This document shows positions 1-64,000 of a stretch of 64,000 nt of DNA, piece after piece. The position numbers and the translations under genes are program-made. Source of the stretch: Sipunculus nudus (Eukaryota > Annelida > Sipuncula > Golfingiida > Sipunculidae); the NCBI GenBank assembly GCA_026874595.1, contig CM049308.1, positions 52,775,624 through 52,839,623 of the forward strand. The letters run 5' to 3'. Under the pieces are notes generated by a model, which was given only the letters and a program-made list of their open reading frames with translations, had not been told where the DNA came from and made no database searches. The first letter of the stretch is position 1; the number at the start of each line of letters is the position of its first letter.

Positions 1-1957
1 CAACCGTTCTTTCAGTCGCTGAGATTCGCTGCTTCTTGGCTTAGTGATCCTTTTGTTCTACAAGAAGTGACAATGTATTTAACTTTAAACGTAAAAAAAT
101 CAGGGGCATCAATATTGGGGGGATTGGGGGTATATATACAAGGGGGATGATCTATGTAATCATTTTTTGTAATCAAATTTCTGAGTTTAATATGAAATAT
201 TTTATATCTAAACCAGATTTAGAATTAACATATACTGAAAACAGAATACCTTATTTTCTGAAACCTTATACTTAACTGTAATATATTTAAATGTTTCACA
301 CAGACAAAAAAAGTATATATATATATATATTTAGTGTGTGTATTTGTGTGTGTGTGTTCGAAAAAAAGTTGCTAGTCATCCCCCAAAACCTTGAAGGCAA
401 ATTGACGCCACTGTAACAAATATTACTGGGACAGGAAACAATGCCAAGTTCAGAATGCGGAGAACAATAGAGAGCCTGTGGACTAATCAGAGATGAACCT
501 AGAAAATGGAAAGCATCGCAGGAAATAAAGCTTGATGTGGTTCCGGCGATCAAGTTGACTTCCTTAGGTGATTAATTTCCCGGAGCAATGTTGAATTCAG
601 ACTTGTTTTGCTTGGCTCACGAAAGTCTTCATTTGGTGCCGTCAGGTGACATTTGGAAACTGTCATTTGCAGTGCAGGAATTTGAGCTCATGACAAAATT
701 GTATGAAGTCATTCCCAATACACCTAACTGCGCAAGGACCGCTTTGCTTAGCAGATCATTCCCATGTCTTGAAACTAGCACCTCAACACCGGACAGGCTC
801 ATTAAGGAATGGTGTTGACCGACCTCGTTATGTAAAGAGCGTACTTCAGCGTCACCAGCGCCACACACTGATAACCCTTAAAGCGAGTAGTTTTTAATTA
901 TTTTATTTATTGGTCTAAATACAAAGTTATTCGGGTAATAGTGAAATTAAAAATGTATTTATTTCCTGCAACGCCGCTTGATCAACCGGTCGAAATAATG
1001 CTACGTTCCTGTCTTAAACATAGAACATTTCATTAAATTTTGATAATTTGAATACATATAATATGTTTTTCATTCTAAAGATTCTGTTCGATTGATGTAG
1101 CCATTCCGTGTCAAACATTTCCGGTGGTGCATTGTAGATTGTTGGTCTCTGACTATTTTCTCGTTATTTAGTATTTTTGTTTTAGAACACGAGGGATATA
1201 CTGGACACCAGCACCATAAGAGAAAACAGCCTGCTTGACACATACCCGCTGAATGTTAGCTTTATACAGGAGTGCCAAGAGAAACTGGCAGAAGGAGACT
1301 GGGCTATTCATCAGGTTGGACAGAGAATCTACAGTATTTTGGACAGGTAGCGGGTACTCTTACCGTTCCATTTCTCCTGAACGTCCACGTGCTTCAGGAA
1401 GGTAATAAATGCTATCTTGAAGCCCGGAGGATTAAACAGTGCTTTGAAAAAAAGAACCAACTCTCAAATTAAGAATAATGGGATCCATAATACTTGACTC
1501 AGTTGATTTTAGCTACTTTGAATGTTGTTTATGGGGTTCATCTATACTGGCAGTGGGGACATTTCTTCTTCTAAGAGGAGCCTTTCGTCTCAGGCTTCTT
1601 GGCCTTGCTGTGTTTCCTTCAGATATTTTGCGTCACTGTTAATCTGTTACTGCGGCTGGAATTGGTGTGTCAAGAGAAAAAAAGTCTTCATGGGATTTTA
1701 CAGCCTACGGCGAATAGCGTTATACATGCAAGTCGAATTCCTCTTTTTCACGGCATTGGCCTTTACTTTCAAGAACATTTTACCAAGGACTACTGTTAAT
1801 GATATTTTCAGAATCATGTTATCTGTTTTTTTGGATTTCTCCATATGATTATAACGGGCTTTGATTTCTCGCTCCTACTGTTATGCGTTTCATGGGTATA
1901 TTTTTCTTGATCATTTCTACGCAAATTGTATGTGCCCAACACCTCTCCACACGATGC
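1..1957 (+). pseudogene. cGLR-TM copy A, decayed relic entering from left edge
   Basis: Remnant of a membrane-type cGAS-like receptor, closest to copy B. Exon 1 similarity starts at base 1, mid-domain, and matches B from about 8450. The stretch that encodes NGPAV in B is deleted at about 75. About 330 bp of unrelated AT-rich sequence with a (TA)n run (about 105-440) interrupts the exon, and a TAA stop occurs near 573. The LVPSGD motif survives at about 635-655. Exon 1 ends at 882, but the donor reads GCGAGT instead of GTAAGT. Exon 2 starts at 1186 after TTTTAG and keeps the RDILDTSTIRE motif. At 1347 the linker that reads DRVEKQGKAG in B is replaced by TA, giving an immediate TAG. Membrane-segment similarity continues in shifted frames to about 1957 (YIFLDHFY tail motif near 1895-1915). 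Gene function is lost; family assignment is firm. Confidence 0.85.
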
Positions 1958-4036
1958 CTGCATTGTGGTATTACATCCCAATGTCTTATACACACAGCAT
2001 GTAGATCTTCGTTGTGGTACATAAGTTGTCTTAGTACACAGGATCCAAGAAAGGGTAATTAATGTTCTGTTTAATACAATGATACAGATTTAAACAACTG
2101 AGGTACATTGTTATATATAATGTAACAGTCTTATATCAAAAGTCATGCGTCGCATAAGGTCTAACGCTTTGCTTTCTGATTTTTAATTCTTTCGTTTTAA
2201 TTCTTGTGCCTATCAAGTGCTCCGTAAAGTGTGCTCACACAACCTAGTAACTTCCTTTGGTTATCCATCATGATGTCTGGTTGAAGTTCCTATCCTCGTG
2301 TCTCGGCACTTGCAGCAATGAGCATTCCACACTCGCAGCCGCGAGCCACAGTGACCGATTATGTAATTACACTGCTTGTTTATGAATCATGATAATTATT
2401 TAGTTTATATTACTGTTGCACTGCCAACTTATAACATAGGGAATTATGCATATGTTCACATACACCAGTAATTGCTGAATGTTACTTTTTAAGTATTTTA
2501 TTTTTAAAACGGGCAATTCTCAGATGTCATCACTTCCATTCAGTTATTGTCACGTGGCCCTCTAGGGCTGGTTTTACACAAACCTATATCTGCATAATCC
2601 ACAAACCTACATCTGCATAATCTGTCCGAAATGATGAAATGGAACAACATGAAAATTAGGCGAAGCTTTTTTCGTTGGCGATAATTGAACCAGGCATGAA
2701 ATAATCGATTAATTTTAATAACTGCATTAATAGTTATTTCATTCTATTTTTAACCGTAGGCCATAGAGAATATGTAAATGATTCAGTAAGCAATGGTATT
2801 TAACAAAGAAATCATATGAAGTTTTCATATTTCAGCGCAGTAATGATTGTGCGATGGAGGAAGTAACATCGCTGACGGCTATATCCTTTACATCCTTCAT
2901 ATACCTGGAACATGCACAATTATAAAGCTATGTTTTCCAAAAAAAGTGCCGAGCTAATTATAAGTACTTTATACAGGCTATGAAAATATCTCATTAATCG
3001 GTAATCGGATCAGGCACGAAATAATCTATTAGCATTAATAAAGATTTTAATATTATTTATACTATATTTCGTACTATACTGTCTTCTGATGATTGTTGGT
3101 TGAGATTTACGAAGTCAAATAAAATAAATATGAAAACATCTTTCACTAAAAGTCTCTAAAATTATCATGCACCCTCGTTACTATATTCTCAAACACTGTG
3201 CTGAAGTGACCACGTTGTCCCGGGTAACAAAACCTTACAAAAAGTAAATATATAGCCTCATGATAATAAAATGCAACCAGAAATTCTTAATTTGCAATTT
3301 TGTCAGAAATGGGCACCAGTAAGAAAGCCAAGTTATATCTGCCCTGCATATCAGCAATGGATTAGAATATTTAAATATCATTTGGTCCATGTGAATGCTA
3401 ACACTTCTTATACACTTCATACACGTCTAATACAGAATATGATGATTGTTTACAAAATTTGCTTCGACAATCGACTCGAGAGGTAATGATGGATAATCGA
3501 ATCAAATTGTAGACCTAAATCCACATGCATACAAGGAAATAATAATAAAGCGTAATCACTTACGTTGCCTGATCAAAGGATACGTTATATCGTTAAGCGT
3601 TAAATGTAACCATACTCTAATCATAATCTTTGGTCTTCTACGCAATCTGAGGTGATAACTAAATATTATCAGATAAAAAAATTAAATCAGCGTTGTATTC
3701 GAGCTTTCCGCGAAGGACTTGCCTCAGTGGTTTCCCACAAGATGACAGTTGTTACGGAACCTAAATCAACAAATCACGTATGCGTGATGAACATAAATTT
3801 TGTAATGGAGAAGAAAATCAGATTCTGTAACACTAGGCAGCGTGAAATGTCTAGGGGAATGAATAAAGAAGTCGTTGGTTTTTTGTTAACAAATAACTAT
3901 AATTTATTCTTAAAACAACCCTAACATTACAATACACTAAATCAATACAATTACACAGTATAACAGCAGTATAAAAACAAATCAATACAATGACACAGTA
4001 TAATAAACAAAGTGCACAGTATCTGGATACCACCAC
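1958..4036. other. intergenic; 2330-3540 shares ancestry with the flank of copy B
   Basis: No gene is visible. From about 2330 to 3540 short blocks match the region downstream of copy B (about 12150-12775) in the same order, for example the CACTTCCATT block, the GCGAAGCTTTTT block and the TTTACAA/AATCG block. This shows that A and B were duplicated together with their 3' flank. Short open frames here have no family features. Confidence 0.5.
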
Positions 4037-4580
4037 TGTCACAGGGACAAATTCTTTAAAATGTAGAAGCCGGATGAAAAGCTCACACAAGTTCTCTTGG
4101 AGAACAACAGTCCAATGTAAAGCTCTTCTAACGGCCACGAAAGTAAACTTGAGACAGGCAGCACTAAATTGTAAAGTGTTAGTAATAGTAGAATCCCTGA
4201 AATTACTGGATAATCGGATAGGTCCCACACACTGACTAACACGCTTCCGTGTCCGCTGGAATATTTTCTCACCTCTCTCTCTTGGCTCTAAAACACGGCC
4301 CCCTTATATAACTTTTCACCTCAAGCCGAGAATTTTCCATTTCTCGAACCATCTAAAGAATCTAACAAAATACACAGCACACACGCGTTATAGGAACCAT
4401 CTAGAAAAACGAATGTCGTGTCTCTACAGATCAGGGTTTACACGCCAGCCTGCCCGACCCGGCCAGGCGAGAAAGCTCCAAGCTAGCATGACAACGAGAG
4501 TTCAACCAGTACGGATTAAACTGAGAGTGCAACGCCCGGCCAGGCGAGGTTGCCACAACACTAGTTACGCCCGTGTCACA
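4037..4580 (-). mobile_element. solo-LTR-like or truncated LTR retroelement, minus strand
   Basis: Read on the minus strand, the segment starts TGTGACACGGG at 4580 and ends CCCTGTGACA at 4037, the TG...CA ends typical of a long terminal repeat. It holds a good TATATAAGGGGG TATA box near 4305-4316 and is more GC-rich than its surroundings. Right after the 3' end lies GTGGTGGTATCCAG, which could be a tRNA primer binding site (TGG next to the LTR). No second LTR, gag or pol is seen and no clear target-site duplication was found. A Ty3/gypsy-type LTR is likely; a promoter-bearing DNA element is the alternative. Confidence 0.4.
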
Positions 4581-7500
4581 CAAAAGGAAGACATCTGTAA
4601 GACTTGTGCACACAATAAAATGGGCACCTGTAACACAGTTAAGTCGAACTTATCTGGGTCCAGTTTATTCTAAAAATGGTACCTGTCTTTCAGATTCGCA
4701 TACATTGAATAACATTTTTTATATTTAAATTTCCTCCTGAATCCGTTACTCAATGTCTTTTGCCTTTTGGGTTTCTGTACGTCGTTCTCCATGTTCTCCA
4801 GATGGCTTTTATAACTGTTATTTCACATGTTAAATATTAGAAATATGGGTAATTTATTATTATCAACAACATTTTTGGGCACCTCTCATAGAGCTGTTGG
4901 TATATGTGTATACGTATCAAAACTTGTCCAACCACTCTTCAATGTATGAGGTGAAGTTAATTATAAAAGACCTAACAGACGACATAAAATGCAAAACGAC
5001 CGAATACCATAATACTGACAGGAATTCAAACTAGTCACTTTGGGACACAGGTATGGCAATGACCTGAGAGCTGGCAAACTATTGGGTTACGTGTATTATC
5101 TAATTGTCTCATATATAAAATGTAAATTTACAGTTACCCATGACTATCTTAATATCTTCTTACCTTAGTTTGGGCCTATTATTACACATTCCTTTATCTC
5201 TGTCGCCTTTTCGTTTCTGGAAAAGCTTCCGGGGACTGGTAAATAGATTCCTTTTCAATCAATTTTTAAAGTAATGCCCCGCCTAGTAAGGCGGAAGTGC
5301 TGCCATCTGTAGGTACATTTCATATCTATCTTCCTGACCGTAAATTCCCCATCTTCATGAACTTTCAATATCATCATCATCACGTGGTAACCCCCACTCT
5401 TCATCTAACCCTGTTCAACAATACAATGAAACCAGACATACTGGAAGATAACGTAGGTGTATCGTACCTAGAGAACTCGAGATACATGTGTGCATGGTCA
5501 ATCATTAGAAAAAAGCTTTTGGTACTATAGATGTTTAGGTATCATTATCGGCGATATACGTCAGATCAACGTGTGGAAATGAATGAACTGCCCTTTTTCC
5601 ACATTTTACACCTGTCAATTTTATTGAAACGCATGATTGACTGCAAAATATTTAAAGCATTTTTCATGCTCTTACTCTAAAAAGAATTGTCAATATAATC
5701 AATCTAGACTTATGAAGGGGTGTGTAAAGGATAATCCGAAACAAGTGAAAAAATAAATTTATCAAACTCTATGATGCTAATCACATTAACTTGTGGAAAT
5801 CATAGAATGGTTATATAGAAACATCAAACGTGATATTTAAAGATAATTCAAGATGACCGGTCATTTGGTTTGCTGATTTTATCAGTGAGAAATATAAGTT
5901 GATAGGTTAAAAGGTATTACTACGTGACTGCCATAAGTTATACGAAGTACACATTAATTATGCATATGTATTAAGTGTTTAAAGACATAAAGGCATATAG
6001 TTCACAATCAATCGCATGATTTTATATGCCAAAAAAAAATAATAAAAAAAAAACCTCGTGAGTTTATCGTGAACGGGGATGTCAAGGCTTAGATCTTCCA
6101 TTATTTTCCATTTATAACGAAAGCGGAAAGCTTTTTTATTAAACTAATACTAAACATGCATCAACACTAAGCCGTCACTTGATCGAACCATGTGAGGTGA
6201 CGAATAGTAATCCAGCTCATCCTCTAAAATATGGAAATCCCTTAGTCACACGCCTTGCGTTAAGTGTTTAAATATTACCTATGTCATTTATTATGCGGTA
6301 TAATCTCAAACACAAGTAAACTACCTGAGAACTTCTATTGCGAAAGATATTTTCTGCTAGAATAAACCATTCTGTTTATTAAATAAAAATACATCGTTTC
6401 TCTTAAGCAACCACTCTAGTCAAGGTCAAACACATGTACTGTGCTTTCTCTATGGATCAATATAAAAGCGATGGTATTGTGTCAAAACCTCGTCCATTGT
6501 TCGACGCTTATTTTTCGTTACAGGCCAAAAACTGAAAAAAAAACGACGAGGAAATATCCATCACCAGATCTGATATATAACATATTCACAGATAAGGCCG
6601 CTTTGCCGCTGCAAAAAAAAAAAAACTTAAGGTATGCGTACATTTGTGGGTACTAGCTGTTATACTCCAGTTGCCACACTTCAGCCTGTTAGTACAAAGG
6701 TGCTGGGCATAATGCATTGACAGCGACAGCCGGCCTTTAGATTGTTTTCACTCTGTGCATGAGGAAGTAATATGGGTTTCGCCTCATGTTTTCATGGTAA
6801 ACATATTCGTCATGGCATGTCGTGCGGAAAATAGATCATGGGAATCCCATGCTTGTATGGTTGTCAATGACCATGCGGATGGATATATTATGACGTGTGT
6901 GGTGCAGTAAGGATATAATTTTTAGGTTTTCAAAGTATCACTTTCGGCATGAGGTTGTGGTATAAAATTCAGGTGATGAAATTGAAGGTCTTCCATCTGG
7001 TAAGGAAATAACATACTTTAAAAGGTGACATTTTACAAACCTAGCATCTACTCTTTTGACAGGCATTTTACAAATGGAGCTTAGGTGCGCGAACTAAGTT
7101 TCAAAAGCAGAATTTAAATGTATATATCATGTTTGTGCAAGATGATAAATATACTTGTCACACCCGACTTGAATAGAACGGGCCTTCAACTGCGATATTG
7201 TAAATTTAACCTTGCAATTATCTTTCTTGTGAGCACTTGTAAACTCTTTTTCTCCGATTTCATCCTTATATTACATATTAATTAGACTTGAACACGTGTT
7301 TACAACATGTCAGCCTTGATGCTGATAGACAGCACACTTTATTTACGTTATCAGTGTTTTACGACATTCATTACTTAAAGGTGCCCATTCACCTAACTGT
7401 TGAAAAAGTATTTTTGTGATTTCTGGCTTCCTCTCTGTACATATTAATGATCTAAGGGTTAACCTAGTTATGAAGTTCTTATAAGGCCTCTGTGAAGGAT

Positions 7501-8012
7501 GTATGAACTTGATGTTTTTCAACAACATGTTTTTAAACACAGCAATGTTGATAAACGGGAAAAACATATAACTTAGGGTGGTATGTTGCATATATGCGGA
7601 GGTAGAAACGTAACTCAATGCAAAATGCCATTTGCCATTTGTTTTGATTTTTTTGGCGGGCCCCCACATATTATTAACACATTGATATAAACAAAACAAG
7701 CAGCCTGTGTGCGATGATATCCACGTTTCCTATTTTTATAAAGGCTCCAAGATTACCTTTAGTTTATAAGGTACAGATTAGTGATTTGGCCCCTTTAAGA
7801 ATTTACTTACACAAAAGAGGAATATACATTTACTCATAAACTAACTGCGAGAGAGACAGACACAGAGATAACATTATGGTTTGATTTCATTACAGGGCCA
7901 ATATGATAAAAGTTAGAGAAAGAATCGCCTGGGGATATTAAGCAAATGATAATGAAGCAATATCATACCACAATCTACCAGCCGGAACTCCCTCCGTCCA
8001 GGTAGATAAAGT
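4581..8012. other. intergenic, no gene supported
   Basis: AT-rich sequence. The CGGAAGTGCTGCCATCT motif near 5290-5310 recurs near 17528 and 28731, and more weakly near 63626, so it belongs to a dispersed repeat. The 118-codon minus-strand open frame at 7343-7699 shows no domain or composition that would mark a gene. Confidence 0.4.
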
Positions 8013-11000
8013 ATGGCCGATGCAAACACAGATATCTTAACACAGGAACAACAGAATGAATATCCACCTTGGTGTAAATCCATCCTGCTGGGTGGAGTTG
8101 TAAACCATATAGCCACACAATGCCAGTCTCCTCGATCCTCTGTCGTTATTTGTAGCCACAATAATACAGAACTATACATCGTCTCTGCTTAATTGTGTAA
8201 AGCAGTCAAATGAAGAATTCAGCGGCGCTCTTATACCGTGTGGCAGCTTTTATGAAGGTACCAAGGTCAGTGAACCGAACGAATTTGATTTCATGTTTGA
8301 ACTTAATGGTCTTTCCTCAGAAAATTTACACGTAGAAGCGGTTGTGCTTCCGAGGTTTCGTCCCACCGAAAGGAACAGTATTCCCTGTCGCAGATTCTTC
8401 AGAATGGTTAAAGACACAGATGGGGCGGAAATTTCACCAACGGCGATCCAGCAAACGTTCTTCCATTCGTTGAGACTCTCTGCCTCTCGGCTAAGTGACC
8501 CTTGTGCTCATCTGCAAGACGTGACATGTAATGGACCTGCGGTGACGATGTATCTAACTTTAAACGTATGTAACATTACTGATGCTTTGGCGACAATGTC
8601 AAAGAGTTCAAAACATGAAAGTCAGAGGATACCCTGTGAAATGATAAGACGTGAATTAAGAAAATGGAAAACGTCTCAGGAAATAAAACTCGATTTGGTT
8701 CCCGCAATCAAGTTTACTTCATCGAGGGATTTTGTTGGAACTGATTTAGGTTCAGCTCAAGGAAGTAGTTTTCATTTGGTGCCCTCAGGTGATTTTTGGA
8801 AATTATCAGTTGCTGTGCAGGAATTTAAGCTAATGACAAAACTGTGTGGTGCCAATCACAGGACTCCTGACTCCGCAAGTATCGCTTTGCTTAGAAGATT
8901 ATTCCCACAACTTGAAACTTGCCCAAGCAACTCTGTACCCGTAAAGCCCATTCAGGAAATATCCACCGGTGAACCAGGTGTTGATGGACCCAGCTATGAT
9001 AACTGCATTCTACAGCGTAGTAAGCGCCATACTTTGATAGCCCTTAAAGTAAGTACGTTTTACATATTTACATTCATTTGTTTAATGCTGCGTTCGTTAC
9101 CTCTGGAATTTATGGAGATCACCAGCTGTCAGGTTGTGCAAACGACTTGCAACCTTTTGGTTCCCAATAAACAGAATAAAAGGCTCAAATACCGGCTGTC
9201 TAGTTTGTCCTTTTAATCAAAGAAGGACCGATTTATAATATACGTTTAATGTCACATTCGTTCGATTTTATTAAACACTAATATTTTTACAAGTTACATT
9301 TTGGTTTTATTATTTGCTTTCTGGATGCCGTCATTGCCATTGATAAAGATTAGGGTCGTCAAGTGGAATAAATGGGGCTACTACAGCAAGCCCTAGTTCT
9401 CCAGTGGTAAATAATATATATATATATATATATATATCCATTATATGTATGGTGTTGTGGTTAAATATCTTTCGGAACAACGTTCGGTACATGTTTCGGA
9501 GCAGCGTAAAGTCGCACACGGTCATCCTAAGGAAGTACCTACCATGTGGTCGGGGTTTTTGACAAATAGTCACCTACACATGTACCATGTGACATGAGAA
9601 ACTTATCAAAAGTATTACATATACATACAAAAGAAACAATCCACGGAATAGACCTAAGAAGAAAATGCAAACATATCAGTTTTATTTGTGAAAATAGTAA
9701 CAATGATGGTCATGACTAATACGCAATAACCATACATACTGAATGAAAGAACTAAAAGTCTTTAAAAACAAAGAGTATTACATAAACATTATTGAAAACA
9801 GATGGCACCTGCATGTAAAAGAAACAAATACCAGTACAAACGTATTAAATATACATTTTCACAGGAGTTTTACATTTGTAACTGCAGTAATGAGCAAAAA
9901 ATTCTCGATTTACAAAACATTTTAAGTTAATATTATGTGTTTACAACTTTGGGGGTGCCACTCTATCATGTACACATCACACTGTACCTACCCCGACGTG
10001 AATTTGGTTAACATTTTCATTATATCTGTTACATATTAGGCCTACATGTGTTGGTGAATATTTGTCAAGGACCTAAATCGCATGCAAGGCCCTGAACTTC
10101 GTGCGACCAAGTGCCACTATATAAATAAGACCCAAAAAAAATAACAATTACGGTTCTCAGGCACCGCCCGCGTAAAATTATACCCCAACCCCGCATAAAA
10201 AAATTATTTTGATTTTCATCTTTCAAGAAGATAAAATAATATAATTTTGATCAAATTTCCTTTGTTATGTAGTGCTTTTGTGTGTTAAGCAAAACAATTC
10301 TGTTATTTTCATGCTGATTTAATCAGTTCTTTCTTTCTAGTTGTTCTGCGAACTGAAAATAGAAGTAAACATCTTAAATAGAGACATGACAATGAAGAGA
10401 CTAAACGAAGTAGAGACCAATATGGAAGGGCAGCTTTGCATATTGGGATAGTCTGAGCATGAACGCTTCTAATGGTAATCTGCTGATAGCAAGGTTTCAG
10501 CCCAGGCTAAATCTAATCCAGTGAACCAAATAATTGTTTTCATTCAGTAACTAAACGTAAGTAATCTACATGTCCCCATCAAATGTGTGTCACGGTTGGG
10601 CCACAGATATGCTCGAGAACAAAATGATTTCTAATACAAGTGAATGGCTCTAGGCTTTGGCCGGGATTAAAAACCTTGCCAAACAAAATCAAATAACTAA
10701 CCAACCAGGATGAAAACATAACACCTCACTACTTTGCGAAAGTGTAGTATGTATGCGCTCAACCCCAAACACAACATGTTAAATATTTATACCTCCGCCA
10801 GATGGCGCTACAGTTTTGTCTGTGTGCAATTTTAATCAAAATGTGTCTGTGTGCAATATTTATTCAAAGGATCATCTTGATTTTTTCTGGTGGTGACCTG
10901 AGTTGCGGTTATTGAGCACTGTGTAAATTGATAAGGCTCCTGGCGATGGTTGTGATCTCTAACCGCTTTTTGTTATTTCCTATTTTGTTTTAGTACACGA

Positions 11001-11833
11001 GGGATATACTGGACCCCAGCACCATAAGAGAAAACAGCCTGCTTGATACATACCCGCTGAAAGTTAGCTTTATAAAGGAGTGCCAAGAGAAACAGGCAGA
11101 AGAGGACTGGGCTATTCACAAGATGGGACGGAGAATCTACAGTATTTTGGACAGGGTTGAGAAACAAGGGAAAGCGGGTACTCTTACCGCTCCATTTCTC
11201 CCAAACGTCCCCGTGCATCAGGAAGCAAATAAATGCTATCTTGAAGCCCGGAGGATGAAACAGTACTTTGAAAAAAGAACAATCTCTCAAATGAAGAAAA
11301 ATATTATCCATGCTAAATTGTACCTTATCCAATTAACGTTAGCTGCTCTGACTATTGTTTCGGGGTTAACCTACTGGCAGTGGGGGCATCTGCTCTCCCA
11401 GGAAGATTGGCACTATGGTTCAGGCTTCTTGGCCTTGCTGTGTTTTCTCCAGATATTCTGTGCCACTGTTAATCTGTTATTGTGGTTAGGGCAGGGTTAT
11501 TGGTGTGTTAATAGGAGGAGCGCCTCCAGAAGAGTTTACAGCCTACAGAGAATAGCCTTCATACTGCAAGCCGCATTCTTCTTCTTCACAGTATTTGCGC
11601 TTATACAACTTTTCAGAAGATTGGAACAGGGACTACTGTGGGTGATAGGATCAGAATCAATTACATTGTTCTTTGGATTTCTTCATATAGTTACATTGGC
11701 TTTGATTTCTCGCCCTTACTGCCACGCTTTTCAAGAGTATATTTTTCTGGATCATTTTTACACAAAGTATATGTGTTCACGAACTTCTGCCCATGAAACT
11801 TGCGTTAGGGTATATGAGACCAATATCTGCTAA
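8013..11833 (+). CDS. cGLR-TM copy B: cGAS-like nucleotidyltransferase with C-terminal 4-TM module, one frameshift
   Basis: Two exons: 8013-9048 and 10994-11833, joined by a 1945-bp intron (AAA|GTAAGT ... TTTTAG|TAC, phase 0). The ATG at 8013 has a good context (A at -3, G at +4) and opens like its paralogues (PWCKSILLGG). The frame is lost near 8123; an upstream TAA at 8101 in the new frame rules out another start. Comparison with E, F and I fits a 2-base loss. Downstream the protein is open through PCGSFYEGTK, the metal-binding NEFDFM, NGPAV, the third acid in EIKLDLVPAIK, LVPSGDFW and the final ALK helix. Exon 2 is fully open: RDILDPSTIRE, CYLEARRMK, four hydrophobic segments, tail QEYIFLDHF. 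Known for the family: nucleic-acid-triggered cyclic dinucleotide synthesis for STING. Inferred: membrane-anchored enzyme, now either a recent pseudogene or affected by an assembly indel. Confidence 0.85.
9049..10993 (+). other. intron of copy B
   Basis: Non-coding intron with canonical ends. Just inside it exon 1 stays open to a TAA at 9214-9216, and two AATAAA signals sit at 9166 and 9175. It holds a (TA)n run at about 9413-9437 and no gene. Confidence 0.6.
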
Positions 11834-14800
11834 AAACAAAACTTCCTTGTTCTATATAATGTAAGGTGTTCCACACAGGATGCCTGTTTCTTGGTTTAAA
11901 CATGTCTTCTATACACAGAACCTGATCTGATCTGTGGTATATATACCAAAGGTATTTACACACGATGTCTTCTTTGTAATATAAAAAAACAATACCCCCT
12001 CTACACAAACCTCTCTTATATGATGTATGACCCAGAGTGAATCTAAACACGACACTTGCTACCTGGTATGAAAACCCAATATGTCCTTCACATAAAACCT
12101 GCAATATACGAATGTATAGTATATAAGCCAAATGTTTATTTTACATACCTTCATCAACCTCTTGGTGTAAAAGGCTGTATCCTTTACATGCCTCGCATAT
12201 TTTGAGCATGTAGGAATACACAGCAATACACAGCAATATGTTGAGTGATAGGGGGGCCAGTTCATCTTGTCCGCTTCCTACAATTCACAATAATGTGTCA
12301 TTAACACGCCTCGCTGATCTTACATATATAAACTGGCATGGCTCAGTGATCTCATGTCACTTCCATTGAGTTACTGATTTTACATCTACTTTAGATCTGC
12401 GATACGAGGAAATGCACCGTGTAACAATGTATCGTTTATGCGAAGCTTTTTATGGATTGATAATCAGATTAGGCATGTAATAATCAATTAATTTCAATTA
12501 TTGCTTTACTTCATACATAATACAGATAAACAATGTACTTGATGTTGTGAGAGCTGGCAGCCACCTTATGATGATCCGTCATTCAATGTTAGCATTGCAA
12601 TGTATGCAAAAATTTAATATTGATTGGTTCATGTAAATTCAAGGCTTTTATTAGACATATGTCTCATACAGAAAATTATGATTTACAATAATCCAATTAG
12701 GAATTGAATCGAGTGGCAATTATCGTTAATCGGATTGAATCAAAAACCCCAATGCATAGGCCCAAGAAACATAAAGAAACGCTAACATTTTTTAACGCAT
12801 CGTCGTCTGACTGCAGCATAAAAATAATACAACATTACATTAAAAAGAGCTCGCAGCGTTACGTGCACATCTCCTCTTTAATCATTACCTTTTTTATTCC
12901 AGGTGACCAATGGTGATCGTTGTATATATATTCCATGTGACCCATTGTATATTATTAGATTAAATATGATAGTTGCCTTCATGTTAAGGCTGGAGACATA
13001 TTTATATGTAATATTTCATATTAATATCATGCTTCTTCGCTTTCACATAGTATTTATGTTCAATAGAAATATGTTCAGTCGATCCGCGCGGTGAACTCCA
13101 CGTGTGCTTTCTTTACATTGCCTGTGCTCCTACGCGCCACCTGCTGCTAAAACTTGAAAGTAACATGATCGATTGTTTTTCTGTAAATATCAAGCGACCC
13201 CTTGTTTAAAGCCCGTTCCTGTGTACACAGTGGTATCTATTTGCTGAATGACCGTTGAAACAAATTTTCTGACATCTTTAGGCAATGACTAGAACCACAA
13301 ATCACCTTATTGGTCATGTGACTTTTGGAAAACAAACGCCACAGGACCGCATCAGTTTGCCGAGAAGGGATGCATTTTACGTGTGTTAAAACGTGATATA
13401 CTTGTTGAATTGGCTTTTGATACTAATGGGACCATTACAGAACGATAGAGCACATAAAAGTTCACTGAATTTAAGAATTTCAGATATTTTGGTCATCCGA
13501 CAACGTTTTCTGTCACATTTTTGTAAACGGGGACCCAAAGACCTCGCTTCGATGGATATCAACATTTTTTTCTGTGTTCAGAAACTCACGAGTGGGTGAC
13601 GTCACAAGTGTAAGTGTACCCGGACAGCACAGGTGCAGATGCGGCGGATTGGGCGCGCTTGACAACGCCCAGAAACAGCACTAGAAAAACAGGAAGTTCT
13701 ATTTTGATTTTGACAGTACTTTGGGAAATGAATCACTTTACATTAAGAATATCAAGAAATTTGTAAACCTTTCTGTCACATCTGAAATGGGTGCTGTCAG
13801 TGACTGTCCAGCGGAAGCCATATCCATGAATTCTTCAGTTATCTTCGTTAATCTCACTTTTCAATCGAAATTAATTATTTGGCCGAATCTGTGTAAAATG
13901 TGAGACATTAGTCAAGGGAAGGCATACACGCTGCTTTATTTTGACAGAATAACGCTTGTTTATATAATATTAACGGTTGTATGGATGAACTTAACCGGTA
14001 GATTGCGTGCGTGTTATTCAAACACCATAAATCATTTAAATATGTTAATGAACACCGCGCGGATCGACTCTGTTTGTTTACGAGGGGCCAATCCCATGTT
14101 CTCCGAAGCTGTCCGGTACCTCAGTTCTCGAGTTCCATGTGTTTTTATTGCAATCATAGAACAATAATGGACCGTGTAAAGTATAAAACTAACTAAGGTT
14201 GGTTGTGTTTGTGAGGAACCCACTCTAACTCCACATGTGCAGATCATTTAAGGAGCAGCAAGACAAATAGTAAATTCATAAAGACGTTTGCAAAAATGTT
14301 TTGTGCTTTTCAAGGTAAAATGCATCTCCTTGAAAAATCCCAACGTATATGGCTATTCAGTTAATAACAGGGGATATCAAAACGTTCTCATCTTGATGCT
14401 ATGTGCACAGCTGAACGATATTGAATAACCCTCTTTCTTTGGAACAACGGTACCGGTTAATATATGCACGCTCCCGTATATAATGCCTAGTTACATGGTG
14501 TTTGTTGGAGTGGATGTCTTTGTCACCTTTGCAAATTCGGAATAACTTTTTTTTCAAATCCGCCTATTGTCGTCATTAACAACTACTGCCGCATTTATTT
14601 GTCATTACGGTTAATGAATAATTTGTATGTGAAGCGATATAGGTACGTACCAGGCCGGTGCCTCCAGTTTCTCTATAGTCACCAAGGGGCGTCCATCAGA
14701 TTTGGAAGATATTTGAAAACAAAGGCATTTTATTTATTAGGGAAACAGCACCATACCTCGCACAAAACTTGAGAGAAACATTACCTGCCATATAATATAT

Positions 14801-15092
14801 TGTGATTTACGTGAAGGGTCAAGGATACTTTTTGACAGACATTGATTTGATGAAGATACCCAAATATGAGCAAATAATTATCAGTTAAAAGTCGTCAGCT
14901 TGCGCTGTAACCCAACGAGGAAACGTCCAGACAGTTATAATGTATGAAACGGGATTTACAATTATAAGATGTACAATTAATCAAGACCGACTGTATATGT
15001 GATACGATAGGTTGAATAAATGAATTCATTATCTGTGTCATTGTCAGCTACTGAACAGAATATTAGCATTTCCTAATCTCAGCAAAACTTGA
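11834..15092. other. intergenic; 12150-12775 pairs with the flank of copy A
   Basis: No gene is supported. The first kilobase carries the block order shared with 2330-3540. A more GC-rich part at about 13300-13700 includes a TGACGTCA palindrome (CRE type) near 13600, which might be an old promoter or mobile-element fragment; no open frame of note follows. Confidence 0.4.
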
Positions 15093-15271
15093 AGTGGACC
15101 CCCCCCCCCCCCCTTTTTCACCCGAAGCAACCTTTTTTAAGGTGTTTTAGACGTAATTTTGCGGCCTGGACCCCCCCTTTTCCAGACGTGATGACCTTTT
15201 TTTAGGATTTTCATTAGTCCTCCTGGGTTGGACCCCCCCTTTTCCTAAATCCTGGATCCGCCCCTGCCAAC
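15093..15271 (-). repeat. dispersed repeat, copy 1 of 3
   Basis: Reverse-strand copy of a repeat whose end reads CAGGGGCGGATCCAGGATTT on the minus strand; C-runs at 15101 and near 15170 and 15232. Related plus-strand copies lie at 24311 and 34816. The end sequence is of the kind seen in non-autonomous DNA transposons. Confidence 0.5.
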
Positions 15272-16517
15272 TGTCGAAACCTGGGTGTGAAACTCACATC
15301 GCCCTGTCAAGGACATTTTGACGTGGCTCTCGAACTTTTTGACCCTGAAATTAACAAGTTGTTGTCCCTTATAATTGTTCATTTCAGGCCCCGGGATTCA
15401 CACTTGTGCATCTGTGGATTCTTTTATTATTATTATTATTATAATATTGTGAAGGGTGGCCTGTACCAGAATAAGAATTCTGTTATAAGCAGGGCCCTCT
15501 TCCAAGATATACAAGATATTATAAACAATGGAACATGATAATAAAAATACATAAAAGTACATGTACAATGCGAAATATAAAAGACATAAAGAGACTGTAA
15601 AATCATTACAAAGGAATGATAATATCATAAAATTAATAAAAGGGACGGTACTAACAGCGGTAAGAGCAACGATTACATCTAGAACAATTTCGTGCTGTGA
15701 TAAGATTATGACATCATTGTAAAATCGGAGAAGTACGAACGTGACAATTTTTTAAAATGCTGCAAATTAGAAGCAAACTTAATGTGTCGAGGAAGGGAGA
15801 TTTTGATTTATTATCGATTTTATTTAGTTCATCAACAACAATCGACATGCCATATGACCAATATTATTATCAAATTCATTATTTCGCAATATTTCTTGAA
15901 AATCTGGGCCATGCCATTCAATCAATTTGATAAAATATTACCCAATGATTGTTTCCTTAAACGTTATTTAATAATACAGACCGGGTCTTGCTTGCTGAAA
16001 TAGTTTAAATAAAGTATAGTTGATTCACTTTAAATGATTTTATTTAGTTTCATCGCCATACCCGTGGACACAATATTGCTTTTTTTAAATGTTAGATAAA
16101 GTACCAATATCGATTTACTACGTAGACCGTAGATACAATACAGTGATAATATTGTTTATATACCTGACCTGAGCATTTAAAAGAAATCCATCACCAAATA
16201 GTCAATGAATAGGAGGAGGGGTTATATTCATTAACCAACGTGTTGAATGTCGACATTAAATGTTGAATGAAGTGAATCGATTTCACGACAGACGTAAATT
16301 TGTTGTTTATTTGGTACCATAAAAATATAACCCCTAAACGTACTATAGCACCGTCATAATATTAATACGTTTTATTAAAATAACAATGTTTACTGGTCTA
16401 TTGGCGGGTAGCTCATGCTTTTTCTGTAATTGTCATATGCAGAACAATAAAATATGGGCATATCATAAATATCATAAAAAGTACTTGGCACCCTGGGTGC
16501 CATATATTTTTTTTATC
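15272..16517. other. intergenic, (TTA)n microsatellite
   Basis: A short TTA/TAT triplet run lies at about 15422-15442. Nothing else is recognised up to the duplication boundary at 16518. Confidence 0.4.
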
Positions 16518-17196
16518 TGTGTTGACAGTTATTCTCAGGTAATACTCGTAATATGTTGCAAACGACTGATGTAGCTTAGCTAAGGTAGAAGTTTTAGAGT
16601 TTATTCTTATTACCAAGATATTGGTTTTACGTATAAGAACTTATTGTATATTATTTCATCAAGTTTCTTTTTCTAGTTGACACGGTTCAAGCTTGTTCAA
16701 ATGTAAGACTGGTGCGACACCTGGAGAATGATACTGAACCAAAATAAAATCTGAATAGTCATTTTCAGTAGAGCAAACAAATCAAAACAATTCACAAACG
16801 TTTAACATAGCAAAGATTAAGAGTTGGCATTCAACTAGTACATGTACAAAACAATAGAGCTAAGAACGCGCACAAATATACCCACTATTAAAAATTTTAA
16901 CACAGAGTACATATACAATAGCTATATTAGAATAGAAATCTTAAAAATAAAAACGTACACAACAGCTGAAAATAATATCGTTTCTCTTCTAGACATAATC
17001 CTACAAATTCCAGGTTATATTCAGTCTGACGTAAAATGCATCGAGCAAATTAAAAATAGTCAATACTAAACATGTTCCCCTACATTAAGGTGATTATACC
17101 CGAAGCCAATGAATGACTCTAGCCAATAAAGAAAAGATTACATACAAAATAATATACATCCGATTAAATGTAAAATATCCAAATACAATAAAATAT

Positions 17197-17317
17197 CATA
17201 TCAAACCATACCGGTGACATAGTGACACATATCTGCAAATGAATTTGAGAACAATTTCATATCAAACCATACCGGTGACATAGTGACACATTTCTTCAAA
17301 TAAATTTGAGAACAATT
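17197..17317. repeat. two-copy 61-bp tandem repeat
   Basis: Two direct copies of a segment starting CATATCAAACCATACCGG. The same pair is present at the matching place in unit 2 (28401-28522), so it predates the segmental duplication. Confidence 0.85.
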
Positions 17318-19299
17318 CGACTAGAATATATTCACATTAAAGTGTGCTGGAACTGAGGTGATTTACGATTTTCAGCTATTTATATGTATCATCACTAAAT
17401 TACTCAGTTTTTGCGCCTAATATAAAACATTTCCTTTCCTGGCACCTAATTCATCAGTGAAGAAACGCCAAGGGTCTGGTTCATAGACTCACTTTTAACC
17501 AAAGCTCCAGACGCGCCATGTTGGACGGAAGTGCTGCCATCTACAAATTATTATAACAGCTAACTCACTGACGGTGAACTAAGGTGCCCCACGAATGAAC
17601 TGTAACTTCACTCTCCTCACTTGGAAAGTGTCACTATTTAGTTAACCGTTTGCAACAATTGAAACACATTCACAATTAACAACACCTACCTAACTCTTTA
17701 GATTTATATACAGGTTTATATACATTTTTGGTACCGTTGTTAAATGTGTCACATGGAACATATGCAAAAATAATAAAGTTCCAAGATCGGTGAAAGCTAT
17801 ATACTGCAGAATATTATTATAAAATAGGTAAATATTATAGTATACAAATTAAATCTAAAACATAACCTACTGTAAAGTGCATGTGCTTTTGTTCCCATGA
17901 ATGAATGGATTTTTTCTTATTCTTGAAATGAGGCCTTAGGCCAAAAGTTTCATTAATGTGAACTTTTCGCAATATACATAATAATAGTTATTTTTAAATA
18001 AATATATACATTTCACATTTTTCAAAGATAAACAAACTTGGTCACAGAACAAGTACTTATATCTGAATTTAGTACCTAATATAATATTATGTAGTATTAC
18101 TTGTTTACAGTTTCTAGTACTCATATTTGTTCTGTAAATGAATTAATGACCTTTGTCTATAACTCTCTCATTTTATATGCAAACATTCATTAAACAATAT
18201 AATAAAAAATATATAAGCTATAAAATAAAATATACTTAACTCTCAAGTTGGTTTATTACCTGTGTAATTTGAGCAAAGAAGAAATTCTCATAAAACCGTG
18301 ATACAGCGTTATAGGCGAAACACGTATATATAAGTACAATGCGATGGTAACAGGTACGGCTTCACGATCTTGAACATGAGAATGGGGTGTTAGAAGGGTA
18401 TTCTGAAAGCTACAATGACGTGAATATGAACGAAAATATCATTATGCTGGCTGAGAACCCATACTTGGGGAAATCCTTCTATGGTTATATAAATAATCAT
18501 ATGACGATCAAGACAACACACGTTGACCGATGCATTGATTTATTGAATTTACTGATCTTATCAGTGAACAAAATACGACAGTTTTGTTGACAGACAAAAT
18601 TAATAAGTCCATTAATTATTTAATGTCTATTAACTGTTTAAACATATACATAACCCCCAGTTACGGTAGTGAAACAGACCATTTGCAAAATTCCATTTCG
18701 TGAGAATATAATGCACGGGACATCACGTTCTAAATATTTAACAATATTTCCATTTACATCAAGAGCTGAAAGCTTTGCATCATGTGAATTTGAATCCTAC
18801 TTAAAAAACTAAGTAATCATGCAAGAAACAGCAAACATCTTAATCGGCCCATCGTAATGACTATTTAGGTCACCTATGAAGCAATTAGTATACTTCTTGA
18901 GTCAAGTGCATGTGGCTGTTTGGTACAGGCTCAAACGTCATTACCTTTTTACATTTATCATCACAAAACATATTTATTACATGCTTTTAACTCCATGTGA
19001 ACTCATATGGAGATAAATATTAGCTGCTTATATTAATTACTTTTGTACGTTTGTTTTATTTTATAGACACTTCAGTTTAACATATCAAAACCTTTATATT
19101 TATATCATACATATTACAGCATCCGGGTAAACTGGCGTATCACATTTTAACATTTTATCATGTTAACCTACTTTAGTTATCTTTAAATGTGTATTCCTTC
19201 ACATTCTCTCAAATAATTTAATGTATCATATATATCACTCCGGAAAGTCTTATTTCGAGACATTATTCATGAATTGTATACACTGAATTCGTATAAGTC
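17318..19299. other. downstream flank of gene C, no gene
   Basis: AT-rich flank duplicated at 28523-30503. A 67-codon open frame at 18387-18590 is conserved in the twin at 29591-29794, but the surrounding non-coding sequence is equally conserved, so this says nothing about coding. Confidence 0.4.
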
Positions 19300-21741
19300 T
19301 CACACCTGGAAATATGTTGTCTTGGTCCTATATCTACGAGGACAACAAAAATCAGCATAGAGATGGTCGGAAAATATATATTCATTTATGTGAAACCAAA
19401 AGGCATCATAAGAAGTCAAAAGATAGGCAAACAGCTGAACACTTCCCAAAAAGCAAGTCCCGAATTCTGAAATAATAATCATGTAGAACTGTCCGAAGTA
19501 CACCATTAAAATAGACATAAGAGCAGAAAGACAAATGTAGACCTGCAAGACAAAGGAAATTTTCTGCATGGAATAGAATATTCCTGCAGTATTCCTTATG
19601 TTTCGGCTACAATGACTTTGTACAAAGCACCAAACTGTGCTGAAGGCACCAAGTGCAGTTCGAGAGGTACAGGTGCAACTCAAAATTATAAAAAGGTCAT
19701 CCCAGGACGCATCTTCTTCGGAGAAAATGTACGAAATGCCCATACAGGCATTCCATGCTGCGATTAGAAGCTGAGCGCATAATTAAACAACATGGGCACA
19801 ATTTCTGTTCCGCTGTGCTTTTGTCATTTCCTCGAAAAATCCTTTCATTCTCCGACCTTCCAGGTATGATTTGTCACCTTCGTGGTGTATTGAAACATTC
19901 TGAAGAAAAGGAAGAGTCATGCACCCTGACTTGCCCTGTTTCTCAACTCTGTCGAGAATGCTGTAGATTCGCTCTCCGAGTTCATCAACTTCCCAGTCCG
20001 ATTCAGATGGATACTGCAGGCACTCTGAGATGAAGCTGACCTTTATAGGGTACGTGTCCAGAATACTGGCCTCTCTAATTGTGCTTGTGTCCAGAATATC
20101 CCTCACATACTGAAATGAAAGGTATTTCGAATTAAATGTTATGGGGATACACATCTGTAGGATAATTGTTTCTATGATAGACTGAATTAGAACTATACAA
20201 TGCCGTATGAGCGGCACTGCTTGTTGTATAAATTTTGCTGGTCTTAAGATTAAACAGCTATGGAAATTTAGACATGATTTTGGTGAATAAGTTTGTTGCA
20301 CCATTTCAATGTGATTAACAGTTATGTATACATATATAGCGATCATGAAATAATTATTTCCAATAAATGAAAAGTTTAAAATCCCTTGTATCATTTGGTA
20401 AAATATTCCTATTGTATTTATTCTTGTATCTTTAACAAAATAGAAAAAAAAATCTAACAAATATACACTGTTAAAATCAATGTTACTTTTGCAGTAGGAG
20501 GTGGTAACTTTTAATTTAAACTGCCTGCCAAACATAATTCAGATGGAAACGAAATATACAAGTATTAGTTGTAATATGGAAAAGTGGAATCGTGTCTCTC
20601 TCTCTCACGCACATACGAACATAACCAAGGTCAGGAACAATAAAAAAAATAGGCCATGTAAAACACGCAATAATACATACTTTCAGGGCAGTCAGACAGT
20701 GACGACGATTAATTTGTAGCATTTCATTCTCGCCCTGCATTCCTGATTGTTCTTTTCCAAACACCCCCAGGCCTTCAGGTCCTCGACTAACGGAGCTGTT
20801 CCATATGACAGTTCGTTTGCATATTTCATGAAACGAGAACTTTGTACCTGTGAATGAAGTTCTTTCAGATAAGGCGGATGCTACTCCGCATAATCTGCGC
20901 ATGAGATGAAATTCCTTCAGAGCAACCGATATTTTCCAAAAGTCACCTGATGGCACAACGTGAAAGGTGTCTTCCTCAAGGCTACACCGATCAACTTCTA
21001 AGCCAGCTTCTTCAAGTGCATGGCGGGTCAAAGTCTTTCTTATTGCTAAAACTAAATCTATCTTTATATCTCCGTGTTCCTTCCAGTTCTCTATCTGCCT
21101 AAACATCTGACCACAACATTTTCTCTCAAGCTCTGACGCCGAATGCTTGGCTTGATAAATTAATTCCTGTTTCATCTCGGGGGCATTCAATCTGACGTAA
21201 ATGGTCACGGCAGGTCCTATACATGTCATTTCTTGAAAACGGATAAACGGATAATTTGTTCTGGAAGGTGTATTCTTTAGAGTCCTGTAGAAGCTTTCTT
21301 GTACCTCTCTAGCAGATACATCACTATCGTCGTCAGTTTTTGAGAGTTTAAAGTAACCACGGGGAGTAATGTGGTTGTCTCCTTCTGATGGAAAAAAAAC
21401 CTGGGAGGAGTCACGTGTTCTATCTGTGTTTTTTCATCAGAAAACGTTTCCAGTTCAAACATAAAATCAATTTCGTTAGGACAGCTCACTTTCGTTCCAT
21501 CATAAAAACTGCCACAGGGTATCAGGTCACCCACAAAACGAGCATCTGAAAGCCCGGCATCAGTCAGTAGGGTAACAACATAACTTCGTGCGAGCCAAGC
21601 TAGGAAATGTGCTTTCGGTATTTGTAATCTTGCGTTGTGAGTTGCGACATGATGGACAAATCGGCCAACGAGTATTGATTGGCACCACGATGGCTTCTCA
21701 TCTGTGTCTTCATCTTTTGGGTCTACTGAGTCTGAAGCCAT
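19300..21741 (-). pseudogene. cGLR-TM copy C (twin of E), frameshift plus nonsense
   Basis: Minus strand. Exon 1 is 21741-20681 and exon 2 is 20109-19300, with a 571-bp intron (AAA|GTATGT ... TTTCAG|TAT). Start ATG has A at -3 and G at +4 and a protein beginning MASDSVDP. The core shows PCGSFYDGTK and the metal-binding motif, here NEIDFM where E has NEFDFM (both acids kept). At 21392-21399 the coding T-run is 8 long against 6 in E, a +2 frameshift just after PPRF. The rest of exon 1 is open in the shifted frame (CIGPAV, KIDLVLAI, VVPSGDFW, HCLTALK). Exon 2 is open through YLEGRRMK until TTA becomes TAA at 19785-19783, at the very start of membrane segment 1. The four segments and the tail NEYIFSDHL remain open below. 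The homopolymer lesion could be a sequencing artefact; the nonsense base is less easily so. Confidence 0.88.
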
Positions 21742-23461
21742 AGTATCTTATTAATTTTCTGAGCTTGAAGCTGCCGTTAATAGACCATCGGTTTTCCAGA
21801 CAACTGTTGAAAACAAAAGAGCATGATTATAATGGCAATAATAATATTTCCAAATAATCTTGTATAATTAAATAATCTTGTATATTTGTAATTAAGATGA
21901 GCAATATCACAACATACTATAAATTGGAAAGAATTTTATATATATTATATATCCTTAAATTCTTATAACCCATTCTAGCAAAGGTGACGTTCAAATGGTT
22001 ATACAAATCATAACATCATGAACTGATAGGACTTGTTTATTCCTGTATTATGATAGTGTGATCAACATGTCGAAAATTTATTAATTTCATGTGACTCCCA
22101 AGATTCAAATGGAAGGAGACAAATTGGTAAGGGGGCAAAAAATAAAAAAAAAACCATAACACATGACTGCATATAAGTCCATGTGTGCATGGGGGTCAAG
22201 AACGGTGGTATGATGCGTAGATAAGTATACAAAAAAAGGGCTAGATTAGCATGTGATGTTTACATATTGCACATAATCGGGATCAGGATTTACCCATTTC
22301 GATATCTCTCGACATATCTATAAGGGCTTTTAACGCATGTGATGACAATATACCTAACACACGATCACAAACTAATGTATATGCGTGTCTGATGTGACAC
22401 TAAGAATAGCCTTTTAACCCATGAAACAATGGAAAGACTAAAAAGGCTTTATCGTACAAACAGAAAAATAATATTGTATGATTACACGCTTACCTGTTCA
22501 GTTTAACTCTCTGAGGTGAGCATTAATAATATAATTCAGGAGCATCAAATATCAGGCTCCAATATGCACAGATACAGCTTTTTCATTGACTCGGTATCTT
22601 TATTTTGTGCTTATATTTCACAAGAAAATGAGAACAAGAGAGTTTACCTCCTGTGGTAGAAAACTCGTCCGTTCCTTTTGCATGATCTGATTCATGACAC
22701 GATGCCCTCATATCGGGAAGTCTGCCCTTGTGGTTATTGGCGCAGTATCACCATATCCGGGGAAAATATTTTATAGCAGAGGAACCATCATTGTAACCTA
22801 TCTTTCAATGTGTGTGATTTTAATGTTTATTATACCAGCTGTCATGTGCAAAACGGTATCAGATAATAACTGACCCACGGAAATCCAAGGTATTAATGCC
22901 TGTGTGTGTTCATATGATAAACCGTTATATAGCTCAGGATATACAGACCAAGATCAAACATCGATCTCTGTTTGTCATATATGTATGGTAATCACAGAAC
23001 GGCAAGCATCCGTTACATACACGTAATTTAAGATAGTCACAGAACTTTACTTGTCGATTGCCTTTTTTATCATATAGTTGGCATTATATGTTCTAGTAAA
23101 TTAGGCCCCAGTGTCCATAAACGTACAATTGAAATTCTATCACTTTAGTCAAGACCAGGGTGGGGACACTCACTCGCTTTTGTTTCGGAGAATTGTGAAG
23201 TATGACACAATAATATTCTCAGGATATCCCACAATATACTTTTCACCATTAGAATACTGTTTCAAATAATTTGAAACAATTTACGTAGATAAACCTAGAT
23301 ATGAGGAAATTAAAAAAAAGCTTGTACGTTCAATTTGTTACATTTGTTCTACATATCGACAGACAATTTTTCAAAACCTATTTCGACCAAACAATCATCA
23401 TTAAAGCTTAAAACTTGAAGCTGGGAAGCCCGGAAATGGATATTACCAATAATTTCTAATG

Positions 23462-23498
<37 letters not shown>

Positions 23499-24310
23499 TA
23501 TATATATAATTATTCTATATAATTTTATAATATGATTCAGGATGTCTGTGTGTTGGTTATAATTCAGGATGTCTGTGTTTCTTTCATCAGGCCCCTCTGG
23601 ACGACCCACCATACTTATTTCCTGCTTCCACATAGCCCGCTTACTCTCCGGATGGTTTTAGCCTCGATCCCGCTTTCGCCCATGCCCTTTACATCCTTAT
23701 TTACGAAAAAATACTTATCCGCAGCATTCATTACGGATCGTCCTTAAAAAATCAGTTTGGCTCTGTCAAAATAAAAGGTTTTGTAACGTGTAGTCAGTGG
23801 GTCTGCAAGCGTCAAAGCGCCATAGGTGGTTGCACTCCATTACCTTTCAACGGGTGTTGACCACACTTGGGCCACACACAGAAAATATTCGTTTAACGGA
23901 CTCTGAGGACATAATACATGGTGTGCGTCTGCAGATCACCCTTAGGTCAGACCATAAAAATTGTGTATAATTTTTTTTTGCTTGGCCGATTTTTTTCTTT
24001 CTTTTTGCCCCCGTGTCTGCAGGCCATACTCACTGACTTGGGCCACACAACACAAATATTGTTCTGCGGGCTCATGGAACAAAAATATGATGCGAGCGGA
24101 AAGTTTTTATCTTTTTTTTTTCTTTAATGATCTGGACACAATTCTTAGAATTTTGATAATATTGCCTGGAGAACACAAAAATGTGCTTCAATTCTTAAAT
24201 TGGTCTATATGCTCAACATTGTATGTGTCCTATGGCACAAATTAGCAACATCAAGATAGACCTGATTTTCATTTGTGAAAAAAATGTTATAGGGCACCTA
24301 CACAGGCCTA
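21742..24310. other. upstream flank of gene C
   Basis: No gene is supported. An ATG-initiated frame at 22630-22872 is interrupted by TGA, while its twin at 33918-34163 is open for 81 codons. A (TA)n run lies at 23463-23500. About 850 bp here (22900-23745) are missing from unit 2. Confidence 0.4.
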
Positions 24311-24515
24311 ATCAGGGGCGGAACCAGGATTTTTTTTTTAAAGGAGGGTTCTAACCCAGGAGGACTAATGATTAAACCTGGAAAACGGTCCCAAGATCCC
24401 GAAAAGGGGGAGGAGTCTGGGCCGCACAAAATGGTCTGAAACCTTTTAAAAAAAGTTGCGGCGGTTGAAAAACGGTGGTGGTTGGGGGGGGGCGGACCCA
24501 TGAGGGTGCGCTTCT
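24311..24515 (+). repeat. dispersed repeat, copy 2 of 3
   Basis: Starts CAGGGGCGGAACCAGGATTT and runs through a poly-A/T and G-rich interior. Same family as 15093-15271; duplicated with unit 1 so that a third copy sits at 34816. Confidence 0.5.
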
Positions 24516-24979
24516 GCTTCTAACGAGGTATGTATATACCCGTTTCTTTCCTTAGAAATAGCTATAAAACATACATTTTATTTATCTTTCAGATCTTCTT
24601 CACATCAATCTCTCCTTTATATGTCTAACAGTAATAATATTTGAAACCAGTCGAAGATCTTCGAGAACCTGAATGCCCCGAGTCCCGTTCCGGTTCGGAT
24701 GAAACATAACCTGGTTTTCAATGTCAGCATACCGATGTATGTTTTTTTTCCACGAGCACAGCTCCACAAAAAATTGACAGTATCCCACTGAATATCTATA
24801 TTTAATTTAATTTTAGGATTAAAAATTTAATCAAACATTCCTCATCTCATATAATACATCCCCTAAACCCCGATGAAAGGCCCGGTAACCGGGTTAATCA
24901 GTTAGTATAACATAAACTATACTTTAATTTAATGTGTTTGTCCTACAATTAAAAACAGATTGATAATATATTTTGCCAG
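24516..24979. other. no gene seen
   Basis: Ordinary AT-rich sequence, duplicated in unit 2. Nothing recognised. Confidence 0.35.
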
Positions 24980-25165
24980 TTTGGTAGGTTGTGATATATG
25001 TGGATTTAACCAACAATTTAGTTATTTCAACCAACTCGTTGGTCATGCACTAACCAAAACGATTGATCATTTAGACCAACAAGTTTATTTGGTTTAGTTA
25101 AAAATTGGTTGATTTTACCAACATATTGCTTATTTTTACCAAAAGATTGGTCAAGCACTGACAGA
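24980..25165. repeat. cluster of ACCAAC / GTTGG motifs
   Basis: About 180 bp with roughly a dozen degenerate occurrences of ACCAA(C) and its complement TTGGT in both orientations, spaced about 10-25 bp. Copied at 35480-35675 in unit 2. Looks like a degenerate minisatellite or the core of a mobile element. Confidence 0.5.
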
Positions 25166-27216
25166 ACGCCCTTTCCCAGTTTTCAACTCGATGCAGGTTT
25201 AATCTTTTATATGACACAAGGTGGCGCTGCCTAACACTAATAGAGATTTGTACCATGTGAACTGTGATAGTATAAATATATATCCTGCGTTACTGCATGT
25301 GACTATCATGTGACTGTGCTTGTGACATAGATACCAGCGGTTTATAACTTTGTTATGGGGAGGCATTTCTGAGACGGTTTGTACACAACCGAATGAGTAA
25401 AATTACTGTCCTGCGGTAACGTCTGGATATCAAGATTAAGGCAACACATTTCAAATATAGTGTTATATGTTGCTGTGTTACTCGTGACAAAGAATCCTTG
25501 TCCTCGTGTTTATCCGACCGCCACTGAGAGGTTCGGCCAACGCTCTCACGAGGACGTTGATAACATAAAGAAGGGATTCCCTAAGGACCTTATAAACGAA
25601 TGAGACGTAATAGTTATATCGGTGTTACGAAATTGCGCAGTTTTGTCACTGTCTGGATGAGGGTAAGTCAGAGCTAAATCTGCAGTAAACATGACTTATC
25701 CTGTATTATAAAGGGAATAAATTGCTGAGTATGAACTAAAACCAGTGCTAGATAGATCCTGATATCTGCTTCATATAAAAAACAGTGCTGCAGGGTGCAT
25801 CGCTTAAGAGACCAGTTTGCCAAAACGAGGTGTCGTAAAAAATAAAAGTAATCTGTGATATATTTCGGTGTATAAGTTCAATGTGCGGGAGTATTTTGCA
25901 CATGGTTATAGGCATGGAATGCTGCAGATATATACCGGGGTTGGCATTTGCCCGCGAGGGTTTAAAATCTGCAATATAAGAAAAAGGGAAATTTGACGCC
26001 TCTTCGCCCTACGCCCTTAGACGTAGGTATGCATGCCAAAATTCAAAATAAAATAAATATGATATTATAGATATTAACATATATCTTATCTTACCCGTAG
26101 TTCAAATATTCATATAATTTATATATTTTATCTGCCAATAATGAACAAGAATTCCTACTAGATCGCCGACAAGTTCATAAGATTTTGCTCTCATTTTGAA
26201 TAAAATAATGACGGATATATCACTTGATCGAGAAAAAAGCCCCGAATTTTAAGGGTCAATAACTTTATAACAACGTTATAACAAATTTCACAATGCAAAT
26301 TTATTCTTTTCTTAAAACAGGAAGCTGAACTCCTGGACCAATGAAATTATATAGATACATTCAAATAATATACATCATTCGACACGTCAACTACCAGGAA
26401 CTTGCATACAATGTTTAAAAAATCATTAAACCCTAAAGTTCTGGACGTTTTTCCTGAATCACTCAATATATCCTGTAGGTTAAATTATGTTAAGATCGTA
26501 AAACACTGTATTTAAAATCATCGCTGATTTATTCCGTGACAAAAGCAGCATAGGTTTTTGAATGTGTGACCATATACATCAACCATTTTTATGCATATTC
26601 TCTTTGATCAATTTATCACATTTTCTCCAGCAATTTTCGTGCTAAGATTGCTGTCAGGAATTAAGGAAATTTGCATGTCATATTCATCAACGTTTTATTC
26701 AGTAGAAAATTTGTTTTATTTCAAAGGCTCTTTATCCCGCACTTTCCAGGGGTTTAACCTTCTAACTAAAAACATTAAATCATATTTAAATGTCATATAA
26801 TGTTAAATGTCTGTATTTATTTAATAAAATGTCAAATACACATCGGTTTCTTCCGTCTGCATTTCACTGAAGCCAAGATCATAATTTACACGATGCAAAT
26901 ATATACTGACAGAAACAACCGTCATACACAGAGCCCTTAAGAACCATAAGATCTAGAAATTAACATTTATTCAAATAATATTATGAAACCTATATGAGAA
27001 TAATACGTGTCACCATTTCATAAACTGATGGACGTCCCACTTTCGAAGATACCGGCACACTTATGAAACGTTTTTAAAAACTTAACACATTTTTATCAGG
27101 TGTTCCCCTCTCATTTAGTATTATCCTTACCCAGAAAACTGTAGGAACGGATGTTTATCTCAGGAAAGATGGGCGACAGAGGACGGGAATTAAGCCTATA
27201 CTATTAACACTTTCAC

Positions 27217-27218
<2 letters not shown>
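25166..27218. other. no gene seen
   Basis: AT-rich sequence matched by unit 2. No coding, RNA or repeat feature recognised apart from its duplication. Confidence 0.35.
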
Positions 27219-27275
<57 letters not shown>

Positions 27276-27546
27276 ATATGAAGAAAAACAACACTGTAAA
27301 TTCACAACAGTCGGTTTCACGGGATGCGACCCGATCATCAGGTGAATGTGGTTAGAAAACGGGATGCGACCCGATCATCAGGTGAATGTGGTTAGATTCT
27401 AACCACATTCACCTGATGATCGGTTCGCATCCCGTGAAACCGACTGTTGTGAATTTACAGTGTTGTTTTTCTTCAGAGTAATACCGCTCTGGCCTAGTCT
27501 GTAGGCCATAGCGCACTTTACAACGGAGGGTAACTCTACCTTCTAT
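27219..27546. repeat. (TA)n plus hairpin repeat, copy 1
   Basis: A (TA)n run at 27219-27279 is followed by a long inverted repeat: left arm from 27280, right arm ending near 27476, arms about 77 nt and almost perfectly complementary. The arm core is CGGGATGCGACCCGATCATC, with 37 bp of the left arm duplicated directly (about 27319-27396). A shared tail with GGCCTAGTCTGTAGGCC follows to 27546. Two more copies lie at 37809 and 47027. Confidence 0.8.
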
Positions 27547-28400
27547 ATTTATATATATTTATATATATATAGTTCTAAGTAGGTTTCAGTGCTAGCAGCA
27601 TAGTGCTCGATACAGCTGAGGTAGAGCAGGTATATATATATTGACGTTTTATTGCAAATTCCCGGTCCATATACAAGCTTATAGAAAATGAAATCTTTGT
27701 GTGAAAATATAGATATCATAATGTGTTGACAGTTATTCTCAGGTAATACTCGTAATATGTTGCAAACGACTGATGTAGCTTAGCTAAGGTAGAAGTTTTA
27801 GAGTTTATCCTTATTACCAAGATATTGGTTTTACGTATAAGAACTTATTGTATATTATTTCATCAAGTTTCTTTTTCTAGTTGACACGGTTCAAGCTTGT
27901 TCAAATGTAAGACTGGTGCGACACCTTGAGAATGATACTGAACCAAAATAAAATCTGAATAGTCATTTTCAGTAGAGCAAACAAATCAAAACAATTCACA
28001 AACATTTAACATAGCAAAGATTAAGAGTTGGCATTCAACTAGTACATGTACAAAACAATAGAGCTAAGAACGCGCACAAATATACCCACTATTAAAAATT
28101 TTAACACAGAGTACATATACAATAGCTATATTAGAATAGAAATCTTAAAAATAAAAACGTACACAACAGCTGAAAATAATATCGTTTCTCTTCTAGACAT
28201 AATCCTACAAATTCCAGGTTATATTCAGTCTGACGTAAAATGCATCGAGCAAATTAAAAATAGTCAATACTAAACATGTTCCCCTACAATAAGGTGATTA
28301 TACCCGAAGCCAATGAATGACTCTAGCCAATAAAGAAAAGATTACATACAAAATAATATACATCCGATTAAATGTAAAATATCCAAATACAATAAAATAT

Positions 28401-28522
28401 CATATCAAACCATACCGGTGACATAGTGACACATATCTGCAAATGAATTTGAGAACAATTTCATATCAAACCATACCGGTGACATAGTGACACATTTCTT
28501 CAAATGAATTTGAGAACAATTC
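28401..28522. repeat. two-copy 61-bp tandem repeat, unit 2 version
   Basis: Same pair as at 17197-17317. Confidence 0.85.
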
Positions 28523-30503
28523 GACTAGAATATATTCACATTAAAGTGTGCTGGAACTGAGGTGATTTACGATTTTCAGCTATTTATATGTATCACCACT
28601 AAATTACTCAGTTTTTGCGCCTAATATAAAACATTTCCTTTCCTGGCACCTAATTCATCAGTGAAGAAACGCCAAGGGTCTGGTTCATAGACTCACTTTT
28701 AACCAAAGCTCCAGACGCGCCATGTTGGACGGAAGTGCTGCCATCTACAAATTATTATAACAGCTAACTCACTGACGGTGAACTAAGGTGCCCCACGAAT
28801 GAACTGTAACTTCACTCTCCTCACTTGGAAAGTGTCACTATTTAGTTAACCGTTTGCAACAATTGAAACACATTCACAATTAACAACACCTACCTAACTC
28901 TTTAGATTTATATACAGGTTTATATACATTTTTGGTACCGTTCTTAAATGTGTCACATGGAACATATGCAAAAATAATAAAGTTCCAAGATCGGTGAAAG
29001 CTTTATACTGCAGAATATTATTATAAAATAGGTAAATATTATAGTATACAAATTAAATCTAAAACATAACCTACTGTAAAGTGCATGTGCTTTTGTTCCC
29101 ATGAATGAATGGATTTTTTCTTATTCTTGAAATGAGGCCTTAGGCCAAAAGTTTCATTAATGTGAACTTTTCGCAATATACATAATAATAGTTATTTTTA
29201 AATAAATATATACATTTCACATTTTTCAAAGATAAACAAACTTGGTCACAGAACAAGTACTTATATCTGAATTTAGTACCTAATATAATATTATGTAGTA
29301 TTACTTGTTTACAGTTTCTAGTACTTATATTTGTTCTGTAAATGAATTAATTACCTTTGTCTATAACTCTCTCATTTTATATGCAAACATTCATTAAACA
29401 ATATAATAAAAAATATATAAGCTATAAAATAAAATATACTTAACTCTCAAGTTGGTTTATTACCTGTGTAATTTGAGCAAAGAAGAAATTCTCATAAAAC
29501 CGTGATACAGCGTTATAGGCGAAACATGTATATATAAGTACAATGCGATGGTAACAGGTACGGCTTCACGATCTTGAACATGAGAATGGGGTGTTAGAAG
29601 GGTATTCTGAAAGCTACAATGACGTGAATATGAACGAAAATATCATTATGCTGGCTGAGAACCCATACTTGGGGAAATCCTTCTATGGTTATATAAATAA
29701 TCATATGACGATCAAGACAACACACGTTGACCGATGCATTGATTTATTGAATTTACTGATCTTATCAGTGAACAAAATACGACAGTTTTGTTGACAGACA
29801 AAATTAATAAGTCCATTAATTATTTAATGTCTATTAACTGTTTAAACATATACATAACCCCCAGTTACGGTAGTGAAACAGACCATTTGCAAAATTCCAT
29901 TTCGTGAGAATATAATGCACGGGACATCACGTTCTAAATATTTAACAATATTTCCATTTACATCAAGAGCTGAAAGCTTTGCATCATGTGAATTTGAATC
30001 CTACTTAAAAAACTAAGTAATCATGCAAGAAACAGCAAACATCTTAATCGGCCCATCGTAATGACTATTTAGGTCACTTATGAAGCAATTAGTATACTTC
30101 TTGAGTCAAGTGCATGTGGCTGTTTGGTACAGGCTCAAACGTCATTACCTTTTTACATTTATCATCACAAAACATATTTATTACATGCTTTTAACTCCAT
30201 GTGAACTCATATGGAGTTAAATATTAGCTGCTTATATTAATTACTTTTGTACGTTTGTTTTATTTTATAGACACTTCAGTTTAACATATCAAAACCTTTA
30301 TATTTATATCATACATATTACAGCATCCGGGTAAACTGGCGTATCACATTTTAACATTTTATCATGTTAACCTACTTTAGTTATCTTTAAATGTGTATTC
30401 CTTCACATTCTCTCAAATAATTTAATGTATCATATATATCACTCCGGAAAGTCTTATTTCGAGACATTATTCATGAATTGTATACACTGAATTCGTATAA
30501 GTC
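28523..30503. other. downstream flank of gene E, no gene
   Basis: Duplicate of 17318-19299 with few substitutions; nothing coding recognised. Confidence 0.4.
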
Positions 30504-32940
30504 TCACACCTGGAAATATGTTGTCTTGGTCCTATATCTACGAGGACAACAAAAATCAGCATAGAGATGGTCGGAAAATATATATTCATTTATGTGAAAC
30601 CAAAAGGCATCATAAGAAGTCAAAAGATAGGCAAACAGCTGAACACTTCCCAAAAAGCAAGTCCCGAATTCTGAAATAATAATCATGTAGAACTGTCCGA
30701 AGTACACCATTACAATAGACATAAGAGCAGAAAGACAAATGTAGACCTGCAAGACAAAGGAAATTTTCTGCATGGAATAGAATATTCCTGCAGTATTCCT
30801 TATGTTTCGGCTACAATGACTTTGTACAAAGCACCAAACTGTGCTGAAGGCACCAAGTGCAGTTCGAGAGGTACAGGTGCAACTCAAAATTATAAAAAGA
30901 TCATCCCAGGACGCATCTTCTTCGGAGAAAATGTACGAAATGCCCATACAGGCATTCCATGCTGCGATTAGAAGCTGAGCGCATAATAAAACAACATGGG
31001 CACAATTTCTGTTCCGCTGTGCTTTTGTCATTTCCTCGAAAAATCCTTTCATCCTCCGACCTTCCAGGTATGATTTGTCACCTTCGTGGTGTACTGAAAC
31101 ATTCTGAAGAAAAGGAAGAGTCATGCACCCTGACTTGCCCTGTTTCTCAACTCTGTCGAGAATGCTGTAGATTCGCTCTCCGAGTTCATCAACTTCCCAG
31201 TCCGATTCAGATGGATACTACAGGCACTCTGAGATGAAGCTGACCTTTATAGGGTACGTGTCCAGAATACTGGCCTCTCTTATTGTGCTTGTGTCCAGAA
31301 TATCCCTCACATACTGAAATGAAAGGTATTTCGAATTAAATGTTATGGGGATACACATCTGCAGGATAATTGTTTCTATGATAGACTGAATTAGAACTAT
31401 ACAATGCCGTATGAGCGGCACTGCTTGTAGTATAAATTTTGCTGGTCTTAAGATTAAACAGCTATGGAAATTTAGACATGATTTTGGTGAATAAGTTTGT
31501 AGCACATTTCAATGTGATTAACCGTTATGTATTCATATATAGCGATCATGAAATAATTATTTCCAATAAATGAAAAGTTAAAAATCCCTTGTATCATTTG
31601 GTAAAACATTCCTATTGTATTTATTCTTGTATCTTAAACAAAATAGGAAAAAAAATCCAACAAATGTACACTGTTAAAATCAATGTTACTTTTGCAGTAG
31701 GAGGTGGTAACTTTTAATTTAAACTGCCTGCCAAACGTAATAGAGATGGAAACGAAATATACAAGTATTAGTAGTAATATGGAAAAGTGGAATCGTGTGT
31801 CTCTCTCTCACGCACATACGAACATAACCAAGGTCAGGAACAATAAAAAATAGGCCATGTTAAACACGCAATAATACATACTTTCAGGGCAGTCAGACAG
31901 TGACGACGATTAATTTGTAGCATTTCATTCTCGCCCTACAATCCTGATTGTTCTCTTCCAAACACCCCCAGGCCTTCAGGTCCTCGACTAACGGAGCTGT
32001 TCCATATGACAGTTCGTTTGCATATTTCATGAAACGAGAACTTAGTACCTGTGAATGAAGTTCTTTCAGATAAGGCGGATGCTACTCCGCATAATCTGCG
32101 CATGAGATGAAATTCCTTCAGAGCAACCGATATTTTCCAAAAGTCACCTGATGGCACAACGTGAAAGGTGTCTTCCTCAGGGCTACACCGATCAACTTCT
32201 ATGCCAGCTTCTTCAAGTGCACGGCGGGTCAAAGTCTTTCTCATTGCTAAAACTAAATCTATCTTTATATCTCCGTGTTCCTTCCAGTTCTCTACCTGCC
32301 TAAACGTCTGACCACAACATTTTCTCTCAAGCTCTGACGCCGAATGCTTGGCTTGATAAATTAATTCCTGTTTCACCTCGGGGGCATTCAAACTGATGTA
32401 AATGGTCACGGCAGGTCCTATACATGTCATTTCTTGAAAACGGATAAACGGACAATTTGTTCTGGAAGCTGTATTCTTTAGAGTCCTGTCGAAGCTTTCT
32501 TGTACCTCTCTAGCAGATACATCACTATCGTCGTCAGTTTTTGAGAGTTTAAAGTAACCACGGGGAGTAATGTGGTTGTCTCCTCCTGATGGAAAAAACC
32601 TGGGAGGAGTCACGTGTTCTATCTGTGTTTTTTCATCCGAAAAAGTTTCCAGTTCAAACATAAAATCAAATTCGTTAGGACAGCTCACTTTCGTTCCATC
32701 ATAAAAACTGCCACAGGGTATCAGGTCACCCACAAAACGTGCATCTGAAAGCCCGGCATCAGTCAGTAGGGTAACAACATAACTTCGTGCGAGCCAAGCT
32801 AGGAAATGTGATTTCGGTATTTGTAATCTTGCGTTGTGAGTTGCGACATGATGGACAAATCGGCCAACTAGTATTGATTGGCACCACGATGGCTTCTCAT
32901 CTGTGTCTTCATCTGTTGGGTCTACTGAGTCTGAAGCCAT
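30504..32940 (-). pseudogene. cGLR-TM copy E (twin of C), two nonsense codons, no indel
   Basis: Minus strand. Exon 1 is 32940-31882 (353 codons) and exon 2 is 31313-30504 (270 codons), with a 568-bp intron. Residues visible in the core: G77-S78 in PCGSFYDGTK, acids E90 and D92 in NEFDFM, CIGPAV at 173-178, third acid D228 in IKIDLVLAM, VVPSGDFW before the C-terminal lobe. Spacing from GS to the acids matches cGAS. Lesions: TAG at codon 335 (31938-31936) and TAG at exon 2 codon 32 (31220-31218); copy C has CAG at both places. All else is open, including YLEGRRMK, four membrane segments and NEYIFSDHL. As written the product ends before the last helix of the core. Inferred: an active-type enzyme inactivated after the duplication that made C and E. 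Confidence 0.88.
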
Positions 32941-34188
32941 AGTATCTTATTATTTTTCTGAGTTTAAAGCTCCCGTTAACAGACCATCGGTTTTCCAGAC
33001 AACTGTTGAAAACATAAGAGCATGATTATAATGGCAATTATATTATTTCCAAATAATTTTGTATAATTAAATATTATTTTCATCGAATTCACCTGCTGAT
33101 AAGTGGAATGATATAAATATACTTAGATAACATAATTGACATGTATGGAAGCAAGCGTACATTTATTATTGTTTAACTCTTCAAATATTTAAGGGCTGTA
33201 TATTTGTAATTAAGATACGCAATATCACAACATATGCCTATACGGTCACCATAAATTGGAAAGAATTTTTTATATATTATTAATCCTTAAATTCTTGTTA
33301 TCCATTCTATGATGAACTGATAGGACTTGTTTAATCCTATATTATGATAGTGTGATCAACATGTGAATGTTTTTATTAATTTCAAGTGATTCCCAAGGTT
33401 CAAATGGAAAGAGACAAATTGGTAAGGGGGCACAAATCGGTAAAACCAAAACACATGACTGCATAAAAATCCATGTGTGCATGGGGGTCACGAACGGTGG
33501 TATGATGCGTAGATAAGTATACAAAAAGGGCTAGATCAGCATGTGATGTTTACATATTGCACGTAATCGGGATCAGGATTTACCCATTTCGATATCTCTC
33601 GACATATCTATAGGGGCTTTTAACGCATGTGATGACGATATACCTAACACACGAACACAAACTTATGTATATGCGTGTCTGATGTGACATTAAGAATAGC
33701 CTTTTAACTTATGAGACAATGGAAAGACTAAAAAGGACATATCGTACAAACAGAAAAATAATATTGTATGATTACACGCTTACCTGTTCACTCTCTGCGG
33801 TGAGCATTATATTTTAATAATATAATTCAGGAGCATCAAATATCAGGCTCCAATATGCACAGATACAGCTTTTTCATTGACTCGTTATCTTTATTTTGTG
33901 CTTACTTTCAAAAGTAAATGAGAACAAGAGAGTTTGCCTCCTGTGGTAGAATGCTCGTCCGTTCCGTTTGCATGATCTGGTTCATGACGCGATGCCCTCA
34001 TATCGGTAAGTCTGCCCTTGTGGTTATTGGCGCAGTATCACCATATCCGGGGAAAATATTGTATAGCAGAGGAACCATCATTGTAACCTATCTTTCAATG
34101 TGTGTGATTTTAATGTCTATTATACCAGCTGTCATGTGCAAAACGGTATCAGATTACAATTGACCCACGGAAATCCAAGGTATTAATG

Positions 34189-34251
<63 letters not shown>

Positions 34252-34815
34252 TATAATAATCAGTTCGGCTCAGTCAAAATAAAAGGTTTTGTAACATGTA
34301 GTCATTGGGTCTGCAAGCGTCAAAGCGCCATAGGTGGTTGCACACCATGACCTTTCAAAGGGTGTTGACCACACTCGGGCCATACACAGAAAATATTCGT
34401 TTAACGGACTCTGAGGACATCACATGGTGTGCGTCTGCAGATCACCCTTAGGTCAGACCATAAAATTTGTGTAATATTTTGTGCACGGCTGATTTTTTTC
34501 TTCCTTTTTGGCCCCGTCCCTGCAGGCCATACTCACTGACTTGGGCCACACAACACAAATATTGTTCTGCGGGCTCATGGAACAAAAATATGATGCGAGC
34601 GGAAAGTTTTTATCTCTCACTTTTCTTTAATGGTCTGGACACAATTCTTAGAATTTTGATAATATTGCCTGGAGAACACAAAAATGTGCTTCAATTCTTA
34701 AATTCGTCTATATGCTCAACATTGAATGTGTCCTATGGCACAAATTAGCAACATCAAGAAAGACCTGATTTTCATTTGTGAAAAAAATGTTATAGGGCAC
34801 CTACACAGGCCTACT
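32941..34815. other. upstream flank of gene E
   Basis: Duplicate of the flank of C with an extra block at about 33078-33180. Contains the 81-codon open frame at 33918-34163 (two hydrophobic stretches, no known motif; broken in the twin) and a (TA)n run at 34191-34249. No gene is supported. Confidence 0.4.
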
Positions 34816-35020
34816 AAGGGGCGGAAACAGGATTTTTTTTAAAAGGAGGGTTCTAACCCAGAAGGACTAATAATAAAACCTAGAAAACGGTCCCAAGATA
34901 CCGAAAAGAGGGAGGAGTCTGGGCCGCACAAAATTGTCTGAAACCTTTTAAAAAAAGTTGCGGCGGTTGAAAAATGGTGGTGGTTGGGGGGGGGGGGACC
35001 CATGAGGGTCCGCTTCTGCT
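34816..35020 (+). repeat. dispersed repeat, copy 3 of 3
   Basis: Unit 2 version of the repeat at 24311-24515. Confidence 0.5.
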
Positions 35021-37276
35021 TCTAACGAGGTATGTATATACCCGTTTCTTTCCTTAGAAATAGCTATAAAACATACATTTTATTTATCTTTCAGATCTTC
35101 TTAACATCAATCTCTCCTTTATATGTCTAACAGTAATAATATATGAAACCAGTCGAAGATCTTCGAGAACCTGAATGCCCCCGAGTCCCCTTCCGGTTCG
35201 CGATGAAACATAACCAGGTTTTCAATGTCAGCATACCGATGTATGTTTTTTTTTTCCACGAGCACAGCTCCACAAAAAAATTGACAGTATCCCACTGAAT
35301 ATCTGTATTTAATTAAATTTTAGGATTAAAAATTTAATCAAACATTCCTCATCTCATATCATACATCCCCTAAACCCCGATGAAAGGCCCGGTAACCGGG
35401 TTAATCAGTTAGTATAACATAAACTATACTTTAATTTAGGATATCTGTGTATTTGTCCTACAATTAAAAACAGATTGATAATATATTTTGCCAGTTTGGT
35501 AGGTTGTGATATATGTGGATTTAACCAACAATTTAGTTATTTCAACCAACTCCTTGGTCATGCACTAACCAAAACGATTGATCATTTAGACCAACAAGTT
35601 TAATTGGTTTAGTTAAAAATTGGTTGATTTTACCAACATATTGCTTATTTTTACCAAAAGATTGGTCAAGCACTGACAGAACGCCCTTTCCCAGTTTTCA
35701 ACTCGATGCAGGTTTAATCTTTTATATGACACAAGGTGGCGCTGCCTAACACTACTAGAGATTTGTACCATGTGAACTGGGATAGTAAAAATATATATCC
35801 TGCGTTACTGCATGTGACTATCATGTGACTGTGCTTGTGACATACATACCAGCGGTTTATAACTTTGTTATGGGGAGGCATTTCTGAGACGGTTTGTACA
35901 CAACCGAATGAGCAAAATTACTGTCCTGCGGTAACGTCTGGATATCAAGATTAAGGCAACACATTTCAAATATAGTGTTTTATGTTGCTGTGTTACTCGT
36001 GACAAAGAATCCTTGTCCTCGTGTTTATCCGACCGCCACTGAGAGAATCGGCCAACGCTCTCACGAGGACGTTGATAACATAAAGAAGGGATTCCCCAAG
36101 GGCCTTATAAACGAATGAGACGTAATAGTCATATCGGTGTTACGAAATTGCGCAGTTTTGTCACTGTCTGGATGAAGGTAAGTCAGAGCTAAATCTGCAG
36201 TAAACATGACTTATCCTGTATTATAAAGGGAATAAATTGCTGAGTATGAACTAAAACCAGTGCTAGATAGATCCTGATATCTGCTTCATATAAAAAACAG
36301 TGCTGCAGGGTGCATCGCTTAAGAGACCAGTTTCCCGAAAACGAGGTGTCGTAAAATATAAAAGTAATCTGTGATATATTTCGGTGTATAAGTTCAATGT
36401 GCGGGAGTATTGTGCACATGGTTATAGGCATGGAATGCTGCACATATATACCGGGGTTGGCATTTGCCCGCGAGGGTTTAAAATCTGCAATATAAGCAAA
36501 AGGGAAATTTGACGCCTCTTTGCCCTACGCTCTTAGACGTAGGTATGCATGCCAAAATTCAAAATAAAATAAATATGATATTATAGATATTAACATATAT
36601 CTTATCTTACCCGTAGTTAAAATATTCATATAATTTGTATATTTTATCTGCCAATAATGAACAAGAATTCCTACTAGATCGTCGACAAATTCATAAGATT
36701 TTGCTCTCATTTTGAATAAAATAATAACGGATATATCCCTTGATCGAGAAAAAAGTCCCGAATTTTAAGGGTTAATAACTTTATAACAACGATATAACAA
36801 ATTTCACAATGCAAATTTATTCTTTTCTTAAAACAGGAAGCTGAACTCTTGGACCAATGAAATTATATAGATACATTCAAATTATATACATCATTCGACA
36901 CGTCAACTACCAGGATCTTGCATACAATGTTTAAAAAATTATTAACCCCTAAAGTTCTGGACGTTTTTCCTGAATCACTCATTATATATTAAGATCGTAA
37001 AATTAAACGATCGCAAACACTGTATTTAAAATTATCGCTGATTTATTCCGTGACAAAAGCAGCATAGGTTTTTGAATGTGTGACCATATACATCAACCAT
37101 TTTTATTCATATTCTCTTTGATCAATTTATCACATTTTCTCCAGCAATTTTCGTGCTAAGATTGCTGTCAGAAATTAAGGAAATTTGCATGTCATATTCA
37201 TCAACGTTTTGTTCAGTAGAAAATTTGTTTTATTTTAAAGGCTCTTTATCCCGCACTTTCCAGGGGTTTAACCTTC
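35021..37276. other. no gene seen; ACCAAC cluster at 35480-35675
   Basis: Unit 2 version of 24516-26760. The ACCAAC/GTTGG cluster recurs. Nothing coding is recognised. Confidence 0.4.
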
Positions 37277-37346
37277 TAACTGAAAACATTAAATCATATT
37301 TAAATGTCATCTAACTGAAAACATTAAATCATATTTAAATGTCATA
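37277..37346. repeat. 35-bp tandem duplication, unit 2 only
   Basis: A segment starting CTAACTGAAAACATT is present twice in a row here but only once at the matching place in unit 1 (near 26765), so it arose after the segmental duplication. Confidence 0.85.
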
Positions 37347-37762
37347 TAATGTCAAATGTCTGTATTTATTTACTGAAATGTCAAATACAATCGGTTTCTT
37401 CCGTCTGCATTTCACTGAAGCCAAGATCATAATTTACACGATGCAAATATATACTGACAGAAACAACCGTCATACACAGAGCCCTTAAGAACCATCAGAT
37501 CTAGAAATTAACATTTATTCAAATGATATTATGAAACCTATATGAGAATAATACGTGTCACCATTTCATAAACTGATGGACGTCCCACTTTCGAAGATAC
37601 CGGCACACTTATGAAACGTTTTTAAAAACTTAACACATTTTTATCAGGTGTTCCCCTCTCATTTAGTATTATCCTTACCCAGAAAACTGTAGGAACGGAT
37701 GTTTATCTGAGGAAAGATGGGCGACAGAGGACGGGAATTAAGCCTATACTATTAACACTTTC

Positions 37763-37808
<46 letters not shown>

Positions 37809-37812
<4 letters not shown>

Positions 37813-37976
37813 GAAAAACAACACTGTAAATTCACAACAGTCTGTTTCACGGGATGCGACCCGATCATCAGGTGAATGTGGTTAGATTCTGTGTTGTTTT
37901 TCTTCAGAGTAATACCGCTCTGGCCTAGTCTGTAGGCCATAGAGCACTTTACAACGGAGGGTAACTCTACCTTTTA
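37809..37976. repeat. hairpin repeat, copy 2, right arm mostly deleted
   Basis: Preceded by (TA)n. The left arm is complete, but the right arm is reduced to its last bases (GTGTTGTTTTTCTTC), so the palindrome has collapsed compared with 27280-27476. The tail with GGCCTAGTCTGTAGGCC is kept. Confidence 0.8.
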
Positions 37977-38257
37977 TATATATATATATATATATAGTTC
38001 TAAGTAGGTTTCAGTGCTAGCAGCATAGTGCTCGATACAGCTGAGGTAGAGCAGGTATATATATATTGACGTTTTATTGCAAATTCCCGGTCCATATACA
38101 TGCTTATAGAAAATGAAATCTTTGTGTGAAAATATAGATATCATAACGAAGTCAAAATACATACACATGTCTACCAATACATATTGACATACATACATTA
38201 TACATGTATATATAAAAATATATATACACATATATAAGCGCATAGATATGTCTATCC

Positions 38258-38261
<4 letters not shown>

Positions 38262-38303
<42 letters not shown>
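38262..38303. repeat. (TAA)n microsatellite
   Basis: About a dozen TAA units, lying between the duplication end and gene F. Confidence 0.9.
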
Positions 38304-38306
<3 letters not shown>

Positions 38307-38500
38307 TAAATATAAAACATTACAATGTTAACTTAGCCACTTATGTATATTCGAGAATCGTGTCAAAAGTCGACGAAGCTTAAAGCAGATAGGAACAAAA
38401 AAGAACTGAACTAAATTTAGTCCTGAGACATTTAAGAAATGCTGATGTTCAAATAATCGCAGTTGTATCAGTGAAAGATAAATCAGTTCTGTAACCCAAA

Positions 38501-38510
38501 GAACATGTTC
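38501..38510. promoter_or_regulatory. GAACATGTTC palindrome upstream of F
   Basis: Perfect 10-bp palindrome about 100 bp before the F start codon. It fits the p53-family half-site RRRCWWGYYY and steroid-receptor-type palindromes. A chance match is quite possible. Confidence 0.2.
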
Positions 38511-38608
38511 AGATTCATTTAACCGTTATTTTTGTCAATCATCACCAACAGGTCTAGAAAAAACGGAGAGAAAGTTGATACCTTGGCGTTCCAAAATACT
38601 AAAACAAA

Positions 38609-40683
38609 ATGGACACGCCGAACGAGGCCGAAAATTTATTACCCGGAGAGGACAAGCCATCCTGGTGTAAATCAGTACTTGTTGGCCGATTTGTACAACA
38701 AGTCGCTACAAATGATGGCAGATTACAAAGCCCAATAGCCCTGTTCATCGCTTGGATCATACGAAATTATGCTGTATCCTTATTGACTGATGTTGGGCGG
38801 TTAGATGAGCAGTTTGTTGGGGACTTGATACCATGTGGTAGTTTTCATGAAGGCACAAAGGTGAGTCTACCCAACGAGTTTGATTACATGTTTGAACTTA
38901 AGAGTTTTCCAGGTGAGAATATTCTCATAGAAAGCGTGACCCCTCCCAGATTTCGACCAGCTGGAGAAGAAAACAATATCACTCGTTATGGTTTCTTTAA
39001 ACTCTCAAAAATTGATGATGGGATATGTGTATCAGCCAAAACCGTGCAAGAGAAATTCTACCGCACGCTAGAGATAGTTACATCAAGAACCAGCTTTTCT
39101 TTACTTCATTCCAATAGAATCATTTGTAATGGCCCTGCTGTGTCAATTTTTATCAATCTAAATCTGGCCAAGGTAAAACAAATGTTAAGACTGCTTATAC
39201 TGCACTCTCCGTCAATACGCGAAAAGAAGCTTTGCAAAAGGACACTGTGGCAGTTGAGAAAATGGGAAAAAAATCAGGAAATAAAGCTGGACTTAGTGAC
39301 GACGATAAAGAAACACCTGACCCGTCAGTCTCTTGAAGACGCTAAGATAAGATCAAGCCCCCGACTATTTCTCTCTGAGGAAGAAACCTTTCACTTCGTT
39401 CCATCAGGAGATTTTTGGAAAATATCGGTCGCTTTGCAGGAATTCAACCTCATTAGGAGACTTTGTGGAATAGAATCAGCCATTTCTGCAAACAATATAT
39501 ATAACAGGTTCACTTTTGCGGCTATATGTAACCGAACTGCGGTACCGGCCAGAAATGAAGCCGAGGAGCATTTGTTGAATGAAGCAGACTGTGTTTCTAC
39601 AGGAGACCAAAATAATCTTCTGCAGACAAATCGCCTTCATTGTCTTCTAGCTCTGAAAGTAAGTGCTGCCTCTCATATATTACATCTCAAATTGTGTGAA
39701 AAAAAGCCAGACCGCACTTTATGTAGTTATTAATAAGCTACAGAAGCATTGCTGTTTCAACAATAGTGAATTATTAATGTTGAATCAATATGATTATTTC
39801 TAAAGTCCCTCTATTAAAACATTTTCTTCCAGTATGTCAGAGATCTTCTGGATACAAGCACCATAAGGGAGACCAGTATTCTTGATACTTACCCTTTAAA
39901 GGTGAGTTTCATATCAGAGTGCGAACAACACCAAACTGAAGCTGACTGGCACCTTCATCGGATGGGGGAGAGAATATACAGTATTCTGGACAGGGTCGAC
40001 AGGTTCAATGATGTCGACAGGGTAAGTCCGGTTCCATGACTGTTCCTTTTCTGCAGAATGTGTCGGTCCACCAAGAAGGCAACAAGTGTTATTTAGAAGC
40101 CCGGAGAATGAAAGAATTTTTTGAGGAAATGACAAAAACACAGAAGATTAGAAATGTCACACATGCAGTTTTATTCTTGCTCCAGTTGCCGATTGCTGCC
40201 GTGAAAGTTGGTGCAACCACCAGGGCCACTAGATGCCCCGGAGTATCTGTTAGCGAACTTTGTTATAATACCCTGCCATTATTATTAATTTGTATGGGCT
40301 TCCTCCATATTATACTTGGAGCTGTTAACATTATTTGGTGGATTGTGCAGAGGAACTGCTGCAGAAACAGAAAAAGTACATCTCGGGTATTTTATTCCAT
40401 GAACAAATACTCTTTTTTTCTCCAATGTGTGTCCTTCTGTTGTGCGATAATATCGTTTTATTCGTTATTTCGATTTTATCATATGGAATATCTCCATTTT
40501 ATTATCTTAATTCCAGATTTGGTGACAATGTTATCAGTATATGTCTATCTATTTTCATTCCGCCTTGCGTCAAGAGGCAGGTTTTGCTTTTATATGAATG
40601 AATGTATCTTCTCAGACCAGCTTTGTGCTGAACGCTTTTGTCCACGGATGGATCAAACTAAAAGTTCATACTTTGTGGTGTAA
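38609..40683 (+). CDS. cGLR-TM copy F: best-preserved cGAS-like receptor with 4-TM C-terminus
   Basis: Exon 1 38609-39658 (350 codons), 174-bp intron (AAA|GTAAGT ... TTCCAG|TAT), exon 2 39833-40683. ATG context is strong (A at -3, G at +4). Core: PCGSFHEGTK with GS at 77-78, metal-binding E90 and D92 (NEFDYM), CNGPAV at 173-178, third acid D228 (EIKLDLV), FVPSGDFW at 263-270, HCLLALK ending exon 1. Exon 2: RDLLDTSTIRE, CYLEARRMK, hydrophobic segments near 447-465, 486-510, 531-550 and 558-582, tail NECIFSDQL at 594-602. The single problem is in the linker: an 18-nt insertion and 4-nt loss shift the frame near 40012, giving TGA at 40037. Removing 40022-40056 (35 nt, GTAAGT...CTGCAG) restores a 621-residue protein; unspliced, the product is 418 residues and lacks the membrane part. 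Family role: nucleic-acid-sensing cyclic dinucleotide synthase acting through STING. No cGAS-type zinc ribbon is seen. Confidence 0.88.
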
Positions 40684-41139
40684 TATCTCATTCTTAATTT
40701 ATTTTTATATCTTATATCTTAAAATTGGTATGATTTTTCAACAGCTGAGATTTTCTCTTTGCTATTAACTTCTAATCCTTGTGCAGGGTTTCCTGCATAA
40801 GTTGTGTTCCCGTTTAATAGTTACTACTTTACACGAGATATATTCACCTTTAAAGAAAATACGCACTTCTACTACATATATTTATATCTGCTAACCCTTT
40901 CGGGCAAGAATGTGTGTTCTGCCTCACTGCCCTATTGAACAATACAGATGATACAATATAAAATGACAACATGGTTAGAGTAGCTTAAAATAAAATGATA
41001 CAGCACGATGTGATATTCAACCAGATCAGAAATTCCTATGACGTGCAACTGTTACAGAGTGTGCACGAGAGTGAGAGAACTAAAAGGTAAATTTTAAAAT
41101 ATGAAATATAACGTATTGTAAGACCTATAAAGTGATATC

Positions 41140-41181
<42 letters not shown>

Positions 41182-41276
41182 ACTGTCCGTATGTTCTGCA
41201 TCTTGGGGTTCCCAGGTCTCCTTTTGTTTCTAGGCGTTTTTTTGTATTGCAAGGTTCTCTGCGTGGGTCTGTACAC
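40684..41276. other. intergenic, (TA)n at about 41144-41178
   Basis: 3' flank of F. Nothing else recognised. Confidence 0.4.
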
Positions 41277-41545
41277 AACGGTAGGCACAGCGCAAAGAAG
41301 TGTTATCAGACAAATGAGAGCGTGTTATCGCATTGTGCATCAGCTCCACATTTAAAACATGCGACACCCGCTCTGGCCTGATTTTTCCGAAACACCCGCT
41401 CTAGTTGGTCCAGTTCTTGGCCCTGTGCCAGAACCGGTGAAATCAGACCGAGTGCGAGTGTCGCATGTTTATAATTTGGAGCTGATGCACAATGCGATAA
41501 CATGCTCTCATTGGTCAGTTTAAAATTCTTTGCTGTGCGCCAACC
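41277..41545. mobile_element. foldback/MITE-like element with about 70-bp inverted arms
   Basis: Left arm (from 41279) runs through GAGAGCGTGTTATCGCATTG to CATCAGCTCCA; the right arm (to 41543) is its complement, with TGGAGCTGATGCACAATGCG. Homology continues through AAACATGCGACAC to about 41370 and 41455, leaving about 80 bp of loop. The interior has no open frame. Non-autonomous foldback transposon is the natural reading. Confidence 0.7.
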
Positions 41546-42275
41546 CTGGTGTTCGGACCTGGTAAGACTTTATATGCAGAGCAACAGTTAAAAACGTAAG
41601 AAGATCTGTGTTACCGCTGCGTGAGGAACGTATGGTTGCAAAAGCTTCTAATTCTCCTTGCAGGTGTGCTTCTCTATACAATACTCGTATGCAAAACAAG
41701 GTATCTATGATTGTGCGCTTAACACTGTAATCATCATTGTACATTTACAAAGGCAAACGAATCCTTTAATCAAATAACATACCACAGTATGGTATTGTGT
41801 TCGTCGTGACGATGTACACAGCTGTAACAGTTTGTAGGGTCCACACTATTAAAGTAAGTGTGAATTGTCATTATAAATATTCAAATATGGGATTTTAATA
41901 GAACTAATTTACAGAACGATTGCAATAAAATCAACAATATGTATATATCCTCAAGCCGAACCTTCGAATCGGCTTTAGCATGTATTCTGCCTTTGATCAC
42001 GTGTTACTCAAACTCCTCTTTTTGATTATACAGACATTTTAAATAGATTTGAGGAGGGGAAGTCTTCATGTGATTGCAAACATCTATAGTTATTAATCAA
42101 TCAACATGCTTTGTTCAGCAAGCTAGGACCTGTATATATGTATGCAAAGTTCAATAAACATCAGTAATTCCATAGTTATTCTATAAATATATAAAATTGT
42201 ATATGAAAGTATATATATATATGTGTGAGTGTGTGGTATAATACCATAAACATCTGTAGATATAAAACTTCATAA
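41546..42275. other. intergenic, nothing recognised
   Basis: AT-rich sequence without a supported feature. Confidence 0.35.
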
Positions 42276-42471
42276 GGCCCGTTTTCCATGATCGCTTTTC
42301 CACACGCGTTTCAGCTCGCGGAAATATCGCCTCAGTGTAAACCATGTATACCGTTTTCATGATCGCGTTTCCACGCACGGATAATACCCGCGCGGAAAAT
42401 CAATCGCCCGATGCGCGATTTTTCAGGTGGCGGAACAAAAAACGCGCTGAAACGCGATCATGGAAAACGAG
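42276..42471. mobile_element. short MITE with terminal inverted repeats
   Basis: Ends match as inverted repeats: CCCGTTTTCCATGATCGC on the left and GCGATCATGGAAAACGAG on the right. TAA flanks both sides (42273-42275, 42472-42474), which would fit a 3-bp target-site duplication of the PIF/Harbinger type. An internal CCGTTTTCATGATCGCG repeats the terminal motif. Much richer in CpG than its surroundings. Confidence 0.6.
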
Positions 42472-42699
42472 TAAACTGTGAATCCACTTCACATTAATTT
42501 AATTAACTCTAAATATAATTGACTCCTTCTGTCGAAAGTGTGTTTTTTCATATGTTAACCACTTAAGAGTACCTGTCAGCTTTTATTTTGCTTATAGGTG
42601 CAAATACGTTAGCTTTTCTTAATTCAAATACAGAGAAGGCTTTTATCCTAGCTGTACTTTTCACTGCTACTTGATTCCATGATTCGCTCAGTTTCATTT

Positions 42700-45110
42700 T
42701 TAGCTCAGCTGACTGTCAGTCATGCTGGGCTATAGCGATGGGTCTTTGTCCGTCGTCCTTCCGTCCGTCCGTTAGCAGGGCACAAATCGTAACTGTAGGG
42801 GCTAGGGCCATGAACCCTATGCATTCTTAGAGGTTATACAAAGATCTCCTTGCAAACCTGAAATTAGGTCACTTCGACCTATATTCTTGAAGTTATGGGG
42901 TGTGTTTGCACCCCCCAGAAATAACTCTTTGAGACAAAATTTTCATCCCAAACCTTCCATCTTTCACATACAGCTCACCTACCAACAGGGGAAGAACCAT
43001 ATTTTTTTTAGGTCAAAAGGTCAAAGGTCAAGGTCACAGGAGCCTCTTCTTTGAAAAGCCTGTGGATGCATTTTAAGCCAACCCTTTCATCCCAATTCTT
43101 TGATCTTTCACATATAGGTCACCTACTAAGTTGGAGAAGAATCCTATAGATTTTGAGGTCACATGGTCAAAGGTCAGGGTCACAGGATCCACTTCTTTGA
43201 AAAGGTTGTGGACACATTTCAAGCTAGACTTTTCATTCCAAACCTTCCAGCACTGATATCGCTTCTCTGCCAACAGGGGAAAAGACCTGTTGATTTTGAG
43301 GTCAAAGGTCAAGTTCACAGCACCCACTTCTTGCGTGGAGTCATTTTCAGGCAAACTTTTCAATCTGTACCTTCCATCTAACATATATGGCTTACCTACC
43401 AATTAGGGAAGAAGCCTATTGATGTTGAGGTCAAAAAGTTAAAGGTCAAGGTCACAATATTTAATTGTTCTAAATGCTTGAGAGCATATTTCAAGTGTAA
43501 CTGTTCAACACAAACCTTCAGTCTTTCATATATGCCACATCTATGCATCACTCAGTTCGACTCAAACTTCATATTTATGGGTCTTTTTTGCTTGAATAAA
43601 TAACTTATTGATTTTGGGGTCAGCAGGTTAAAGGTTGCAGGTCAAAGTTATTCACCCATTGGTTGCCAAGTAATTACACCAGATTTAAGTGGTTAGTAGT
43701 TACCCATCATTTAGAAAGAATCCAGTTGATATATGGGCAAAAAGCCAAGGTCATAGGTCAGGGATGTTCACAATTACTTATTTTATAGACCATCTCTATT
43801 TTTCTTGTATATATAACCATCCCACTCCAGCTGGTACATCTCCCTGTGTGGCTGTAATTATGAGTGACACTGGTGACATATGACTCCCTTTTGTATCAGC
43901 CTATTAAGTGATAAGGCTCAGTGATAAGTACCTCGTTACTTCATAACAAAAACACTATTGTCAGAATGCTTCAGCCAGGCATTAAGACTATGAGAGTATA
44001 GTATTAAGGTTTAGCTACTGATTTATAAGATGATGAGAACTTTTTGCAGTTTATTTTATGGAATCCTAGCAATAAACTTAGTTTCCTCGATATCTGAATA
44101 TTTTAATATATACCACCACATGTAAAAGCAAGTGTTTGTTCTCATAATATGTGGATGTGTACCTTGATTTAGGATGGCTTTTTGTTTTATTTCAAGACTC
44201 TTAGTCATGCTTTCTGCATTTCTTTTCTTTCAGGTTTGGCAGTTTACCTATCCTGCTGACCCCATTGAAAAGCAGAGTGATAATAAAAAATATTGGGCTT
44301 ACACTTTTTACAATTGCAAATCTATAAATCTGATATGAGAGTCTGGACATGCCTTTTAAATTATTTTGGGCATTCATTACTGGATAATTTGCCCCAAGTT
44401 TGGTCTCTTATTGGAGAATGTGGGATATCAAATGTCATACTTGTCAGAAATCCATTATGTCTGCCAGTTAGCCACCTTAGAAATTCTTTCTTCAGTGCAG
44501 TTTCAGTAATTTTTCTTTAATGTTTGGTCCGATTTAGAGAATGTTTGTTGTCTGATTTCAGACTTGTCAGAAGTCCAATATGGCCACCAGGCAACCATCT
44601 TTTAATTCCTTTTGATCATATTATCTCAAGAACAGTTAAAGTGAATGCAGTTGGATGTATATTTATGTAATCTTGTAAAGGATTGGTTCAAATATTTCTG
44701 AATAAATATTACCATCATTTATAAAAGTGCAGTACAGTTGGCTTGTATTGATTAAAAATTCATACAGAAGCACCTGTTTCTCAATAATTCTTGCATTTAT
44801 TTCCTCGATTTTTGCTATATATTTTGATCTTATATTTGCCCTTTGTGGTGTTCCTTTTGAGACTGACAGGTTTCAAGCAAGCTGTTAGAATAGTTCCTGA
44901 TAGCTTAACAATCATGCATTTTCCTCAGACCATCAATTCACTGTGTTTTAACCAGACATAGGTGATATATATTGCTGTTGTCATAGAAAATATACAACAA
45001 ATTGGCAAATTGGTTCTTCAAAATTTGACTGGAAGTTGTGCATCTCAGTCCATGATGTCACAGGTCATGCTTGGCAGCTGAGCGTCATGACCCATGGGTC
45101 ACTTGTTTTC
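42700..45110. mobile_element. TE-like repeat, 2.4 kb, with internal tandem array
   Basis: Starts near TTAGCTCAGCTGACTG and ends near GGCAGCTGAGCGTCATGACC, so GCTCAGCTG forms short inverted ends. Just inside the left end is a run of CCGTCCGTCC. A fragment resembling the right end (AGCTG...GCCTCATGACCCATTGG) recurs at 45670-45712. The interior has no transposase-like frame. Boundaries are approximate. Confidence 0.45.
42975..43780. repeat. tandem array, about six degenerate 120-190 bp units with AGGTCA motifs
   Basis: Unit anchors of the type GAGGTCAAAGGTCAAGGTCAC begin near 43011, 43155, 43299, 43428, 43617 and 43735. Between them recur CTTCTTTGAAAAG, CAAACCTTCCA, and CTACCAACAGGGGAAGA. Units are diverged, so the array is old. 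Confidence 0.75.
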
Positions 45111-45112
45111 AT

Positions 45113-46991
45113 TTTTTTCTGATGGAGACTCATATATTCATGCCATGATAAGACAAAATAATTTTTTATTTAACGAACAATGCTTTGTATTTACAAATAA
45201 AAAGCTATGCTGAAAAGTCAGTGGAAATTCCAAACAGCTACTCTATCTGGTCCCTGTATTTGGAGTTAACTTTAGTTTAGATAAACATCATGACTTTCAA
45301 TGTAGCACTATGTGACAGAAAATACAAAAATAATAATGTGAGTAATAATAATCAATTACATACAGTTTTCTAAGTTGCAATTCCAGTACAAAACCATGTA
45401 CACTCATATTCCTAGGAATAGTTGCATCGCAAGTCTTTTAAATTGATCCTACTGACATTCTTTATTCAAAGGTTAATAAGAAGATTAAACTTTCACCCTA
45501 TGTGTGTGACTATGTACTACTATCCATACCCTTGATCTCCATAACAGGAATGGTGTCGAAAACCGCACTATTGAGTATTTCTTTAAGGTTATTGTAGTAA
45601 CCTTATCATAGCCTGATCATTTCAAACTCAGAATATCTAAGAAATGTGAGCATCTCTCGTTTATAAGCTGAACAAGTCAGCTGTGCCTCATGACCCATTG
45701 GTCAGTTTATGTTGTGGGAGTCATACCATCTAGTTGAATAAAAAGAATATATATATAAAATGTATACATATGCATAAAAATGTACAGATGCATTAAAAAC
45801 ATGAATGATTAATTCATAAATATAAATGAGCATCGGAAACCCATCGATGATAATTACGTCAGATATGAGTGCCACTTGAGCTTTAATATAGATAGAATAA
45901 GATATATACATATCAGTATACACATTTACAGATCCTAAGGGGATGAAAGCTCAAATCTGCGTGTTCATGTATCATAAAATGAGGCTACATTGTGTGAAAC
46001 TGCTGTAATTTTATTAATTATAAGACAGGTAGGTCATATACATTTACGGGTTTGGCCTCCAGACTGATTTTTATATGATAGGTCTAAACCTTTAATAATA
46101 TGCTAACCTTTTGGAACTCTTGACTATGAATAGGGAAAATCCCACCATAGTCAATGCCACAATGGATGAGCTGTTAAAAGAGGTTATAAATTGCAATAAA
46201 CATACTTATGTTAACGTTCTCCACCTAGGGTTAACAGTGAACAGGTGACACAGACATCTTGTGCCGGTCAAAACGATAATTAATCCGTTATAATACATGC
46301 TTATGCGTCTGGTTTTGCATTAGCTGGGTGCTTATAAGTGTCAATATGTATACCGCAAAAAATGATACGACCAAAACACAGATATCATAGACCATTAGAT
46401 CACGCGACAAGAAGACAGAATGATTAATTACGGGGAAATAACTGTACTTTTTGTGCGTGCATGTGTGTGCGTGCATGTGTGTGTATTCCACTTCAGATAA
46501 CATATAGTAACACTAAGATTCCGAGCCAGTGACCACGATAATTAATGACAATCACTTGATAACTTTTTATGCGATAAGTTGGGCATTTATGATTGTCACA
46601 CAGTTCAAGAGCTTGGGTGGTTTAAGTATATATATATATGCATGAGGAATCCCTATTAATCTGATTATATACCTGAATCTGATACAAGTTCTGATAAGGC
46701 CTATCTTTTTAATATTTGAAAGATAATTGATGTTCATTACCCTGCCTATATACAAGGATTATTCTGTTTTTCCTAATCTTGTGCTTTTCTTCTTTAGTAC
46801 GCCGGAAGATACGATACATAATTTGCACACGAGAAAGAACAGAATTGAGGTCCTAAAATATAGGGTCAGATAAAATATTTTCCTTTTAATGATATAAGGC
46901 TTCTCTCTCTCTCTCTTTCTCACACACACACACACACACACACACAAAGGACAAAAGGCATTACTGAAAATTGAAAAAAAGCTGTATAATG

Positions 46992-47026
<35 letters not shown>
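45113..47026. other. intergenic; TE fragment at 45640-45712 and (CA)n at 46919-46946
   Basis: No gene is seen. A (CT)n/(CA)n microsatellite occupies about 46902-46946. A block near 46515-46600 (CCAGTGACCACGAT...) resembles the repeats upstream of gene I. (TA)n at 46995-47026 leads into the hairpin repeat. Confidence 0.45.
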
Positions 47027-47030
<4 letters not shown>

Positions 47031-47222
47031 AACACTATAAATTCACTACAGTCTGTTTCGGGATGCGACCCGATCATCAGGTGAATGTTTTTAGAACCTG
47101 ATGATCGGGTCGCATCCCGTGAAACAGACTGTAGTGAATTTACAGTGTTGTTTTCATCAGAGTTATACCGCTCTGGCCTAGTCTTTAGGCCATAGAGCAC
47201 TTTACATCGGAGGGTAAAACTT
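47027..47222. repeat. hairpin repeat, copy 3
   Basis: Both arms present: left 47027-47084, right 47094-47154, loop of about 10 nt. Arm core GGATGCGACCCGATCATCAG. The tail has GGCCTAGTCTTTAGGCC. Flanked by (TA)n on both sides. Outside the segmental duplication, so this is an independent insertion. Confidence 0.8.
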
Positions 47223-47269
<47 letters not shown>

Positions 47270-47442
47270 GGTATGTGTTGTGATATATGAGTATCAAATC
47301 AATGTGCCTCACTTGTACCATAAGTTCGGACAACCCGTAAAGCCCATGTACATATACGGTAACTTGCGTATCCTATTGTGCGGTCCTTACGACCGTTTTG
47401 GAATATGCAATTAAATGGACAGCCTTTATTATTAATAGAAGC

Positions 47443-48799
47443 ATGGGGGAAACAATACAGAGTCCCATGCTGCAAAGACGAATATACATTCGATGCCTGA
47501 ATATATCCTTATTAGCAGGGTTGTGAAATATGTAAGTGACAAAAATGCAAAATTATTTTATCCATTGACTTCTGTTGTTGCTTCTTTTATCCAGAGTTTT
47601 CTGGAATATCTTCTGGAAGAAGTTACGCGAGACTTTCATTTGTGTCTTGATGCCTTACGGGAGTTATTTTGAGGGCACAAAGGTAAATCGTCCCGACCCA
47701 TTTGATTTTATACATGATTTGAGAAGTTATTCATCGGCAAATTTTCACATATGCATACAAAGTGCTGTCCTATCTCTTCAAAGTATCTCTGGTGTTGAGG
47801 ATCAGACTATATCTCATTTAGTGATATGCAGATCAGAATTTAAAAATTACCTAAAGAGCTTATAATTTTGATCCTAGCACCCTTGCGTGCAGAAGAAGAT
47901 GTGGTTTGCCCTGGGCCTGCTTTATCAATATTTGTAACCTTGAATTTGGTCAGGATAAGACTTGTCCCTCGCAGAATGTCCAGCAGTGTATCGTCGAAAT
48001 CTGTACGAGATTACTGTTAGACAGCAAGAAAACAATTTTGTAAATGAAAAACATCAGAAGAATTGAAGCTGAGCTTGGTTCTTGTTATTAAGAAAAAAGA
48101 ACTTTCACTTGAACCATTAGGATATAGGAACCATTCAGGGATAGAAACAGTTTGCGAGCTCTTCCAATCAGCACAGGAGGAAACCTTCCATTTGGTTCCA
48201 TGTGGAGACTTTTGGAGGCTGTCACTTTCTGTGCAAGAACTCCATCATATGAGACAACTCTGTACACCTGTTCAGTTCGATGATTGGATGAAGACAGTAT
48301 TTCCAAGAATGGCTTGAATGAACTCAGATATGTTCAGGGGCCCGTATATCTAGGGCACATGACAGCTGTTTCTCTGTTTCTCTGACTCTACCTTTTCTTC
48401 TTTTTTTTGCCAGTGTTCCAAGAACACAAATGGCTACATTTAAGTTGGTAGAATGGAACCACATTTCCGTAACATGACCAGGACACAGAAATAAGGAACA
48501 TGGCACATACGCCTTTAAGTATTCTCATGTTTTGCTTAGTGGCTTTCATATTGCATGTCATGATTATCAGAATCGTAAACAATAACGATGTCCTTGTCTA
48601 CGCAGAGCTGTCCATATCAGTCCTCGTGGTCTGCCAGCTCGCGTGGGCATCGATACATACGCTCTCAGGTAAAAGACATTTGCTTTCTCATTCTTGGATA
48701 CTATTTTCCATTATGGTATTATTTATTTTACAGGTAATGTATGTGTTTATATGTACATATATACAAATCCTCACAAAAAGAGGAATACCTGAGAACTGA
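47443..48799 (+). pseudogene. cGLR-TM copy G, heavily decayed
   Basis: Exon 1 relic about 47443-48316 and exon 2 relic about 48415-48799, spread over several frames. Recognisable parts: SVVASFIQSFLEYLLEE (N-terminal helix, as in I), PYGSYFEGTK at about 47651, then PDPFDFIHDL where paralogues have PNEFDFMFEL, GPALSIFVTLNLVRIR, KLSLVLVIKKKELS, HLVPCGDFWRLS. The first half of exon 2 with its conserved linker is missing; similarity resumes at the VPxFQE/CYLEARR region in a broken frame, then about two membrane segments. The first metal acid is replaced by P and the third acid (D in KLDLV) by S, the latter shared with I. Closest to I. Non-functional. Confidence 0.82.
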
Positions 48800-50740
48800 G
48801 GACAGAGTTACTCGCGTATAATAATTGATAAACATATAAAAAAATTAGTTTTTTTTGGGGGGGGGGGGGGGGTAAGGGGGTTATGATAATGTTCCTCTAC
48901 CATTTATCTAATACTCTTATTGGATATATGATTTTGACACCAATTTTGGCACATCTTATAGAGCTGTTATATGGTATACCCACGTCCGACCGTCTGTCCA
49001 TTAACTTTTAGTATAGCTTACCTGGCCTTTAGTGGATTTTCACGAAAGACCGCGTAACTACTTACAAGTAGATTTTCTCACCCGAGTTTGATTATTGGCA
49101 AAATCCACGCATATATAATAAGGGAGGGCACATGGCTACTTTGAAGAGTCGATGTGGTAACTTCTGAAAAACATGATGGATTTTGATAAAACTCAAGAGA
49201 AATATTAATCGATATAATATCAGGCCTATGTTTGTGGCGCCCTGATGGTTAACCAAAAAATCTTATGGATTTAGAAACTCATTGAGAAAATAAACCAATA
49301 CAATTTCTCACCTGTATAACATTCTCAATAAAGTTCACGTATATATTTAATGAGGTCAGAGTTTAAGAGATACACGACGGGCGTAGTATGCACTATTTGC
49401 GGTACTCTTGTTTTTATATAATATAATTTAACATAGACCTACACACAAATGTAGGTTAATGCTAGATAGTTAAGTGCATACACAGTTCATACATACAATA
49501 TTTACACGTGATAACCCTCTAGGGATTGATGATTTTACAGTTATACAACTGTAAAAAGGAACGATTGTTACTTTAGATAAACGATACAGCAATCCACACA
49601 CATACACGCATACATAACACACACTTAGGACTCAAGCTGAACAGTTAAACGTTTGTGACAGGGAAGGTGGGGAAGGCGTAAACTAGGTATGTTACAGCTG
49701 TGCAGAGAGTCATAGTGTCATGTGTGATACTGCATTTTATTCAGCGCAAACGACAGGCTAAATGTACAAGCCTGAAAGTCGGATTACTTTGCACAAGAAA
49801 GGTCGTACTTATTTGTAAATAGCTACATGTATTAACTTTGCACAGGGAAAACCGACAATCGACGATCCCATTGTTATAGAGCTGTCAATCCGATATCAAA
49901 TTCCTTTATAGATAAAGCTTTATGACAGTTTGTTATACGTTGGGTGAACATTAGTAGCAAATAGGTATATAGATTATCAGCAATTTTTTACAATAAGTGG
50001 CACGTACAGGACGGCGTTATCATGGATCATCAGAACACACGACGAGCTATAAGAGATGACTGATGGGGATAATCTGGTAGTTTCCCTCCTCAGATTGGTC
50101 AATTGGACTGTTGTAAACGATTTCTGGCCACAGAAGTCCGTAAATTTCAAGTTTTGTAACACTATAAAATAACTATCGAATTTACTATTTAAATGGATTT
50201 TTATTAGCTTCCTTGTATTTATACTAATTTAAAAGGTCACTCGCAAAACTATTAAGAGATTAGGGAATATGAATGACATTGAAAAAATGCCCAAGGTATA
50301 TATAATACCATAGTGATTTGAAAGATGTGTTGAAAATAATAAACGATTGGTAATGCTAAAGTCAGAGGAAGTCAGAGGAAGGTACCTTCGGATTATTGCT
50401 TTTCCCGTTCTGTGTCTACCAAAGTCTAACGGTAAAAAGATATAAGATTATTGTAAAAATCGAATGTTTAACGGGTGTTTCATTCTTAGTCTTTAAAGAA
50501 AACACTTCCCTGTTCCTTAAAGCATTTTTGATAGTCCTTGTTTTGTTAAAAGAACACATCACAATATATATACACGCAATTTATATACACTATATATACA
50601 CAATATATACACATAAGATAAGTATAAACTATAGCACTTAGCTAAGTGATAAAACGGGTCCATGATACTCGTGATAAATAATACCTATATGTGAGTTTAA
50701 TGAGTAACAAGATTAATAGTAGCTGTGTCTTTTTTACAAA
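48800..50740. other. intergenic; G-run at 48857-48872 and dispersed repeat to about 49400
   Basis: The stretch TTGGCACATCTTATAGAGCT near 48950 resembles TGGGCACCTCTCATAGAGCT near 4875, marking a dispersed repeat that continues to about 49400. A minus-strand 61-codon frame at 49977-50162 has no recognisable feature. Confidence 0.4.
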
Positions 50741-52963
50741 ATGGATAACAGATATCAATGTGTTAACAGATCAAGCGTGGCTACCTTAGAAAAAGGATCG
50801 GTAGGGAGAAATGACGAAACGCTTCCTGCGTGGAGTATATCAGTGATTGTAGGAAGACTGGTCGATTATGTAGCAAGAAAAAAAGCCAGATTATTAAACC
50901 AAGTGACCGTTTTTGTGGCGTGTATTATGAAGCACTATGCTGAATTAATAGTGATGGCAACTGAAGAAAAAGATGCAGGTTTTAAAGGTACATTGGTACC
51001 ATGTGGGAGTTACCATGAAGGAACGAAGGTTAGCTGTCCAAACGAGTTTGATTTCCTACTGGTATTGAACAGACATCCATCACAATATGTAAAAGCAGAG
51101 AGTTTTTTGCCACCACGTATTCGCCCAGGGGTTGAAAACGATAGAAGACCTAATGTGTTCTTTAAATTGATAAATAAATCATCTGGCAGTCAAATATCAG
51201 CTAGGGATATTCAAACATGTTTTTACACGTCTCTAAAGAGTGCATCAGCTGAGTCTGACTTTCTCCTGGTTACATGCAGAGAAGTAACATGCAATGGACC
51301 TGCTGTGACATTACACGTCACGCTGAATGTTGAAAATATACGAAATATCATACTTCAGGGTTCCAAACGTATGCCGCCAGTTTTGCAGAGAAATCATTTT
51401 GCAAACTTAGCAAACAGCTAAGACGCCTCCCAGCTGATATAGCTGGATTTCGTTTCAGCGGTGGAATTGAAAATATCACGGGAAACACTGAATGAGGCTG
51501 GTATTGAAACCAGCAATGACATATTTCAATCAAACACAGAAACCATGCATCTTGTTCCTTCGGGTGATTTCTGGAAGCTTTCTGTTGTCATGCAAGAATC
51601 TAATTCATAAGGAAAGTATGTGGCCTGGGAACAGGAAATACAATGAACGCATCGCAGTGGTTGTCAAGTATATTAATTTCTTCCCAATCAGTTCTTCCAA
51701 GAATTCTGGCCACAGCACCCCAACAACAATGCAGCCTAGAGATTGAGACATTGGTGCTCCTGGAGAATAACCTGTCAGTCAATAGACGACACTGTTTTGT
51801 TGCGCTAAAGGTACTATAGTTAGGAGTGAATATACTCACATTGTATTTCGCCAATCATAAAAAAACATATTTTGATATTTCTCCGGGTAGGTAAACTTAA
51901 ACGTACTTTTTCTTGACCGGTGAATTTATGCAAATAATTTGCCCCCTCTATTTAAATCTTTGGTTTCAGAACCCATAGAATAATTAGCTTCGTTATTGTT
52001 TTTGGTTGAAAGAAATTGTAAATACAAAATAATCGTAATTTGTAGGACCGTTTATTTTGATTAATTATTCAGGAGGTTGACAGATATTAAACTAAACATA
52101 CGCCGGAATTATACCATGGTTGTTGTTCTAGTATTTCAGAGACATGTTGGACACAAGCTCAATAAGAGAGTCAAGTCTTCTTGATACTTACCCAATAAGC
52201 TTTATCGAAGAGTGTCGGAAGAAAACGTCTCAAAAGGACTGGACAGTTGACCGAATTGGTCAGAGAATTTACAGTATCATGGACAGGACAGAGAAACATA
52301 GAAAGGCTGGAACAATAATGGTGCCGTTTCTTCCGAACGTTCCAGTTCCTCATGAAGGAAACAAGTGTTACCTTGAAGCTCGAAGAATCAAACAACATCT
52401 TGAAGATTAAACCAATGCACAGAAATATAGACACACTTTGCACTTGGTGATTTATTTCTTTCAAATATCCTTTGCAGTAGGTATCCTCCAGTTTAACTTT
52501 AGTGGGTGGAAGGATTGCAACAGCAAATGTTCACAGGGTTTACATGATTCCATGATCCCTGCATATAATTTAACAACTATTGTATGCAGTCTCCAGGTTG
52601 GAAGCACAGCTTTCAATGTGTGTTGGTGGGTTGGACATAGATATTTTTTCCAATGCCAAGAGTACAACACGAATTCTTTACAACATGCATACTGTCTTCA
52701 TGCTAACACAAATTGTTTCTGTTTCTTTCTCGTTGCCTTCATTTATCGTCTGTTTGTCATGCAAACCGAAATGCTTCTGTGCTGTAGCTGTTTCAGAAAT
52801 TGTGATTCTTGCGTTAGGAGTTCTACACATGGTATTTTTTCTTTCCACTTCCAGACTAAATTGTAACATTCATATCCATGAACACATATTTTATGACCAT
52901 CTTCTGTCAAATTTTATTAATAATATTAGGTCTAAGAACAAGACGGCTTTGCTGGATATTTAA
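50741..52963 (+). pseudogene. cGLR-TM copy H, recently broken
   Basis: Exon 1 50741-51810 (donor AAG|GTACTA), intron 321 bp, exon 2 52132-52963. The first 226 codons are open and include PCGSYHEGTK, both metal acids in NEFDFLLVL, and CNGPAV. A frameshift near 51400 gives TAG-type termination at 51421; the rest survives in pieces (LDFVSAVELK with the third acid, LVPSGDFWKLS, RRHCFVALK). A second decay zone lies at 51600-51760. Exon 2 is open from YFRDMLDTSSIRE through CYLEARRIK to a TAA at 52408, just ahead of membrane segment 1; segments continue in the same frame, then shift near 52650. The tail HEHIFYDHL is intact to the final stop. J and K look like relatives of this copy. Confidence 0.87.
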
Positions 52964-53048
52964 ATCAAGAGAGCCCGACAAAAGGTTTCAATTATCAGTG
53001 CTTAAGGTTAATCAGATCAAATTCGAAAACTAGTTTATTTCTTTCTGT

Positions 53049-53110
<62 letters not shown>

Positions 53111-53638
53111 ATTGTAAAATCATACAAGATCAAGACAAAAATAAATAAATAAATAAAGTCATATAAAGCATCTTTATTCACAAGGAAAAGCACCGACACA
53201 GTCGATCACACTACAACATGCAGACATTCACAAAACGTTTGATTGTCCAATACAGAGGAACACCTCTTAAAAACCTGAAAAAAAAACATCCTCCTCATCA
53301 CTCTATCCAAAAAGCCTTCTCCACTCCTCCTAAGTACCATGAACATCTGCGTCCCATTCAGCCCTGGTCTCTTCCTCCTTCTCGGACTTCTTCCCACAGG
53401 TCGTCGTCCTGGGTGCTGTCTATGGCATTTGATAGGCAACATTTACGGATTTTTTTTCTTGATCATCTCTGCTAGCATCTGTCTCTAAGCTTTGACGATC
53501 CATGTGCTCACGAGGCTGAGACCAGGTTTCTTTAAGTTCCATCTTTTTGTGTATTCCTGGTTGTTGCTGCTGATCCATGCAGCCCACAAGCTACGAACAC
53601 GGTCTTAAAACGGCATGTTTAACCCCACCTTAACTACC
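52964..53638. other. intergenic, (TA)n at 53051-53106
   Basis: The 53150-53480 stretch is more GC-rich, with overlapping open frames on both strands (78 codons minus, 85 plus); the minus-strand one is basic and arginine-rich and may be a mobile-element scrap. Not identified. Confidence 0.3.
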
Positions 53639-53965
53639 AACATTAACGTCCTTCGCGTAGAGAAAACAAAGGACTTGACATTGACAAACTGCACCAGTGA
53701 GCATGATATTCAATTACTGTATAGTTAAGGAAATTATGCGGGTCATAAAGATTAAATAATATTATCAATATCAACTTTTTTTTCTATACGCAGGAAATTC
53801 CCATCCGGTATGATGTCATAATAGCTGAACTAAAGCTATTTTGAACATATACATATATTTACGTCCTTCGCCGAGAGATAACAAAGGACTTGACAATGAG
53901 ATGCTGCACCAGTGAGCATGATGATCAATACATATACAGATAAGGAGCTTATGCGGGTCAAACTT
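53639..53965. repeat. pair of about 107-bp direct repeats upstream of gene I
   Basis: 53639-53745 and 53858-53965 share ACGTCCTTCG, AACAAAGGACTTGACA, CTGCACCAGTGAGCATGAT and TTATGCGGGTCA in order. The nearer one ends about 125 bp before the I start codon. Weaker relatives lie near 46515 (upstream of G) and 59993. Confidence 0.65.
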
Positions 53966-54089
53966 CCCTACAGGTGCGGACAATAAACAGAGTGCTTTGA
54001 CAAAGACTTCGTTATCAAAAAGCATCAGGTCACAAGTCCAGTGGTGAATGAAGTCAGAAATTTATTCATATCATGTATAATTAACAAGC

Positions 54090-55104
54090 ATGGAGCCTGA
54101 AAACAGAGATGCGAAAGAGGTTAAAGAAACGAAACTACCATCGAAAGCTGAACAAGACCCAATTGGTAGACTTGTGGAACATTTGGCTGACAAACGCGCA
54201 CATTTATTGCGCCCACTGTCTCTTTTTGTTGCTTCATTTCTCCAGAGCTTTCTGACGTCATTACTTGGGCAGGTCTACTAGTCAGACGGGAGCCTAACTG
54301 GTACCCTGATACCGTACGGGAGTTACTTTGAGGGCACAAAGATCCGTCAGCCTGACGAATTTAATTTTATGTATGAACTTAGTACCTTTCCCTCAGAAGA
54401 GCTACATGTAGAAAGTGTTATACCGCCACGATTTCGTCCTGAAGATGACTCAACCATACCCCCGCGTGATTTCTTCAAGATCTAAAAGAAAGCGACCGGC
54501 GAGATTATCTCCGCGAGCAATATACAGAGCAAATTGTACACTTCTCTAAAGAGCTTAGACTTTGCATCCGACGATTCCTTTGTGCAGCTGAAAGATTTTT
54601 TGTGCCATGGACCCGCTATTTCAATATTTGTAACTCTAAATTTAGTAAGGATCAGACATATTCTACAACGATTGTCCCGTATTGCGTCATCCTATCAAGG
54701 GAAAGTTCTCTGCAGAAAAGTGGTTATGCAGTTTAAAAACTGGAAGGCATCACAGAAAATCAAAATTAGCTTATTACTGGCTATTAAAAAATATTTATCC
54801 CGTCAGACACTGAATGACGCTGAAATAGAAGCAAGTCCCGGTCTTTTTGAATCGCAAAATGAAGCCTTCCACTTTATGCCATATGGTGACTTCTGGAGAC
54901 TTTCAATTGCTGCAAGGGAATTCGATCTCATGAAACAACTGTGTGGTTTCAAAGGGGGTCCATCTGTCCAGTTGTCTGATTCTAGTCTGGACAGCCTTTG
55001 AGGGAATGAACTGAAAGAAGCGAGGCATGTTGAAGACAGCATATATGAAGGGGACGTCACTAAGACAAACAGAGGTAACTGTTTATTGGCCGTAAAGGTA
55101 AGTG

Positions 55105-55161
<57 letters not shown>

Positions 55162-56158
55162 TATAACACACCATGTTACAGTTAAATTGTGTAAAAAGGC
55201 ATTACGTGAAATTACTGAAAATATCAGGCATAACACGAAATGACTAATTTCTTGTTGGTATGTATGTTACAGTTGAATGACAACACACGTTGGTGAAAGT
55301 CAGTTTGACTGCCGTAACAGCGATGAATGCACTAAAACATAGCTTTCATGCAAGAGCACCTACATATCAAGTACAAATAATTTAATACAAGGATCATTTA
55401 GTCGAATTAGTCCAAACTTAATATGTATGTCATAGTATGAAATGATCAATGTTATTCAACAAAGTTACAAAACAACCATTTTTCATCTTTCTTTATATTA
55501 AACCACTACTTACATTGTTCAAATGTTTGTCTTAATACGAATTATCCATTTTAGTTACATAACAACAATTCTTCAATATATATCTATATATACCACTATT
55601 TACTTACAAATCAGTTGATTTTTTTATTTTGTAGTAGCGATTAGGGTCCCTGCACTTCGATTCAGTCTTTTAAAGCAGGTACATAAATTGTAAGTCACCA
55701 AAAGTTGAAAGTGTAAGCACCTCTGATGTTTATCATAATGAAACATCGACCTGTGTGTGTCATTAAGGTTTACAGGTTCTTTAATCTATGTGATCCATGG
55801 ACTAGTTAGTTGGAGCGAATATTTAATACTTATTTCAAAGCAAGCATATGACACAGACAAATTATTTTGTCAAAACAAAATGACAACCTATGATTCATTA
55901 ATTAAATTTAAACAATATATACTATATTTACAGTATACAAATATTTACAATCAGTCTCCATTAAGTAGAAAATCACAAATAAAAAAATCTGATACTCTTT
56001 TTATTATTCAGAGGAAATAAATACACAGAATAGTCGGTTCACTGGCGGTGGGACGGCTGCCTTAATTAACCTCTTGGCTATATAAGCGATATCCCACCGG
56101 CAGTACACCGACTTTTCTGTGTATACCCTTTCCATCTATGAACAATGAACCAGCATGG

Positions 56159-56195
<37 letters not shown>

Positions 56196-57098
56196 AAGAC
56201 AAATTTACAGAATCATGCTTCTTCCACCATTACAGTACAACAGAGACGTGTTCGACACCAGCACCATAAGAGAGTCTGGTCTTCTCGATACCTATCCACT
56301 GAAAGTGAGTTTTATAGAAGAGTGTCTGGATAAACCAACAGAGGCAGACTGGGCATCTGAAAGACTAGGTGAAAGAGTGATTGGGATCCTGAATAAGGTA
56401 GAAAAATAGGGCAAATCTGCTGCTCTGACTGTCCCATTTCTTCCAAATGTCCCAGTTTTCCAAGAACACACCAAATGCTACCTGGAGGCTCGAAGGATGA
56501 AAGAACATTTTGGTGATACAGCCAGAGTACGGAAAATAAGAAATATCGCTCATGCAACTTTATATATAGCTCAGTTCATCATTGGGATACTGATACTGTG
56601 TAGAATATTTGTAAGAAGGATAAAACATGGAAGTGATTATACTTATCTGGAAATCTTTTTCTTATTTTGCCAGATAGTTTGCGCATTTATACATACAATA
56701 TGGTGGTTCTCGGAAAAATTTTGTTGCAGAAGAGGCAAGCGGAATACTTCTGATATTTTATATAACATGAACGTGGTTACTTTCAGTTTACAAGTTTTTT
56801 TACTCACTTTGACTCTTGGTCTAAATATACTTTTAATTGTTACCGGTTACCGTACCGATGACCATACCCTTGAAATTTATTTTATTTTGACGGAAACATT
56901 TATATGTTTTATGGGAATAATGTTTTCTTTATTTCTTCACGTGGAAACTGCAGGGCTCACTTAAATGAATGTATCTTTCTGATTATCTTTTCAAGGATTT
57001 CATTTGCCGCAACATTTATAGAGAGAAACAAAACAATCATTTTGTATAATAATAGTAACACATCGATACAGAACTATTGTGAGGGGCTGCCAAAGTAG
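54090..57098 (+). pseudogene. cGLR-TM copy I: pseudoenzyme-type core, broken mainly by nonsense codons
   Basis: Exon 1 54090-55097 (336 codons, donor AAG|GTAAGT), intron 1138 bp, exon 2 from 56236 (TTACAG|TAC). Exon 1 keeps one reading frame throughout but holds three stops: TAG 54279, TAA 54483, TGA 54999. Motifs: PLSLFVASFLQSF, PYGSYFEGTK, PDEFNFMYEL, HGPAISIFVTL, KISLLLAIKK, FMPYGDFWRLS, LLAVK. The second metal acid is N and the third acid is S, so this copy would be inactive even if open. Exon 2 keeps RDVFDTSTIRES, then TAG at 56407 where relatives have Q, then CYLEARRMK and four membrane segments in frame to 56964; the tail NECIF is reached only after a frame change. Either a lost pseudoenzyme (nucleic-acid binder, regulator or decoy) or a copy that lost catalysis while decaying; sharing of D-to-S with G favours the former. 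Confidence 0.87.
55107..55159. repeat. (TA)n in intron of copy I
   Basis: About 26 TA units directly behind the splice donor of exon 1. Confidence 0.9.
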
Positions 57099-58089
57099 TT
57101 CAAAGCTATGTTTATTGAGTGAAGGTCATTTGCTGTACAGTCATGAGTACATGTATGGATATGTATCTTGAATCGTAAATGTCGTGGTTCATATCCCAAA
57201 TTATGTGTTGTTAAATACATCATGTACATGTATGTCAAATGTACTCATAATATTGAGAGGACCAGATTAATGATATAATTACGTATGATGAACGTGGTTT
57301 GTTGGTTACTCAAAACTAAAATTACAAATGGGTGTTGTCAGTACGTGAACAGCGCAGGTGATTCTATATTTATTTAATTTTTGTGTTGTCAGACAAAGTC
57401 AGGATTAAAAGGTCCAAAGTTTAGGTGTGATTATATATCCCGCTTGGTGAAAAATCATCCGAATACAACAAAGACAATTAAAGTATGAAACACAGAGACC
57501 ATGATACTGTCTTTCAGATCTTTCTGTCCAAAAAAAGCACGGGTTTAGTGCTTCAGTTTACTCAAATTTGTAATAATCAATGTTATTAAAAATCGCAGGT
57601 TTTAAAGGTTGGAACGGTCTCACATTAGGAAGAGTCCCTTCTTAACATGACTCTTACAGTGATAAAGCAGTCTTTTACATAGCTGTAAGTTGTTTTTCAC
57701 GATATAAACTATAGATGTATTTGATTTACTGGGTCCATGAAAGGTCATTTAATATCATAATATCAAAAATATTTATCATTTAAAAATAAAGGATTAATAT
57801 CAAGTTTAACTGTTTGTCTGCTGTGGGATAAAATCACTCATATACATGCAGTGGTTTGACTTTTCTACCTAAAATGTTGCATATATATACAAATTGGACA
57901 GCTTTCTGGATTTGTGGTAGGTGGCGCAACCTACATACTCATTTCGGCTGCAGACATCTATGCTAATATGCAACACACCTCACTCTATTTCCCCTTGCCA
58001 CTCAATCCATGCCTCACTTCACCTGTTCCATTCTGATTTTGGCGGATACACGTAGTCGCTTGTCGACTATATACCCGTATTCTAGTTAC
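57099..58089. other. intergenic, no gene
   Basis: AT-rich sequence. Some of 57950-58089 may be unrecognisably decayed exon 2 sequence of J. Confidence 0.35.
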
Positions 58090-58431
58090 CCTGTGCTGTC
58101 TCCAGGCAGGAAGCACAGTCTTCAACGTGTGTTAGTACCTTGGATACAGAAATTTCGATTTCGTTCTTGTTGCCTTCATTTGTCGTTTGTTTTTCATGCA
58201 TTCCTAAATACTTTTGTGCTGTAACTGTTTCAAAAATGTTGGTTCAAGTGTAAGGAGTTACACAGATGGGTTGTTTTCTTCTATCGGCAGGTGGACATTG
58301 TTACTGTTACATGCATGAATACATATTTTCCGATCATCTTCTCTCAGATTTTATTGGGACAGATAGATCAAACAACCGGATTCCTTTACTAGATATATGT
58401 GTCAACAGAGCTCGAAAAAGAAGAGATTAAT
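58090..58431 (+). pseudogene. cGLR-TM copy J, exon 2 tail fragment
   Basis: Similarity to exon 2 of H starts at the CTGTCTCCAGGCAGGAAGCA stretch (H near 52590) and runs to a TAA at 58429. The membrane region is shifted in frame and shortened. The last 45 codons are open and preserve the family tail: YMHEYIFSDHLLSDF followed by a basic RARKRRD end. No exon 1 is visible upstream. Not functional. Confidence 0.7.
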
Positions 58432-60959
58432 AATTCGGCTGTGTTTAATGGTTAATCCGGTAATAAAATTATGATCCAAACCCAAAACAGGACGGTTGGG
58501 TCAAGAGTAACAAATTAATTTTATGAAGACGTATTTTATTTATTAGCCATTGTCTTTGAAGGTGTTCATTAATAAGAGAAAATATGTAAACTCCATTCCG
58601 AAGATATTACATCTGTTGACCTCGTTTTTGGTCTTTTTCGCTTAATCCATTCCGTTTATAACTGTGATTCAACAAATACCTGATACTTAATACGTCAGTT
58701 CGCAGTTTATTGAAATACAATAAATAAGATGTATATATTTCATAATCTGATTTATTGTGACTGTAATGTGTATGTGACTGTTATGTTTACGTTTGTCTAT
58801 GAGACCTATCATGACCAAAACGTAGTGTGACCAGTCTTCCTTACAAGACAGAGCTATCCAAGATCTTCCGCCAACTTGGTTTTTAAAATGTTTCCTCTGC
58901 CCTTTCTTGCGATATCTAATGTTTATGTGATTTTCAACACAATCGCCCTGTTCATGATCAAGGTCACTAATAAGTCATACTGGAGGTCATTTCAATATGT
59001 TCCGTCCTTTTAACCTTTTACCGATATCTATAAACCGAGTTAAATGGAATGATCTTCTTCAACCTGGGCAAGTTTCATCCCTTGAGTGATATCAATAAAC
59101 ATGAAAAGTTTGAACTAGATCAGTTTAATATTTAATAAAAGTCATGGAAGTCTCAACTTCATTGACAGACAGCCCATGGTCTAACCAATAAACTTGTCCA
59201 CTGCGATTTCTAGTGTTTTCTAGTGTCATACTCTTGATTTTATTTATTGAAATTCCGTTATTAAAAGTTTGAGTGAGAAACTAAACAAACATTTAAACTG
59301 TTAGAATTTCTATTGCTGTAACTATATCCACAAATACACAATTGGCATTGGGAACCCCTGTGTAGCGATGTCTTTTTCATTTCCAGTTTGAAACCTGATA
59401 TAATGTGTACCTAACCGTGTTCCCTCTCGCTGCACTGACAACCACATATCCTACATGGGTGCGGACCTGTCAGTTGGCTCCCTTGCTTACATGCCAAATT
59501 TTTCAGTTATACATAACATATAAGGATACACAACATAGACTTGCACACAAATAAATGGATAAATAGATAAATAAATTTAATCATATATGACATTGGCATG
59601 CATGACTAATGCGAACTAACTAAATAACAACAGGGACAATTTGGCTGAGTCATTTAGACATCCAAAAAGGATCATTTAAAGAGTTATATAAAACTGTTAT
59701 ATAAAACTGCTCGTTCAGTTGAAAGAATATACATACATATGCACCTTGAAGTGAGAAAGGATTAAAATGGGAATGTTCGTAAAAAAAGAGACATTTGGAC
59801 AATACTGAAGATTCATTGAACCAAATGAAAGCCTATGAATGTACAGGCCTGACCTTCAAATAGCTTTGCTTACACAGTCTAAATGATAGGTGAATAATCG
59901 ATAATTTATCAACTTTCCTCAGTGAAATACCGCCTTAGTTAAAGAGCTGTAAAATGAACCTGTTAACACACACACATATATATATATATTAGTGTTAACG
60001 TCCTCCACCTGGAGATCAAATGACCCTGACATTCCAAAGCCATGTGACACTGACATTCCGTAGCGGTTTTGTACACAATGATTAATCACTAAACAGATCA
60101 GTCTACAGATATTTCATTTCTTTGGGCGCTTATTAATGTCTCACATACCCACAGGTTTCATACAATATGTATACTTATTTGAACTCTCTCACGCATATTA
60201 ATTGGAATAAACGTCGGCACAATTAAGTAAAACCAAGAGATCCAAGAGATGTATATTATAATCTTCTATATAGGATTTCTTTTCATTACTTCAAGAACAC
60301 TCTAAGTTAGAAAATATTTCACCCACATCTCAAGTAGTAAGTGTTTTGTAAAGACAAACATTTGACATATGTTGGCATGTATTCCACATGCACGTGACTG
60401 AAATTATCAGTTTGTATGTCTTCAGCTATGTAATTATCATATTTGCTGGAAATTTGCTGCCTTTCCGGTTGATGGAAGAACTTGCCTGAAAATTTTCCTC
60501 ATTCCGTGTAAACGATTATAGGATTAGTTTGGTTCGTCTCACCGGAGAACATGACACTGAAGGCAAATCACACTGAGCTCCAAAGACACGACTATATATA
60601 TATACGGTATATAATCCTGCTTGCTGGTTGCCCAATTAGAAAAGTCTAGTGTAAAACAAATATAAGATATAAAGCTTCACGTATGTCGAAATATGCTTGT
60701 TTACTGGTATCCAGTTACATTAAAATTAATGTTTGTAATGTTCTACTTTGTATTATATTTGTTATTAGTTGTTTTAATCATAGATGTCATTTCAAGAAAA
60801 GGGCATCCCAATATTCAAAAGTGAACATCTGATCTCTTTGTAACGACAGGACGGGCCCCCGATAACAATGTATTGTAGTGCAGGCAAAGGTAACGCTGAA
60901 GTAATGATAACTAATATAAAATGTAACTGCTAGCTTATCAGGTATATGGTATTAACATC
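58432..60959. other. intergenic, no gene
   Basis: AT-rich. The block at about 59993-60150 starts GTTAACGTCCTCCACCT and resembles 46211-46360 upstream of G (GTTAACGTTCTCCACCT). Nothing else is recognised. Confidence 0.4.
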
Positions 60960-61172
60960 TGGCGTTTGAACCCATTCAAAACGTCTAAATACAGATATAT
61001 TAGCATTTGCCCAACGTTTTGAAGAGATATTATGCTGCACAAGCCAATTAGCTACTTGGAGATTTGGAAATTCATCCGGAGATAAAGCTGGATGTAGTTT
61101 CAGGGATGAATATGAAAATATCACGTGCAAGAAACCAGAATGAAACAGGAATTGAAAGATGTAGTAAACGGA
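60960..61172 (+). pseudogene. cGLR copy K, small exon 1 fragment
   Basis: Nucleotide similarity to H around 51350-51510: the CGTTTTGAAGAGATATTATG block, GATAAAGCTGGATGTAGTTTC (third-acid region, reading KLDVV) and AAAATATCACG, ending with a GGAATTGAAA block. The best translation, EIKLDVV then MKISRARNQNETGIE, matches the helix after the third acid. Both ends fade out. A relic only. Confidence 0.55.
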
Positions 61173-61375
61173 AATGTGCATTTTTTATTCTTGATTAGTG
61201 CAGTTCTAAAATTAAACGTTTTGTTTAATTCTCAGATTGAAAAGCCAAATTAATAAATAACGGAATTTTATCGACCACTCATGAACACCAAATATGTGCG
61301 CCATATAACTGGCTCTGGTATAAGATTCTGTCATATTTCTGTAACAATTATAGATAATTCGTCATATTTTCATTC

Positions 61376-61380
<5 letters not shown>

Positions 61381-61434
<54 letters not shown>
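61381..61434. repeat. (TA)n microsatellite
   Basis: About 27 TA units. Confidence 0.9.
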
Positions 61435-61438
<4 letters not shown>

Positions 61439-64000
61439 CATATTAATATAACAGACCGTAGAGAAAATGTTATAAAAAAATTGTAAATTCACTTATAGGC
61501 TCTTTAGAACTTCAGACATTCGCTCTGTCTTAACGACAGGATATGACTTCTGGATTATTCCTGAACTTGTGCATATAAAACCTTAAATCCAGAAGGCTTA
61601 ATAATAAAATATCATTTATAGCATATGGATACATTCATCCTCATTAAATAGACAGTGCCATCAACAGGCCGTGGACCTATCCTTAAAAAAATCACTTAAG
61701 TGTAATATCTTGGAGAACTTATATAAGCCACAGAATTAATTACGATAAACAAGCTTTAAAATCCTGGAAATATATTCACAAAAATTCGGAATTTCAACCT
61801 GGAAATGTGTTGTACAGTTAGATATTGACTCTACGGATAATCTAGCTGATATGGATTTGACGATGATGTCACGAAATCGATCGCTATAAATTGGTATCAA
61901 CTGCATTAGCATTTTGCCCTATGTATGGGCCTCATTTTTTCTGAGTCGGAACGATAACACACAGGTCTGTGCAGTTCGTAAATATCTCTAAAATATACTT
62001 AGTGTTTCAGCAAGAAGGAGAAACTATACAACTTTCTTTCTTCTGGTGATTTCTGTTTTAATTCTGTCGCTATGCAAAAAATCAGATCGCGTCAGGAACC
62101 GTTGCGGCTCAGATAATCCGAATATCGAGTGTCTTGAGTACTCTGCTGCTCTTCTTCTAGCAGTGACAACCCAACTCAGTAGGCAATCGGATAACTGGCC
62201 TGGTAAGCCTACTCGAGTCGTGATACAAGTAATATCGAGTAATTTATCGTAGTGGTCTTGCATCAGGTTGCATTCATATTGTGATAAACGGCCCATAATC
62301 TCAATATTATGCTAAGAGTGATGAAATAACACAATAGTATACATGTGAGCTCACAACCAAAACTGAAACACCGTCTCCAGGGACACGGGTTATTTCCTGT
62401 ATCGCCTAGCTGAAAGCTGCCTGAGTCTTGTAACCCGTGCGAGCCATGCTTGTATTCATGCGGTCATATTTTAACATACATGCCGAAGGGTTTACCAACG
62501 TGCCGGGTTAAAACGGAATTGTTCTCGCTCATGTTTGGTATTATTAGAAAGTACACAAAAGAATGCTAACGATTAGTCTAGTTAATGTTGATTGACAGTG
62601 TACCTGTAGGCCATGAAGCGCTGTCAGAAATGACGAAAATATTTGCATCTTCATAAGGCCTTATACTGCGTTCCTCAGACCTAGATGTAAAGACACTCTG
62701 GCGCAAGTAATCTAATCATAATGCCAGAGGGTCGATATGACGCTACTCGATCTTCTTCCAGACACGGTTACCAGAGCAATTAACCGCCCTACCATAGTGA
62801 CAACCCAATGCAGGAAGTAGAAGTACTCAAAGAGGACATATTATCAGTCAGCACACGTAAATTATGTGAATATTATACACACTCAAGTTACTTGAATTTC
62901 ATTTATATCGTAACATGTGTTGGGTGGTATAGGCCTCATGTATATGGGCCTTTATATATACAAATTTATTTATTTACGCATAATCCGGTTAATTAATACG
63001 TTTTATAAATATTATTGATAAAAATTGTTAAATTGCTTATCAAGACCTTTTTTCTCAGATATCGCTCTATTTTCAGGTAAAAATTGTAGGATATATAACA
63101 ATAACAGAGCTGAAAATATGAATTAGTTATTAATTACGGTATTTTCATGATATTTCAAGGAGAATTTTTTTAGAAACTTTATATTACGGACGAAGTGAGG
63201 ATGAATACGTCTCAAAGTTTTGTCCCCCCTCCCCTCTAAAATAACTCCTGGACTTGCCCCTTTATGTTTCAGTTTGTTAAAGTTAGAGCTAAATTAGTTT
63301 TTCCCAACAACGAAGCCGGAAGAAAAAATGGGTAGAGACCAGTCCACACACTCCTCGGAGTAAAACTTTTTCCGTGACACCTTCCCCAGAATCGGCAGTT
63401 GCCGGTGAAATCTGAGAGAGGGAAAACAACCAAACATGTTCACCCCACGACTCAACAGCTCCCGATCAGGGTACTCACCATTTACCACACCAGGGAGAAC
63501 CCCAAGTTCTACAGCAAAAGCTAAAAACAGGCGGAGTGGAATGTTCACTCCACAGAGAAGGTAACCGAAGGATACAGCACCGTTCTTGTATTATCGCCCC
63601 ACGGCGAGGGTTCCAGTTTAAATGAACGAAGTGCTACCATGCTACCTACAAATGTACTACTACAGACCACTGGGCTGTGCCAGTACAGGCCACTGTGCTA
63701 CCCCTAATCTGGCCAATCATGGGGCTTCATGCCTGACTTGGGGCATAAGATCTCGAGGAGCAGGGCTACCACTGCCAGGGCAATTAGTGTGTCTATGGCT
63801 GGTGCCAAACCTCATAATTATGTTGAGTACACAGTGGTCAACTGATAATCTCAGTATCTGCTTTGTTATGAACTTCCTTTATTGTGTGCACAAATCACTA
63901 TATCTTACATAAAAAAAATGTTACATATAAAAATTTTAAGATATTATGTACTGTATCACCAATAAATGAGTTAAAATATGATAAAAATGTGTTTTTTTTA
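61435..64000. other. intergenic, no gene identified
   Basis: Short open frames at 62024-62296 (minus), 63294-63548 (minus) and 63622-63912 (plus) lie in slightly more GC-rich pieces, probably dispersed repeats: GAAGTGCTACCATGCTACCT at 63629 is related to the motif near 5295 and 17530. No protein family was recognised. Confidence 0.35.

Follow-up and report, generated by a model that had tools for sequence, protein, structure and literature searches.

The window, a 64,000-nucleotide stretch of the Sipunculus nudus genome, holds ten copies or fragments of a two-exon gene (Table 1). tblastn and profile scans recovered the same ten units that had been predicted from the letters, at the same coordinates, the tenth of them weakly. 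The likeness among these units is far beyond chance: exon 1 of copy E matched H at 5e-75 by tblastn, and gave 2.3e-62 with A and 7.6e-104 with C. The stronger E-values of the profile scan are circular, since the profile contained those same rows. The tandem duplication that gave rise to copies B and C includes, besides its best-preserved part, further stretches at 87%, 95% and 97% identity.

Table 1. Units, exons and the tandem duplication in the window.
Feature	Position	Strand	Remarks
Unit 1, whole	within 1-1985	+	
Unit 1 exon 1 fragment, from the strand of the third acid to a GC splice donor	501..882	+	stop 573, frameshift 759
Unit 1 exon 2	1186..1985	+	9 lesion events; 78% DNA identity to A exon 2 region
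Copy A, whole	8010-11833	+	
Copy A exon 1, nucleotidyltransferase core	8013..9048	+	Pfam Mab-21 26.1 bits; frameshift 8118
Copy A exon 2: C-terminal lobe, four hydrophobic segments, tail	10994..11833	+	open; low-confidence AlphaFold2 model
Copy B, whole	19303-21747	-	
Copy B exon 1	20681..21741	-	frameshift 21395
Copy B exon 2	19300..20109	-	stop 19785
Copy C, whole	30507-32946	-	
Copy C exon 1	31882..32940	-	Pfam Mab-21 32.6 bits; stop 31938
Copy C exon 2	30504..31313	-	stop 31220
Copy E, whole	38603-40683	+	
Copy E exon 1, 350 aa, acids E90, D92, D228	38609..39658	+	open
Copy E exon 2: C-terminal lobe, four hydrophobic segments	39833..40683	+	frameshift near 40017
Copy F, whole	47505-48778	+	
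Copy F exon 1 remnant	47505..48263	+	catalytic acids lost
Copy F exon 2 remnant (weak)	48379..48778	+	alignment score 58, identity 0.25; piece E 0.0013 by profile
Copy G, whole	50723-52963	+	
Copy G exon 1	50741..51810	+	three frameshifts
Copy G exon 2	52132..52963	+	stop 52408, three frameshifts
Copy H, whole	54084-56961	+	
Copy H exon 1	54084..55097	+	catalytic acids lost; stops 54279, 54483, two frameshifts
Copy H exon 2, damaged tail	56236..56961	+	stop 56407
Unit I, exon 2 tail fragment only	58254..58427	+	profile E 1.5e-7
Unit J, possible exon 1 fragment (EIKLDVV)	61052..61195	+	weak, profile E 0.012
Tandem duplication, ~11 kb, source of B and C	16518..38146 (16518-27721, 27722-38146)	.	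98.6% identity over 5,357 bp

All eight window copies that have an exon 1 are disrupted by a stop or a frameshift; the original prediction missed this, and what the window contains are broken copies in place of working receptors. Units 1, F, G and H carry several lesions each, B and C two each, and A and E a single frameshift apiece, being open for the remainder; fragment I shows no lesion over the 99 aligned bases covered. When copy A was compared with the distant L032 exon, three extra shifts, absent from the other lesion alignment, were placed in the variable C-terminal part, and these were not counted. Since A and E are each one frameshift away from an open gene, and the frameshift of B sits in a T run, such lesions might be assembly errors or segregating alleles, with some copies (A and E) still at work. 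We consider this unlikely, as the lesions of B and C include stops made by substitution, units F, G, H and 1 are broken several times over, and nearby genes of the same assembly have clean reading frames. Moreover, the differences between B and C are nonsynonymous at the level of neutral change: 19 codons of exon 1 differ nonsynonymously and 5 synonymously, indicating no constraint there. These codon counts were used in place of the B-C dN/dS (4.25), which few changes underlie; unit 1 was excluded from the pairs of window copies, and many of the other pairs were saturated and gave no ratio.

Intact relatives occur elsewhere in the genome: three two-exon genes ~90-120 kb left of the window, and further ones on C9 and C3. 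One intact gene runs from C3:52,672,252 to 52,668,871 on the minus strand, and the C9 genes stand at 62.18-62.20 Mb. Both exons of the intact genes are under purifying selection. Among the C5:87 Mb members, the lobe exon alone was visible in the 1.3 kb read. The genome also contains STING ligand-binding exons, with STING proteins encoded on C10 and C16.

The predicted cGAS/Mab-21 fold was supported by Pfam, by profile matches to solved chains and by a fold search with a model. We found the Mab-21 domain, the Mab-21_C lobe and a cGAS-like core fold, placing the family in the Mab-21/cGAS nucleotidyltransferase superfamily (PF03281 and PF20266). Copies A and C score above the curated Pfam Mab-21 cut-off of 24.1, and E (13.9), G (15.7) and the L032 gene (18.2) below it. 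Mab-21_C extends across the exon join with 26.7, 25.4 and 32.4 bits (cut-off 24.1) and was seen at E <=0.1 in six of eight rows, two of the eight being exon 1 alone; what had been described as a linker is therefore the enzyme's C-terminal lobe. As a single sequence, E exon 1 alone gave weak cGAS matches in the PDB (E 0.018 or worse), and it was the profile search against solved chains that settled the cGAS/Mab-21 relationship, with 5eog (MAB21L1-type) at E 2e-4. The exon 1 model, searched with Foldseek, gave TM-scores of just 0.36-0.43 at an rmsd of 6-10 among the 50 matches listed; the two alignments behind the AlphaFold models were built from window pieces only. In the search for viral and prokaryotic relatives, C exon 1 drew two pattern matches from viral contigs and A exon 2 one, and E exon 1 drew 26 from genome contigs; none of these was confirmed. 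Rfam returned nothing at gathering scores.

The splice sites of the two exons and the phase of their intron (phase 0) are conserved in the window and in the intact copies. At the join, ALK of exon 1 meets YxRD of exon 2, and the enzyme part takes up exon 1 and about the first 95 residues of exon 2. As the intron splits Mab-21_C, the domain would be truncated without exon 2, and both exons are open and constrained in intact copies, all of which points to the predicted joining of the two exons. The hydrophobic segments themselves call for more care. B and C have three segments over a hydropathy of 1.5. At a cut-off of 1.6, the three segments seen in the exon pair L032+L061 were reached by 54 of 500 shuffled versions of exon 2, and the four seen in three others by 14-15 of 500; shuffles thus reach the observed number, and the count alone is modest evidence. 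Exon 1 has hydrophobic stretches over 1.6 as well (two in L034, one each in L041 and the L032 gene), and in E a single stretch at 42-60, of mean 1.5, forms part of core helix H42-65 in the model. The AlphaFold2 model of exon 2, made for copy A, is poor (pLDDT 52, pTM 0.34). Considering this model and a segment count just modestly above that of shuffles, one could argue that the hydrophobic exon is no membrane anchor, but a buried helical domain, or that it belongs to separate genes or isoforms and is never joined to exon 1. Yet the split lobe and the conserved splice sites and phase speak against this, as do the charges around the segments, which fit a cytosolic-in topology, and the long helices that the low-confidence model tentatively places at the segments, and we regard such an explanation as very improbable.

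In the trees, the anchored copies form one clade. In one tree five of the 18 anchored rows have exon 1 only, and L052 and L053 were not cut at the donor; in the other, meant as a tree of exon 1 alone, the A row retained ~40 residues of exon 2. Two of the five, L045 and L055, count as anchored by their place in the tree and by open exon-2 frames nearby, the stretch examined being without exon 2. The label 'sol' in the trees means that no C-terminal segments were seen and does not imply solubility. L001, which gives the genome's best Pfam Mab-21 match, lacks any membrane segment above threshold, groups apart from the anchored clade and looks like a MAB21L-type gene. Hydropathy, charge pattern and tree together support the membrane branch that had been proposed, and the architecture, a cGAS-type domain with four predicted membrane segments, is real in intact members. 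We consider it rather probable that the window represents the decayed portion of a tandemly arrayed, two-exon gene family of animals, which would evolve by birth and death and whose intact members would be membrane-anchored cGAS-like synthases.

The catalytic acids of E are E90, D92 and D228, exactly as originally assigned. The full motif predicted for the ten copies does not hold for the whole set. A, C and E carry P-N-E-F-D together with the third Asp; in B the sequence is PNEID; G keeps NEFD, its third acid lying in a different frame; F shows DPFD and H shows DEFN, Ser replacing the third acid in both; and the first acids were not seen in units 1, I and J. Across nine sequences, all three acids are kept in seven (E, A, C, the L032 gene, L040, L041 and L042), the other two being L033 and L034. 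The published cGLR motif, h[QT]GS-x8-20-[DE]h[DE]h-x50-90-h[DE]h (Li et al. 2023, PMC9980059), matched none of the nine. A relaxed form, allowing any residue before Gly-Ser and a spacing of up to 140, still matched none, as the first position is occupied by Pro. Since the published motif is absent, we do not file the family under cGLRs sensu stricto.

Two neighbouring intact paralogues, L033 and L034, lack the first metal-binding acid, and in L033 the second is gone as well, so that part of the branch probably does not consist of ordinary enzymes. Together with the loss of acids in F and H and the mismatch to the published motif, this raises the possibility that the anchored proteins at large are Mab-21-fold scaffolds or ligand-binding pseudoenzymes that sit at the membrane and signal by protein contact rather than through a nucleotide; ITPRIP offers a precedent of a membrane Mab-21-fold protein (PMC6550788). 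We find this explanation doubtful, given that four of the six intact genes measured keep all three acids, as do 11 of 14 frames in the other C3 clusters, where the remaining three end before the third acid. The Tyr and Lys of exon 2 are likewise kept, in a pattern search that itself required Tyr and that missed G, which has a gap at the Lys position, and STING domains are present in the genome.

By its sequence, an intact member encodes a cGAS/Mab-21 nucleotidyltransferase, which its C-terminal lobe completes across the phase-0 intron, and behind it four hydrophobic segments and a short conserved tail. On the synthase reading, the four segments would span a membrane such that both termini, and hence the enzyme, lie on the cytosolic side. 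Members keeping Glu/Asp/Asp may then make a cyclic di- or oligonucleotide upon ligand binding, to be read by the STING proteins of the same animal, and tethering may confine sensing or signal release to the membrane. Birth-and-death turnover would account for the pseudogenes here and for the intact copies that survive close by and on a different chromosome, of which some keep the triad and others have lost it. cGAS-type sensors have mostly been treated as soluble enzymes. One study mentions that cGAS itself binds membranes (PMC10855445), and no description of the same architecture was found in the main texts of the literature searched, mostly outside subscription journals. Tentatively, we propose that an entire branch of catalytically competent cGAS-like synthases may be four-pass integral membrane proteins, far enough from the published cGLR motif to be left out of catalogues, which make a nucleotide signal at a fixed membrane and have diversified into dozens of copies within a single animal, pseudoenzyme offshoots and numerous broken genes among them. 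If true, signal synthesis would in some animals be held at a membrane by a built-in four-pass anchor, which bears on how self is told from foreign nucleic acid and on how a diffusible messenger stays local. A motif-based census can miss part of a family in which the published motif is absent and the acids are mostly kept, and the intact genes make the idea of a membrane-anchored synthase directly testable.

Among known systems, MAB21L1 and its kind share the fold, as the 5eog match shows; the MAB21L-type L001 differs from the anchored family in the segments and tree position given above. The membrane regions of ITPRIP and the DANGER proteins are N-terminal, whereas the four segments here are C-terminal. 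ITPRIP, ITPRIPL1/2 and other DANGER proteins with membrane segments are alike in tying a Mab-21 fold to the membrane, and their descriptions place predicted signal peptides or membrane regions in a diverged microdomain I (PMC6550788, PMC1784063).

STING, in turn, shares four membrane helices and the same proposed pathway, though its helices are N-terminal and accompany a cyclic-dinucleotide-binding domain (PMC12424679). No STING model (ligand-binding domain, PF15009) was among the Pfam matches of the eight rows at E 0.1, nor was STING among the profile matches to solved chains. A kinship of the four segments with the membrane part of STING was considered and rejected, the four-segment region of L034 matching no solved chain by sequence at E 10.

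cGAS and the animal cGLRs resemble the family in the nucleotidyltransferase fold with a C-terminal helical lobe, seen in sequence and fold matches, and in the Glu/Asp/Asp of E and several intact genes. Unlike cGAS, the sequences examined contain no zinc-ribbon pattern. Compared with the cGLR motif, they have Pro-Cys before Gly-Ser in place of a hydrophobic residue and Gln/Thr, and 134-139 residues between the second and third acids versus the published 50-90. In a 2023 survey, 87% of cGLRs were free of added domains, the fusions named being those with ankyrin or TPR and multi-cGLR proteins (PMC9980059); the family described here differs in carrying four hydrophobic segments behind the enzyme.

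The window (C3:52,775,624-52,839,623, in an assembly of 1.43 Gb and 153 contigs) was predicted to hold ten copies or fragments of one gene type, and we recovered ten units by reading stop-to-stop frames, running tblastn on the window with the copies as queries, and scanning it with profiles. Exon 1, the cGAS-type nucleotidyltransferase core, is clear in eight units, and exon 2, which carries the hydrophobic segments, is found in nine (weak in F and only as the tail in I). Lesions were called by frameshift-aware alignment to exon 1 of copy E and exon 2 of copy A, with the main copies realigned against intact relatives. The window copies are broken: all eight with exon 1 carry lesions, i.e., one frameshift in A, one frameshift and one stop in B, two stops in C, one frameshift in exon 2 of E, and several lesions each in units 1, F, G and H. 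Copies B and C are the products of a tandem duplication of ~11 kb (98.6% identity over 5,357 bp), since which exon 1 has come to differ in 24 codons, 19 of them by nonsynonymous and 5 by synonymous changes (roughly the neutral proportion), and exon 2 in 7 (4 and 3, respectively).

Features in the window and related loci (C numbers, contigs; L numbers, Mab-21-type loci or frames elsewhere in the genome; triad, catalytic Glu/Asp/Asp)
Feature	Location	State
B/C duplication	window 16518-38146	identity ~99.5% (3' flank), 99.1% (exon 2), 97-98% (intron, exon 1)
Diverged tandem repeat	window 42941-43249	146 bp units; related pieces reach 43519
Tenth fragment	window 61,052-61,195	E 0.012
L033, L034, L032 + L061 (exon 2 of the L032 gene)	C3:52.658-52.686 Mb, left of window	both exons open
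Fourth neighbour	near 52.641-52.644 Mb	mid-exon 1 unmatched; exon 2 open
L040, L041	C9	exon 1 open with triad; exon 2 frames stop-free, within 299-301 aa
L042	C3:81.66 Mb	exon 1 open with triad; exon 2 frame stop-free, within 299-301 aa
STING_LBD exon matches	C10:64.7, 66.9, 74.2 Mb; C16:9.38-9.40 Mb	
L014	C2:61.68 Mb	N-terminal segment
L027	C2:61.69 Mb	N-terminal segment

A whole-genome search with exon 1 of E returned 52 places, among them genes with both exons open. Exon 2 of A matched at least 41 places, of which 9 are rows in the window and 4 adjoin it; another 3 belong to the C9/C3:81 group, 18 lie at further C3 sites, and 7 are on C9:39, C5 and C1. Pairwise dN/dS was 0.16-0.34 for exon 1 in seven of eight comparisons and 0.14-0.45 for exon 2 in six of eight, the remainder being saturated and one comparison for each exon including copy E; these values indicate that both exons were shaped by past purifying selection. 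Between window paralogues, B versus C excepted, exon 1 gave 0.23-0.33 where unsaturated, which indicates that the window copies were constrained before they decayed.

Exon 2 had been read as opening with a linker. Instead, this region is the C-terminal lobe of the enzyme, because the Pfam Mab-21_C profile passes only once the exons are joined: exon 2 of A by itself scored 20.8 bits, below the cut-off, and all three pieces combining the end of exon 1 with exon 2 exceeded it (26.7, 25.4 and 32.4 versus 24.1), with protein and profile stretches of equal length across the join. The intron site is likewise constant, being identical in position, phase 0 and GT-AG in the seven readable window junctions, save for a GC donor in unit 1; all six genes examined elsewhere in the genome share this position, phase and GT-AG boundaries. 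A search pattern that demanded the tyrosine found the exon 2 motif L-x-[TSA]-Y-x-x-K in 15 sequence variants, passing over G, which has a two-residue gap at the site; the motif aligns with the region of human cGAS bearing the base-stacking tyrosine Y436.

A Kyte-Doolittle scan at cut-off 1.5 found the four hydrophobic segments ascribed to exon 2 in window copies A, E and H as well as the intact L033, L034, L040, L041 and L032/L061 genes, and three in B and C; for L042, the examined stretch covered the first segment only. Exon 2 frames L046, L051 (clipped by the stretch end), L052, L053 and L060, from the clusters on C3 at 6.6, 10.3 and 29.8 Mb, have three to five. Lys+Arg counts in six sequences are high ahead of segment 1 (5-7) and between segments 2 and 3 (2-7) and low in the other two loops (0-2), a pattern that fits both ends lying in the cytosol; the tails vary (1-5). 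Counting against a membrane topology, shuffled exon 2 sequences at cut-off 1.6 matched the observed three segments of L032/L061 in 54 of 500 shuffles, and the observed four of three other sequences in 14-15 of 500. Exon 1 has zero to two stretches above that cut-off. The AlphaFold2 model of exon 2 was poor, with long helices nonetheless at 80-131, 140-170, 175-210 and 215-259, and the four-segment region of L034 gave no match to PDB chains at E 10.

We built two trees of 36 rows from this genome (18 anchored, i.e., of the type with C-terminal segments, and 18 other Mab-21 rows picked from 30 loci), one on all columns and one using exon 1 alone for the anchored rows, a single row retaining some exon 2; Pfam-listed places without extracted locus sequence were left aside. 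In both, a branch with 100/100 support separates the anchored rows from all the others. By this evidence they are one group, but without a dated origin, since the branch is long and the tree unrooted. Two other Mab-21 genes, L014 and L027, read TGS...PDEFD and have a hydrophobic segment close to the N-terminus, possibly a second anchoring mode in the same genome; L007 resembles them, its segment falling below threshold. Another six Mab-21 open frames (L011, L015, L018, L023, L025 and L030; 728-773 aa) extend far beyond the nucleotidyltransferase match.

All three catalytic acids are kept in four of the six intact genes measured. Both first acids are also present in the 14 frames listed from those three further clusters on C3 (6.6, 10.3 and 29.8 Mb; 13 PNEFD, 1 PKEFD), and the third in all 11 long enough to reach its site. 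Fourteen matches to STING ligand-binding exons, two of them with an internal stop, lie at several sites on C10 and C16, which suggests more than one STING gene; given these matches, a receptor for cyclic dinucleotides is likely present in the animal. Since the triad is kept in those four intact genes and STING exons are present, an anchored member probably acts as a membrane-tethered synthase whose product STING would read. The main alternative is that the anchored proteins are scaffolds or pseudoenzymes, in favour of which speak a shrimp study of Mab21 proteins and the loss of the first acid in L033 and L034, and of the second as well in L033. These two genes (C3:52.66 and 52.68 Mb) are likely pseudoenzymes; both are intact and constrained, the first-acid site reading PDGFN and PDGFD, respectively. 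A tethered synthase would then apply to members with the full triad.

The family belongs in the Mab-21/cGAS superfamily and probably works like a cGLR. In the portions considered here of a 2023 preprint survey of animal cGLRs (PMC9980059), some bivalves exceed 200 cGLR proteins, 87% of cGLRs lack added domains, with ankyrin, TPR and multi-cGLR fusions named, and 'transmembrane' occurs twice, both times of STING. None of nine sequences of our family matches the active-site motif given in those portions, and we withhold the term cGLR as the survey defines it. No description of a four-segment C-terminal anchor turned up in our literature search, which covered few subscription journals and main texts only, so that an earlier description is possible. 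Membrane regions are reported, in the parts of the sources considered, for other Mab-21 relatives: in microdomain I of DANGER proteins (PMC1784063), and in ITPRIP, a Mab-21-fold protein (PMC6550788).
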